Assembly (NCBI GenBank): GCA_949752745.1
Contig: OX457025.1
Location: 100,117,587 to 100,181,586, forward strand
Direction of reading: 5' to 3'
DNA: 64,000 nucleotides
DNA from: Protula sp. h YS-2021
Lineage: Eukaryota > Annelida > Polychaeta > Sabellida > Serpulidae
Below, piece by piece: positions 1-64,000 of this stretch. Under the pieces are notes generated by a model. It made no database searches, was not told where the DNA came from, and saw nothing but the letters and a program-made list of their open reading frames with translations. The position numbers and the translations under genes are program-made. Each line of letters opens with the position of its first letter. The stretch's first letter is position 1.

Positions 1-70
1 TTTGTATTCCAACAAAATGGAGAGTATTCTTATTTTTACGGTGGTTAGCTAATAAATTTTTTTCTTTGTG

Positions 71-263
71 GAAGATAGTGGGTTCAATTCAAGGTCGTGT
101 CATACCTAAAACTTTAAAATTGAGATTTCTCCTTCCTACCCTGTGAGACACTCCACACGTAAGGGTTAGAAGGAGGGCTGGAATGTCCCATTTCAGTATA
201 ATGTGGCAGGGGAATCCCGACATCGCCATAGCAGTTAAATGGGATCTAAAGAACAATACAATA
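71..263 (+). mobile_element. tRNA-derived SINE fragment
   Basis: This stretch matches the body of the complete SINE at 1234-1475: a B-box-like GGGTTCAATTC, a shared middle and the same 3' tail of ACAAT units. The A-box half is missing or unrecognisable, so it is 5' truncated. It ends where a pogo-like terminus begins. Confidence 0.7.
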
Positions 264-1221
264 CAGTAAAAGCCCGGATATGGACACCTCTCTATTGTGG
301 ACACCCCTGAATTATGGATAGCATTTTTCAGTCTGTTTTAAAATTCCGTTATATCTAAGCCCCTCTATTGTGGACACCCCTCTATTCAGAATTAGGGACA
401 CTCTTTTTTATCCCGTAAGTACGGTTACACATTTAAAACAACCCCTCTACTGTGGACAGGCAAATTACTCTCCATATTTTGTACGTTATGTAAACAACCC
501 CTATCAGCGTGTTACTCTGTAGTGTTTGTTTTTTTTCGCTATTGTTATCTGTGGGCATTGAGTGCATTATATTGAACACAGTGCATGTAAAGACAATAGG
601 GCTAATTACAAAAGATGTGTGTTTAAGAGAGAAGCTTTATATGACTAATCCCTATTGACATGTGCTCCGTCTTTTAAAATGCGTATAAAAGAACAATTCA
701 TTCATTGACTTTCATTCATTGACTTTATACTCAGTTAAAATGTTACACAAGGTGTTAAGTCTGAATATCAGTGGTGTGAAAAGAAAACGGAACGAACTTT
801 CGCTATCTGATAAAGTTAAAATAATCAAAGCTAGTGATGGAAAAAGTGTAAGAAAAATAGCCAAAGATTTTAGTTGTTGTTGTCAGATAGAACGGGACCT
901 CGAAATTAGGGACCCCCCGCCATTAGGGACAAAATTATTCAGTCACTTTTTGTCCCTAATAGCGGGGTTTCACTGTACTTATAAAAATACCAATGTGTTA
1001 TCTTCCAAAATACATATTCTGTTTTTTCCAGATATAGTTCGAGTGGACACAGAAAGGCAAATAGCTGCTCTAGAAGCTGGGCATGCCTTGGAAGGTGAAT
1101 TACCGGTTCTTTCTAGAGCGCAAAGTCCAGTCACAGATAACAGTGAAGAGTGTCTTCCGGACCTTGGCGACAAGCAAACTGAAGAAGACTTTAATGACAA
1201 TATAGGTATCAAATGTACTTG
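264..1221 (+). mobile_element. pogo/Tigger-like DNA transposon fragment with CENP-B-type N-terminal domain
   Basis: The sequence starts after TA with CAGTAAAAGCCCGG, a pogo-type terminus, followed by several GTGGACACC copies. An ORF from the ATG at 740 encodes a basic segment containing LSDKVKIIKASDGKSVRKIA, the helix-turn-helix pattern of CENP-B N-terminal (Psq-like) domains of pogo transposases. The frame is broken at about 880 by a hairpin insertion. A coding-like stretch resumes at about 1030-1220, but I see no DDE catalytic core. I read it as a truncated relic. No 3' terminus was found, and the right limit is simply where the SINE target duplication starts. Confidence 0.5.
884..975. mobile_element. 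Short hairpin MITE inside the pogo-like ORF
   Basis: Two arms, each holding TTAGGGACAAAA or its complement, flank a short loop. The right end reads ATAGCGGGGTTTCACTG, a Tigger/pogo-style terminus. The insertion interrupts the CENP-B-like reading frame. The exact left edge is uncertain. Confidence 0.45.
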
Positions 1222-1233
1222 CCTATCGAAATT

Positions 1234-1475
1234 CCAGCCTCGGTGGCCTAGTGGTTAGAGTGTCCGCCTCGAGACTGGAAGATCGTGGGTTCAGACCCGG
1301 GTCGGGTCATACCTAAGACTTTAAAATTGGGACTCCTCCTTGCTACACTGTGAGGCACTCCACATGTAAGGGTTAGAAGGAGGACTGGAATGCCCCATTT
1401 CCATATAATGTGGCAGGGGGATCCCGACATGACCATAGCAGTTGAAAGGGATCTAAAGAACAATACAATACAATA
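1234..1475 (+). mobile_element. tRNA-derived SINE with 12-bp target duplication
   Basis: The 5' region has an A box (TGGCCTAGTGG) and a B box (GGTTCAGACCC) in tRNA spacing, followed by a tRNA-unrelated body and an ACAAT repeat tail. A perfect direct repeat CCTATCGAAATT flanks it at 1222-1233 and 1476-1487. The head is tRNA-like but continues into the SINE body, so it is not annotated as a tRNA gene. Confidence 0.85.
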
Positions 1476-1741
1476 CCTATCGAAATTGGAAAGTCAGTTC
1501 CACGACTGATCTGCGTTTAACGCATTTTCTTTTAATAGCAACCATAGTTTCTATTTGTTTTAGCATTGGCTGTAAATCAGACAGTATTCGATGTGACAAA
1601 ATAAACCTTTAAAACAATGAGAATCATAGCTGCTGCAAGAAATTGCATATAAATGTGCCAAAACGATTTCTTCCAATATTTTTGAATGACTGAAGGGATT
1701 ATACTATTTGTGGCCTAATGGTATTTCATTCTTTCATTTTT

Positions 1742-1972
1742 AGAGATTTCCCATAGACGTAAAAAAACGAAAAGTGGTCGAGTTTACATGACCATTGAAG
1801 ACAACGCCGAAATTGAACAGCTGTTTAAAGACTTTCTGGAAAAGGACGAAACACCAAGTATCGCGCAAATTGAAGAACGTCAGAGTAAATCCACAAATAT
1901 TAAAATTTATGATCCTAGAAAAATTCAGAAGAAAGTGTCATGGCTTAGAAACCGATACAAATATTTAAAATA
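1742..1972 (+). CDS. Possible terminal exon, unrecognised
   Basis: A pyrimidine-rich tract ending in TTTTTAG precedes an open frame of about 75 codons that ends in TAG. The product would be highly charged, with a basic start, an acidic middle and a Lys/Arg-rich end with the motif VSWLRNRYKYLK. I do not recognise the family. The frame is short and could be the last exon of a transposon or host gene, or chance. Confidence 0.2.
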
Positions 1973-2329
1973 GTTTGAAAGAAAACAAAGTCGAGCGAGT
2001 GAATGATTTTCTTGAATGTTTTCAATGTGAACGATATGTTTCCGTTGAATTCTGCCTTTAAACTCAAATCCGTCTCAACTTTGAATTAGGCATGTGCTTT
2101 CTGAAGTCAAACATTGATATTTTAAGATTATTATTAGCGAAGATGTATGCACTGTTCTTGACTATTTTGTCTTTGATAGATTTTCGTTTAAAGGCACCTT
2201 TTTCACGGTTATCCTTGTAAAGGCGTGCGGTTCACGTGTTTTGTACATCTAAGAGTCTTTTTGCGTATAAGATACCAGCATAACTTATTGCTATTACAGA
2301 AAACTTCTTGGAAGGCAGGCATTGCCTTA

Positions 2330-3965
2330 GCACGTACTGATGACTGACTGGCAAAGCAAAGTAAACCGGTGTCCACTGCCATTACCTTGTCGAATGTCGT
2401 TAGCGTTACAGTGTCTCTGTTCAGCAATGGGTTTAAACTCAAATCCGTCTCAGGTTTGAATTGAGGAGTGTTATTTCGGAATTGAAATATTGATAGCAAT
2501 TTCTTCAGATTTACTGCCTAAAGTGTATCTTCAGCATTGTCTTCTGCAGACGTGTGTGTTTAAAAGTATTTCTGTCACGGAAAGGTTTTTCAAAATCAGT
2601 GTTTTTGCGTTTTCCATCCAACATTATATATTGTTCGAAGAAAGGCTTTGCCTTTGGACAGAACAACTGGTGACTGGCCAGGATTAACTAACTGTGAGAA
2701 TGAGCTGTATTGTCTCCAACGAGAGGCAACGTAGCGATGACGTTCTCGCAAAAAGATTATGTGCTCATTTTCGATTATTAAACAGAACAAAGCTTACGCA
2801 AGGGTCCTTTTTGGGTTTTATTTTTAATTTTTAAGGGTTAGTTTAGGTACGGCGGCAAGGCTTATTAGTTTTTCTGTCTTTTAGAAAAAGGCAACGGGTT
2901 AGTATTCATCCATAAAATACAACAAGCCACATTTTTTCCTAGAGTTAGCAAATAACAAAGATTTGCTAACCCTAGTTTTTAGTTCCTTAATTAAGAAGTC
3001 TGTTGAATGGCGCCAATATCATGGCGAATGTCGTTAGCATTGGAGTGTCTCTGTACAGTAATGGGTTTAAACTCAAATCCGTCTCAGGTTTGAATTGAGG
3101 AGTGTTATTTCGGAATTGAAATATTGATAGCAATTTCTTCAGATTTACTGCCTAAAGTGTATTTTCAGCATTGTCTTCTGCAGATGCGTGTGTTTAAAAG
3201 TATTTCTGTCACGGAAAGGTTTTTCAAAATCAGTGTTTTTGCGTTTTCCATCCAACATATATTGTTTGAAGAAAGGCTTTGCCTTTGGACAGAACAATTG
3301 GTGACTGGCCAGGATTAACTAACTGTGAGAATGAGCTGTATTGTCTCCAACAAGAGAGGCAACGTAGCGATGACGTTCTCGCAAAAAGATTATGTGCTCA
3401 TTTTTTTCGATTATTAAACAGAACAAAGCTTACGCAAGGGTTCTCTTTGGGTTTTATTTTTATTTTTTAAGGGTTAGTTTAGGTACGGCGGCGAGACCTA
3501 TTAGTTTTTCTGTCTTTACAAAAAGGCAACGGGTTAGTATTCATCCATAAAATACAACAAGCCACACGTTTCTAGAGTTAGCAAATGACAAAGATAGTTT
3601 TTAGTTTCTTAATTAAGAAGTCTGTTGAATGGAGCCAATATCATGTCGAATGTCGTTAGCATTGGAGTGTCTCTGTTCAGCAATGGGTTTAAACTCAAAT
3701 CCGTCTTAGGTTTGAATTGAGGAGTGTTATTTCGGAATTGAAATATTGATAGCAATTTCTTCAGATTTACTGCCTAAAGTGTATTTTCAGCATTGTCTTC
3801 TGCAGACGCGTGTGCTTAAAGGTATTTCTGTCACGGAAAGGTTTTTCAAAATTGGTGTCTTTTGCGCATACCACCCAACATTATATATTGTTTCAAGCCT
3901 ATGGACAGTTTTTAGTTTCATAAATGTTGAATCTGTTGTATGACGCAAATATGATGTCACAAGTC
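2330..3965. repeat. Tandem repeat, ~625-bp unit, about 2.6 copies
   Basis: The same segment, anchored on TTGATAGCAATTTCTTCAG, recurs near 2490, 3124 and 3746. Each copy carries GGTGACTGGCCAGGATTAAC or a degenerate form of it. The short ORFs in each copy are repeat artefacts. The last copy decays after about 3900. Confidence 0.75.
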
Positions 3966-4359
3966 GTTAGCTATGGAGTGTTTCTATTTAGTAATAATGA
4001 CTTTAAACTTAATTCCGCCTCAAGTTGGCATTGATTAGTATTATTTAAGAACTGAAAAATTGATAGCAATTTGCTTTTTATTAGGAAGTGTGTCACTTGA
4101 ATATTTAAAAGTGTATAAATTATTTCTAATTGAATGTTTATTTATTAATGGAAAAAGTAAGACAGAAACAAGCAAAAATATTTATTTCATTGTATTTCAA
4201 ACGTGCTTGTGAGATAACATAATTTTTTAATATCTAAATTTAGAGAGTACTCGATTTTCAGTAAATAAAATATAATGAAATCTACTTACTTTATCTTATT
4301 TTCACTTTAAAAATATTCATAAAACAACTGAAAAATCTCACACAAAGGCGCAGACTCTA
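3966..4359. other. AT-rich spacer, nothing recognised
   Basis: AT-rich DNA without coding potential or clear repeat structure. Confidence 0.5.
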
Positions 4360-4436
4360 AAATAAACGACCATTTGGAAATGCTTTAAAATATTGTAGCT
4401 TATATTTTAAGCATTTCCAAACGGTCTTTTATTTTA
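4360..4436. repeat. Inverted repeat hairpin
   Basis: Arms containing CCATTTGGAAATGCTTAAAA-like sequence (with one extra T in the left arm) and its complement enclose a short loop. The fold would be near perfect over about 30 bp per arm. It may be a small MITE. Confidence 0.6.
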
Positions 4437-4439
4437 GGA

Positions 4440-4930
4440 ACGAACAAAGAAATAACAAACTTTTTCAAATCCAACCAACAGTTGGACAAAAGCAGCTAGC
4501 TCTTGACAATATTCGCGACAAAACAGTTTTGTTTAGAGCTCGAATCGGGCATACATACACCACCCACGGATATCTTTTGAGAGGCGAAGAGCCTCCAGAA
4601 TGTATTGGTTGTCAAGAACGTCTGACTGTAAAACATATTCTACTCAATTGCCTAGATTTTCAGGACATTCGTTCACGCTTCTACAGTGTGAATTCCATGT
4701 AAGACCTTTTTACAAAGGTAGCACCAAGTAAAATTATTTCTTTTCTGAAAGAAATACACTTGTACAGCAAGTTTTAAATTGAATTTAGTTGGTTTTAGAT
4801 TATACACTACTTGTTATGTCTACTTTAATTGATTTTAGTTTCAACTGACTCTTGATATAGCAACAGAACCGACACAATATGACCCTAACGGGTTTCCGGT
4901 GTCGTTAAACAAATCAATCAATCAATCATA
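4440..4930 (+). mobile_element. 3' end of a non-LTR retrotransposon
   Basis: One frame reads ARIGHTYTTHGYLLRGEEPP followed by a C-x2-C...H...C knuckle, typical of the C-terminal tail downstream of the reverse transcriptase/RNase H region of Jockey/CR1-like LINEs. It ends at a TAA near 4700, followed by a 3' UTR and an AATC repeat tail at about 4910-4928. The RT core is absent, so this is a 5'-truncated copy. Confidence 0.65.
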
Positions 4931-5309
4931 TTTTAGGTATGATTGGTCGTTGTGGGATTAAACAATGTCCGTTAAAAGAAAAGAATTGGTATGTCCTGCC
5001 TTTGTGGGGTTGTTCATTTTGAAACCCACAAAAATACAGACGGACGTGGTCACTTCAAGTACGAAACGTCTTTGTGCGTTTAGGAACTACTTTTCTCCAT
5101 ACGTTATGTGATATTTTGATTTTTCGTCCGTACATTGTGTGATATTTTGATTTTGTCGTCCGTGCGTTGTGTGATATTTTTAACCCAATGTCGAACGGAC
5201 ATAAACGCACAATGACCTCTGGTACGCAAGACCTGAGTAACCACACAACGTCGCTCTGAACTTACCTGGCGTCCGTCCTCGATTAAACGCATAAGGTACC
5301 TCTTGTAGG

Positions 5310-5915
5310 TAGAGCCGTCCGTCTGTCTGTCTGACCGTAAACTTTTATGTCCGGGCGATATCTCAAAAACTATTTATCGGAGCTTCACAAAACCTTACAG
5401 GAAGAAAGTATACATAGTGTAAATGTGCAACGGGGAATCAATTTATCCCGTGTCAATCCGTATGTCCGTCCGTCGCACGTTTTTATTGTCCAGACGATAT
5501 CTCAAAAAGTATTCGTTGGATCTTCCCCAAACCTTACAGGAAAGAAGTATATATAGTATAGATGTGCAACAGGCGGTTCGATTAAGCTCATGTTTATTCG
5601 TCTGTCCGTCCGTCGCACTTTAGTCTTTTTTCTTGTCCAGGCGATATCTCACAAATTATTCATTGGATCTCCACAAAACCGTACAGAAAGGAAGTATATG
5701 TAGTGCAGATGTGCAAGGGACTCAATTTGTCCCATGTCCGTTCGTCTGTCCGCCCGTCGCACTTTAAACCTTTCTTGTCCGGGCGATAGCTCAAAAACTA
5801 TTCATTTGATCTTAACATAACCTCACAGGAAGAAAGTATATGTAGTATATATGTGCAAGGACCTCCATCCGTTGCACCTTGTATATTTTTTTTGTCCGGG
5901 TGGTATTTCAACAGA
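5310..5915. repeat. Tandem repeat, ~118-bp unit, about 5 copies
   Basis: Units contain CTTGTCCGGGCGATATCTC, then CAAAACCTTACAGGAAG and GTCCGTCCGTC stretches. They diverge slightly from copy to copy. Overlapping short ORFs are repeat artefacts. Confidence 0.75.
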
Positions 5916-6659
5916 GTAACTGAACCACAGTGATGTAAAGGCTATTGGCTGAGGGCTCTGCATCTCCAATGCTTATGTTTTTAAGTTGTTGAAGTCCCAC
6001 CAACGGACGGTGTAAGTATTTTTCAAAATTTTGTGGAAAAAAGTGCCGATCACGACCAACTGTTGCACATCAAATTTTGTTTTTGTCAAACATTTCAACC
6101 CTTTTAACAAATTCAACACATTTATGACCGACAACTTCAATTTACCTAATTTCAGTTTATCTAACCAACAAGTTTAAAAATGAATCCATCACAAAACAGT
6201 TGGCGACACTTCTCCATAAGGTGACAGTTCTTTACTTTTTTAATTTCGGATTTCTGTTGTCTAAGAATACATAAAACGATATTTTGATTTTAGGTTTAGT
6301 GATGAATGAAATTTGTATATAATCTGGTAATACATGCCTATGGGGCTGTGAACCGGTTCAGAAACTAAATCGCGGTTTGAAAACCGGTTTTAATATAAAA
6401 AGATTTTAATCGTCTTTTTATAATAAGAGTTGAATTAGACAAAAAACTCGTTATTTTTGTGTACAAAAATTATTACAATACACTTATTTAGCGCTTATTC
6501 TAATAAAAGCTCTAAACGCGTTGCAATAGCAAACAAGCACTGATTAAAATGCATTAGCAAATAAACATATGAAACAGAAACTGCATGACAGACTGATATG
6601 ACCTACAAGAAATACTGCGGAAATAAATGAGTTTTGAGGTCTCTTTTAAAAACATGAAC
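5916..6659. other. Intergenic, nothing recognised
   Basis: AT-rich, non-coding in all frames. Confidence 0.5.
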
Positions 6660-7620
6660 TGACTTAGATGCTCTAATACTGTAAGGTAATGCATTCCATA
6701 AACATTACACGTACACAGAAAAGCACTTGTGACTGTACTTTGAGTTAAACTTTGGCACTACTATAAGTAAGTCATCATCAAACTCCTCGCAGTGCGGTAC
6801 CTCTCAACGATTTCACATAAATATTCAGGGGCTAATCCGTTCACACAGTTCAAACATATAACTAAAACTTTAAATTGTATCCTCAAATAAACAGGTAGCC
6901 AGTGTAATGATCTAAGAACTGGGGTCATCGGGGTACGTTTATCTACACCTGTTATCAATCGGGCGGCAGCATATAGCACACGCTGAAGTGGGTCAAGAGT
7001 GGACTTTGAAGCACCAAGAAAAAAACACTATTGGAAAATCAATCCGTGAAGTTATAGGCGCATGTACCAGTGTAGTTACAGACTCAGTATCCAAACATCA
7101 TCTAATGTGAATACATGGCTGTGCGGCATTTTGAAGCAACACATTCATTCATCGTGAGACACGAATAAGAAATAACACCAAGATTTTTAACACTATTTCT
7201 ACTAACAATCTGATAATTTACAACTGATACTGTGATTGAATTTAAACTTTTTATGCTAAAATTTGAACCGGACAGTAAAATTTCGGTTTTGTCATCATTT
7301 GTTTTAAGAAATTTTGGTCATAAATGCTTTCATAGCTTTGACACAGTTTTCAAGTATTTTTATTTTACTCGCGTAATCTTTCGTTCTATCAAAGAATACG
7401 TAAAGCTGGGAATCGCCAGCAAAAAATGACTTTCCACACCATAATAGCTTGTGATATCCGATAAAGGCAAAATGTGAAGAGTAAATAAAAGAGGTCCTAA
7501 AACCAAACCGACCGTTGCGGAATGCCAGTTTCTAATGGTTTTGGGGATGAAGAAAACTTGCCAACTGTGACGTATTGCTGCCTGCCTGACAGGTATGAAT
7601 CTATCCACCGAAGTACTTTA
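6660..7620 (-). mobile_element. CR1/L2-like non-LTR retrotransposon fragment (reverse transcriptase)
   Basis: On the minus strand, near 7550-7400, a frame holds VLGPLLFTLHILPLSDI, the RT motif preceding the YADD box. Near 6980-6760 another frame holds AARLITGVDKRTPMTPVLRS and LHWLPVYLRIQFKVL, the thumb/C-terminal block of CR1/L2-type RTs. The frames are shifted relative to each other and the YADD box is not intact, so it is a dead, truncated copy. Confidence 0.7.
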
Positions 7621-8975
7621 TCGCGTATTCCGTAACGCGTTCTTGTCAACGTAGTCATGCCTTCTAGTCCTTACAGTAAAGCACATTCAGTGTTGTCGTG
7701 TTCGCAGTGATTTTACATGCGTACATACGTACTTGTGCATTTATGCCCATTTCTGCACCTCCCACCAGGCTGCAACAAGCTCTCGAGAAAATGGCAGAAA
7801 AACAGTTGTAAGCAACACCCAGGTATGTATTGAATAGCAATCGTTTGTATTGAATCAATGTTTTATTGATTGCATATGAAAATAAAGAGTTTGATATATT
7901 TCAGTTTTAGCCGGTTTCCACGCGGTAGCGATAGTTTAAGATTTTCATTTTTTTATCTATTTCTGCAGTAGTCTTAAAGGTTTGAACAAATTTTATGCAG
8001 GTATAGGTATGAACATCACTTCAAAAAAAACTTCACATTTTTGCAAGCATATCATGCTATTGTGTTGCTATAAAGTTGCATTTTAAAACGTCGGTACTCC
8101 ATCGGAAATATACTATTATGTCGGAAACATCTTATGGCTTTAACTCTGTTTCTATAAATCAATTGAGCCAATATTTTGCAATTTTATTTCATAAATTAAA
8201 ATACAAGCAATTGATTTACCAATTAATATTCTTTTCCTACTGCTTTTGGCTAAAACTTAAATTTTACTTTAACGTCGGTACTCCATCGGAAATTAATCTA
8301 AATGTCAGAAACTGCTGTGCCTATACGCATAGTCACTGTGCGTATAGCACACAACAGCGCGTAATACGCCCAGATTGCGCACATCAGATAAAAACAATCA
8401 CTGTACGTATATTACCACCTATGCGCACAGTTAGAATGAAATAAAGCAAATTTCTTTAATAATTTCCTCTTTTATTGCAAATTATAATAAACGTAATCCA
8501 AACTTACTGATATTTGTTTTTTATTTAAAAAAGCACATAGAAGTGAAAAAAAAATTATTAGTAATTTAAAATAAAAATCGTTTTACGTATAAGAAAGCTA
8601 CGCCAGCCATACGCACAGTCACTGTAAAATTGATGAATTTCCTAAATAATTTCATAGTTTATCGCAAATTAGGAATAAAGCAATGTCAATTTTGGCATTA
8701 ACATTACTTTTATATGCTATATGCTTGTTTGCACTACAATGTTATTGCGTATCGGGCTTGCAAATGTTGAAGTTATTTTTTGTTGTAGATTTTCAAAAAG
8801 TTTTTTTCATGTTAAAAAACTTTTTAATCGCTTAGCATAAGCCTGTTTCCCAAATTGTTCTCTGTATATACCTTAACCAGCCGCGTTTATCCTATCCGAC
8901 AGATTTTTAATTGTAGGTAATGACAATTGTTTGTGCGAATATGTTTGTGCTTTTTTAAAAAGAATATTGCATTTA
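7621..8975. other. Intergenic, nothing recognised
   Basis: AT-rich sequence with a duplicated ACGTCGGTACTCCATCGGAAAT motif split over two sites (8088 and 8270) and GCGCATA-type short motifs at 8300-8430. No coding region or RNA gene is supported. Confidence 0.45.
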
Positions 8976-8985
8976 CTATAACAGG

Positions 8986-10816
8986 ATGCCATCATACTGG
9001 ACAAGGCGTAGGACAGTCAAGAGAGCTCTTGAACTTAAGTGTAAGCAGTCAGTACCTTGTAAAACACAGAGAAGGTCTCCTCTTGTACAAGAAGTTGTAG
9101 ATGCACCCAGTACGGATGACTTAGTCGTGGAAGACGTCAACGTTCCAGAACAATTGTGTAACGATCCAAGTGGCACTTCTGTTAAGCATGATGAAGAAAC
9201 TTTATTAAATGATTTAAGAGCATGGAAGGTAAAGCATGGAATAAAGAACGATGCAATGACTGAGCTATTAAAGATCCTGAGTCCTGCCGTGCCAACGTTG
9301 CCTAAAGGTAGCGCCAACCTGCTTGGAAGGAAGAAAAATGTTGTTGTACAAGAAGTTGATGGTTTTTTGTTTTATTATTTTGGTATGGTAAAGTCAATGA
9401 GTTCCTCGTCCAAGATGAAAGATGGCATAACTCTAAAGTTAGTTTTAAACATTGAAGGTGTCCCACTTTTCAACAGCAAGCAGTCTCAGATGTGGCCGAT
9501 ATTGTGTATGGTTGAAGATTTTGTTCGTCAACCCTTGGTTATAGCAGAGTTTTATGGACAGAGGAAACCCACTGATGTTTCAGCTTATTTGGGTGAGTTT
9601 GTGGAGGAGTATGCTTCGATTAGGCGTGACGAGCTGTTAGTGAACGGTTGCAGAGTTAATATCGCAATCAAAGCAGTAGTGTGTGATACTCCAGCAAGGG
9701 CATTTGTGAACAGCATCAAGTACTTCTCAGGTTATTACGGATGCGATAAGTGTACGGTTCATGGAGTACATGGCGGTAGAACCACGTTTACTCAAATTGA
9801 TGCACCGCGAAGAACTGATGAATCATTCTCCGCACGAATAAACGAGGAGCATGATGTAGGCGTCAGAAGCCTTTTGAAGATGTTGGCCTTGGTGAGAGAA
9901 AAAATATCAAAGGAAATATAATTTATGCTTATTATAATTTATTTTCATAATTTAAATAAATTCTTTGTAATCAAATGAAGCATTTAGTTAAGTGAGCTTT
10001 AGTTTTCAACCTGCTTGTATACAAGAAGCGTCTGCATGTTTTTTTTTCTTTTTCAGGCATTGGGTGTTGAAGGAAAATGTGTATAAAAACTTCCTGCTCT
10101 TGGTTTGTGCAATACGGATATTGTTAAGATGAGATGTGTGAAAGATTTCATGGTTTTGCAAGTGTATTGCTTGTCACTTTTGTTAAGCATTTTGCATCAT
10201 TCTTTACGGTCGGACTTTTATTTCTTATAATGTGCATGCGCTCATTTACCTAGCAAATGAAGGTGGAAGGTTTGGAAATCTAGATCGTGTTTCGTCGTTT
10301 CCTTTTGAAAATTATCTATTCAAATTTAAGAAATTATTAAGAAAGCCACAAAAACCCCTACAGCAGCTTGTCCTTAGGATTGAAGAGGAGCGCCAGTTTT
10401 TGAAGGCAGATTTAGTTGAAGATAGTAAGACGATTTATGTTGGTTGTCACTCAAAATGTCCTGTTTTAGATTGTGCAAACGGTGGAGTTCAGTATGGGTG
10501 TGTAACGTACAGTGGATTGACGTTTTATTGCTATGCAAAGAATGTATGTGTGCTGTACGATACTAATTCAGTAGGGATTATTGAAAACATAGTTGTTCAC
10601 AGAGAGAAGGGTATTCTGGTGATCATTCGGCCTTTTCTGATTGTAACATATTTCTTTGATCATCCAGTACAGTCCAGTAAAGTAGGTTTTTTCAAGGTAT
10701 GCAGATCCTCTGTGCATATAATTGCAAAGAAAATTTTAAAATGTCAAAAGTGTGTCCTATTGCCATTAAAGAGAAGGAAATGGCTGGCCATTGTAATGAA
10801 TAGCAACAAGAACTAA
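8986..10816 (+). pseudogene. Degenerate Transposase_21/EnSpm-like transposase
   Basis: The first open block (ATG at 8986) contains LKLVLNIEGVPLF, then a conserved tract with WPILCMVEDF, EFYGQRKPTDVSAYLGEFVEEY, VCDTPARAFV and a YYGCDKC knuckle, ending at a likely splice donor near 9893. A second block at 10,056-10,816 has HWVLKENVYKNFLLLVCAIR, ISYNVHALIYLAN and SFPFENYLFKFKKLLRKPQK. This order is typical of large animal transposase-like proteins related to CACTA/EnSpm Transposase_21 families; I am not certain of the superfamily. The central segment usually present between the two blocks is missing. The second block carries stops and a frameshift near 10,200, so the gene is dead. The adjacent DUF4806-like gene may be its element partner. 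Confidence 0.55.
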
Positions 10817-10974
10817 TGACGTAAAGTTGCGTAAATTGAAAAAACTTTCTTACAGATGATATTAGTAGTTAATTTTTTCTTAATTTATAATAATAATAAA
10901 ATGACATAAATAGTTTGTATATACATAAACTAAAAATCGGGTAAATGAATTTATGTCAATTGCTTTTAATTCAG

Positions 10975-13900
10975 CTCGACGAAGAATTCCAAGTACGCTA
11001 TCGTCAATTTCGAGTTCGACAACACGGTGGAGGTGGTGCCGACGCGGTGGTTAGTGGATGGTGGAAAGTCCTGTTACTTTCCTATAGGGGATCAAGCTCG
11101 CAATGCGGTCAAGTAGTATATTTGCATAGTTTAATATTTGAGATAAGCATAGTTTAATATTTGCATGATAAAAGGAAATATGTATGTGTTTTTATTATTG
11201 CTTACAAATATTTTTTCAACAGATGACTGGGCCATTGCAAGGCATAAGGCAACTGTTGCAGAGCAGCAAAGCTGTTCGAACACATCGAACGAAGAAGATT
11301 GCGACAAGAAATCCAGGCGCTTGAGGACGGCAAGGTATTTTGAAAGCAATACACACGAACGTTGTCTTAAAAATATGCCTTTGTTTTTTACATTTCAGAA
11401 CAGAGAATCATGAAGAGGTTGCTGCTTTCGCTGCAACTGATTCGGAGTTGAGCGTTGTCTCTGCGCAGCGCAAGGATGATTCAGCAGCACAGCAGTCCAA
11501 GCACTGCACGACGGTCACTCTTGTGTCCTCCCCTTCGATGTCTTCGACGCCAAAGGCTGCTGTAATAACAGTAATGTCACTGTCACAGTCAGCAATATAA
11601 CAAATTAAAAATAGATTTAAATAATTAAAGATATTCATAAATTTAAAAGTATTTTGAATTATGAATTGTATATTGTGGTTTGATATAAAGATATATTTGA
11701 AAGTTATGGTAAAAATAATGGGAACAGTTTTATTTATTTACTTTTTAAAATGTATGTTTCATAAGTAAAATGTTAAATTTGAAGTTATGATTTTTTAAAT
11801 GTTTTGATTACATTTAAGATGAAAGGAACAAGAGTCCCGCAAGGAAAGGCGAGGATGAAAGTGAGTTCTCCGCCCGTTACTGCTCGGTGCAAACCTGCAA
11901 CTCCGACATCGCCCTTGTGCACAGAGGTTATGCGTACGGGGAAAAAACTTTGGCAGCTACTAAAACGAGTTCCCCAACAGCTGAAGGCAAAAATAAGAGA
12001 AAACTAACTTTAAATTAAAAATGTTAAATATTGAAATAAGTAAAGTTAAAAATTGAAAAAAAATAATAAAAAGAAGCCTATAATTGCAGAATAATAGATG
12101 ACGTGAAATTAGGTAAAATTAATATTTCTGTAAATTTAATTACAAAAAAATTTTCATATTTTATATGTTTTCAAATTTTTATAGTATTTTGTGTGCTGTA
12201 GTGTGCTTTTAATATAGCATAAATTTGAAGTGAAAGATAACAATTATTAATTTGAAGAAAGAAATAATATAATGTAAGTATGGCAATTTAATAAGGGAAA
12301 TCTTAATGAATGTTATAATTACAGATAACAGTAGTATCCTGTCGGAGGACACGAAGCAGACATTAAGACACGTAGTAACGTGCTTAAACACTCTTATGGA
12401 GAAGCAGTTACAGCAAGTACCTCCAGGGGCAGCCATTACCTTTCTTGGTAAACATATCATTCACATTTAAATTGATATATTTTTTAAGTGCATTTTTAAA
12501 AGCAATCTATGTATAAAATTGTTTAATGGAATATATACATAATTGAATGGTGATAGTAATATATAATAACTGGTTGCTTAACCCTTATAAAACTTTCAAA
12601 TTTTATGGAAGACATATAATTGAAGGAGTGATTGTAATTGTGTGTGGCTATGTGTTTCGTTGTTGCAGAACAGACAGCTATACACACGATCTTACCGGTG
12701 CCGGACCTCGATTCATTTAGCGTTCTCGAGGTTGAGTTAGCCGAAGACGCAAAGAAATTGAGCTTCGTAAGTGTAAAATGTTTAAATAAGTGAAATAATT
12801 TGGTTAATTTTCAAGAAGGATAAAAATGTAATGAATAAAGTAAAAATAAAAAATAATATATTTAACAAAAAACTAAATTAATGTAAAAAATAATTACTGT
12901 AAATGTTTTTTTCTCATTAGATTCGTCTTATAGGTGGTGTTGGTGATAAAGACGCTCGCGGTGCCACCAAAAACATTCGCTACAGGTCGCTCTCTACAAA
13001 TGTGGCAAGGCAATTCAACTGAGAGGGAGGGGACCGAAGACTGGAGTGAAGAACACCCACTTCGTGGATGGTGTTAACAGTGAGTACTTTAATTTCAAAA
13101 AAGTTGTAAAGTTGTTGAATTAAAATATGGTTGGCTTATTGTAAGATAATGCCTAGCATTGTAGTTGAAATAAGTAAATTCTTTTCATTAATGTAAAAAT
13201 GAAAATGAAATCTGAAGTACATAAGAATAATTACACTTCGAGATTTGTGAAAATCCCCCAGTGTATTGAATTTGTACGAAAATTTTAGCCGCAGTTGTGG
13301 CATGTTTTTTCTGTTTTTTTTTAGTTTGTCCGTGAACTAGTCAGAGGCCGTTAAGGCTAGAAAGATGAAATTTGGATATAATAAACTTCAGTATGTCTAG
13401 TTGATCCTCCTGTATTTTTTTATTCGCTGAATTTTCAATTAAAGAACGACAAAAACAAATTTGTGAAACAGGCAGCAAGAAGCTGAGAGCAGAAGTTTAA
13501 ACTGACATGATATCAGCTTCGGTGTATTGATCGCCCAACTCTCAATGAAAGCCATCACAACATGCGTGTGCAAGTTTAAGTTGGCTGCAGCTATTTGATT
13601 TTTACAATTGCTAAAGATTGATGAAATTTCGCTGAATGATAGAGGATGATTAGATTAGAGGATGATTAGATGAAAAATCCGCATGTTCTTAACCATGACC
13701 TTAGAGTACGATTGACATAATTGAACATGATCAACGTAAAAAACCGGAATTGTGCCATTATCTCGAAAGCGATTAGAGATAGAGCGATTGTGAGGTTATT
13801 TTGGACCCTTTGGACCTAAAAGATGATATGTAAGAGGTATCTCGGTGAGCGTTTCCTCCTCGGCCATGGTCAAACTAAAAAACCGGAAGTTGGTCATTAT

Positions 13901-14351
13901 CTCGAAAACGGTTAGAGATTTTGACCTTATTTTCAATCCTTTGGGCCTAAAAAACGATATGTAAGAGGTACCTCGGTGACCTTGACCGCCTCTGACATGA
14001 TCAAAGTAAAAAACCGGATGTTGACCATTATCTCAAAACGGTTAGAGAAACAGCGATGCGAATTTGAGCTCATTTTCGACCCTTTGGGACAAAAAGACAA
14101 TATTTAAGAGGTTAAGAGTTCAGAATTGTATTTTTGTGAACCTCAAGTGTAATTTTTGCTACTCGATAGCGAAAACGGTCTAGTTATAATCAATTTACAG
14201 AGCTGTTATATTGTATATATAATACAGTAATAATTTTATTAATATTTGATATTTGTTTTTATTTGTAGAGGCTATGAGTTTGCACATACCGCTTGCAACA
14301 ATAGAGGATATGGCCACAGCGATAAAAAAACTGGTTAAGAAACAGCGGTGA
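10975..14351 (+). pseudogene. Multi-exon DUF4806-like gene, frameshifted
   Basis: Exon-like blocks with consensus splice borders occur at 10975-11112, 11223-11334, 11399-11561, 11819-~12000, 12325-12447, 12670-12766, 12921-13079 and 14269-14351. The first encodes YAIVNFEFDNTVEVVPTRWL, a block common at the N-terminus of DUF4806-family proteins. The 12921 exon encodes IRLIGGVGDK and then, in the next frame, GRGPKTGVKNTHFVDGVN, which together match the DUF4806 core; one base is missing at about 13,019-13,022. The last exon joins in phase and ends at TGA. No start exon was found. Function is unknown; the family is often seen near transposase-like genes. The 11819 exon joins poorly to the next one, so the model is tentative there. 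Confidence 0.5.
13255..14183 (+). mobile_element. Helentron-like nonautonomous element (HINE), degenerate copy
   Basis: It lies inside the last intron of the DUF4806-like gene. The 3' end has a 9-bp hairpin (TTTTTGCTA/TAGCGAAAA) followed by CGGTCTAG and a T, the same terminus as the element at 16978-19540. It contains about three degenerate units with ACCGGAAGTT and ATTATCTCGAAAACGGTTAG. The 5' end is unclear. Confidence 0.55.
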
Positions 14352-15327
14352 CCAATGCGGGGGGTAGTCCAGGCGGAGCAAGTTGCTCCTCAGGAAGCCC
14401 ATTACGCCCGAGCACGTTGGACAGGAGCCGTTGCAACAACAAGCAGAGAACACTTCTGAGAGCGATTGAACATTACTTTTTTATTATCCCCCACCGCCCC
14501 AGCTCGGTTCGGGTCCTTCGTCTGCAATAATCTTTGCACAGGCTGTACCTTTGTTACTATTCATTGTAGACCAATGAAACCTTATAGGTTGAAAGTGTAT
14601 AACGTGTAGTTGTGCAACAATAGGTTATTTTTTTTATTTCTTTAAAAAGTGTAATTCTGGCCATTTTAAAACAATTTAGACTTTGTTGTATTTCAGACAA
14701 GTTTGTCCAGGCTGTACCTTCATACTTCTCATCGTAGACCAATGAAACTCTACAGTTGTAATAACAAATGATGTGAGTGTCAGTACTTAAGCTGTTGAGT
14801 ATTTAAAAAAATTATTCAGGTTCAGATTCATTATTTTATTTCCAGTATAACGTGCAAGCATGAACAATAATCTTACAGCATTATAAATAGATCATAATAT
14901 CACGTATTAAGAAGGGGAGACCAAAGAAGCTTTAAGCTTACCGATGCGGTTTCCCCTTACATACTATTCAAGTTCTAACTGTAAATAACCATGCTTCCTT
15001 GACTAAATAAATTAATGCTAAGAATATTGCTTTTTGATGAATTATATTCAGACTCAGTTGCGTTCGCTACATACCGTCGGTTGGAGAGCAAATCCCGCAG
15101 TCGGGCCATGTACAAGACAAAAACTAAAATTAAGACATAAGATTAGTCATGTGCATTTATGAGGTTAAAAATGGAATAATATTAAATTTGTATTTTTATT
15201 GAAATGAATGTACTTTGTATTGTTACTGGCTCTTTGTATTGCTTCTGTTGAAAATGTGCATCTAAATAACGTTGGAAAGAAGCGCTTATTATACAGGTGA
15301 CGGATACATATACAAAATACTATATAT
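14352..15327. other. Intergenic, nothing recognised
   Basis: A duplicated segment containing AGGCTGTACCTT...GTAGACCAATGAAAC occurs at ~14540 and ~14708. Otherwise AT-rich with no supported gene. Confidence 0.45.
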
Positions 15328-15854
15328 TAGGGTTGGTATCGCGGCGCGGTCTGTATCGCGATACGTATCGCGATATTGGCTGTGTATCGCGATGCATATC
15401 GCGATTATAGTAGCAGGGGCATTAACATGGGCCGGTAGGCCCCATAGTTAAGGAGTAGGGTATGTGTGGCGCAATACAGTGACGTCATATTCTATTTATA
15501 GAAACACCTGAATTTATGCTGACGTCGCTTAAAACGCCATTTATGCATATGTACTCGTCTTTTGCGGGCAGTGTTTTCGGGAAACCAGCATTTGCCAAAA
15601 TGTGAGAGTCTATCAGCCATTTGTTAAGGAAACACCCAGAGCTCACGACGGGGACGTTGACTCTCGCAGAGCTCCACCTGCCAGCCTGACCACTATTTTT
15701 TGTTCGGAACTGAATAAAACACAAATAATCTACAAGCTGATAATTGCAACATTAAACAGTAAATAATCAGAATAGTAGCCTAACATTTAATATGACACAT
15801 ATTAAACAATCGGTATTAATTTGACGGGAATCAATTAGAGCCAAAACACACACA

Positions 15855-16130
15855 GGACCTGACGCTCTGGCCCAGTCACATGAATGCTTTGTGTTGGAAA
15901 CAGTGTGTAAACACCCACATGACCTGACGCTACGGCCCAGTCACATGAATGTTTTGTGTTGGAAACTGTGTAAACACCTACATGACCTAACTACGCTGGC
16001 CCAGTCACATGAATGTTTTGTGTTAGAAACAATTTGTAAACACCCACATGACCTGACACTATGGCCCAGTCACATGAATGCTTTAACACACGAACAACCT
16101 GACGCTACGGCCAAGTTATACGCATGCAAC
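15855..16130. repeat. Minisatellite, ~65-bp unit, about 4 copies
   Basis: Units carry CACATGACCTGACGCTACGG followed by CCCAGTCACATGAATG and a TGTGTTGGAAAC segment. The overlapping ORF is a repeat artefact. Confidence 0.7.
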
Positions 16131-17073
16131 ACACATTACAAACACAATCGCTAACAAATATTGCGGGGTTACAAGCCATAGCACTTTATAATTTGTGTCT
16201 AACTTATACCAAGCGACAAACAGATGGCATTTCTAAATATCAAGTTACTGTTATTATTATTTACTGTTTAATCACATAATTAAAAGTATGAAGACTACCT
16301 GTGTTTTTATCAATTCCAAGATTTTGTATTCCAATTTTCCCCCAATAAAAAGAACTATTTTGCTACAATCTAGTTTATTATGTACAAAAACCCAACACCG
16401 ACTATTTACATATGTACAAATTAGATACGCTCAACGTCATTCGCACTTATCCAACTATTAATTTTTTTTGGCCAATACAGCCACTTGACAAAGTACTGCT
16501 TATTTTGCTCCCGCCCCCTTTCTTTAAGTACTTTCTCAATTTTAAACAGTTCATTGTCTTTCAAGTACACCTTCTGAGGCTCTGCTTGATAGAAACTGCC
16601 TGTTATAGGCTCATCATTATAGTCTTTGAGTCTATAAATAGGCACTGGTCCTCTTCTAAACCGCTGGGCTATAGTAAAAATCTCTCCAGTCCATCTTTGG
16701 TCATATTCACGACTGAATTTATTCCTCAGGTGAGTAATTCGAACTTTTTCACCCTTTTTGAATCTATATCTTGGTTGTTTTGCAGTGGGTCGTGGTTTTT
16801 TGCTAAAGTATGCAGCAAGGCGAACTTCTTCTGCGTTGTCGAGTGTGACGTCCTCAGGAGCCATACCTATTGTTCTGTGTATTGTTTTGTTGTATCCGTC
16901 GGCAAAACTCTGGAGCTGGTCGATATATTTGAAGGCATTTTTATAGGTCAAATACCTATATATTTTGGACTTGATAGTTCCCACTTGCAAACATAGTTTG
17001 CAAATGGGTATGCTTTGCTAAGAATTCTGGCGTTTATTCCTTCCTTTTTTTTTTTTTTTTTTTCCGTCACGGA

Positions 17074-17385
17074 GGTTTCCAGAAAACTCCTCCTACGCTA
17101 TTTGACGTAGGACGATGAAATTTGGCACAGAGATAGAGGATGATGAGATGTCGTGAAATCCGCAAATTTGTTTGACCTTTACTTTCAAGGTCAAGGTCAA
17201 ATTGAGGTCAAAGTTTTTTGACCACAAATTGGTCTCCAGAAAACTCCTCCTAGGCTTTTTGACGTAGGACGATGAAATTTGGCACAGAGATAGAGGGTGA
17301 TGAGATGTCGTGAAATCCGCAAAACTTTTTGACCTTGACCTTCAAGGTCAAGGTCAAATTGAGGTCAAAATATTTTTTCAAAAAC
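17074..17385. repeat. Two ~157-bp tandem units in the HINE
   Basis: Each unit runs from CCAGAAAACTCCTCCTA through GACGATGAAATTTGGCACAG to TTCAAGGTCAAGGTCAAATT. This is a different unit from the array that follows, though both end in the TCAAGGTCA motif. Confidence 0.7.
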
Positions 17386-17539
17386 CTGTTCCATCACGAA
17401 AAATTGCTGGAAATAGCGCTCAAATCCTTGTTTCAACACGTGTACGGTATCAGTAGGCAGTAACATCATGGATGGAATCTCGACATTCAGTGTCAAGGTC
17501 AAGGTCATGTGACTTCTCTATATTGAATTCCGTTAGAAA

Positions 17540-19370
17540 AAAATTGTGCATTATCTCGAAAACGGTTAGAGATAGAGCGATTTTGAGCTCATTTTCGACC
17601 CTTTGGGCATAAACGACGTTACATAAGAGGTACCTCGGTGACCTTGAACTCCTCCGTCAAGGTCAAGGCAAAAAACCGGAAGTTGACCATTATCTCGAAA
17701 ACGGTTATAGATAGAGCGATTTTGAGCTTATTTTCGACCCTTTGGGCGTAAAAGACGTTACGTAAGAGGTACCTCGCTGACCTTGACCTCCTTCGTCAAG
17801 GTCAAGGTCAAAAACCGGAAGTTGACCATTATCTCGAAAACGGTTAGAGATAGAGCGATTTTGAGCTTATTTTTTACCCTTTGGGCCTAAAAGACGTTAT
17901 ATAAGAGGTACCTCGATGACCTTGACCTCCTCCGTCATGGTCAAGGTCAAAAACCGGAAGTTGACAATTATCTCGAAAACGGTTATAGATAGAGCGATTT
18001 TGAGCTTATTTTCGACCCTTTGGGCCTAAAAGACGTTATGTAAGAGGTACCTCGGTGACCTTCACCTCCTCCGTCATGGTCAAGGTCAAAAACCGGAAGT
18101 TGACCATTATCTCGAAAACGGTTAGAGATAGAGCGATTTTGAGCTTATTTTCGACCCTTTGGGCCTAAAAGACGTTATATAAGAGGTACCTCGATGACCT
18201 TGACCTCCTCCGTCATGGTCAAGGTCAAAAACCGGAAGTTGACAATTATCTCGAAAACGGTTATAGATAGAGCGATTTTGAACTTATTTTCGACCCTTTG
18301 GGCCTAAAAGAAGTTATATAAGAGGTAGCTCGGTGACCTTGACCTCCTCCGTCATGGTCAAGGCCAAAAACCGGAAGTTGACCATTATCTCGAAAACGGT
18401 TAGAGATAGAGCGATTTTGAGCTTATTTTCGACCCTTTGGGCCTAAAAGACGTTATATAAGAGGTACCTCGATGACCGTGACCTCCTCCGTCATGGTAAA
18501 GGTCAAAAACCGGAAGTTGACAACGGTTAGAGATAGAGCGATTTTGAGCTTATTTTCGACCTTTTGGGCCTAAATGACGTTATACAAGAGGTACCTCGGT
18601 GACCTTGACCTCCACCGTCAAGGTAAAGGTCAAAAACCGGAAGTTGACCATTATCTCGAAAACGGTTAGAGATAGAGCGATCTTGAGCTTATTTTTGGCC
18701 ATTTGGGCCTAAAAGACGTTATATAAGAGGTACCTCGATGACCTTGACCTCCTCCGTCAAGGTCAAGGTCAAAAACCTGAAGTTGACCATTATCTCGAAA
18801 ACGGTTAGAGATAGAGCGATCTTGAGCTTATTTTTGGCCATTTGGGCCTAATAGACGTTATATAAGAGGTACCTCGTTGACCTTGACCTCCTCCGTCATG
18901 GTCAAGGTCAAAAACCGGAAGTTGACAATTATCTCGAAAACGGTTATAGATAGAGCGATTTTGAACTTATTTTCGACCCTTTGGGCCTAAAAGATGTTAT
19001 ATAAGAGGTACCTCGGTGACCTTGACCTCCTTCGTCATGGTCAAGGTCAAAAACCGGAAGTTGACCATTATCTCGAAAACGGTTAGAGATAGAGCGATTT
19101 TGAGCTTATTTTTGACCCTTTGGGCCTAAAAGACGTTATATAAGAGGTAGCTCGGTGACCTTGACCTCCTCCGTCATGGTCAAGGTCAAAAACTAGAAGT
19201 TGACCATTATCTCGAAAACGGTTAGAGATAGAGCGATTTTGAGCTTATTTTCGACCCTTTGGGCCTAAAAGACGTTATACAAGAGGTACCTCGGTGACCT
19301 TGACCTCCTCCGTCATGGTCAAGGTCACAAACCGGAAGTTGTCCATTATCTTAAAAACGGTTAGAAAACG
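17540..19370. repeat. 139-bp satellite array, ~13 copies
   Basis: The motif CCGGAAGTTGAC recurs at 17676, 17815, 17954, 18093 and 18232, exactly 139 bp apart, and on to about 19335. Each unit contains TATCTCGAAAACGGTTAGAG, TTTTCGACCCTTTGGGC, AAGAGGTACCTCGGTGACC and usually one or two TCAAGGTCA or AAGGTCA half-sites. One copy near 18520 has an internal deletion. Confidence 0.9.
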
Positions 19371-20089
19371 GGAATTTGATTATTTGAGATTACATTATAT
19401 TTACTTCGATATCCTTGTTCATGATAATAATTCGGAAGCTGACAATTATGTGGAAGAACTGAAAAATGTGTCTTTGACCAGATAGATTGTACCATTGCAA
19501 GTGGGTGTTATTTCGCTACGTGTAGCGAAATTCGGTCTAGTTTTAATTGCTCTTTCACTGATTGCAGCCTTGTTTTCATTTTGTGCAAATAGCTGTTTAA
19601 TGTCTCTGGATTGCATAAGAGATTTCACGGCATTGGCACGAAACTCCTGACCCTTGTCACTGCGTATTCTATTTGGTGTTCTTCCCTCATTAAAGGTATC
19701 TTTGAATGCTTTGACTACAGACACCCCTGTTTTATCCTTCAGAGGCCGAAGCCATAGATATTTGGAGAATGTATCCACCACAACGAGTATATATTTAAAC
19801 CCACTGTTGTCTTCGGAAAATTTCACCATATCCATAAGATCAGCTATCCCAGCCACCACAATGGGAGTTCGTTTAAAATGAAGTCTACTTGGTCTCTGCA
19901 AACTGTAGGGCTCTTGTTGTTGTAACCATTTCCTAATTTTGTATAGGCTGAGGTGGAATTTGCCATCTTTTTTCACAAATTGATATACTTTTTTCGGTCC
20001 AGAAAAGCTAGCTGGTTTTGATGGATCAAAGTATACATCTTCTCACGGTGCCATTGCTTTGAATGAAAACTGTCACATATGTTGTGCAC

Positions 20090-21558
20090 CTATATATTAT
20101 CTTCACTTGTAATGGAATCTGTATCACTGGAATCGTCATCTTCAAATAAGTCTTCCAGTTGGCTTCAAAATTGACGCAGAGTTAGCTTTATGGCCTGTTT
20201 CTCATTGTAGCCTTTCTTTACCATATCATCAATGGTGGTTAAAATTTGATTGTGGATTAAACCGTTGCGCAGCTGAATCCAATGACCCAGCAACGCTCCA
20301 TATCTCTGTAAAAATGTTATCATATCAGAGTCTCGCATTTTCACTCCTGCTTTCTCAGCGGCTTCATCTTCTTCCATACCGTTACCGATGTATTTTTCTA
20401 CCTTCTTGCGGAATTCATCCTCGCTTTCATCTCTCACAGAGGACATTAATTCTTTAAAGACGGGCCACTCACTGTCTGATGTAAATTCTGTCTTTACGTC
20501 TGCCACTGCCTCGCCATCTATTTTAGCTTTCTTTGCTGGAACTGTTTCTGGACACCAGTTTTTTATATGCCGTTGTAAGTCGTGTATATTTTCAAACATT
20601 ATTCCACACTCGTCACACGATACCACATCGGATATGTTATCACTTTCACAGTCAAATGTCAAATGAGCAGAGGTATCTGTTTCGTCGCATTTTGTAGCTT
20701 TTGAGGCACCGTCTTCTTCCACTTCACCAAGCACATTAGTTTTAAATCGCTGTGATTCTGGTGTATTATGTTTGGCATCAATCAAAAGATATCCATGAGG
20801 TCTGGAAGTAGCTGTATGATACAAATGTAAAAACTCTTCAAGTCGGCCAGGAAACATGTAGGTGCCTAGTGTCCTAATTTGATAGGCGACTTAAAAATGA
20901 TCATATATTGAGTATTTCTACGTTGTGTGGCTGAATTCTTTCCAGTAGGAAATAGATTCTGTGTTAGATTGATAACACTAAGATTGCTGTGCGACGATCC
21001 CTCGGTAAATAGATCCGCAATTTTTGGATCGTTAGCGGTTGTTGACATCAGATCATCCAGTATAACGACGTTGTTCTTTCTCACATCAAAGAAGTCATCA
21101 CTATCTAGGTGGTTTGGAATCCCCTGAATAAATTCAATATTTGGTATCGTCCTCTGCATCTCTGTGTACAAGGGCTGCCATCGTTTATACAATACAACGA
21201 CTCTATCAGGCCTTGGTTTGAATTTGTCTTGTTGCAAAATCTTCATAATCAAATAGCTTTTTCCTGATCCTGTCGGTGCTGAACAAGTTATAGTACAGGG
21301 GTGCTGGAAGATATGGCTAGGTGATTACAGTAATTCCATATTAGACGGTGGTGGTGGTGGCGGTGGTGGTGATTGTGGTGGTGGTGGTGGAGGTGGTGGT
21401 GGTGGTGGTGGTGATTGTGGTGGAGGTGGTGGTGGTGGTGGTGGCCCACGTGACACAGTTTCCCTCTGGTTTATTTTTTCTGAATGCTTGGATTTCAAGT
21501 GTCTTAGCATTGCATCTTTTCTTGAAAAACTTTGACTGCATTTTGGGCAAGAAGACAT
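20090..21558 (-). pseudogene. Zinc finger - polyproline - packaging ATPase - zinc finger fusion (decayed)
   Basis: Starting at ATG 21558, the protein begins with one C2H2 finger (CPKCSQSFSRKDAMLRHLKSKH), then a ~45-residue polyproline tract. An in-frame TAA (21325-21327) separates this from an FtsK/HerA-type ATPase: Walker A APTGSGKS near 21255-21280 and Walker B NNVVILDD near 21070, with SSHSNLSVINLTQNLF downstream. One base is lost at about 20,875, before GTYMFPGRLEEF. The C-terminal half carries another finger (CDECGIMFENIHDLQRHIKNWC) and a helical region. An in-frame TGA (20165-20167) precedes an acidic tail ending at 20090. In Polintons this ATPase would drive DNA packaging into capsids. 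The zinc-finger tail has a relative encoded at 42537-43268. Confidence 0.75.
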
Positions 21559-21673
21559 GTTGTCGGTTCAGAATCAAATATTCAAATAAGCAGATATCGG
21601 TGTATTGCTTTCTTATAACACATGTTTATGGTCACGTGACCTAATACGGAAGTTTTCTTTTTCTTCTAGTTGA

Positions 21674-21919
21674 TCATTTGATAGCCGACTTGTTTGCTTC
21701 TTTGATATTTCGCTTGACTTCAGCTTCAGCCTGTTCTACCTGAGCCTGTGTTGGTGACACCTGTGTTATATTTGGTCCAGTGGCACTACCCTCTTGTTCC
21801 TTGTATTCTGGCATGTAGTCATGTATTACATAGCAGCCCTTCTGTGAATATGGTATCTTGCCGTCACCCATTTTGTCATAGAAATTTATCCACATTTGCT
21901 GTTCTCGTGTATGAGACAT
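21674..21919 (-). CDS. Small Polinton ORF, unknown function (81 aa)
   Basis: ATG at 21919, 81 codons, soluble, charged, with a helical Glu/Lys-rich C-terminus. It sits between PolB and the ATPase fusion on the same strand and has its own TATA box (21971-21979) about 55 bp upstream, which supports a real gene. No domain is recognised. Confidence 0.55.
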   Translation of the reverse strand: MSHTREQQMWINFYDKMGDGKIPYSQKGCYVIHDYMPEYKEQEGSATGPNITQVSPTQAQVEQAEAEVKRNIKEANKSAIK

Positions 21920-21970
21920 GTTTACACGTCAACGTCTACACGTATACTAAACTAAATTGCAGAGGGCCGT

Positions 21971-21979
21971 CCTTATATA
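21971..21979 (-). promoter_or_regulatory. TATA box of the 81-aa gene
   Basis: Minus strand TATATAAGG, about 55 bp before the ATG at 21919. Confidence 0.5.
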
Positions 21980-22095
21980 CTACCTGGAGGGAAATTCCAA
22001 AAATCTTATTTTAACACAAAAGTTTCATCCATTCAGGTTGTTCTATTTCAGTCTATGGTGGTCGTGTGGTGGTTGTGCTAGACTTGTTTGCTATA

Positions 22096-25000
22096 CTAAT
22101 AGCCGTATGGTAGTGTGTTGTAATCATCTGTAATGATGAGTTTGTTGAATACCAGTTTGTATTCTTTTGTCTCGTGTGACGTCAGCAGTAGCTTATCTCG
22201 TCTCTGCCTTCTAATGACCGCATTGGTTGTTTTAACACTCTCGTCTGGATGGTCTATAATGTCTTTTACTGTGTTAAAGTCAATCTTTAAAGCTGTCTTG
22301 AAATTTAAAGTGACGCCTTTTATTTTCGTCATTGTCTCAATTCCACTGGGCTTTTGAATTTTCAAAGCGTAATTCTTTGGACCACCACTTACAAAGTGGG
22401 TAATGACTCCATCCGGTACTTCATCGGTTAAATCCCCTAAAAAGTCACCTAGGGCTAGTTCCCTTTGGGTTGTGGTTGTAGCATAGATCACAGAGTCTGT
22501 GTCGCAGTACAAAGCTCTTGGTCCTAACTCTTCCAAATATTCATACAGCTTGAGTCGTGCTTGGGCTGTGGTATAAGCTGCTATGACAACATTTGTCCTT
22601 GAATTTGTCTTCCACCTCATTTCCACCATAGCTTCTGACACAAAATTGACGTCGGTGACCTCTTGACTGTCACTTGTCAGTATATCAAAATACTTTTTCG
22701 GCTCTTTTACATGTTCAAGCTGACACATGTTTGATCTCTGACCAAATTTGCCCCAAAACGAGTTAAGCATTAGCTTAGCTAGCGATCTCAAGCCAGGGTT
22801 CTTCTTTATGTTGTTGTAATCCAGCATTATACCTTCGTTCTCGTAATAGGTTGCAATATACAAATGTCTGTCTTCTTCGGTTTTACACCATGCAGACCAA
22901 CCACTTGCCTCTTGTTTAAGCTTTAAGAATGTGTTGATGTAGTCTGGAAAGAAACCGCCAGTCTTTGACATTGGATCATACTGTTCTGTTTCCTCAAAAT
23001 GCCACACTTCATAGATTGTGAGTATTTTATACCCTTTTTCAATAGCTTTCTTTAACTCATCTGTTGTCCATTCTCCATGTAAAGCGCGGTCGTTGTCTTC
23101 ATGATTGCAAACTTCAATTCCTTCTGTGGCACACGTCTTGCACAAAGCAAAAATCAGCTTGTTGTTGATGTTGCTTGGTAAGACGGGTATCAGCAGATGT
23201 CGAGAAGGGAGTATGGTGCACTTGACTAACCCTTCATGGCACTCTATTGGTTTAAAATCCTTAAATATTCTGGTTGGGTGGCCGATTGGATATTTCCCAT
23301 ACTTGTTTATGTATGGGTACAGGGAGGTAATGTCGCTGTACTTGATAGTTTGATCTGGGGTAGCCTCTTTGTATAGCTTAAAAGTCTCCACTCTACCTCC
23401 ATAGAATGCTGTTCTAGGACTCAGAGGTGCTACGATTTCTAGCTGGTTCACAAACTGTTTGAAGTCTTCATCTTGTGCAATTTCCTTTTCCCATTCACAT
23501 TCCCAAATGCTTCTGTATGTATAACCAACATTTTCTAGAAACTTCTGCTTCTCAGTAGTTGCTTGGTGAAGTTCCTCCATGGTATTTCCATTCACTGTAT
23601 TTACAGTACCTCTCGCAAAACATGTTGGACATCCATGCCAGAAACAGCCATGAAATTCCGCTGCTACTTTTTTGCCACTATGAGTCTCATAAAAGCCGTC
23701 TAACTTGTTTTTGTCGACTTTCTTTTCCCCACCATTTTTCGCATGTTGTATCGAGATATTTTCATTGTACTCTAGGTACTTCAACCACTGCATAGCTTTG
23801 ACGGATTGCTTGTCTTCTGGGTTGTAGCCTTGGGCTGGGATAAGGGCAACAGTGTTTTCCTTCAGGAAATTTTGTCTAAAGACTTTCATACACGCAGCAG
23901 CAATGGTAATGCAGTTCTTGAAAGGATCCTCGGTCGTGATCTCCATAAACAGATTTCTTGACTCTAGGGAAGCTCGTCTTAAGATATCGACATCTGATCT
24001 GCAATATTTTACCAACTCTTCTTGAAGGTTAAATTTGCGGTTTTTGTTTTGCTGATACCACGACATAAACTGTTCTCTGTCACCAGCCTTCATACTATCA
24101 GGGTTATAATACGACGCGTCGGGTAAGCGGCTCAGCTGTGCATTCTTGTTGTCGGTAGCATTGAACATGTGCGGAAAATAGACTTTGCCTAATCCTTCAA
24201 GCCCAAACATCTTCGGTAAATTCTTCAGTGCAGTAGGCAAAAAGTTGATGGAATCGAGAAATTTAATTCTAAAGACCGGGACTTCCAAAGACATGTTTTT
24301 GCTGCCGTTTGGTATTATATTTGGTATAATTGCATTCTTATATAACTATTGCACAATAGGAGACGAGTCGTACCCCTTGAAATTGTGACAAAAGACAATG
24401 GCCTTTTTATTTTGTTTAGAAAAAAGCCACTTGCAGAAATTTTCTGTTGTATCTTCCCCTATAAATATGACTGCGTTGGGCCCACACTCTGTGCATTCGC
24501 TTGTTGGGGTTATTTTACCATTCATGCATAGAGCGCAGACCTTGTGAACCACACAACAGTTTGGTTTGTGTTGCAGGGAACCACACTCTGATTTATTGCA
24601 GTTGACACATTTTTCAGTGACTGGGTTGTAAAAATAACCCTCTTTACACTGAACTTGCGCGTCTTGAGTGCATTCAAAATAAAAAAATATATATGTTTGC
24701 TTCCAACTATCACAATCATCATCTTCGATGGGTGCCATGTAGCATTGATGCCCTGGTAAAAAATACTCTTTATAGGTGTTGCAATGTACTTCACCACATT
24801 TGTTACTTTGTTTGTGTTTGTTTTTGTTGATCAGCAGGTCACACTCCGCGCATTTGTAATAAGTGGCACATGTAGAATTCCCCTTATCGGTTGTCTTCTT
24901 ATGTAGGTCAAAACACTCTTTAACTTGAAATATCTATGACAGTCACTGCAATAGGCCAGTTTTTCGTCAGTCTCCTTGTCAATTTTACGGCAGCGAGGAC

Positions 25001-26099
25001 AGCGGTTGTTGCACTCATGCTTTTCTTTGTGATCATAACCTTTCTGGCATATATGACAGTAGTAGTTTCTGTTCAGGAAAGCTGGCATAGATGTAATGAC
25101 ATCGTAGTGATTACCATGGTGGTACAGATATATTTTCTTGTCACATTCTTTGGGTCCAGAGTAAATGATGCCGTTAAAATTATCACGTGATACGACATGA
25201 ATCTGGTGGTTTGGGAGAATGGATTGGAATTGTTTGATTTCTTCGATTCCACAGTTTCCTAAAGGCACACCAGCACTTTGGTGCAAGTTTTCAGCCAGCT
25301 CCTTCAGAACATACCGCCCGTGTCGGATGCTGCTATAAGCTGGGTGCTGATCAATCCAGGCTTTGGCAGTGATAATGGCCCTAGCACAGCAAAGCTCGTC
25401 ATTGTTTTGTATGCGTATTATACACCTTTTCTCTTTAAGAAACTTTTCTAAATCTATAGCCCCCGGTGTTGGCCCACTCCCTTTTGGTACCTTTGCGTTT
25501 AAAATATCGATTTCAAAACCCCCATCTAAAACGAACTGTTCAAACGACTGCAAAACTCTTTGTATTTCTCCCAGGAAATGGTCTGCTGTCAATTCTTTTT
25601 TCGTCATAAATGGAAGTTGTATAGGAAAGTCTAATTTAGGGCTCTGGATTGCTATTCTGATCAAGTCGTTGTCAGCAGCATCTTTGGTGACCTCTTCCAT
25701 TATGGATGTAAAAAGGGTCTTCAAGGCCTTTAAAATTTCCTTGACTTCTCTCACTTCTAGGTTTTTCACACTGGCTTTGTAAACCGTGTTGTTGGTGTTG
25801 AATTTATCAATTCTCCATTCACGTATTTTTGCGAGGTCATAAAATTCCCGAGGAGATTCTTTTAGATTTTTAGGCGCAGGCATAGGATTGTCGTCTAAAG
25901 GTCGTTTACTCCCTGTTTGGTGGTTACGTCTATGGCGTACCAGACTGTCTTTGCGGGTAAATATCACCCCACAGACATTGCAATGGTAAAAGTTGACATC
26001 AACATGCTTCAGCATATGTATATTCAAATTATATTTCCTGCCAAACGTTTTACTGCAAAACTGACACAAAAAGGAGCTGGGCATTGGCTTGGAAAACAT
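22096..26099 (-). pseudogene. Polinton protein-primed DNA polymerase B (decayed)
   Basis: About 1,335 codons from ATG 26099. Order: two C2H2 fingers; an OTU-like region with NDELCCARA (25,400) and GNHYDV (25,100); zinc knuckles; 3'-5' exonuclease motifs; a Vsr-like nuclease insertion with FHGCFWHGCPTC (~23,630); and polymerase motifs A (SDITSLYPYIN, ~23,330), B (KLMLNSFWGKFG, ~22,755) and C (YCDTDSVIY, ~22,500). Exo II is HNFKGYD and Exo III is YCRSDVDIL. Damage: a frameshift near 24,920, an in-frame TAG at 24346-24348 just after Exo II, and Tyr in place of the catalytic Asp of Exo I (FYFECTQD). It is therefore inactive. The polymerase core from 24294 to 22096 is still open. Its role would be protein-primed replication of the element. 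Confidence 0.9.
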
Positions 26100-27760
26100 T
26101 GTTGTCTGCAAAATGAAAAACGGGTTGTCTTAATAGAATGTTCTAGATACGGTTCTGAAAACCCTGTATTACAGAAACACGTGACAATAACATTACCTCA
26201 GTGTGGTTGAAAATTACACATTTGTATTCTTTGTCTGGTAGGGTCTAGCTAATCAGTACACCGCATAGGTATTTATAATGTCAAGCCCCTTATACGGGGT
26301 TAAGTATATAAAGGCTAGTAAAAAACTGTGGGGTAATTCATAATGCCGATATGCAAATACACATACTTAATTTTATCCTTTGAAAGCTGAGATATACTTT
26401 TAGTAGCAAGTCCTTGAGATGTTGCTGCTTCTAACCACATAATGAGGATTATTCACGCATGTTTGAAATAATTCCATTCAAAAGGACACGTTTGACAATT
26501 TATGTGGAAAAAAAATATAAAAAAAATATGTTAAAAGACAATAACATATTTTTAAGTAACAATGCTACGTCAGCATAAAATGCTTTACACCGCCAACTAT
26601 TCCGGTAGGATCTTCTATAGATAAATCATGTATTCATTAGAGATTTCACATGCCACCTTTATTTATGTTATCAAAGGGTTTCCCTAAACATCATATTAGG
26701 CAGGTGCTATTAACTTTCCTTTATGCTTCAACTAACATTAACTATCAGTGATTGGTTCGCAAAATACAAGAAAACTAAACTAACGCTCGCCAGTGAGCCT
26801 CTTAGTGAAGGTTATATTTAAAAAGATCAAACATTCAATATGAGAAGTATCGTTTTGAAAGAGCAAACGCAGATGTTATTTTGTCCCAGAATTCCTGAAC
26901 CCCCCTCCAAACAATGAAACTATTAGTTAAAGTCTAATCCGGAGGAAGGGCGATTGGGACCGGGACCAAATGAGCACACAAAGCGACAGTGATGTTTTTT
27001 GCAAAAGTGTTATTCAGCCAAAAAGTGACAATAAGTTTAATTTTTATCAGTTTTTATTGCACTGATGTCAATTGATTTATAGTTGTTGCACACAGGACAC
27101 ATGTCCATAAGAATGTATCGTAAGTCATGTTATGAAAACAGACAGCGTGAATAATAAATCCGTGATAAAAAGCATAAAAATATCCAATTAGCAATCATCT
27201 CACCCAAGAATTGCCAAGAAACTGTTGTGCAAAGCTGTCATTAACTGATAAGAGTGTAAATTGAGCATGCGAAAAAATTAGCTTTTGTTTGTTAAAAATT
27301 CTAATTCTGATTCCAATAAAAGCAATGTTTAAAGACGACGTGGCATCTTACAACGTCCCATCAGTAACGTATAAATAATGTGTGAAGGAGGTAGCAGTCG
27401 CGGAATGGAGAGGGGGCAGATGGGTGCAACTGTGGGCCGGGGGTGGTAAGGGTGTGAAGTCAGCTTGGAGGTGTGGGGTTAGATTGTGTTGAGTCCATTT
27501 CATGTTTTAAAAAAAATAGAAATAAAAAAATGCAAAAAAAAGCCTGAGAGGGGGAGGGAGAGGGAAGGGAGGGGAGGGTAAGCAGAGCGGTGCAGGTTAC
27601 ACGTATCACATGCCGTAAAATACCGAAAAACTACATTGTGAAACACTTATAAACTACACCAGATCCTTGCAGTAATTCCGAAATAAAACCACGTTTTAAA
27701 TTCTCTATCAACGTCTCGAAGCACGTCCTTTCAGCTTGAAATCAGAAGCGTTTCTGACTT
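26100..27760. other. Non-coding flank of the decayed Polinton genes
   Basis: No inverted terminal repeat matching the 16-kb side could be found here. It contains TATATAAAGG at ~26306, a purine-rich GGGAGGGAGAGG tract at 27550 and otherwise AT-rich DNA. Confidence 0.45.
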
Positions 27761-27899
27761 AGTGAAGTTTTTAATACGCAAGACCAGTGGTTTACAAACA
27801 GGACGGAGACCGAGTAAGGCCAGTTGTTTACAAACAGAGGACGGAGGCCGAGTGAGGCCTGTTGTTTATCATCTAATCACTGCATTCGAGTGGGCGAGG

Positions 27900-27900
<1 letters not shown>

Positions 27901-27934
<34 letters not shown>
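27901..27934. repeat. (TA)n microsatellite
   Basis: About 16 TA dinucleotides. Just before it, a ~45-bp segment with GTTTACAAACAG and GGACGGAG is duplicated (27,789 and 27,829). Confidence 0.85.
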
Positions 27935-28659
27935 CTCTCAGCAAAGTGCCTCAGAGCAATTTTTAATCAATATCGCCCTGTCCTTACATGAGTAACAACT
28001 GCCCTGAGTTCACTATCAAACATCCTTTGACCATCTGCCCCTTTGTTTCTATAACTTGACGAAACCCGCCATCATAACTTGACCAAACCCGCCACTTACC
28101 AGCTCCTAACATTACTACTGATATTTTTAATTCTTTAAAAGTGAAAAAATGCAGCTGCTTTATGGTTTCATTTCCAGGAATTGTAACACTTACCAACGGC
28201 ATTGATCAGTTATAGATAATGGCGTTATAACAAATACAAAAAGTATGTTGGAAATGGCAATATATAACTAAATTTTAAGAATATCTGTTTGATTGAGTGT
28301 CTAAACTTAAATGTCTGACCGATATATTTTTAACTTGAAACATAAACAGTTCTGTATTTGAAACTGAAACAAAAACACAGTGTCTACTCTGACATTGAAT
28401 CGCAAAATGTCACATGTTCTTTTTATCAAGTTATCATTCAATTATCCAATCAGTTCATATCCAATACAGCAAAAAATCATCCATGTTCTATCACACTATA
28501 ATTGGCCCACTTAGTCAGAAATTTACATGAAAAAAATATCGTGAAAATATATCTGAAACGAAAACCAGCCGAATATGTGTGTAAAATGATGAACAGCAGC
28601 ATTGCAGATATCACTCGTTAGCACATCACCAAAAAAATATTGAATTAAACATACAGCGG
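27935..28659. other. Intergenic, nothing recognised
   Basis: AT-rich, no supported gene. Confidence 0.45.
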
Positions 28660-28839
28660 AAAATATCGAAAAATATCGATATTTCAAAATTCGTATCGTA
28701 ATACGTATCGTGAGAAAACATATCGCGATATATCGCTGTATCGATAAATATCGCCACCCCTACTATATATACGCTTACCTTATGTCTTAAATACATCAGA
28801 AAACAGCATAATATAGATGTTAAAAGAAACATAGAAATT

Positions 28840-29380
28840 ACATCTAAAACGCGTCGGAAACACTAGAAATAGACACGTATAAAACGTCGGAAATATACCA
28901 ATAAATTACATCTAAATAACGTCGGAAACGCTAAAAATAAGCATCTGTAAAACGTCGGAAATATACCAATCACATTACAATCTTACATATGTCTGACAAG
29001 CGTCTAAAATACAATGGAAACAAAAAATGCAGATCCGTCTTTTTACGACATAGGCCCGACGTAGTTTATTCAAAGGAATAAGAAATTTAGCAATCCATCC
29101 ATTTCCAATGTCTGCCCGATGTATATCGAAATTGCAAAACCAAATTAAATTACGTCTTTTTCCGACATTGGCCCGACGTAACTTATTCTTTGGAAAAGGT
29201 ACAAACAACCATATACTTCCGACGGTGGCTCGACGTATTAAAGATATATCGGCCCGGTGTATATCCGGTGTACTAAGCCGCCATATCTATTATGCGTCGG
29301 GCCATAGTTAATCCTATGTGCAACCGACATATCGGCGGACGAAGTTGCCGATATTGCCGATCTAATATAGATTATTTTAG
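28840..29380. repeat. Dispersed repeat with CGTCGGAAA and GCCCGACGTA motifs
   Basis: AACGTCGGAAATATACCAAT and variants recur every ~38-60 bp, followed by several copies of a CGACATTGGCCCGACGTA-like motif. Related sequence (GCATGTCCGACGT and TTGCCGATATTGCC) flanks the element at 39255-45015, so this appears to be an older family into which that element inserted. Confidence 0.5.
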
Positions 29381-29996
29381 ACGTTACGCGAGTGTTTGGG
29401 CAGTAATTAATTATGGTTTCATTTACCTGCTCATCAAAAGTTACCAAACACAAAAAATCTCATGTCCGTAACATTCAACCGTTTTATACGCTATGAACTA
29501 TACAGTCTATTCTATTTCACATACACCAAAATTTAGTCGGGCCATTTTGCATTTTTTTCGAACCATTATGGGTCGGATTCACGCTAATCAGATCACGCGA
29601 CCCACCCAAAATATATGGCCACTACAGCTTACACTTTGGTAATGTGAACAAAATATGCTGCCCTTTCAGTATCGCACCCTATATGCAGAATAAACAACAA
29701 AAAATAATACTGTGTTTGCTTAAGACTTACAATAAACAGAACTAATTAACAATGGACTTAATAGATAAAAGAAATGTCAATTACTGAAAGGAGAACTAGG
29801 CATTTACACCATTGTTTTTTTTTTTTGTTTTTTTTTTAAATTTTAATGACCCAGCATTAGCTATGTTTTCGATAAGTATCTCCAAAGGCTTTCAAAACGA
29901 TTTATATCACAAAATCTTGAATATCAGGCATGGGTCTGTCGTGTCTTTTGGGGAGGTTTTCATTAAGTACGGGACAGCTCAGCACATTAACGTCAA
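29381..29996. other. Intergenic, nothing recognised
   Basis: AT-rich with a T-run at ~29,815; no supported gene. Confidence 0.4.
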
Positions 29997-30160
29997 ACTA
30001 ACAACGTCATATCGACAACGTCACATCAACAACACCACATTAACAACGTCACATCAACAACGTCACTTTAACAACATAACATTAACAGCATCATATCAAC
30101 AACGTCAAAATAACAACGTCACACCAACAACATCACATCACAAACGTCACATTAATTCGT
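29997..30160. repeat. Minisatellite, ~15-bp unit
   Basis: About ten copies of AACAACGTCACATCA with variants. The overlapping ORF is an artefact. Confidence 0.75.
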
Positions 30161-30289
30161 ATTCGCCGAATGCCTAATATAATTCATTTTTTGTTTTGAT
30201 TTACAAATTTACCAAATCTTTACTATGTTTCACATATCACAGGCTGTGGACAAATGCAAGATATTTTGATTTAAATTTCGATGTGTCTC

Positions 30290-30336
30290 ATTAGTACATC
30301 TCGGAATTCCCAAAGCTGATTCCGGGATGTACTAAT
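30290..30336. repeat. Perfectly bounded hairpin
   Basis: ATTAGTACATC...GATGTACTAAT with GGAAT/ATTCC inside encloses a short loop; stem of about 18 bp with mismatches. Function unknown. Confidence 0.5.
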
Positions 30337-30470
30337 CGATTACCATGGCTTGGTGACACACCAACAGATGTCAACTTTTATCAATTCCAAGCAGTCATGC
30401 GCTGGGGTCCAAATGTTAAGTTTCCAGACAAGCTGCCCGTTCGAAATATTCCGCAACGATCAGTGAATTA

Positions 30471-31358
30471 TATGGAATGCCGTTTTAACATTTAATGCTT
30501 ATTTTTGATATCAAAATATAATTAAAGATATCAAGAAATAAATGTAGATCTCAATCATTTATATTTTGCTGTCAATAATTGAATTTTAGATAGCAACAAT
30601 TTATTTTTGAGATCAAAAAATAAAATTTACAAACTTAAAAAATCTTAAAGGAGATACACATTTACAAAATAATTTAACGAATCGTCAATTAAATTATGGA
30701 GACGAAAACTTGAATTATTGAGATCAATAATAACAACACAATTTTTTGTATCAAGAATTGCTTCCTTTTTGTACAGTAAAAAATTTGAACAAAGATTCTG
30801 CATACAGGGAACAGTCATTATTAATTTACAGATGTGTGCTTCTGAATTTTTTATCTAAACAAATAAACTAATATTTTGATATCAAAAACCAATTTTTGAG
30901 ATCAAAAAATCATTTTCAGATCTCAAAATACAAATTAAAATAGTTAAATTCTGAAATAATGATATCTGAAATAAATTCTTGATATCAATAAAAGGAAAAC
31001 GAATTACTGAGCTCAAAATTGATATTTTGCTCTCAAATATTTCATTTTTGCTCTCAAGAATTGAATTTTTTATCTTAAAAAATCAATTTTATATATCATT
31101 AAATCACTTTTGATATCAATAAATATTTCTTGATATCTCCAAATATTTATTGATATCGAAAATTATTTTTTGAGATCAAGAATATATTTAGAGATATCAA
31201 AAATACAATTGCAGATAGCAAAAATTAATTCTTGATATCAAAATATGGATATTTTGAGATCAAAAATTAATTCTTGATATCAAAAAATCAATTTTGAGAT
31301 CAAAAATTAATTTCTGATATCAATAATTCCCTAATAAATGTGAAAACGGCATTCCATA
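30471..31358. mobile_element. 888-bp MITE with 6-bp target duplication
   Basis: Inverted ends TATGGAATGCCGTTTT match over about 24 bp with one mismatch. GAATTA flanks both sides (30465-30470 and 31359-31364). The interior is AT-rich and built of alternating TTGATATCAA and TTTGAGATCAAAAA motifs. No ORF. I cannot name the superfamily. Confidence 0.75.
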
Positions 31359-31364
31359 GAATTA

Positions 31365-32179
31365 TGGATCGCTCGAGATGCTTGAAAAAAACATTTTGGT
31401 ACGCGGAATGAAATCCCTGAGGAAGCTGTTCAAGATGACGTAAGCATTTACGTCACCCAAAAAATGCGTTCGCGGTGGTGAATATTCTTGAGTGTCTATT
31501 CTCTCCCTCACAAACCTCTCCGGAAGTCTGACATGATGCGCATGCGCAAACGACTCGATGCCACACAGCATCACCGTCTGCTGTTTTTCTATGTTTGTCA
31601 ATTCTGCTTGAAATGTTGGCGAGCGCGGGGGAATACCAGTCCCAAGCGTAGACCACCCGACCTCGTCTTGTTTTAAGAAGCGGATGTCAACAGTGTAGTT
31701 CAGAAGTGACTTCCAGATTTTGCGCAAATTTTTCTTCAGCTGGAAAACACACATAAAAAAAACAGCATCAAAGCAGGTGAACTGGAACAACTTGCGCCAC
31801 TGTTCGCGGCCACACCGTGCCATACCGCGTCATACAGTGCCATACCGCGTCATAGTGTCATATCGTGCCATACCGTGTCATACAATGTCATACCGTGCCA
31901 TATCAGATTATTTTTATGGCAATGAAAGTGTTACATAAATGTTCCTGGTTTTTCGGTAAACAACCAGCCAAATCGTACACACATAATTGATTTGCCATTA
32001 AAAGACCCGGATGTGGGATGAGGCGAGGCGAGGTGAAAGAGCGGAACGGGCTGGAACAGGGGGGAATGGTTGCTGTTCTTTTTTGATATCGTTTATTAAT
32101 GGGTAAAATTCCAATTTTTTTCGGTTAAAACTGGATCACATGGCTTACGTTTGCACCCATGGCATGGAGGCCCCTGGAG
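31365..32179. other. Intergenic with minisatellite at 31804-31905
   Basis: A 153-codon minus-strand frame spans 31362-31823 but resembles no family and starts inside a repeat. The 31804-31905 stretch repeats a CCATACCGTGTCAT-like unit about nine times. Confidence 0.45.
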
Positions 32180-32460
32180 AAACCTCAGATCTCAGAAGAC
32201 CTCAGGCCGCAGAAGACCTCTGAAGACCTCAAAAGACCTCAGAAGACCTCAGACATCAGAAGACCTCTGACCTCAGAAGACCTCAGACCCCAGAAGACCT
32301 CAGACCTCAGAAGACCTCAGAAGACCGCAAAAGACCTCAGAAGACCTCAGACATCAGAAGACCTCTGACCTCAGAAGACCTCAGACCCCAGAGGACCTCA
32401 GACCTCAGAAGACCTCAGACCTGAGACCTCAGAAGACCTGAGACCTCAGAAGACCTCAGG
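32180..32460. repeat. Minisatellite of AGAAGACCTC units
   Basis: About 25 copies of a 10-bp unit AGAAGACCTC alternating with CAGACCTC. Apparent ORFs are artefacts. Confidence 0.85.
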
Positions 32461-33119
32461 TTTAAAAAATTGATTAATTGATTGATTAAAAATGGGGGGG
32501 GGGGGTATATGTGTGTATGATCTTTTCCCAAGCCTTTCACGGACAGTTTTAAACCATTCGGTTGATCTGACGGCGTTGGGATATAGGGTAAGACAGTGAT
32601 GGAGGTGCGTGAAGGCGGTGGGGGGGGGGGGAGCAGGATGGACATATGGGAAGCCGGGGGTCAGCGGTAGGGTGTCCGCTAGTGTAAAAAAAACCTGCCC
32701 TTGCTCTTTGGGCAAGAACTGACCTGTTGAGGGCCCCTTGATATCATGTCTCTTTTGGTGACACGGAATGGCGGTACTTCTTTCTCCAGATCTAAAATCA
32801 TTCTTCTGCCCAATCGGTGACTCTGATAAAGAACGCGAAAAACTATGTTGAATATTAGAGTTATCACCTTGCGATTCGCTCTTTGCTGGAAAATTTTTAC
32901 ACGCTTGCCAGAAATCGTGTGCACATGCAAGACACCTCTCAGGTCAGATAGGACGGCTGCCTCTCTTTTCTATCTTTTTAACGGAGGGGGCGGGCGTGTA
33001 ATGCATAATATAAGTTTTTCTTTAGAATATTGCAAATAAATGGCAACGCAGAAGTCTCCGCCAGGGAGTTAGAGGCCCGATTCGCCCTGACATGTGCTGC
33101 AGGTCTAATCTATGTGTTG
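32461..33119. other. Intergenic with G-homopolymer tracts
   Basis: Runs of G at ~32,493 and ~32,619; no supported gene. Confidence 0.45.
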
Positions 33120-33219
33120 GTTATTGAATGGCCACGAGACCTGTATGGAATATGCTGTGCCTGAGTACGAAGCACGAAGGTACAACATATTTCATACAGT
33201 CGAGTGGCCATTCAATAAC
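33120..33219. mobile_element. 100-bp foldback MITE
   Basis: GTTATTGAATGGCCAC and its complement form the two ends, with TGTATGGAATATG/CATATTTCATACA continuing the stem. Confidence 0.6.
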
Positions 33220-33486
33220 TAACTTGCTGCATTGTCTCTTTTGTATTTCGAGAGGATCCTGTCTAGCACCTTTAAAGAAAGTTAGAGCGGGGTAAAAGAA
33301 CGGAAGGGGAATGGTTTTCACGCACTGTCTGGAAATCAAATTGGTGCCTCATGTGTTTTGAAAAAAAAAATGTCATTCATTCTAGTGAAGTCTTATTTTG
33401 AATTTAGACCTACATTTAAGAATTAGTTACAAAAGTGATATGGAAGCTAATTTCAGTAGTTTTAACAGTGCGATTTTCGACGCGAT

Positions 33487-33780
33487 GGATAGGGGAGGGG
33501 AGGGGAGGAGGAGGAGGGTGGAGTAGGAGGGGAGGGAGAGGGGAGTAAAGGGAGGGGGAGGAGGAGGGGATGCAAACACACCGATGAAGCCGATTTCTCC
33601 GTTACCGTCGATGAGAGTTGAGGGGAGAAGGGAGGGGGAGGAGGAGGGGAGGGGAAGAGAGAAGAGAAGAGGGGAGGCGGGGAGAGGGCGAGGGGGGAAT
33701 GGGCAGGTTAGGGGGACGGGAGGGAGGGGCGGGGGAGGGGGAGGGGGGAGGGGAGGGGTGTTTTGGAGGGAGGGAACGTT
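33487..33780. repeat. Polypurine (GGGGAGG)n tract
   Basis: Nearly uninterrupted G/A on the plus strand. The Arg/Gly- or Pro-rich ORFs across it are artefacts. Confidence 0.8.
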
Positions 33781-35118
33781 TAAATAACGGCGTGAGTGGG
33801 GAGAGTTGGCAAGCATGGGAGATTAAAGTACTTTTTAGGTCAAGCCTTTTTATTGGCCGTTAAATAACTCTTTGGTCTATTTTGGTGTAGCCCTGTATTT
33901 TTCACACAGCTTCATGCGAGCTAATATCGAACATACAGCCGGTGTCTAGCACCTTTTCTTTTGTTTAAACAATGCAGCATTTTCTATATTTCACTCGTTG
34001 TATATCTGTATTGACGTCAGATGGGGCTGTATGGGATTTATTCCACTGTATTTTGGTCGAGAAAACAAAAGAGCATACAGCAATCAGCCATAATTTGGAT
34101 GATTTACCACCAAACGTCTTGTTGACTCGGCCTTTTTTTGTCATCAGAAGTTTCATATTATAACCATCATTACGGCTACACATCACATCATCGCTATATA
34201 TATCTATATGTGTGTGGGCGTCATAATGTGGGTTTGGCGGTTTGGCATCAACAGACTCGCTTTTTTTCTAAACATTTCCGGTCTTCTCACTCACAAGATC
34301 TACATATTATTTACAAAGGACCCGTCGAATGCCCCCCCCCCCCCGTAATTTTCCTTAAATCCCCTCCCTCAACTCTTGGTCTATTTCAAATTTTAGCACC
34401 GTATCAAAGACTGTTTACTACTAGTTTAATTTATGGGGTTAGGGTTGTAGTAGTTTATAGTCTTTGACCGTATACAGGAACTAGTAGAAGCTTGGCAGGT
34501 ATTGACTTATTTTGAGTCAGCGTGGAGTCATGTTGACCACTACTGTAATACTGACTAAAATTAAGTCCACATGTGATCTGTCACATGACTAAACTGGCCT
34601 TTTGATTGCAAACGACTAGCAATGCCTATCAATATTTACGTTCTGGTCAATATGGAGAAGTTATGACTTGGCCGGGAATCGACCAATCAGATTACAGGAT
34701 TTACCAAGTCGTGTAGCAATGTTACTTGTCCTGGACCAATAAACAGGTTGCTCCAGCGGTAGTAACTTTCCAATGTTGAGGTTTTACGGTATATACTGGT
34801 AAATACTGGTACCTGTTATTTGGTATATAATGGTCCCTTTGGTACATATTGGTACATATAAATACATAAAGGTACGCCAGCGATAAAACAAGAACTAATT
34901 TCAAATGAAACTGAGATCGTGAAATGTTTTTAGGTATTTTTTGCCATCATCTTCTCTCCGCCCCCCAACCCAACCCCCACCTCCTCGGGTCTGTCTCCTT
35001 TCAGAAAGTGCCATCTGATGGTGAAGAAGAAAATAATTTTTGAGGGAATAGCAGGCCATGTTTTTTGTTGTTGCTATGATCTGCATTTAGGGACAGCTTT
35101 TCAACAGAACCGAAGATT
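33781..35118. other. Intergenic, nothing recognised
   Basis: Contains GGTA-rich short repeats at 34,790-34,870 (TACTGGTA/TATTGGTA). No supported gene. Confidence 0.45.
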
Positions 35119-35228
<110 letters not shown>

Positions 35229-35469
35229 CTCACGAATTTCTTTTTTAGGCGTCGCACAGACGATCTGCTTGTTTCCAAAGTATGCTGAATATCCTGAGTC
35301 TGGATCTCGGTAATGTTCGGTCCCGAGTGGTTCTTGTTTTGCCCGCTACAGGGGTAGGCCAGGTCGGTCTGTTTCCTGTCTGATGGAAGGACGGGTTTCG
35401 CCGTTGCTGAAATAAAATCACGTTGTTGTGTTGTTTTCTTAATTCGTCCAAATGCAACAAAGAAATGGT

Positions 35470-35995
35470 AGTGAAGGCCATTTGGTATCCTGGAGGAGGG
35501 GGCGGGGGCGGAGGGGCCTGATGACGGCAACTTGTTATCCCGCTGGGAGGGGGCGGGGGCGGAGGGGCCTGGTGAAGGCCACTTGTTATCCCGCTGGGAG
35601 GGGGTGGGGGCGGAGGGGCCTGCTGAAGGCCACTTGTTATCCCACTGGAAGGGGAGGGGGAGGAAGGGCGGGTGAAGGCCACTTGGTATATTGGGGGGCG
35701 GGAAGGCGACTGGGAGGGAGAGGTGAGGAGGGGGATGGATACGGTGAAGCCCATTTGGTATCGTGGGGAAGGGAGGAAGGGTGGGAGCGAGAGCAGGGGG
35801 TGATGGCCAATTGGTATTTTGGGGGAGGGGAATGTGACTTGGTGAGAAGGAGGAGGGGTGGGTGAAGGCCACTTGGTATCGTGGGGGGAGGGGGAGGGGT
35901 GGGAGGGGGAGGAGGGGTTGAAGGCCACTTGGTATCGTGGGGGGAGGGGGAGAGGGGTGGGAGGGGGAGGAGGGGGTGAAGGCCACTTGGTGTCA
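35470..35995. repeat. G-rich minisatellite, ~50-65-bp units, ~9 copies
   Basis: Units consist of GTGAAGGCCACTTGGTAT followed by a G/A-rich stretch such as GGGGGAGGGGGAGG. Long Pro-rich minus-strand frames cross the array but only mirror it. Confidence 0.8.
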
Positions 35996-37550
35996 CATGT
36001 GTTATCACGCCTGTTCAAAACAAACGCGGAGAAAGGGGGTATTTTGAGACCAGGCGCGGTCTGCCCGGAGTGCCCCAAGTCGACGACACACATAGCAACC
36101 ATTTGGTATGTAAATGCACATAAGCCGATTTTGCCGGAGCCAGCTCCCCATATATCTTGACAGTGTTCAGTTCAGTTCTTTTTTTTTTTTTAACTGTTCT
36201 GTTCATTTCATTTAATGTTATGTTTTGTTTCGCTTAAATTTCTGCTTCCATCAGTGTGAAAAAATGGTTTTGTTCTTGAAACTGGTAAATCATACACACA
36301 TGCTTACCATAAGGAACAGTTTTCATCCACACCGTTAAATAGATTAACAATGTTAAATTTTGCATGTTTTTTTTTTCTTGTATTTTTCCGAGTAGATTAA
36401 TTATAGATTGCATATTTATTCTTTACCAGTATAATCTTTCGTTTAAAATGATTTTAAATATCTGTACTCACTCGTTTATATAAGTTTTGAGTTAGTTTTA
36501 TAACCATGGTTTCCCGGAAAATATTTTTCCCGTCTTTCTTTTTCACGGTTTGCTATTGCTGTGATTATTGCCCATAGATAAGCTTATTTCATATCTCCAC
36601 GTCAGTGCCACCTTCTATCCATTGTCATTACAAAACTGTCAATGGTTAATCAATTGAAATATTAATTTAAAAAACCTTTCATTTTCTTTAATTAATCACA
36701 GTTTCTGCGTGAGTTGCTATGGATTGTAGTAAAACAGCCACTGCTTGAATTCGCCAAGCCACTCCTGCTTAAAACGAAAGCAACGATAACGTTTCCATGC
36801 ACCTGACCACACTTTGATTGGTTTGAGAATATACTGGGCAAGAATTTTGCGTTTCGATTGCAAGTGAAGAGAAATAATAGAAAAAATATCTCCCCCCCCC
36901 CAAAAAAAAAAATCTCATACTCAGAACGTATAAACAATTTGCTGCTTAAGGCCATTTGATAAACATTTTACAACAACATACAGGTTGCTGAAACAACGAT
37001 TGCTCTTTGGTGCAAAGAAATGTGACATTTAGGCGAAACCTTTCTATGATTTAGTTAACCCCCCAACCCGCCTCTCCCTCCTTAGGGGGCGAAAAGACCC
37101 TCAGTTTTCACCGACTAGGTCAAAAGCGCCCGTTCAGACCACCTTTCTAATTCTCTTGCACTCAGGGTTATGCCGGTAAATAGGGGAGTGGGTGTGGGAT
37201 TGTAAAACTGCTATTTAGAATTTATGCATAACACAAGAATCTTCTAATAGACGTTTAGTTTTGCTCAGCTGATCGGAGGAGAGGGGCAGGGAAGGGGGCG
37301 ATAGCTGGAATAGGGAGAGGGGTGGGTAGGGGCTGGAGATTCCCAGCTGATACTTTTCCACTGGGTGGGTTTACAGTAGTTGTTCCCTCCCTCACTATGG
37401 TTGCATGGGGGTTGGCTGCTAGAGCTATCCCGACAATAGGTTTGACTTTGACCAGTGTGTCTGGACAAGAATGACGTAAACTGCAAAGAAATAAAATTTT
37501 GTAATCTTTGTTTATGTTTATGTTTATGAAAGGCACGGATCAGTTATAAG

Positions 37551-37592
<42 letters not shown>

Positions 37593-38402
37593 GTTCCATT
37601 AATTATTTGATGCTCACTAATAAAAGCTTCTTCGGTGACGATATATTTAGGAGCTCTGGCTGTCAACCTAATCAATGCAAGGCAGTAAAAATGAAGAGTT
37701 CCACATATATTTATACCAGCGCTGGAATATCCATTAGTATAATGTGATGTCGGCATACTTGCTTTTGAAATAAACGCGGGAATTGTGAAGACACATTTAT
37801 CAGATGTCGTGCGCTGCCAGCAAATTAAGTCTGACGATACCCCCATGTGTATAAAAGAGGAGTGACGTTTCCACCAAACCTCCCTACTCTCCTCCCGAAA
37901 AACATATATTTATACGATTCTATTGAAACGACTTGTCACTCTCTCCGCAGTGTAATGTCTGCACAGGAAGAATGTAGGGAAGTGCAATGTGGAGAATGAA
38001 TACAGTAGAAATGCCTCTCCAATTTTAGTGAGAACTTTGTAACTGCATTTAAACTGTCCTTTGAGCCCCCCCCCCTCCCCCTACTCCCCAGCTCTAAATT
38101 ATTACCAGAAAGGCCGATATACCGTGATTTGCAGGCAGATTTTTTAAAATGCGGAGAAATTTTGTAATTTTAAAAGATTGTGAGATTAAGAAAAAGTTTA
38201 TCAAAGTAGAGTTTTGCCAATTGACCTTCCCATTGAAATGCATTTAATTGCAATCAAATTACAACCAAGGTGTTTGAATACCTGAATAGTGCAGAATACA
38301 TTACAAAGTAATTTCTGTTAAAATAGGACTTTAAATTCATGCGAGTCGGTTCTGTTTTTAATGGGAGGTTTTCAGTATAATATGATTAAAAAGTAGTCAT
38401 TT
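35996..38402. other. Intergenic, nothing recognised
   Basis: Holds a (TTA)n run at ~37553-37591 and several poly-C or poly-T tracts. No coding region is supported. Confidence 0.45.
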
Positions 38403-38518
38403 TTATATAAAGAGAGAGAAAGAGAAAGTGAGAGAGAGACAGAGAGGGCGACAGAGAAAGAGAGAGTGAGAGTGAGAGAGAGTGACAGAGACAGAAAGAG
38501 ACAGACAGACAGACAGAG

Positions 38519-38565
<47 letters not shown>

Positions 38566-38625
38566 CAGATAAAGAGATAGAGAAAGAGACAGAGAGAAAG
38601 AAAGAAAGAAATATATAGAAAATGG
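38403..38625. repeat. (GA)n / (GATA)n microsatellites
   Basis: GAGA-rich stretch, then about 11 GATA units at 38519-38564, then GAAA units. Ser/Leu-rich ORFs are artefacts. Confidence 0.9.
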
Positions 38626-38795
38626 AAATCCAAACAATGAACACTAAAAAGACTGAAATTAATTGTCCCACCTCGCTTGAAACATTAATATAGCTTAAAA
38701 ATTCAGCAGAACTGTCGCACTTTGCAGTTCAGGCTAGTTTTCTCTATGCGTTTTGTCGCGCAAGCAAAAAAACACGTAGTCAGATGTACTGTCAC

Positions 38796-39135
38796 TAGGC
38801 GTGTTGTCGCCAGGTGTGTTGTCGCCAGACTTGTTGTTGTCAGGCGTGTTGTCGTCAGGCTTGTTGTCGCCAGGTGTGTTGTCGTCAGGCGTGTTGTCGC
38901 CAGACTTGTTGTCAGGCGTGTTGTCGTCAGGCTTGTTGCCGCCAGGTAAGTTGTCGCCAGGTGTGTTGTCGTCGGGCTTGTTGTCGCAGGTGTGTTGTCG
39001 TCAGGCTTGTTGTCACCAGGTTTATTGTCGTCAGGCTTGTAGTCGCCAGGTGTGTTGTCGTCAGCCGTGTAGTCGCCAGGTGTGTTGTCGCCAGGTGTGT
39101 TGTCGTCAGGCGTGTTGTCGCCAGATTTGTTGTGT
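38796..39135. repeat. 15-bp minisatellite, ~22 copies
   Basis: Units alternate between GTGTTGTCGCCAG and GTGTTGTCGTCAG. All three frames stay open because the unit is a multiple of 3 without stops, giving fake Cys/Gln/Arg-rich or Val/Arg-rich proteins. Confidence 0.85.
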
Positions 39136-39280
39136 CAAGACATCGGATATACGTCTAATAGATGCATAAAATATGCGCATAAACGACTAATAAAGGATGA
39201 GCAAAACAGAAAAAAATGCGCATGTCCGACGTATGTTGCCGATATTGCCTACGCAGTAGTAGGGAAATGACAGTTCTGGA

Positions 39281-39600
39281 ACACCCCCCCTCCCCCCCTA
39301 GGGGTCGACTGTCATCTATAAAAAAATCAGAGGACCCCCCCTAGGGGTCGACTGTCACCGGTAAGAAAATCTGAGGACCCCCTAGGGGTCGACTGTCACC
39401 GGTAAGAAAATCTGAGGACCCCCCCCCCCCTAGGGCTAAGAAAATTTTGCGATTTCAGCATAGTTATATGTTTCAGACGATTCTGAACAACTTCGGTTTT
39501 GATGACTCCCCCCCCCCCCCGGGTAAGAAAATTTTGCGATTTCGGCATAGTTATCCGTTTCAGATCATTCTGAGCAACTTTGGTTTTCATGACCCCCCCC
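39281..39600. repeat. C-tract array near the left end
   Basis: Repeats of CCCCCCTAGGGGTCGACTGTCA and TAAGAAAATCTGAGGACCCCC, then C-runs before GGGTAAGAAAATTTTGCGATT. The mirror copy is at 44653-44990. Confidence 0.8.
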
Positions 39601-40746
39601 CTCTTACTTAAAATTGCGATAACTTTCGTTATAGTTGGCCGATTTGTATGAAAATTTCACCATTTCATTCAGTGTTATGTAAAGTTTTGTTATAAAATAG
39701 TCATGGGCTAGTTGCACAGCTGGCTGTATACATATTTATAGCATGTAGCCATTTTAACTTAAAACTGGGATAACTTTTGGTATACTTGACCGATTTACAT
39801 GAAAATTTCACCATTTTGTTCAGTTATTTCTTGTGTTATTTCGCGGATTAATACCATTTTGGCTTCACCGCTAGATGTCTCTGCTGTGCAGCTCTACAAC
39901 TGTATGTGAGACATTCTGCTGAGTCAGCAATTTTAACAAGTTTGAACAAGTTACACATCATATTTTGATTCCATCGAAGTAGTATAAAAGCAGACCTTTT
40001 TGTTCTGTTTGGAAAAACTTGGACAAACTTTTTGTTTTTGGTTTTTATGACTCTGTGACATTATGTGACAACATGCGACTGTGACATTATGTGACTTTAT
40101 GTAATCTATGACATTATGTGACTCTCTGTGACTTTTTTTAATTTCACTATTATTATGATGATGATATTTAATTAGTCATATTTCAATGGTTTTATTACAA
40201 TAACCACACGCACACACAGCATAGAAATAAGTACATGAAAGGTCTCAGAGTGTGGGGAAACTGACTGATAAATTTTAGAGTGCACTCGTTCAGAGCGTGG
40301 GAACGATCAATAATTTGAGAAGGAATGGGATTTTCCCTACGTTAAGTCCAATGTTATGTTTTATGTTATAGTAGTTGGAAAATGGTGCAAACTTTAGCAA
40401 ATGTAGTTTTTGACAACATATGATATATAAAATAAGTTTTAGCATTTTACCATGCTACTTATTCAAATATTCTAAAGTTATAGTGGTGCAGAAATGGTGG
40501 TTCTAGACCAACTTTAACAAATTTATTTTTTCACGTTTCAAACAATTCTATCACTTGGTTGGTTGGTTGATTGTTGGAAAAATGGGAATTGAAAATGTGG
40601 ATAGTTATGTAGGAAAACTGCGCCCATTCAAACATGTATTCGAATGGCAAGCCCATTTAAAAGACGTGTTCGAATGGCAAGCCCATTCAAAACACGTGTT
40701 CGAATAATTTTTGGAAGATATTACGTCGTGGTATTGTTTAACAAAT

Positions 40747-40880
40747 TGTTCAACATGTTCAACATGTTCAACATGTTCAACTTGTTCAACTTGTTCAACA
40801 TGTTCAACATGTTCAACATGTTCAACATGTTCAACAAGTTGTTCAACATGTTCAACATGTTGTTGTTCAACAAGTTGTTG
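40747..40880. repeat. 9-bp TTCAACATG array, copy 1
   Basis: About 12 copies, a few with CTTG instead of CATG. It is followed by TTGTATATAAAGC, the TATA region of the truncated zinc-finger start. A second, shorter array lies at about 41058-41118 in the duplicated unit. Confidence 0.85.
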
Positions 40881-41219
40881 TATATAAAGCTATGTTTAAA
40901 GACTTTCTCATCATTTGAATAGTGTAGGTTGAACCGAAAGGATGTATCAATGCAACATTTGTTCAAAATCTTACAAGACGTGTTCGAATGGCAAGCCCAT
41001 TCAAAACACGTGTTCGAATAATTTTTGGAAGATATTACGTCGTGGTATTGTTTAACAAATTGTTCAACATGTTCAACATGTTCAACATGTTCAACATGTT
41101 CAACATGTTCAACAAGTTGTTCAACATGTTCAACATGTTGTTGTTCAACAAGTTGTTGTATATAAAGCTATGTTTAAAGACTTTCTCATCATTTGAATAG
41201 TGTAGGTTGAACCGAAAGG

Positions 41220-41279
41220 ATGTATCAATGCAACATTTGTTCAAAATCTTACTATTGGCCACAAAGGCAAACGTGGTAA
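41220..41279 (+). pseudogene. Truncated start of the zinc-finger gene in the left repeat
   Basis: ATG at 41220 gives a 19-codon frame beginning MYQCNICSKSY, nearly identical to the first residues of the protein at 43268, then diverges at the inner edge of the inverted repeat and stops at TAA. A second stub starts at ATG 40940. The promoter and first ~17 codons of the zinc-finger gene therefore lie inside the repeat. Confidence 0.75.
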
Positions 41280-41317
41280 AGTTATTTCTAAACATATTAA
41301 GTCAACTCACTATAAAG

Positions 41318-41326
41318 TATAAAAGG
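41318..41326 (+). promoter_or_regulatory. TATA box of the PC4-like gene
   Basis: TATAAAAGG, about 60 bp before ATG 41380, just inside the unique centre of the element. Confidence 0.6.
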
Positions 41327-41379
41327 CAGCCGCCCTCAGACCTAACACACATTCTATATAAAGATACTGAAGTGTGAAC

Positions 41380-41946
41380 ATGTCTGCAGTGAGCGAGCAA
41401 CAACTACCATCTATGACAATGCCTGTAGAAAAGTCTGAGACAATGCCTGCAGAAAATTTTAAAGTAAAGCCTGAGACAATACCTACAGCAAAGTCTAAGG
41501 CAATGCCCATGGTAACGTCTAAGGCAAAGTCATGTCAGCAGCGTCAAAAGCGACCACATCTTAGAAAGATAAAAAGAGATTAGTTACCAGCTATGACGCC
41601 GCCGTGTAAAAAGCGAAAAATTAAGACAGAGCCTAAATTGAAGCGAGAACCAGAGCGTAAAGCTGCTACCACCATGAAGAAGATGAGTGTAGACGATTTA
41701 CCGGTTATGATACCTATTAATGGAGAAATATATATTAAATTGGCGAAATATCAACAGAAAGTGATGGTTAACATTCGTGAATATATTACGGATCATACAT
41801 CTGGGAGGTTACATCCTACCAAGAAGGGAATTTTGTTGTCATTGAACGATTGGCACATGCTGAAGAAGCAAATGACGTCAGTGGATCTCATGCTTCAGCA
41901 AATGGATTTGTATAAATGCAGTGACTGTCAGAAGATCGTTGAGTAG
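41380..41946 (+). CDS. PC4/Sub1-like ssDNA-binding protein with in-frame TAG
   Basis: ATG at 41380 opens a low-complexity N-terminus built on a repeated Met-Pro/Lys-Ser motif. A TAG at 41581-41583 interrupts the frame, and an ATG at 41593 resumes it with a basic stretch (CKKRKIKTEPKLKREPERK). The C-terminal part holds a PC4 fold pattern: YIKLAKYQQKVMVNIREYI, then PTKKGILLSLNDWHMLKKQM. PC4/Sub1 proteins bind single-stranded DNA and act in transcription or replication. The TAG may be a disabling mutation or the ATG at 41593 may be the working start. Paralogues occur at 52510-53930 and 60615-61235 in the large Polinton. Confidence 0.75.
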
Positions 41947-42274
41947 ACAGCGAGATGACTGTATACATTTTAACTGCATGACGAGCTTAGTGAATGCTAT
42001 GATTTCATCACCCTCAGCGCAGAAGATTGGAGCGAAGGTTTTGAAGCTTGACAAGAACTTGAAACTTAGCTTTGACTCATATGGACATATACATTTGATA
42101 TGTAGTTCAAATCAAATTGTCTTTATATGTAGGCTATGAAATTAACATGATCTATGTTCATGTGAAGTCAGTTGTTATAAAATTTTAAGTTCTTGTGAAT
42201 ATGCACATGTATTAACATAATATGTATTTGAAATAGTTTTGTTTGTATCATAATTGTACATATTTGTGATATTC

Positions 42275-42310
42275 AATAAAAACACATATGATGCTTTTCA
42301 ACTTTTTATT
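42275..42310. terminator. Convergent polyadenylation signals
   Basis: AATAAA on the plus strand (42275-42280) for the PC4-like gene and AATAAA on the minus strand (42305-42310) for the zinc-finger gene. Confidence 0.6.
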
Positions 42311-42536
42311 TAATATAATACATAATAATACAATTCTTGAATATAATACATAATAATACAAAATTAACTATAATACCTAATATATTATATATGGTTTACG
42401 GGTCAATTAAAACCGCGTCAGGAACCTTGCGACTTTATATGTTGCAAAGCAAGATATATATTAATACACAACGCTTAAGCGAATAAAATATTACAACATT
42501 TATAAAATCTTTATCATAAAGTTTAGTCAAATAAGT

Positions 42537-43268
42537 CTATTTTTCTTCATCTGTTTCACTCTGTTCACTCTCCATACCACTTTCTTCATCACTGCTGTCA
42601 TACTCCTCTTCCTTATCTAGTAGCTCTTCAAAGAATGCATTGTTTTTCCTTATAGCTGCCTTTAGTGCCTTTGAATACTAGTAATGTTTTTCATCCACAA
42701 AGTAATTAAAGTCCTTTAAAATCTTTTGATAATGTTGGCTTTCTTCTAGACGCTGGGTATATTTGAATAGTCTCATAAACAGTTGTTTAAGTCCATGTCT
42801 ATAAATGGGTCGAAGGTCATAACTTGCTATTTCACGCGCATCTTCAAGTCCTTGTTCTTCATATTCTGAAACCTTTTCTTGAAATTTGTCATCATAGTCA
42901 TCGTAGACTTCTTGAACCATATCATACCAAACAGAGCCTATTTCTGACTCACTTTCAGAGTCTGTTTCTGACTCACTTTCAGAACTCCTGTCATCAGCAT
43001 CCTCACCACACTGCTCCATATGTTTGAGCAAAGCTTCTTCGCTGTTGTATAATGCACCACATTCTGTACAAGCATGTGCATTCTTTTCAGCCATGTTAAC
43101 GCTTTCACTTTCCATAGAAGACTCATCGAAAGTTTCCGTGAAAGGTAGTTTTACAGGGTTTTCCATATCCGATTCTTCATCCACTTCTGACGTGTGAGCA
43201 ACCTTTAAGTGTCTTTTAAGACTTTGTGGCCAATTGTAAGATTTTGAACAAATGTTGCATTGAAACAT
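42537..43268 (-). CDS. C2H2 zinc-finger protein, ATPase-fusion tail homologue, with in-frame TAG
   Basis: ATG at 43268. Finger 1 is CNICSKSYNWPQSLKRHLKVAH and finger 2 is CTECGALYNSEEALLKHMEQC. An acidic Ser/Glu repeat follows, then a helical domain (FQEKVSEYEEQGLEDAREIA). The same layout, finger then (FRKKVEKYIGNGMEEDEAAEKA) helical domain then acidic tail, is found at the C-terminus of the Polinton ATPase fusion at 20090-20860, so the two are homologous. A TAG at 42678-42680 is followed in frame by 46 more codons of acidic tail ending at 42537, aligned with the tail of the homologue. The first ~17 codons and the promoter lie in the inverted repeat. The role is probably DNA binding. Confidence 0.75.
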
Positions 43269-45015
43269 CCTTTCGGTTCAACCTACACTATTCAAATGAT
43301 GAGACAGTCTTTAAACATAGCTTTATATACAACAACTTGTTGAACAACAACATGTTGAACATGTTGAACAACTTGTTGAACATGTTGAACATATTGAACA
43401 TGTTGAACATGTTGAACATGTTGAACATGTTGAACATGTTGAACATGTTGAACATGTTGAACATGTTGAACATGTTGAACAATTTGTTAAACAATACCAC
43501 GACGTAATATCTTCCAAAAATTATTCGAACACGTGTTTTGAATGGGCTTGCCATTCGAACACGTCTTTTAAATGGGCTTGCCATTCGAATACATGTTTGA
43601 ATGGGCGCAGTTTTCCTACATAACTATCCACATTTTCAATTCCCATTTTTCCAACAATCAACCAACCAACCAAGTGATAGAATTGTTTGAAACGTGAAAA
43701 AATAAATTTGTTAAAGTTGGTCTAGAACCACCATTTCTGCACCACTATAACTTTAGAATATTTGAATAAGTAGCATGGTGAAATGATAAAACTTATTTTA
43801 TATATCATATGTTGTCAAAAACTACATTTGCTAAAGTTTGCACCATTTTCCAACTACTATAACATAAAACATAACATTGAACTTAACGTAGGGAAGATCC
43901 CGTTCCTACTCAAATTATTGATCGTTCCCACGCTCTGAACGAGTGCACTCTAAAATTTATCAATCAGTTTCCCCACACTCTGAGACCTTTCATGTACTTA
44001 TTCCTATGCTGTGTGTGCGTGTGGTTATTGTAATAAAACCATTGAAATATGACTAATTAAATATCATCATCATAATAATAGTGAAAATAGACATAGAAAT
44101 ATGGCTATTATGTTAAAAAAAAGTCACAGAGAGTCACATAATGTCATAGATTACATAAAGTCACATAATGTCACAGTCGCATGTTGTCACATAATGTCAC
44201 AGAATCATAAAAACCAAAAACAAAAAGTTTGTCCAAGTTTTTCCAAGCAGAACAAAAAGTTCTGCTTTTATACTACTTCGATGGAATCAAAATATGATGT
44301 GTAACTTGTTCAAACTTGTTAAAATTGCTGAGTCAGCAGAATGTCTCACATACAGTTGTAGAGCTGCACAGCAGAGACATCTAGCGGTGAAGCCAAAATG
44401 GTATTAATCCGCGAAATAACACAAGAAATAACTGAACAAAATGGTGAAATTTTCATGTAAATCGGTCAAGTATAACAAAAGTTATCCCAGTTTTAAGTTA
44501 AAATGGCTACATGCTATAAATATGTATACAGCCAGCTGTGCAACTAGCCCATGACTATTTTATAACAAAACTTTACATAACACTGAATGAAATGGTGAAA
44601 TTTTCATACAAATCGGCCAACTATAACGAAAGTTATCGCAATTTTAAGAAAGAGGGGGGGGGGGTCATGAAAACCAAAGTTGTTCAGAATGATCTGAAAC
44701 GGATAACTATGCCGAGATCTCAAAATTTTCTTACCCGGGGGGGTGGGGGGAGTCATCAAAACCGAAGTTGTTCAGAATCGTCTGAAGCATATAACTATGC
44801 TGAATTCGCAAAATTTTCTTAGCCCTAGGGGGGGGGGGGGGGGGGGGGGTCCTCAGATTTTCTTACCGGTGACAGTCGACCCCTAGGGGGGTCCTCAGAT
44901 TTTCTTACCGGTGACAGTCGACCCCTAGGGGGGGTCCTCAGATTTTTTTTATAGATGACAGTCGACCCCTAGGGGGGGGAGGGGGGTGTTCCAGAACTGT
45001 CATTTCCCTACTACT
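43229..45015 (-). repeat. Right terminal inverted repeat
   Basis: Mirror of 39255-41271, without the 313-bp duplication. Its 9-bp array (GTTGAACAT units, 43353-43480) is longer, with about 14 copies, and its outer part holds the G-tract array at 44653-44990. Confidence 0.85.
43353..43480. repeat. 9-bp GTTGAACAT array upstream of the zinc-finger gene
   Basis: About 14 units, 85-210 bp upstream of the ATG at 43268. The TATA box (minus strand TATATAAA, 43322-43329) lies between array and gene. Every unit contains the palindrome AACATGTT. Confidence 0.85.
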
Positions 45016-45021
45016 CTACGC

Positions 45022-46605
45022 GTTTTATATGCATGTCCGACGTCGAACAATCTGTAGGATTGGGGTCAATTTCAGTCATTTTTTCTTGATTGCGTAAAAT
45101 ATCTGAAAGTTTTCGGTTGTTTTTTGTTCATTAATCTTAAGAAATAATGAATTAATAAATCAATTAAAGTAAAACCGTACAATTTATTTAATGAAAATAG
45201 AAATTTAAAACAGTATTTGCCAACAAAAAAAGGTCATTTGGACAGCAGTATTCTAGATTAGACTACATAGTGTCAAGCGTGAACTGTGGTTTGATGAAAT
45301 GTCACCAAAATTATCGCTTGAACAATGGTTGGGGATTCCGTGGTTATACGTCATCACCATGTGCGTGTGTATGTGAGTATGTGTTTGCTACCGCTTCCGT
45401 CATTAACAAGGAACTTTACGGATTCTATTACTTGTAAGCGATACGCGTCATAATGAAACTTTTTTTTTGTTGCTTGAATGGGGCAAAATCATGAACGGTT
45501 GTTTTCTCAACTATTAAACACTTTCGTATGAATTTGTGGACGCACCCCGGAGTGTGTGTGTTGTGGGAAGGGGGTGGGGGTTGGGGGCGGAAGGCTCCCT
45601 CCCTCATTCTCACATCTTACAGTATAATCATTATAAATTTTGCATTTGTTGATTTCATCAACCGCATTGTTGACAGAGTCTGTGTTGTGAACTAATATGC
45701 AGAAGCAGATCCAAGGGGGGGAGGGGGTCCAGGGTTTCCGGACCCCCCTTCCCCCCCCCCCCAAATCTGAGAAAAATTAAAGACTGTTAAACTTCGCATT
45801 TTCCGAGAAAAGAGATTGACAGTTAAACTTGAACTTTTCACAGAACAAAAACTTAGTATAATCTGATTATCCGCTCCTGAAACTTATTCGCCTTAACTTG
45901 TCTTATTTTTAGCTTTGCTGACAAGTATCCGTAATTATTGATCATTGCGGGCGGAAGCTGGCATCCTGTTTTTTTGTTCACTTCAAGAGCACAGCAAGGA
46001 AACAGGCAAGGAACATGTGAGCAAAAATAAACAAAAAGTGTTTGGGAATATGAGGCACACCAACAGCATCTGTATAGAAAGAAACGCAAAAGGAGCTTTA
46101 AAGTAAGTAAAAATGATTTATCGTTTGAATTTGTGTGTACAATATTATTGAACACAGATGTTATAGGTACAAACCCCAATTACCGCCCACAGTGGTACCT
46201 TTTTAGTAGCGCAGTAGTGGGCAACATACCTTTTCAGTTTTGTATATGCATGCATATATGTGCATTGCCCCAAACCTCCGGAATTAATAAGTTCAAGAGC
46301 ACATTGTTTTGTTGTTGTTGTTGTTGTTGTTTCTTATTTCCTATATTATTATGTCCAAATTGCTACATGATTATAATCGATTTCGGATTATTTTTTTCAT
46401 TTTCTAAGCGCTTTCATTTTTTTTTTTTTGGTTAGTTATAATACACACTGTTTTCCATTGATTTATGGGAATTTGGCCCATGTAATAGTCGTGTGAGGCA
46501 GTTATTATGTGTATATGCAATCAGCTGTTTTTTTTCGAACATTTTTGAACTGTTTTTTATCCTTTCAGTTATTTACAAGGTTGCTAGTAGGGTAAAAGTG
46601 GGGGT
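45022..46605. other. Intergenic between the two Polinton-type elements
   Basis: Contains C/G-runs folding at 45,715-45,765 and TTG repeats at ~46,310. A minus-strand frame of 108 codons (45853-46179) looks hydrophobic and Cys-rich but has no recognisable family. Nothing is supported. Confidence 0.45.
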
Positions 46606-46609
46606 TTGA

Positions 46610-46965
46610 AAACAGGAAGTGACGTCATAATGACGTCACGTGGTGTTTTCAAAGCCCCATGGGGTTTCGAAAACAGTGACGTCATATTGACGTCATATTA
46701 ACGTCATATGGTTACCATATGGTTATCATATGGTTACCATATGGTTATCATATGGTTATCATATGGACGTCATAATGACGTCACGTGGTGTTTTGATAGC
46801 CCCATGGGGTTTTTAAAACAGTGACGTCATTTTGACGTGATCTAGACGTGTTATGGAGGTGATATAGAGGTGATATAGAGGTGATATGGAGGTGATATGA
46901 ACGTCATATGAACGTCATATGAACGTCATATGAACGTCATATGAACGTCATAATGACGTAATATG
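46610..46965. repeat. Short-unit repeats with many TGACGTCA palindromes
   Basis: Two near-identical blocks with GTGACGTCATAATGACGTCA and a CCCCATGGGGTTT centre, separated by TATGGTTACCATATGGTTATC units and followed by GAGGTGATAT and GAACGTCATAT arrays. TGACGTCA is the full CRE palindrome. Confidence 0.75.
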
Positions 46966-46967
46966 GA

Positions 46968-47075
46968 GAGTGGGCGGCCATTCAAACGGGCGGCCATTCA
47001 AACGACCATTCAAACGGGCGGCCATTCAAACGACCATTCAAACGGGCGGCCATTCAAACGACCATTCAAACGGGC

Positions 47076-47081
<6 letters not shown>
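46968..47081. repeat. Minisatellite of GGCGGCCATTCAAACG units
   Basis: About four 28-bp units (GGCGGCCATTCAAACGACCA...), directly followed by a ~32-bp T-run at 47082-47113. Confidence 0.85.
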
Positions 47082-47113
<32 letters not shown>

Positions 47114-47115
<2 letters not shown>

Positions 47116-47165
47116 CATTTCCCACACTCTCATGCATACACAAACATACTAACACCATAACATGA
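47114..47165 (+). repeat. Left terminal inverted repeat of the large Polinton
   Basis: About 52 bp matching 63717-63768 in reverse, with a few mismatches and a 4-nt gap. Similarity weakly continues inward to the purine element downstream of the RING gene hairpin. Confidence 0.75.
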
Positions 47166-47191
47166 TTAGCGCTTATTTCATATCAGTGGTG

Positions 47192-47207
47192 GGCTCTTAC
47201 AAGAGCC
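47192..47207 (-). terminator. Histone-type 3' stem-loop of the RING gene
   Basis: Minus strand GGCTCTTGTAAGAGCC: 6-bp stem, 4-nt loop, followed by CACC and, about 10 nt later, ATATGAAATAAGC. The canonical histone mRNA element is a 6-bp GG.../...CC stem with a 4-nt loop, ACC and a purine-rich downstream element. It lies 40 nt after the stop at 47248. No AATAAA is seen before it. Confidence 0.6.
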
Positions 47208-47247
47208 AGGAGATGTTAGTTTTTCTCCTCCTGCTGCCGGTCCCGGT

Positions 47248-47799
47248 TTAAAAGAATTCCACAATGTCCTGCACTGGCCTACTGCAATGTGTGAGCTGTT
47301 GCCCGTTGAACAAAAAGTGGTCCCCTCGCATGCCGCAGGTAAAGCACCTCACAGAGTAGCGGTCATTTAGCGCCAGCAGTTGAGTCCAGTGCGCCGCGCA
47401 GACCAGGCACATTTGATGGCCGCACTCAGACAGCACCCGGTCTGGGGAGATCATACACCCACATCCTGGGCAAATATCCAAGTCTTGCTGGAGGAAGAAT
47501 CTCCCCCAGGCCGGGTACTCTTCTTCTTCCATCCGCGAAGGTATTGACTCCCCTAGCATCATCGTTCTAAAGAACGCTTCATCATAGTGACCAGCCTCTA
47601 TATCTCTGAGCCTCTTTCCAATCGTGATTTGACGGTTGAACAGGACGGGCACGCACATGATGGATCCATGAACCGGGTCCGGCAGCAGTTGGTAAAAGAA
47701 AACTCTCTCCGGTGTTGTCGGTGGCGGAGCGACAGGGAGGTGCAGTTCCCTAACTACAGCAACCATGAGACTGTCATTTAACGCGAAAAGGCACTCCAT
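47248..47799 (-). CDS. RING-finger protein (183 aa), possible E3 ubiquitin ligase
   Basis: ATG at 47799. The C-terminal half carries CPGCGCMISPD, ECGHQMCLVCAAHW and RCFTC, a C3HC4-type RING pattern (C-x2-C...C-x-H-x2-C-x2-C...C-x2-C). The N-terminal ~100 residues match nothing I recognise and would choose the substrate. RING proteins usually recruit E2 enzymes to ubiquitinate targets; whether it does so here is inference. It is the outermost left gene, divergent from the Cys-rich gene at 48073 across a C-tract promoter region, with minus-strand TATATAAA at 47838-47845. The 3' end has a histone-type stem-loop. Confidence 0.75.
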   Translation of the reverse strand: MECLFALNDSLMVAVVRELHLPVAPPPTTPERVFFYQLLPDPVHGSIMCVPVLFNRQITIGKRLRDIEAGHYDEAFFRTMMLGESIPSRMEEEEYPAWGRFFLQQDLDICPGCGCMISPDRVLSECGHQMCLVCAAHWTQLLALNDRYSVRCFTCGMRGDHFLFNGQQLTHCSRPVQDIVEFF

Positions 47800-47837
47800 C
47801 TTGAGCTGGTTTGAGCCTAAACTGAAATGACCTCAGT

Positions 47838-48033
47838 TTATATACCCATCGACCCGGGTTCTCAATCTGAGGACCCCCCACTAGCCAGCATATACTGCCG
47901 ACCCCCCCCCCCCCTGGCCAGCATATACTTGCCGACCCCCCCCCCCCCCCTAGCCAGCATATACCTGCCGAACCCCCCCCCCCCGGCCAAGCTATAATGC
48001 GAGGATGGCTAATAGTATGTAGTAGTATATAAA
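47838..48033. promoter_or_regulatory. Divergent promoter region with C-tract repeats
   Basis: TATATAAA on the minus strand (47838-47845) and on the plus strand (48026-48033) face outward. Between them (47870-47995) is a ~37-bp repeat, CTAGCCAGCATATACTGCCG followed by a run of 7-16 C, in four copies. Confidence 0.65.
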
Positions 48034-48072
48034 TGAGGGTTGACCGCCTCATTTCCCAAACCAAGCAGCAAG

Positions 48073-48426
48073 ATGTCAACAAATCGTACAATCACAGTGA
48101 TGCGGAACGGAAGGGCAGTAACGTTAACGACAGAATGTTACAAGTGTTGGGTCTGGATAGAATATCCAGGACAACCACACAACTGCCCGGTGGATCACAA
48201 TGCACCACGTCATTACTGCTGCAAAACCTGCGGTGGTTTGCTATGGTATAAGTTCACTGCAAGATTGTATGGACAAGAGGAATGCACAGACTGCTGGTGG
48301 TGCGGTGCAACACTAAAAAACTTTGGCTACTATAACCGTCATCCGTTCAAGTGCTCGCGACGGCCGTTCTCCATGGAGCAGTTTTACAGATACCAGTGCG
48401 ACTGTGGCAATCCGACTTGTTGGTGA
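48073..48426 (+). CDS. Cys-rich zinc-binding protein (117 aa), unknown
   Basis: ATG at 48073, about 40 bp after a TATA box. Cysteine pairs occur as CYKC, CCKTC, CTDCWWC and CDCGNPTC with interspersed His, suggesting three or four zinc sites, rich in Trp and Tyr. The family is not recognised. The gene is compact, with an unbroken frame and a 3' histone-type hairpin 24 nt after the stop, which argues it is real. Confidence 0.6.
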   Translation: MSTNRTITVMRNGRAVTLTTECYKCWVWIEYPGQPHNCPVDHNAPRHYCCKTCGGLLWYKFTARLYGQEECTDCWWCGATLKNFGYYNRHPFKCSRRPFSMEQFYRYQCDCGNPTCW

Positions 48427-48450
48427 AGAGCCAGCTTACTAACATCTTTC

Positions 48451-48466
48451 GGCCCTTTTAAGGGCC
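48451..48466 (+). terminator. Histone-type 3' stem-loop of the Cys-rich gene
   Basis: GGCCCTTTTAAGGGCC followed by ACCC, then ATGAAATGAAC about 10 nt downstream (48477-48487). The stem, 4-nt loop and ACC match the histone mRNA consensus closely. The upstream ACTAACATCT is shared with the RING gene hairpin. Confidence 0.65.
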
Positions 48467-48513
48467 ACCCTCTGTTATGAAATGAACGCAAATTCTGCCT
48501 ATGTATGAGTGTG

Positions 48514-48521
48514 TATAAAAG
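48514..48521 (+). promoter_or_regulatory. TATA box of PolB
   Basis: TATAAAAG, about 70 bp before ATG 48585. Confidence 0.6.
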
Positions 48522-48584
48522 GGTGATGTATGAGATTACATTTCAGCATTTCAGTTTCAGCAGTTGACGGAACAACAACCAGCT

Positions 48585-51500
48585 ATGATGAAAAGTGAAG
48601 AGCATGGGAAAGGAGCAAAGAGACAAAGGATGGAAGAAGATGACATTTGGCCATACGGTCAAGTTCAGTGTATGGAATGCAATGTGAAATTTCCATCTAT
48701 GGATACTTATGAGACACATACATGCAGTAAAGCTGAGATGAAAGGAGCAAAGAGACAAAAGATGGATGAAGATGAAATTTGGCCATACGGACAAGTTCAG
48801 TGTATGGAATGCAATGTGAAATTTCCATCTATGGATACTTATTAGACACATACATGCAGTAAAGCTGAGATGAAAGGAGCAAAGAGACAAAAGATGGATG
48901 AAGATGAAATTTGGCCATACGGACAAGTTCAGTGTATGGAATGCAATGTAAAATTTCCATCTATGGATACTTATGAGACACATGCATGCATACCAGCTGA
49001 GATGGACAATGTGCCTCATGAAGAACATGTTTCACAGAAACCAAAAACAGGACAAGTAGGGAGAGGTAGAAGTGTTAGTCTTGGTGAAAACGCGCAGGAA
49101 AAACGGTTTGAATCTGAGGATGGATCAGATTTACTGCTTGAAATGCGACAGCAAGAGAACCGTATCAAGACACATTTGTTGGAGACCTTAAACCATGGAA
49201 TGAAATGGTACATTGTCGTACACGCACGTTTCAAGAAACTAACAGCAAATGATGAAGGTGTTATGGTAGAACAAGTGGATAATGCATTTATCAGCAGTCC
49301 AACATATGCAGCATACAATCCAGCAGATATTGAGCAGGACCTGCCAGAAGCCTATAAAGAATTATTTACCAAGTTTGACGAACATGAGCGACAAGGCTCT
49401 GGCTGGGTATTGGATAACATACTGTACATTGAAGTACATACAGCTACGTTGATGCCTCTAGAAGCGAGTAGTTTTATTCCACTACCGAAGAAAGTGAAGA
49501 AAACAATGGGTGTGATAAACATTAAGAATGATGATAACAAGTGTTTCTTATGGTCAGTATTGGCTTACCTTCACCCTCATGACGACAACCCAAATCGCGT
49601 GAATCATTACAAACCATTTGAGAAGGAATTAAAGGTAGAGGGTATGACATTTCCGACACCAATTACGGATATTCCAAAGTTTGAAAAGGAGAACGATGTA
49701 GCCATCAACGTGTTTGGATATGAACAAGATGTAGTTGTTCCAATACAACTTAGTCGAAACGTCAGTGTTAGAGAAATCAACTTACTTCTGATTAGCAATG
49801 ACAAGACGAGGCATTACTGCCTCATCAAGAATTTTAGCAGACTTATGTGTTATCGATCAAAGCATAAGGCTGCATATTTTTATTGTTTCAACTGTCTTCA
49901 CGGGTTTGTACGACAAGAGCTTTTAGATAAACATCGTGAAGTGTGTGACAAGAATGGAGCACAACGTTTATCATTTCCCAAGGAACCCTTCATCAAGTTC
50001 AAGAATGTGGCTAAACAACAGCGAGCACCTTTTGTGATTTATGCCGACTTTGAGTGTTTCACGCAAAAGCATGAAGAAGGAGACAAGTATCAACATCATC
50101 GTCCAAACAGCTTTGCCTATGTGGTTGTGAGCCAGTACAACACACGTGCACCAGTCGTGTATCGAGGAGACAATGCTGTGAAAGTCTTTTTAGACCATAT
50201 GGTGAATGAACGTGATCGTATTGTACGTGGTTTAGAGCGGCCAAAGGAAATGGTGATGACTCGTGAAGACAAAGAGAATTTCAAGAACGCTGTTGATTGC
50301 TACATTTGTCATGAACCTCTAGGAGCAGATCGTGTGAGAGATCATGACCACATCAATGGCAAATATCGTGGAGCAGCACACAATGAATGCAACTTACAAT
50401 TCCGACTTAGAAAAGATCAGCAAGGGGATAAAGATTCTTTTATCATTCCCGTATTTTTCCACAATTTGCGAGGCTATGACAGTCACCTGATCATGGAGGA
50501 AATTGGGAAATTCAAAGGTGAAACGATTACAGTCATTCCCAACACCATTGAGAAATATATTGCATTCACCATGAGCAATCTGAAATTTACAGACAGCTTT
50601 CAGTTCATGAGTACCTCTCTACAGAAGTTGGTATCCAACCTTGCAGCAGAAGGGAAAGATAACTTCTACAACATGACCTCTCACATTCACGATAGTGACC
50701 AACAAGATTTGCTGCTGAGAAAGGGAGTGTACCCCTATGATTACGTGGACGAACCATCCAAGTTTGCTGAAACACAGCTACCATCAAAGGATAAGTTTTA
50801 TAGTCAGCTTAGCGAAGAGGACATTAGCGATGAGGATTATGCGCATGCACAGAAGGTGTGGGATACATGCAACTGTACCACATTTGGTGAATACCACGAC
50901 CTGTACCTGAAATCAGATGTGCTATTACTAGCTGACGTGTTTGAAAATTTTCGTCAAGTGTGCCTCAACACGTATGAATTGGATCCTGCTCACTACTATA
51001 CAGCACCAGGACTGTCGTGGGATGCAATGTTGAAAGTGACAAAGGTGAAGTTGGAATTGATCAATGACATTGACATGTACCAAATGGTTGAGCAAGGGAT
51101 ACGTGGAGGAATATCTGTGATCACACACAAGTATGCGAAAGCAAATAATCCCTACGTATCAGATTACAATTCTGAGATACCAAACAACTATCTGATGTAC
51201 CTCGACGCAAACAACTTGTATGGCTGGGCCATGTCACAAAGCATGCCACAAAGAGGATTTATGTGGGTGAGTGAGCCAGAATCCCTCGACTTCATGGATG
51301 TAGCTGAAGATGATGACATTGGATTCATTTTGGAAGTGGATTTAGAATACCCACATTCAATCCATGATCATCATAATCACTACCCAGTGGCTCCAGAACG
51401 GAAATGTGTCAAAGTTGAAGAATTGTCAGAGTACAGTCAGAAGCTGCGGAAAGACCTGAACATGAAAGACAAACCTAGTGAAAAGCTCACTCCTAACTTG

Positions 51501-52451
51501 TCTGACAAGAAGAAATATGTACTTCATTACAGGAATTTACAACAGTACGTCTCATTCGGGTTGACAGTCACCAAAGTACATCGCGCCATCATGTTTGAAC
51601 AGAGCAAATGGTTGGCAAAATACATTACCTTGAACACGGAAAAGAGAAAATTGGCTAAGAACCCATTTGAGAAAGACTTCTTCAAACTGATGAACAACTC
51701 AGTGTTTGGCAAAACCATGGAAAATGTGAGAAAGCGAATCAATGTTGAACTTGTTCACAAGGAAAAGCGGTTCAAGAAACTTGTGGCTAAACCTTCTTTC
51801 CACAAATTCAAAATTTTCAATGAAGATTTGACTGCTGTACATTTGCGCAAAGTGGATTTGCTTCTGGATAAACCCATTCAAGTTGGCTTCACCATTCTTG
51901 ACCTCAGCAAAGTGCTTATGTTCACCTTTCATTACAACTACATCATGGTCAAGTATCCCAATGCCAAGTTGTTGTTCAGCGACACCGACAGTCTATGTTA
52001 CGACATAGAAACGGAAGATATCTACAAGGATATGCAGCAAGATGCTGACCTGTTTGACACAAGTGACTATCCGCCAGATCACTTCCTACATTCCAACGTG
52101 AACAAATAAATGCTTGGGAAAATGAAAGATGAGACGGCAGGCATCCCTATTGAAGAGTTTATTGGACTCAGACCGAAAATGTACAGTTTATTGTGTGGCG
52201 GGAAAGAAAAACATACAGCTAAAGGCATCACTCGAGCTTGTCAAAGACGTATTAAACATGCGCAGTATAGAGACAGTTTGTTCAACCAAACTCAAACGAT
52301 GGCTACAGGACACATTATTCGAAGTCATAGTCACCAGCTTTTCTCGGAGAAGTTGAGGAAAGTAGCCCTCTCCCCATATGATGACAAGCGATATGTGCTA
52401 AATGATGGCTATTCCACTTTAGCGTATGGACATTACAAGGCTGTGGTATAA
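48585..52451 (+). pseudogene. Polinton protein-primed DNA polymerase B with two in-frame stops
   Basis: The N-terminus is three 43-codon repeats, each with a C-x2-C...H-x-C knuckle (QCMECNVKFPSMDTYETHTC). Then come a cysteine-protease-like region (NDDNKCFLWSVLAYLHP, ~49,540), Exo I (YADFECF, ~50,043), an HNH/endonuclease VII-like insertion (CYICHEP then RDHDHINGKYRGAAHNEC, 50,298-50,393), Exo II (HNLRGYDSH), Exo III (LKSDVLLLADVF) and polymerase motifs A (YLDANNLYGWAM, ~51,198), B (KLMNNSVFGKTM, ~51,690) and C (FSDTDSLCYD, ~51,977). It replicates the element by protein priming. TAG at 48843-48845 ends repeat 2 where its siblings have a Glu codon, and TAA at 52107-52109 cuts off the last 114 codons (thumb region). 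All catalytic residues remain in the central 1,079-codon frame. Confidence 0.9.
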
Positions 52452-52454
52452 AAG
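52447..52454 (+). promoter_or_regulatory. TATA box of the first PC4-like gene, overlapping the PolB stop
   Basis: TATAAAAG; the PolB TAA stop (52449-52451) lies inside it. ATG 52510 follows about 60 bp later. Confidence 0.6.
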
Positions 52455-52509
52455 AGGGGAGGTCCTCCAACGGAAGAGTTATTTGAGGTGGGAACATTGA
52501 AGCGTTAAC

Positions 52510-52866
52510 ATGGAACGTGAAAGTCGTAAGAGATCTACAACTGATATGGATACTCTTGCAGATGCAGTTAAAGACTTAAAAGTGAAAAATCCTACCACTA
52601 CCATCAAGAAATTGAAAGTGGAGACGGCACCAACACCACAGTCGTGGGATTGAATGCTTTCTCTAGGAAATGGAAAGTATATCAAGATTATGAAACAAAG
52701 CAATGAAGGCGTGGTAAACATTCGCAAGTACCTGAGAGATGAGGGGACTGGAAAAAACCGCCCAACGAAAAAGGGAATTTTGCTGACAATACCTGAATGG
52801 AAAATGCTGAAGAAGCAAGTGAAAGAAGTGGATAAAAGGCTTCGCAGACAAGAAGACAGCTCATAA
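52510..52866 (+). pseudogene. PC4/Sub1-like ssDNA-binding protein with in-frame TGA
   Basis: ATG at 52510 begins a 47-codon charged N-terminus, then TGA at 52651-52653, then the same frame continues with YIKIMKQSNEGVVNIRKYL and PTKKGILLTIPEWKMLKKQV. This is the PC4 strand pattern with the KKGILL...W helix boundary and is closely related to the protein at 41593-41946. An ATG directly after the TGA could still start the PC4 core. It probably binds ssDNA during replication or activates late genes; that is inference from the family. Confidence 0.7.
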
Positions 52867-52878
52867 CAAGGTAAAAAC

Positions 52879-53250
52879 ATGAATGCACTCATGCTGAACG
52901 GTGGTGCTTACCTTACTGTAAATGATAGGAATGAAGTGATACTAGATTCTCAGAGAAGTTATCATCGGTTTAAACCTGAAGTGTGGAAAGACTTTAAAAA
53001 CATACCACTTGAACCTGGGTTTAAACGTAGACTTGAAAATAAAGTGGAAGTGACGGTGGCTGAATATGATTCTAACATACGTGTAGAAATCTGTAGAAAT
53101 CTTTTACAGGATTATCCAGAGGATTATAAGGGAGTTGTGCCAGATACACCATATACAGATTTGATCCTCTTTGATATCAAGAACTGGCGCGCAGTCTTAC
53201 GATTCCTAGAAGTGATACAACATCCACTCTTCACCATCTTGCGAGCATAA
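52879..53250 (+). CDS. PC4-like protein 2 (123 aa)
   Basis: ATG at 52879, 12 bp after the previous stop. It keeps the PC4-like pattern in divergent form: RLENKVEVTVAEYDSNIRVE then YTDLILFDIKNWRAVLRFL. The 3' end repeats CAGACAAG-AGACAGCTCATA from the end of the preceding gene, a scar of tandem duplication. Assignment rests on pattern and neighbours, not on strong identity. Confidence 0.55.
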   Translation: MNALMLNGGAYLTVNDRNEVILDSQRSYHRFKPEVWKDFKNIPLEPGFKRRLENKVEVTVAEYDSNIRVEICRNLLQDYPEDYKGVVPDTPYTDLILFDIKNWRAVLRFLEVIQHPLFTILRA

Positions 53251-53305
53251 AAAACGTCTTTGCAGACAAGGAGACAGCTCATAGTTCATCTGACTGTTGA
53301 ACGAG

Positions 53306-53647
53306 ATGGAAGACTTTTTATCGGAATATGAACCCATTACGCATGGATTCTCATATCTGAGAAACGTATATGATGACATCGTGCTAAAACATTTTGGAAA
53401 GTATATCATTCTATCAACTGACGAACAATCTGTGTTGAAAGACCATCTAGAGAAGCTGAGGATACCTGGCTTTCTCCTGAAACTCTCAGAGGATTTAGAA
53501 GTGCGTGTGACCGAGAACTGCTTAGACGTGTTTGTACGATTTCGCCAATATGACGAGCTTACAGAATGCTACGACTACATCACCCTCAACACAGTGGAAT
53601 GGCACGCTCTGTTACAAGCATTGGATTGGAAAGAACCTGACGCTTGA
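53306..53647 (+). CDS. PC4-like protein 3 (113 aa)
   Basis: ATG at 53306. The C-terminal half reads LEVRVTENCLDVFVRF and YDYITLNTVEWHALLQAL, the same strand-strand-...-L-x-W-helix pattern as its neighbours. The end overlaps in another frame with the next gene; a frameshift joining the two into a two-domain protein like that at 60615-61235 is possible. Confidence 0.5.
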   Translation: MEDFLSEYEPITHGFSYLRNVYDDIVLKHFGKYIILSTDEQSVLKDHLEKLRIPGFLLKLSEDLEVRVTENCLDVFVRFRQYDELTECYDYITLNTVEWHALLQALDWKEPDA

Positions 53648-53672
53648 ATTCAAAGAGGAAGGAGTGCAACTC

Positions 53673-53930
53673 ATGCGAGGCACCAAGTCCATTGAACTGA
53701 CGCATCCCATGTGTGTTATGGTGATGGACATTGACATGAATGATCATGGATATGAACTGAAACTGTCTGAACACAAAGATGTTAAAATAATAAAGTTTGG
53801 TAATGGACAGTGTTATGCTAGTTTTCATAGCATTTACAAACGTGAATGTAATGTCTATGATACATCTATTAATTTAGATTGGTATGAATGGCATGTGTTT
53901 ATCGATGTATTGAATGTATTTGTAAAATAA
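53673..53930 (+). CDS. PC4-like protein 4 (85 aa) or second domain of the preceding gene
   Basis: ATG at 53673, but the frame is open back to 53532 inside the preceding gene. It contains DVKIIKFGNGQCYASFHSIY and SINLDWYEWHVFIDVL. The TAA stop overlaps an AATAAA signal (53926-53931). Confidence 0.45.
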   Translation: MRGTKSIELTHPMCVMVMDIDMNDHGYELKLSEHKDVKIIKFGNGQCYASFHSIYKRECNVYDTSINLDWYEWHVFIDVLNVFVK

Positions 53931-54014
53931 AAGCTTAATGTGAAATAATTGTTAAAATGTAAATAATGTATAACACAATAAAAAAGAATGTTGTATAAAA
54001 CTGTCTTGTTTATT
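53926..54014. terminator. Convergent polyadenylation signals between the two arms
   Basis: Plus-strand AATAAA at 53926-53931 and again near 53978; minus-strand AATAAA at 54009-54014 for the leftward block. Ordinary poly(A) signals are used here, unlike the hairpins at the element ends. Confidence 0.6.
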
Positions 54015-54080
54015 TACAATATTCATAATACAATTCACAATTACCAACAACTTAACTAATACAACTTAACTAATACAACA

Positions 54081-54518
54081 TCAATAAAATAATGGTTTAT
54101 ACTGTCTATATACAAAATCCTTTACAACAAAATCACCATCACTTCTTCTTAATACATCAATGATTTCAAAAGGACTATGTCCTCGAGCTCTTTGAATTAT
54201 ATAATATATACAATAAAATCCACATGTAGAGGATATTGGTGTTTGTAATGGAACTGAATTATAAATGAAATTAAACTTTAAAAACTTATTCAAACGACTG
54301 TCTATAGGTAAAAGTCCATAAGAGTCAAAATATTCTGCAGGGTCTTCGTCATAATATACTGCCACCCAATGCTCTCCTGGCTCATCATGATCGTCTGTGT
54401 TGATGACATAGGCACCGCGTTGTAAAGATGGTAACTGGTCCATGGCAAACACACCTTGAAACAAGTCTTTTGTCGTGGCATCATGGGATAGGATGGCTTC
54501 TATCTGCTTCGTGTTCAT
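54081..54518 (-). CDS. Adenain-like cysteine protease (PRO, 145 aa)
   Basis: ATG at 54518 overlaps the MCP stop (ATGA). The catalytic layout of the adenovirus/Ulp1-type protease is visible: His in GEHWVAVYY (~residue 49), Asp in EYFDSYG, Gln in LQTPISSTCGFYC and the nucleophile Cys in the same motif. It should mature capsid and core proteins; a candidate site, MFGG followed by G, exists in the PX-like protein. The shorter length than adenain (~200 aa) is normal for Polintons. Confidence 0.85.
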   Translation of the reverse strand: MNTKQIEAILSHDATTKDLFQGVFAMDQLPSLQRGAYVINTDDHDEPGEHWVAVYYDEDPAEYFDSYGLLPIDSRLNKFLKFNFIYNSVPLQTPISSTCGFYCIYYIIQRARGHSPFEIIDVLRRSDGDFVVKDFVYRQYKPLFY

Positions 54519-55816
54519 GACTGGTAGTCGAATTGAATGCTACGATTTGCACTTATTTCAACAATGTTATCAAATTCAGCATACACTATAACATTGACTG
54601 TATTTTGCAAGGCACCAGCAAAATTCATTTCTAGTCTCAAATTCCCATGTTTGATAAGGGCATAATGATCAGCACCATCATAATCAGGTGTTAAGTCAAA
54701 AGAAAACAACGAATAACCTCTAGGCAAATCTTCCCGTTTTATAATGGAACTTTTCTCGCCATCCAATCTATCAAAAGATTTGTAAAGAGTTTCAAAAGCA
54801 TCAAGATATTTGCCTTGATTTATATCAAGCTTGAGAGGTTTGGATAGGACTGGTTCACCATCAGAGTAAAGCTGCATAAAGTTAAGATTAAAATGTTCAA
54901 AATTGTATGGATTTCTCAATACTGTTCCAGCAAAAGATTGAAATCCAGTTGGAATAGCTAAAACTTTACATTCTTTTCTATTAACAATAAACTTAGCAGG
55001 ACTTTTCATCAATGCATCTGCATGTCCCAACTGAATACCTGGACTAAGCCTCACTTTGCGAATGGTTAAAAACGCTTCTCTCACTTCTACTTTAAAACCA
55101 TTATTTGCAGCCATTAATACATATCCATCTTTTTGTCTATGTAAACGTAATTTCATACTAACACCATTGGGAAGATAACGATCCTGCTCAAACAAATCTA
55201 CCCTTAAACCACCTGTAAGCGCAAACTCACGGCTTAGACGTGTATACAAATAGCGATTATGTAAACCATTATTTCCTGTTTCAGCTATATCACCACCTTC
55301 AATATTTACATGAAAACCTGATACATATCTTTCATGATTAGGTCTTTTCACCTCATAAGTATTCATTGACCCGGCAGTATCTTTAAAGATGAGACGCATA
55401 GAGCGCTCAGAATGGAGACTTTCTTCCGAGTCATGAATGAGATGAGATATGATGCTGGTATAACCATGGGTATTGTTACTATGTGATATCAAACGATCAT
55501 TTAGAAATAATTCAATATTGGACCATAGCCCATTAAACAAATCATTGATACATGACACGTTATCATCTACACCACACAGTGTTCCATCAGCCTTGACAAT
55601 GCGACATACAATATGGAGTTTACTGTTCTTTAAATCTAGATATTCTTCTGTACTCGCAGGAATGTAGAATTCTATTGGAGCACCCTCTCTAATGGTAGTC
55701 ATTGGTTGATAGTCTACATTATAACTTTTTTCTACAGCAGTTTGCGTTGGTGGTATGTGAAACCATTCTAATGGAGAAAGGCTACATTCACAAGAATGAT
55801 TATGAATTAAAGACAT
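54515..55816 (-). CDS. Major capsid protein, double jelly-roll (hexon-like, 433 aa)
   Basis: ATG at 55816. The length, position between the PX-like and PRO genes, and start (SPLEWFHIPPTQTAVEKSY, IEFYIPASTEEYLDL) match the invertebrate Polinton/adintovirus hexon group that databases often label F54H12.2-like. Beta-rich sequence with no membrane segments. Trimers of such proteins form pseudo-hexameric capsomers. Complete, no stops. It overlaps the PX-like gene by 10 nt and PRO by 4 nt. Confidence 0.75.
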   Translation of the reverse strand: MSLIHNHSCECSLSPLEWFHIPPTQTAVEKSYNVDYQPMTTIREGAPIEFYIPASTEEYLDLKNSKLHIVCRIVKADGTLCGVDDNVSCINDLFNGLWSNIELFLNDRLISHSNNTHGYTSIISHLIHDSEESLHSERSMRLIFKDTAGSMNTYEVKRPNHERYVSGFHVNIEGGDIAETGNNGLHNRYLYTRLSREFALTGGLRVDLFEQDRYLPNGVSMKLRLHRQKDGYVLMAANNGFKVEVREAFLTIRKVRLSPGIQLGHADALMKSPAKFIVNRKECKVLAIPTGFQSFAGTVLRNPYNFEHFNLNFMQLYSDGEPVLSKPLKLDINQGKYLDAFETLYKSFDRLDGEKSSIIKREDLPRGYSLFSFDLTPDYDGADHYALIKHGNLRLEMNFAGALQNTVNVIVYAEFDNIVEISANRSIQFDYQS

Positions 55817-56175
55817 GATTCAAAAATATCTTTCTTATGTTTTTTTGATGTTATCCGTTTAGCTGCCTTTCGCCTTCTGACACGTTTTGCTCGTTTCGGT
55901 CTCTTTTGTCCTCGTAACCCACCACCAAACATACGTTGTGCTACTCGACCTGTAACATCTTTCGCGATATCTTTTGCAGCCCTTTTAAGATGTGGTGCAA
56001 CGATTTTAGCCCCTGTCTTAAGCAGTGGAATAGCTTTTCGAGCCAATGATCCCAGTATTGAACCAATACCATCTCCATATTGTATTCGCGCTCCTTTAAA
56101 TCCTGGTAATTCTCCACCCACTTGACGAAGAAAATGGTTGCGATATATAGATGGATTGTGTGTGTATGCTTTCAT
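55807..56175 (-). CDS. PX-like core/minor virion protein (122 aa)
   Basis: ATG at 56175 overlaps the penton stop (ATGA). The middle is an amphipathic helix region (ILGSLARKAIPLLKTGAKIV) and the end is Arg/Lys-rich (KRPKRAKRVRRRKAAKR), resembling adenovirus pX/mu or pVI-type proteins. MFGG-G near residue 85 fits the adenain rule (M/I/L)-x-G-G/x. Likely DNA condensation or membrane lysis; inference. Confidence 0.7.
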   Translation of the reverse strand: MKAYTHNPSIYRNHFLRQVGGELPGFKGARIQYGDGIGSILGSLARKAIPLLKTGAKIVAPHLKRAAKDIAKDVTGRVAQRMFGGGLRGQKRPKRAKRVRRRKAAKRITSKKHKKDIFESCL

Positions 56176-56936
56176 AATGCTTTTGGTCGAAAATGAAGTT
56201 TACAGATCACCTTTCCAGTTTGAAATGGAACATTATGGTCTGTGTCGTCCTTAATATTCATTTCTATCACATCAAATTTGGATGTGTTTACAGGAACATA
56301 ATGAGGTTCTCCATAAGTTTTCATGATAATGTCTCCATCATGTCCTTGTATTCCAACAGAACGTAGCAAAGGAACATAATAATCACCAACAACTTGTGGT
56401 TCACAAATACTACAGTACACATAAAGTGTATAAAATCCCTGTTTCACATCGGCTTTATGTTCAGCTGTACACGTTTCAGTATACCATTGATTTGGGATAA
56501 ATCCTAAAATCTCAGCTAATCCAGTGGAGAATGACACTTCAAAGCTATAATTTAGATATAGAAAAACGCGTCGTCTAATTTTATCATACTTTATCCGAAT
56601 ACCTTCTTTAAGGTCATCTTTCATAGAATTAGTCGCTTCTTCATTGACTGCATGACATATTTCTTGTATGGATCTGTAGTAGCCATAAGGAATATTGATT
56701 GTGTCAAGAACAACATCATTCAGTGGTTGTTGTCGATACTGAATAGAATAGTCCATTCCATGTCTCATGGTTGTCCATGTATGTGGATATTGAATTTCAG
56801 CTAAAGCCACTTCATATTTTCCGTTCAGATAGATGGTTCGAGGCATACGAATTTGATAATTCGAAGTCTTGTTGTTGGGATAATAGTTCATACTAGCATT
56901 GCTGGGTAAAGTAATGTAAAAACTTGTTGACTCCAT
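56172..56936 (-). CDS. Minor capsid protein (penton-like, single jelly-roll, 254 aa)
   Basis: ATG at 56936. The N-terminus FYITLPSNASMNYYPNNKTS then YLNGKYEVALAEIQYPHTW is the conserved opening of Polinton penton proteins. Expected to form the capsid vertices. Complete and open. The neighbours on both sides are virion genes, supporting the call. Confidence 0.8.
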   Translation of the reverse strand: MESTSFYITLPSNASMNYYPNNKTSNYQIRMPRTIYLNGKYEVALAEIQYPHTWTTMRHGMDYSIQYRQQPLNDVVLDTINIPYGYYRSIQEICHAVNEEATNSMKDDLKEGIRIKYDKIRRRVFLYLNYSFEVSFSTGLAEILGFIPNQWYTETCTAEHKADVKQGFYTLYVYCSICEPQVVGDYYVPLLRSVGIQGHDGDIIMKTYGEPHYVPVNTSKFDVIEMNIKDDTDHNVPFQTGKVICKLHFRPKAL

Positions 56937-56990
56937 GACAGCTAAATCGTTTATGTGATGTAGATAGACTAGATGTGTATATACATTACT

Positions 56991-57200
56991 TCATGTTTGA
57001 CACTCTTCATCCTCACTTTCTACATTACTGTCTACATTATTGTCTAAATTGCTATCTACATGATCTAAATTGGTATCTACTACTTCTCCCTGACAACAAG
57101 CACTAACACACCTAATTTTTACAGGAATAGTATTTTTATTTCCATTTTCTTTACAACAACAACACCATAACTCTTTAATCCATGTTAAAAAGTTTCCCAT
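56991..57200 (-). CDS. Small protein with N-myristoylation and Cys cluster (69 aa)
   Basis: ATG at 57200 gives MGNFLT, which fits an N-myristoylation signal, followed by CCCC at residues 13-16 as a likely palmitoylation cluster. The rest is a polar tail with repeated V-D-x-N-L/V-D units and an acidic end. Lipid anchoring to membranes is inferred. It overlaps the upstream gene by 16 nt. Family unknown. Confidence 0.6.
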   Translation of the reverse strand: MGNFLTWIKELWCCCCKENGNKNTIPVKIRCVSACCQGEVVDTNLDHVDSNLDNNVDSNVESEDEECQT

Positions 57201-57775
57201 CCTTCTGGAAACAATCTTTGTTGACGTTGTTGTTGCTCTTTTGTAATATCTTCACGAGTTGTCTTTTTGCCAAAAACAGTTTTTGGAATATTAGCGTCTA
57301 CAATTTCCTCAATAAACTGCTTCCAACCACGTGGTGGTTCTCGTTGTTCTTTTCTTTTTGTAGCAACCAATGCTTCTTTCAACAAATCAATAATGTTAGA
57401 ATTTGTAATGACAGTACCTGTTTTTAAAACAAGTTCATTTTTATCTGTCCATCTCGTACCATATTTCTTAAGTTCTGCCAGAAGTTGTGTTAGTTTTACA
57501 TGATAAATAGGTTGAAAATGGGTTAGAAACTGTTGGGACTTTTCTGATTTTTCTGCATTAGATGCTGTAACAGACTTTTGTCGTTGTTGTTGTGACTGAA
57601 TTGTTCGTAAATGGCGTCCAAGCACTTGAGACATTTCTATTGCTTTTTCGCGAGTTCGTTTCCCACGTAAAAGTTTATTCACTTTCGTTTTGATTTCAAC
57701 ATCTTTTCCCTTCTTTTCTAAGAACATTTTGTATTCATATTCAGGAATGAGAACCATTTTCAAAGTATGTTTCAT
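57185..57775 (-). CDS. Coiled-coil-rich virion-block protein, unknown (196 aa)
   Basis: ATG at 57775 overlaps the preceding frame's stop (ATGA). Lys/Gln/Glu-rich helices, with QSQQQRQKS and EQQQRQQRLFPEGW segments and KKYGTRWTDKNELVLKTG in the middle. Its position within the capsid block suggests a virion or assembly role; no domain is recognised. Confidence 0.6.
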   Translation of the reverse strand: MKHTLKMVLIPEYEYKMFLEKKGKDVEIKTKVNKLLRGKRTREKAIEMSQVLGRHLRTIQSQQQRQKSVTASNAEKSEKSQQFLTHFQPIYHVKLTQLLAELKKYGTRWTDKNELVLKTGTVITNSNIIDLLKEALVATKRKEQREPPRGWKQFIEEIVDANIPKTVFGKKTTREDITKEQQQRQQRLFPEGWETF

Positions 57776-58098
57776 TTTAACAGCAACTGAGCTAACAAGG
57801 GTAATGCAAATTTAGCAATAGCTCCAATAAATCCTCCTTTCTGATTAACCAACTTCTTTTTTCTTCGAAGTGATATCTTCTTATTTGCTAGTGTACGTAG
57901 GGTATGACGTTCACGCTTGAATAACTTATACCTTTTTGAGCTTAAGGGTAAATGTCCTCGCAATATATTCAAACAAATTTCAAACAAGCTAGTTAATTCC
58001 TACTTAGTAGCTTGTTGTAGTAAGGATTTACGTCGTTTAGGCCCGCTGCGTGCGAGCAAGTGAAGGAAAGGTTGATTCGCTTGAATACGTTTAGACAT
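57772..58098 (-). pseudogene. Small basic protein with C-terminal hydrophobic helix, in-frame TAG
   Basis: ATG at 58098 overlaps the ATPase stop by 8 nt. After 32 basic codons a TAG (58000-58002) interrupts the frame. The same frame then continues for 76 codons without any ATG and ends NQKGGFIGAIAKFALPLLAQ plus LLK, an amphipathic or membrane-active tail. Many Polintons carry a gene of this shape beside the ATPase. With no start after the stop, the C-terminal part needs readthrough or is lost. Confidence 0.6.
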
Positions 58099-58750
58099 CT
58101 TGGCTGCGAATGGTTAAGTGACTTGGTTCTTGTTCATACACCACCTTATCAACATATACGTAATGTGTATCTTTTGGTAAAATGCCTGTACGAATACGTA
58201 GTTGATCATTTGTCTTCGGCTTCAAATCAATGAATAAATAGCCATGAGGTTTGCTGGTAGCATCTTGATAGGCTTCTATGAGAAATTGAGATTTTCCAGG
58301 ATACATTTGTCGCGCTAATGTACTTATTTGTTGACTGTCTCTAGGATTTTTAAGCAGAATGATGTAATGTGTATTCAAACTAATATTACGCATTTCTCTA
58401 CCATGATGAAACAAATTATGCACAATAAAAATAATACTTAGATTTTGATGACTGCTGCCAACACTAAAGAGACGTGTCATGCGCTCATCACTATGACATT
58501 TAGTCATTAAGTCATCAATGATGAGCAAGTTTGGTTTTTTCGGGTTAAAACGCTCTTCAATGTTATCTGGAATGCCTTGGTAAAATTCCACACCTTTCAT
58601 TCCCTTATACAAAGGCTGATCTGCTGCATAGAGCCATAAAATGGTTTTTGGAGAGGGTTTAATTAACTTTTGTTCTAAAATTTCTCTAACTAGAGAAGTT
58701 TTACCACTGCCTGTAGGTCCAGAGACCAAACACGTGAATGGATGCTTCAT
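58091..58750 (-). CDS. DNA-packaging ATPase (FtsK/HerA family, 219 aa)
   Basis: ATG at 58750 overlaps the integrase stop (ATGA) and begins directly with the conserved MKHPFTCLVSGPTGSGKTSL, containing Walker A. Walker B is NLLIIDDLM (~58,520), followed by SSHQNLSIIFIVHNLFHHGR and the terminal FLIEAYQDATSKPHGYLFID. It is intact and pumps DNA into preformed capsids. It lacks the zinc-finger/polyproline parts fused to the homologue at 20090-21558. Confidence 0.9.
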   Translation of the reverse strand: MKHPFTCLVSGPTGSGKTSLVREILEQKLIKPSPKTILWLYAADQPLYKGMKGVEFYQGIPDNIEERFNPKKPNLLIIDDLMTKCHSDERMTRLFSVGSSHQNLSIIFIVHNLFHHGREMRNISLNTHYIILLKNPRDSQQISTLARQMYPGKSQFLIEAYQDATSKPHGYLFIDLKPKTNDQLRIRTGILPKDTHYVYVDKVVYEQEPSHLTIRSQDV

Positions 58751-59850
58751 TTTCGAATATCTGTTTCTTTCACCCAACTGTTAAACTTCTTTGGCCAACC
58801 TAACCACTTCACAAATAATTCTTTAACACCTCGTCTTTTTCGTGTTTTCAAGACCTTTTCAATTCTGTAGACTGATTCAATATCTTTTGTCACTTTCTGC
58901 AGTTCTTCTTCATAAAAATGTCCGTCAATATCTTCATCCAAAAAGTCTTCCACACGATACAAGTGTATTCCTTGCTTCTTACAACGATGTGTGATAATGA
59001 ACACTTCTTGCGTCCACTTTATATGATAATCCCGTTGAAATACATATTTCATGTGAGAAATGCGAACCTGATCACCAATTTTAAATTTGTAGGGTTTTTT
59101 CTTCTTCTTTGGTTTTAATTTCAATTTGTCTACATACATATACTTCCACACTTTCGATTCTATGTCTTTACGAATATCTGCAGGAGCATACTTATTAGGG
59201 AGGGAGCCATGAGGTCTATGGTTATAATTATACACTAAGTCTGGAAGGATGTCCATATATCGATACGTTTGATTATGAAGGAAATATCGATACATCATTC
59301 CCTTTAGAGTACGAATGACTCTCTCAGCAAAGTTGACTTTGGTTTCATTCTTTGTCGTATAGGCATGTATTCCCTCCTTCTTCAAAAATGCTTTTACCCA
59401 TCTGTTTTTAAATTCAGTTCCTTTATCTGACCTTAGAGTTCGTGGTCTTCGTTGTGTTTCATGAAAAATCTTTTGAAAGGCTTCTATGACGCTGGTATGT
59501 GATTTATTAGGCATTGGCTGCACCCACAAATATTTGGAAAACACATCAATGACAACTAATAAAAAGTGGGTGTCATCATTATAGGAAGCTATGTTTCCCA
59601 TGTCAGCTAAATCAATATCCCACATGTCATCAATTCCACGTGTAATGACACGTTGCCTTTTAAACCTGTATTTTACAGGTTGTAGTAAACTGAAGGCATC
59701 TTGATCCTGTAACCATTTCTTCACTTGTGAATGAGTGACTGGTTGATCATGTTTTTTTAATATGTGATATAGTTTGTAAGGACCAGCAAATGCCCCGGGT
59801 TGACCAGGTTTAAAGTAAATATTGGTTAAGTAGTCTTTCCACGTCGACAT
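58747..59850 (-). CDS. Polinton integrase (RVE core plus chromodomain, 367 aa)
   Basis: ATG at 59850. N-terminal VKKWLQDQDAFSLLQP, then catalytic D,D,E residues in DIDLADM, LRSDKGTEF and NETKVNFAERVIRTLKG; an SH3-like YKFKIGDQVRI block; and a chromodomain (YRIEKVLKTRKRRGVKELFV then KWLGWPKKFNSWV). Complete. It inserts the element with a 6-bp stagger. The first gene of the leftward virion block. Confidence 0.9.
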   Translation of the reverse strand: MSTWKDYLTNIYFKPGQPGAFAGPYKLYHILKKHDQPVTHSQVKKWLQDQDAFSLLQPVKYRFKRQRVITRGIDDMWDIDLADMGNIASYNDDTHFLLVVIDVFSKYLWVQPMPNKSHTSVIEAFQKIFHETQRRPRTLRSDKGTEFKNRWVKAFLKKEGIHAYTTKNETKVNFAERVIRTLKGMMYRYFLHNQTYRYMDILPDLVYNYNHRPHGSLPNKYAPADIRKDIESKVWKYMYVDKLKLKPKKKKKPYKFKIGDQVRISHMKYVFQRDYHIKWTQEVFIITHRCKKQGIHLYRVEDFLDEDIDGHFYEEELQKVTKDIESVYRIEKVLKTRKRRGVKELFVKWLGWPKKFNSWVKETDIRK

Positions 59851-59930
59851 GTTAACACTAACTGATCAACACTTGTTAACATATCTTGCATTTTATTTTA
59901 TCAACACATCTTGCATTTTATCAACATATC

Positions 59931-60263
59931 TTACAAATCAAGTATTGGTACAATGGTGTGAATAATTGGAGTCCATTGATCTTCAATGAACATTAACCAA
60001 CTACTTAATTCATCAAATGTGATAGCATCTACACCATATTTTTCACAACGTTGATTTGCATTATCTAACACTTTATCTAAATGAATGTAATATTTAGCTT
60101 CATTCCAATATGTATAGACACATGCAGAATGACAAGTATGTTCTGAACACTCTTCATTTTGACAAGCAGGGCATACTAAACATGCAAACTTTTTTACAGC
60201 TAATAACATTTCTTCACAATATGTCTTTTGCACAATATATTGTCTCAATGTAATGTCTGTCAT
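59931..60263 (-). CDS. Small Cys-rich protein, unknown (110 aa)
   Basis: ATG at 60263 shares one base with the TAA stop of the upstream gene (TAATG). Cysteine cluster CLVCPACQNEEC then CHSAC suggests one zinc site. The end (FDELSSWLMFIEDQW) resembles the end of the preceding 95-aa protein, so they may be old paralogues. Function unknown. Confidence 0.5.
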   Translation of the reverse strand: MTDITLRQYIVQKTYCEEMLLAVKKFACLVCPACQNEECSEHTCHSACVYTYWNEAKYYIHLDKVLDNANQRCEKYGVDAITFDELSSWLMFIEDQWTPIIHTIVPILDL

Positions 60264-60550
60264 TATACTGCAATGTAGATTAACCACTCTCTCACTTCAT
60301 CAAACAGTCTTGGATCAAATCGAGCGAAGTGATATGCTGCTTCCACATCAAACTCCTCAGCTCCGTCAATGTTTGAAAACATACACTCTTTGATGAAATC
60401 CTCACGTAAGTTTGGTACACTTAACGTGGAATGCGCAAGTTCCCAATAAATGTCAAAGTATTGCAGTTGTTGTTGAATAGATCCAAAACGCGCCAGTTCA
60501 CTTATCATGTAGTCCACATACTTGTCCTTGAAACACGTTTCTACATCCAT
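60263..60550 (-). CDS. Small acidic helical protein, unknown (95 aa)
   Basis: ATG at 60550. Acidic and helical, rich in Phe/Tyr, ending LFDEVREWLIYIAV. No recognised domain. The stop overlaps the next start as TAATG. Confidence 0.5.
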   Translation of the reverse strand: MDVETCFKDKYVDYMISELARFGSIQQQLQYFDIYWELAHSTLSVPNLREDFIKECMFSNIDGAEEFDVEAAYHFARFDPRLFDEVREWLIYIAV

Positions 60551-60614
60551 CTTTCACATATCCATATAACACGTCTGCACACTTTGACGGTTGGCAAACA
60601 AATGACTCTCAGTC

Positions 60615-61235
60615 TTACTCCGCAGAAACAGTTAGTGAGCCGCACTTGTTGCAGAAGTTGTCTGGTTCACACAACTTGCAATTGTACTTGTGGCAGTGAC
60701 AATCATAATCCTCAGCATATCCGTAAGCACCACAATATTCACAGGTAAGTCCAAGTTGATTTTGCACATCCATATTCTCCAATTGAACTTCAGCCAGTCT
60801 TTTCTTGGATAACTTTGACACTTTCATCCGATTGTCCTTTTGTAGCTTGATAGGAGTTTTCTTACCATGAAATTCCGTGCATGGCAATAAGGTTGAGTTA
60901 ATATTATCCATCTCCTGAAGCAATGTCTCCCATCCACCATCATTCATGTTGATGTTAAACTTGTATTCTTTCCCGTCAAACAGTGATGCTTGCACAAAAC
61001 TCACATAGCGCATGTCCAAGTATGAAATGACTTCAAGCCATTTCGTTTGCGTTAAGTACAGTTTGAAGCCAATGTCACGTAATCTTGGTAAGTTCAGACA
61101 CACAATCTTCCACAAGGATGGTGATAAAGCAAGCCATCTCTCTCCACGTTTGATTCGAATAAATAATCCAAATTGTCCATGCTCCACAGTAATTGTTAAG
61201 TTTGCACTAATTTTAAAGCTGCTTGTCTTCTCCAT
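60615..61235 (-). CDS. Two-domain PC4-like protein with C-terminal zinc knuckles (206 aa)
   Basis: ATG at 61235, 41 bp from a TATA box. Residues ~5-60 (LTITVEHGQFGLFIRIKRG then WLALSPSLWKIVCLNL) and ~65-125 (FVQASLFDGKEYKFNINMND then GGWETLLQEM) each follow the PC4 strand/helix pattern found at 41593 and 52654. The C-terminus has CEYCGAYGYAEDYDCHCHKY, CKLC and CNKC, probably two zinc sites. Likely nucleic-acid binding. Divergent, so the PC4 assignment is a pattern call. Confidence 0.55.
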   Translation of the reverse strand: MEKTSSFKISANLTITVEHGQFGLFIRIKRGERWLALSPSLWKIVCLNLPRLRDIGFKLYLTQTKWLEVISYLDMRYVSFVQASLFDGKEYKFNINMNDGGWETLLQEMDNINSTLLPCTEFHGKKTPIKLQKDNRMKVSKLSKKRLAEVQLENMDVQNQLGLTCEYCGAYGYAEDYDCHCHKYNCKLCEPDNFCNKCGSLTVSAE

Positions 61236-61275
61236 GGCTGCGCGTCGAATGATGACTGCACTTGACACCTCACTT

Positions 61276-61283
61276 CTTTTATA
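61276..61283 (-). promoter_or_regulatory. TATA box of the two-domain PC4-like gene
   Basis: Minus strand TATAAAAG, 41 bp before ATG 61235 and just beyond the end of the upstream gene. Confidence 0.55.
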
Positions 61284-61289
61284 TGGACA

Positions 61290-62345
61290 TTACATGTATG
61301 TTTTCATGAGATGTTTGCAAAATCGCGGAGTGATCTCGTTGAAACCATCCAGAAAGGCTGTTGGTAAACCGTCTGTTAGAGATTGTCTCATGACGATCAC
61401 TAAAAAATCTCCTCGTTTGCGACTTCCAATTATCCATTGGAAGAGCATTGACATGGTGAAATATCCTTTTTCATAGAGGTAGGCCATCATCTCGTACACC
61501 TTAATACGTTCTTCAAGGTACTTGAAGCCATGTAGCATAACCTTTGCACATTTGGAATCGCGATCCTCGTCAACACACTTTGGCGCCGGTAGACATAATG
61601 TCTTAAAAAGTTCCTCATGAAGACTTCTAATAAGTTGAACGAAACGTCGGGTCATGGCTTCGGAGAACTGTGGCTCTGACGCGGGAAGATGCTCTATGTT
61701 TCCTTCTAGCATGTAGATAAGCTGAATGACAGTGTTCACTTCTTCCGTTAGGTATATGTATGTGTGTTGGTCGAAAAAGCCTTCTTCACATAAGCACCAT
61801 AAAATGTTGCAATCTATCAGAGGAATCACTGCTTGAAAGTTCCGTTTCAACAGCGTGACGTCTTCTTCAGTAACAGGAATACTTTTGCTCAATTCGAATT
61901 TAGATTTGAGCTGCTTTTCATCGTCGTCGCTGTCGTCATTGTTGTCATTGTCGTCATTGTCGTCGTCACCGTCGTCATCGCTTGACATGACCACTTCTTC
62001 CTCCTCAAGATGCTCTAGATGAGCCTGTAACTTTGTACTAAGTGGTTTGGCGCTACCATTTACAAGCGCATTGGCAACCCAGAACGGGTAGTCAGATCCC
62101 TCGGGATCGGGCATTGCTTGCTGTACTGGCTGTACTTCTTCAGGCTTAGTTTGCTGTACTGTAGACACGGCTGACGGAGCCCCTAATGCTTCCTCCAAGG
62201 CTTTTTCAGCTTCTGTTAGTGTACTTAGGAAGGCAGCAGTCTCCTCTGCAGTTAAAACTGCATCTGTAAAAGCCATTGTTTCATTGCTAAAAAGGCTATC
62301 AATTTCCATGTTGCTAGCCGTTGCTGCGTTTCGAGACGTCTCCAT
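61290..62345 (-). CDS. Acidic protein with tandem CARD/death-fold-like regions (351 aa)
   Basis: ATG at 62345. Residues 1-120 are low-complexity; ~122-145 is a poly-Asp/Asn/Ser stretch. Two helical repeats follow. The first (DVTLLKRNFQAVIPLI, NILWCLCEEGFFDQ, VNTVIQLIYMLE) and the second (YEMMAYLYEKGYFTMSMLFQ, then RGDFLVIVMRQSLTDGLPTA, FLDGFNEI) share the CARD-like order: L-x2-L-x3-G-x-F/L, then a helix with hydrophobic i,i+3 spacing, then G-x2-A-F. A role in blocking host death or inflammasome signalling is inference; helical-bundle similarity by chance is possible. It sits at the right end of the element, divergent from the zinc-finger/RGG gene. Confidence 0.45.
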   Translation of the reverse strand: METSRNAATASNMEIDSLFSNETMAFTDAVLTAEETAAFLSTLTEAEKALEEALGAPSAVSTVQQTKPEEVQPVQQAMPDPEGSDYPFWVANALVNGSAKPLSTKLQAHLEHLEEEEVVMSSDDDGDDDNDDNDNNDDSDDDEKQLKSKFELSKSIPVTEEDVTLLKRNFQAVIPLIDCNILWCLCEEGFFDQHTYIYLTEEVNTVIQLIYMLEGNIEHLPASEPQFSEAMTRRFVQLIRSLHEELFKTLCLPAPKCVDEDRDSKCAKVMLHGFKYLEERIKVYEMMAYLYEKGYFTMSMLFQWIIGSRKRGDFLVIVMRQSLTDGLPTAFLDGFNEITPRFCKHLMKTYM

Positions 62346-62386
62346 GATGGTTTGGCAATGCAATGATTAGAGTGGTGTCGACCCGA

Positions 62387-62637
62387 CCTTTTTATACTAC
62401 TGACGGTGAGCCGTGAGCCAGCGGCGTAAAAAGTAGCTGGGGGGGGGGGGGGCTCACTAGGTAGCTGGGCGGGGGGGGGGTCCTCACAGAGTACCCAGGG
62501 GGGGCTCACTAGGTAGCTGGGCGGGGGGGGGGGGTCCTCACAGAGTACCGGGGGGGGTCCTCACAGAGTACCCGGGGGGGGGGGGGGGTCCCTACTATAT
62601 GCGGTCTGCTTCTGCCTCTGGGGGGGTCCTATATAAT
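62387..62637. promoter_or_regulatory. Divergent promoter region with G-tract repeats
   Basis: Minus-strand TATAAAAAGG at 62387-62396 and plus-strand TATATAAT at 62630-62637 face outward. Between them (62436-62627) G-runs of 7-15 alternate with TCCTCACAGAGTACC and GCTCACTAGGTAGCTG. Same design as 47838-48033 but a different unit. Confidence 0.65.
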
Positions 62638-62699
62638 AGCAGTCTCGCACTGTGTGCAGTCAGTCTGCTTTGAATCATTGAAGGAGCAACAACAAAAAA

Positions 62700-63626
62700 A
62701 TGCAATACAAAGACGAATTCTTTTCGCCAGAGCTTCGGGCTCGATACTACTTATCAGAGAAGGATATAGATCTCTGGGAAGAGATCTATATAGAATACCA
62801 AACGTTTCAATTTCGAAAGTGGAGGAATTTTCTCAGGAACAGACCTGAAGAACAGTTCAACCGGTTTGGCAGGGCGGCGGAGGAAGGATACAAGCGCCGG
62901 AGGGAGAAGTTGCTCGACAGGAGCCAGGACCCGCCGCCCTGCGAGGAAGAAAGGCCAGCCAGGACCACAGCAGCGACAACTACGACGGCGGCGACCCCTG
63001 TCCTGGCGACTCCTGCTGAAACCACGGCGTCGACGCTGACGACTCTGCCGATAGCGATTCCAACGGTAGCTGATGTCACTGTCTTGAAGGTTCCGGCGGA
63101 AGAAGTTGTAGTGAAACGGCGATGTCTTCCTAGCGCCACAGTTACCAAGCCGGAGACAGTGACACCAGCTCCTGAGGAAGAGCTAGCAGCCGCTGTCGCC
63201 AGTATAACGGACATCACGCAGGTGGACTTCAGCCTTATGCAGTCACCTTCCGATTTGAACCGCACCGTGGAACTGGTTGACTTGAAACTGGAGGATGGCT
63301 CTAGCAAAGAGTCAACACTTCAGGAGGTTGTCGAAATCTTGGATACGGACAATGCAGTGCAGTACTGTGAGTTCTGCCTTTTTGGAATTCCGGCAGGAAC
63401 TAAAAATATGCGAGTTCACGAACAGGAATGTAAAATAGCTCAACAGTCCGATTATCATTTTTGTGAAGTTTACGGCAATGGTTTCAAGTCAAACAAGTCC
63501 ACGATAGCGGCGCATAGGAGGAAGGTCGGCTGCAGGGAGGATGACGGCAGCGGCAGAGGCAGAGGTAGCGGCGGCGCTAGAGGTAGAGGCAGGGGAAGCG
63601 GCGGCAGGGGAAGCGACCACACGTGA
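62700..63626 (+). CDS. Zinc-finger / RGG-box protein (308 aa)
   Basis: ATG at 62700, 63 bp after a TATA-like box. N-terminal ~75 residues are helical and aromatic (ARYYLSEKDIDLWEEIYIEY), followed by a Thr/Ala/Pro-rich linker, then finger CEFCLFGIPAGTKNMRVHEQ-EC (C2HC) and a second one starting CEVYGNGFKSNKSTIAAHRR whose second Cys is replaced by Tyr. The C-terminus is a Gly/Arg repeat (GRGRGSGGARGRGRGSGGRG), an RNA-binding-type RGG box. Higher GC than neighbours. Ends with a histone-type hairpin. Function unknown. Confidence 0.6.
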   Translation: MQYKDEFFSPELRARYYLSEKDIDLWEEIYIEYQTFQFRKWRNFLRNRPEEQFNRFGRAAEEGYKRRREKLLDRSQDPPPCEEERPARTTAATTTTAATPVLATPAETTASTLTTLPIAIPTVADVTVLKVPAEEVVVKRRCLPSATVTKPETVTPAPEEELAAAVASITDITQVDFSLMQSPSDLNRTVELVDLKLEDGSSKESTLQEVVEILDTDNAVQYCEFCLFGIPAGTKNMRVHEQECKIAQQSDYHFCEVYGNGFKSNKSTIAAHRRKVGCREDDGSGRGRGSGGARGRGRGSGGRGSDHT

Positions 63627-63672
63627 AGCGATGGCGGGGGAAGCAACGGCTGACCGAAGAAAATTCCTCCAC

Positions 63673-63690
63673 GGCTGCTTTTTAGCGGCC
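63673..63690 (+). terminator. Histone-like 3' stem-loop of the zinc-finger/RGG gene
   Basis: GGCTGCTTTTTAGCGGCC: 7-bp stem with one G-T pair and a TTTT loop, followed by TCCC and, ~10 nt later, AAGAAATGAAC (63701-63711), a good match to a histone downstream element. The stem is one pair longer than the classical one. Confidence 0.55.
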
Positions 63691-63716
63691 TCCCATTATT
63701 AAGAAATGAACACTCA

Positions 63717-63768
63717 TCGTGTCATGGTGTTAGTATGTATGTGTATGCACGAGAGTGTGGGAAATGCT
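63717..63768 (-). repeat. Right terminal inverted repeat of the large Polinton
   Basis: Mirror of 47114-47165, ending GGGAAATGCT before an A-run. Confidence 0.75.
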
Positions 63769-63807
63769 AAAAAAAAGGGGTCTATAAATCATTGATTTAT
63801 ACCCCCC

Positions 63808-64000
63808 ATCTGTCCGTCTGACCGTCTGAAAAAGCTAAACAAATTGCTGCCTGGGTTAAAAATACCCTGGCATGAGAAATGAAACGCTAAATCTGTCCGT
63901 CTGACCGTCTGAGAAAGCTAAACAAATTGCTGCCTGGGTTAAAAATACTCTGGCTTGAGAAATGAAACGCTAAATCTGTCCGTCTGACCGTTTGAGAAAG
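63808..64000. repeat. 83-bp tandem repeat running off the window
   Basis: CTGTCCGTCTGACCGT recurs at about 63810, 63893 and 63976; units include AAATTGCTGCCTGGGTTAAA. It could be outer flank or an outer terminal repeat. Confidence 0.8.

Follow-up and report, generated by a model that had tools for sequence, protein, structure and literature searches.

Why should three accessory genes of a virus-like mobile element end in the manner of replication-dependent histone genes? The question is raised by a 64-kb stretch of an 863-Mb host genome (the whole stretch of DNA analyzed, hereafter the window), which contains an element resembling those of the Polinton/Maverick (adintovirus-like) group. The likeness lies in an rve integrase with a chromodomain (58750-59850, minus strand; PF00665, 1.5e-11; PF00385, 3.2e-7), a packaging ATPase of the Adeno_IVa2/Pox_A32 type recognized by Pfam (58094-58777, minus strand), an adenovirus-type protease scoring just over the threshold (54084-54518, minus strand; PF00770, 21.4 bits; cut-off, 21.3), inverted repeats, and a large polymerase-like ORF (48870-52106, plus strand). 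This ORF, presumed to encode the Polinton DNA polymerase, displays an EndoVII-like zinc site and, by eye, polymerase motifs; it gave no Pfam polymerase match and no PDB match, and its match to the PolB at 22099-24294 is weak (E = 0.031). A candidate for the double jelly-roll major capsid protein (54518-55816) had no match in Pfam or PHROG. The element differs from the Polintons to which it is otherwise akin in the histone-type 3' ends of the three accessory genes.

Gene 1 (47248-47799, minus strand), at the left end, codes for a 183-aa C3HC4 RING-like protein (zf-C3HC4, 15 bits, below the cut-off). The ORF of gene 2 (48073-48426, plus strand) specifies a 117-aa Cys-rich protein with no match in Pfam at E <= 0.1 or in PDB below E = 0.2, and that of gene 3 (62700-63626, plus strand), at the right end, a 308-aa protein with no Pfam match at E <= 0.1. 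The original prediction placed a hairpin 24 to 46 nt past the stop codon of each, and its positions proved exact, with distances of 40, 24, and 46 nt for genes 1 to 3. A 6-bp stem with a GG/CC base and a U-rich 4-nt loop is present in full in gene 2 (GGCCCT-TTTA-AGGGCC, then ACCC; 48451-48466, plus strand). In gene 1 (GGCTCT-TGTA-AGAGCC; 47192-47207, minus strand) the TGTA loop of the window is atypical, with TTTA found in 26 other gene-1 reads that have the same stem (two of which, L008 and L072, are one locus), and the gene 3 stem has 7 bp with one U.G pair (GGCTGCT-TTTT-AGCGGCC, then TCCC; 63673-63690, plus strand). A purine element, expected about 10 nt past each hairpin, is found at 12 nt in all three genes in the form GAAATRARCRC: the HDE-like GAAATAAGCGC in gene 1 (47169-47179, minus strand), GAAATGAACGC in gene 2 (48479-48489, plus strand), and GAAATGAACAC in gene 3 (63703-63713, plus strand).

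Hairpins could happen to adjoin a purine-rich stretch by chance, the more so as the motif was picked by a reader after reading the sequence, and the three stretches have moderate fold z-scores (-1.80, -2.32, and -2.98). Nevertheless, a hairpin with GAAATRA within 25 nt, a motif defined only after its sighting, occurs three times in 47106-63776, against a mean of 0.01 and a maximum of 1 in 100 dinucleotide shuffles. These shuffles, the top ranks that a histone-trained model assigns to the three sites, and the recurrence of the motif in other copies (both described below) lead us to reject a chance origin, the likelihood of which we regard as negligible.

The obvious parallel is the metazoan replication-dependent histone mRNA 3' end (RF00032), with its GG...CC stem capped by a U-rich 4-nt loop, a C-rich flank, a purine element some 12 nt further on, and no nearby poly(A) signal, the hairpin in our case being situated 24 to 46 nt past the stop. 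The parallel extends to the host's own histone genes: the ends of H2A, H2B, H3, and H4 consist of GGYTCTTTTNAGAGCC, located 20 to 35 nt past the stop, followed after 9 to 13 nt (mostly 11 to 13; 19/20 loci) by GAAATRARC, and the element of gene 2 is identical in its letters to those of host H2A and H2B. The sites in the Polinton differ in being on non-histone genes of a mobile element with dissimilar promoters and in the deviant gene 1 loop and gene 3 stem. We trained a covariance model (R1) on ten host histone 3' ends only. Across the window, it ranked the sites of genes 2, 1, and 3 first to third (52.1 bits, E = 2.1e-10; 40.0 bits, E = 1.9e-7; and 21.9 bits, E = 0.005, respectively), with the next-best site at 13.2 bits (E = 0.67). 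The gene 3 score may be due mostly to the purine element, because units of an array beyond the right end, which have a non-histone-like hairpin, attain scores of up to 21.5 bits. The predicted layout of histone pre-mRNA is thus supported by the stem-loop, the GAAATRARC element, and the spacing shared with the host histones, as well as by these ranks. In the comparison with Rfam that had been suggested, gene 2 matches Histone3 at 28 bits (E = 2.2e-4), below the gathering score of 34, and genes 1 and 3 were unlisted at E <= 10. The gathering score has no discriminating power in this host because its real histone ends also fall short of it: nine of these, used as a control, scored 21.0 to 33.9 bits, a range in the middle of which gene 2 lies.

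A scan of related elements, likewise proposed with the original prediction, revealed that copies in the host genome keep both the hairpin and the purine element. Gene 1 has 150 scored relatives there (138 of the 150 rows are free of internal stops), and all 20 of those read, which were fetched without a hairpin query, keep the signal, as do 2/2 gene-2 copies obtained in the same way. Ten gene-3 copies so obtained were read: the hairpin is present in nine and the hairpin plus RAAAT in eight, and the tenth copy stops short. R1 also matched 33/33 other Polinton loci at E <= 0.0027, all of which had been fetched by the exact hairpin (L009, the window itself, was left out); since L001-L034 were retrieved with the exact string GGCCCTTTTAAGGGCCACC, the presence of the hairpin in them is no evidence. 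Several of these copies are broken, with no ORF just upstream of the hairpin in L021, L022, L024, L026, and L028.

Could these sites be nonfunctional leftovers of a histone 3' end that the element once captured and has since passed on by copying? The very close match to host H2A/H2B 3' ends would accord with such an origin, as would the near-identity, and hence recent age, of many copies. This reading is at odds with the presence of the signal on three unrelated genes and with the lack, by eye, of histone coding sequence adjoining the sites. Further, the 11-nt element of nine gene-1 relatives is 0.95 identical to the window, as against 0.68 for the spacer and 0.54 for the upstream UTR and coding end. 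The good preservation of the terminal repeat (0.82) weakens this argument, and the element stands clearly above its surroundings only in L027 (0.82 versus 0.62) and L033 (0.91 versus 0.46). On balance, we hold passive carriage of a histone remnant to be very improbable.

The terminal repeat poses a different problem. It is an 89-nt inverted repeat, the left arm of which (47106-47194, plus strand) is 84% complementary to the right arm (63688-63776, plus strand). The shared sequence runs on past it at the right ends, so that the repeat does not fix where the mobile unit ends. The purine elements of genes 1 and 3 are inside this repeat, and their likeness is therefore not independent; that of gene 2 is outside. 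This raises the possibility that the motif serves the terminal repeat at the level of DNA, for instance as an origin or a terminal-protein or integrase site, and resembles histone ends only incidentally. Both the conservation of the repeat and the reiteration of the element in a tandem array just outside it would be in keeping with such a role. However, gene 2 carries the signal internally, in sense and directly past its stop, and the loop, flank, element, and spacing all match those of the host histones. One copy, L101, keeps the hairpin and element despite a diverged adjoining repeat, and another, L100, keeps the hairpin next to a diverged repeat, its element differing at one base (R1 gave no match on L100 and L103). 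Moreover, a paired stem with a U-A/C-G change is a feature of RNA. A lack of compensatory stem changes among relatives had been named as evidence against the histone-type reading; such a change is present in the gene-1 relatives. In the alignment, 99.3% of the cells are paired, the one broken cell stemming from the misalignment by MAFFT of the window's gene 3 row (w_g3 in alignment A3), and 0/500 shuffles reach as high a covariation score. The covariation rests on one pair, for which the 10 U-A rows comprise five host histones and five copies of gene 1. Because an exact C-G hairpin had served as the query for the C-G relatives of gene 1, unpaired intermediates could not appear among these. Weighing these points, we find a purely DNA-level function quite improbable.

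A further alternative is that distant or cryptic poly(A) signals normally serve genes 1 to 3, the histone-type end being a minor alternative. Some human histone genes use both routes (PMC9756948). Neither AATAAA nor ATTAAA occurs within 250 nt of the stops of genes 1 to 3, and the gene 2 site is directly followed by a TATAAA (48514-48519), presumably that of the next gene, 24 nt past the purine element; both facts make polyadenylation as the main route unlikely. The assertion that the core arms instead use AATAAA applies to only 4 of the 15 other ORFs examined (within 250 nt of the stop); it fails for the rest, two of which have only ATTAAA. A compact terminator of the histone type would suit the layout of the element, because the outward-pointing genes 1 and 3 stop about 140 to 150 nt short of where the inverted repeat ends on the outside, and the TATAAA comes close past gene 2.

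Upstream, genes 1 and 2 share a divergent promoter region (47874-48050) with G/C tracts and TATA-like sequences 43 to 47 nt before each ATG. A region with a G-tract and TATA also precedes gene 3 (62432-62650, plus strand), where it is in addition upstream of a divergent ORF (61290-62363, minus strand), making this arrangement common to all three genes. The CCAAT-type boxes of several host histone genes are absent by eye from these promoters, and S-phase transcription is for this reason not supported.

We consider it highly likely that the Polinton has provided three of its accessory genes with complete 3'-end signals of the replication-dependent histone type, matched to its host. Judging by their sequence, the host histone mRNA machinery probably produces the mRNAs of these genes and leaves them without a poly(A) tail; cleavage, the tail-less mRNA, U7 pairing, and S-phase coupling are what we infer from the signals. 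Host SLBP would bind the stem-loop, the host U7 snRNP would pair with GAAATRARCGC, and the histone cleavage complex would cut 4 to 5 nt past the stem, leaving mRNAs with a terminal stem-loop in place of poly(A), which might be used mainly during DNA replication. As for the factors themselves, five exon-sized matches to the SLBP domain (PF15247) over the cut-off were found in the host, the best two of which are adjacent on C6 (55.8 and 41.6 bits). A search for host U7 snRNA with RF00066, in which 65 of 223,222 candidates were scored, found none, and the control genomes were also silent. A pattern search yielded 17 matches versus 17 for the reversed control; 14 of the 17 were read, none of them U7-like by eye, and the other three are of a repeated type. 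Rfam reported no U7 at E <= 10 in L043-L047.

If correct, a virus-like element with the histone signal on three genes would represent a second class, and it would tie mobile-element expression to DNA replication in an unusual manner. Genes 1 to 3 would be missed by poly(A)-selected RNA-seq, and the stem-loop plus HDE would be searchable in other Polintons and adintoviruses. The literature titles and abstract openings searched contain no report of histone-type 3' ends on Polintons. Outside the host genome, integrase and MCP queries of viral_contigs yielded no confirmed locus, and no relatives of genes 1 and 2 came up in searches at the protein level. Two hairpin patterns returned 0 and 3 stretches; the three were rejected, being by eye unlike histone ends that carry the host-type element (one of them, L093, scored 18.6 bits with R1).

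An encounter of a virus with the histone expression pathway has a precedent in HTLV-1, the Tax protein of which is reported to lower histone levels (PMC2276518); there, a protein acts on histone levels, whereas in the Polinton the 3'-end machinery would be borrowed by signals in cis. Past the inverted repeat lies an 83-bp tandem array (63808-64000, plus strand), the repeated units of which combine a different hairpin with GAAATRAACGC (GAAATRAACGCT) in the sense of gene 3. This array is possibly a U7 sink. A stronger version, in which the element not only uses the histone machinery but also titrates it, with array RNA sequestering the U7 snRNP and lowering host histone mRNA, seems to us distinctly unlikely. 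Under that scenario, read-through of gene 3 into the array would produce an RNA with many U7-binding sites, and the resulting shortage of host histone mRNAs would release the DNA of the element from chromatin just after its replication; the stem-loop mRNAs of the element itself would be made in the meantime.

The 89-nt inverted repeats at 47106-47194 and 63688-63776 (84% complementary), in a window that corresponds to positions 100117587-100181586 of contig C2 in the 863-Mb, 218-contig host assembly, enclose a Polinton gene set, namely an rve integrase with a chromodomain, an A32/IVa2-type ATPase, and an adenovirus-type protease. A 1079-aa ORF of the element has an EndoVII-like zinc site and weakly matches the neighbouring PolB (E 0.031), the aligned residues being what we take to be polymerase motifs. 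Close to where this large, polymerase-like ORF begins, three 132-nt tandem repeats (48608-49003) encode, as judged by eye, repeated zinc-finger-like units.

Three genes of the element, gene 1 (47248-47799, minus strand; C3HC4 RING-like by its cysteine pattern), gene 2 (48073-48426, plus strand; Cys-rich), and gene 3 (62700-63626, plus strand), are followed by a hairpin 40, 24, and 46 nt past the stop, respectively, and their purine elements (GAAATAAGCGC, GAAATGAACGC, and GAAATGAACAC) start exactly 12 nt beyond each hairpin. The combination of a hairpin with GAAATRA was found three times in the element, against a mean of 0.01 and a maximum of 1 in 100 shuffles. The hairpin and purine element noted after three genes are thus borne out, with the same 12-nt spacing in all three.

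At the level of sequence, the decisive comparison for these sites is with the ends of the host's own histone genes. Canonical histone clusters are present in the host genome; a search with H4 returned 20 matches, 13 of them on contig C7 and mostly in one cluster region. At locus L068, H2B, H4, H3, and H2A all end in GGYTCTTTTNAGAGCC, 20-35 nt past the stop, with GAAATRARC a further 11-13 nt beyond, and host H1 has GGCTCTTCTTAGAGCC and CAAATAAGC at its end. The hairpin-plus-element pattern was recovered in 19 of the 20 H4-found loci, at a spacing of 9-13 nt, the exceptions among host histones being one H3 copy in L069 that lacks the loop and the degenerate L067. The covariance model R1, built only from ten host histone 3' ends and then run on the window, placed the three reported sites at ranks 1, 2, and 3 (52.1, 40.0, and 21.9 bits; E 2.1e-10, 1.9e-7, and 0.005), followed by a fourth site with 13.2 bits (E 0.67). 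On 55 kb of other DNA, consisting of host and virus loci fetched by patterns, R1 scored no higher than 18.6 bits (E 0.028), reached in a viral contig that a hairpin pattern had retrieved, and the best among the host loci was 15.2. Hence, the histone pre-mRNA layout claimed in the original prediction agrees with the host's own elements, in both GAAATRARC and spacing, and with the R1 ranking. With the Rfam Histone3 model, the gene 2 end scored 28 bits, within the range of nine matches at host histone ends in L068 and L070 (21.0-33.9 bits). As none of these nine reaches the gathering score of 34, that cut-off is hardly informative for this host.

Scoring of gene 1 candidates across the genome (2314 at first look) gave at least 150 relatives with 87-100% identity, of which 138 by our count lack an internal stop; this is a large and apparently recent expansion. 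Twenty copies were chosen across the identity range and their 3' ends fetched by protein match; all 20 possess the stem-loop with the element at 12-13 nt, as do both gene 2 copies adjoining two of them. Ten gene 3 ends were inspected by position, and the hairpin is present in all nine other than L103, which stops short; RAAAT is also matched in eight of these nine, L100 having GAATT. L100 and L101 share only some 67% identity with the final 476 nt of the window and have a diverged repeat, yet both keep the hairpin, with C-G in place of the window's U.G in its stem. R1 matched the gene 3 end in 8 of the 10 copies at E<=0.12 (partially in L101), with no match in L100 or L103. Among viral contigs, no confirmed relatives were found.

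The exact hairpin string GGCCCTTTTAAGGGCCACC occurs at 34 loci in the genome, its reversed control at none. By eye, these resemble gene 1 or gene 2 ends, several being broken, and R1 matches all 33 that it was given, the 34th being the window itself. The gene 1 relatives among them match the window protein, over their open parts, at 80% (L005), 71% (L027), 68% (L017 and L018), 67% (L002), and 60% (L033). Their fourth stem pair is C-G, versus U-A in the window clade; in a 24-row alignment, 14 rows have C-G and the other 10 U-A (five gene 1 copies and five host histones), with a covariation score equalled by none of 500 shuffles. This is a compensatory U-A/C-G change at one stem pair, to which both-sided variation is limited. 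These loci were selected by the hairpin, which fixes it, and not by the purine element. In nine such gene 1 relatives, identity to the corresponding part of the window is 0.95 for the element and 0.82 for the remainder of the repeat, against 0.68 for the spacer and 0.54 for the sequence upstream, the stem-loop (fixed by selection) being at 0.81; the inverted repeat is thus conserved too, and the element stands clearly above its surroundings only in L027 and L033.

For this sense-oriented signal, with its spacing, match to host histone elements, and retention in copies, we propose that histone-type processing (PMC9756948) could also act on genes 1-3, yielding tail-less mRNAs tied to DNA replication. 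SLBP-domain exons are present in the host genome; a host U7 snRNA was not found by pattern search or with the Rfam U7 model, whose controls were silent too. As genes 1 and 3 point outward, toward the element ends, and a TATAAA lies 24 nt past gene 2's purine element, the layout suits a compact terminator. The three genes also share an upstream type: within the element, G/C runs of at least 7 are confined to the regions preceding genes 1/2 and gene 3, where TATA-like boxes lie as well. The ORF at 61290-62363 shares gene 3's upstream region, yet has no stem-loop. Inspection by eye showed no CCAAT boxes upstream of genes 1-3 of the kind present at several host histone genes, and hence an S-phase link, if any, would operate through the 3' end. 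Further G/C tracts resembling those in the element's promoters lie outside the element (39284-39601 and 44654-44979), perhaps as remains of other copies. Among the titles and abstract openings listed by searches of open-licence PMC papers on Polintons, Mavericks, other transposable elements, or viral genomes together with histones, the histone stem-loop, SLBP, or U7, none describes histone-type 3' ends on Polinton genes.

Immediately 3' of the right inverted repeat (63777-64000) are a palindrome-like GGGGTCTATAAATCATTGATTTATACCCC stretch and an 83-bp tandem array, common to the window and nine copies (L096-L102, L104, and L105); the palindrome-like stretch is a variant form in L100 and L101. 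Each array unit has a hairpin unlike those of genes 1-3, followed 4 nt later by GAAATRAACGCT, a spacing that distinguishes it from a histone 3' end. The element pattern has 33 matches in the ten flanks, all in the gene 3 sense and none antisense, 32 of them preceded by a fold at least as stable as -4 kcal/mol, and R1 also matches array units in gene 3 copies at up to 21.5 bits. The array may represent successive U7 sites, serving as a fail-safe or sink, or a minisatellite that expanded out of the 3' end.

Minisatellites of CGTTTGAATGGCCGCC and AACGTCATATG border the left end of the element (46900-47084), and similar sequence adjoins many other gene 1 copies; the mobile unit may extend beyond the inverted repeats. 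Elsewhere in the window, a second viral-type DNA polymerase B (22099-24294, minus strand; PF03175, 2.1e-38) and a C2H2 zinc-finger ORF (24834-26111, minus strand) perhaps constitute another mobile element, and an ORF with a CENP-B N-terminal domain (719-1255, plus strand; PF04218) is probably a transposase fragment.
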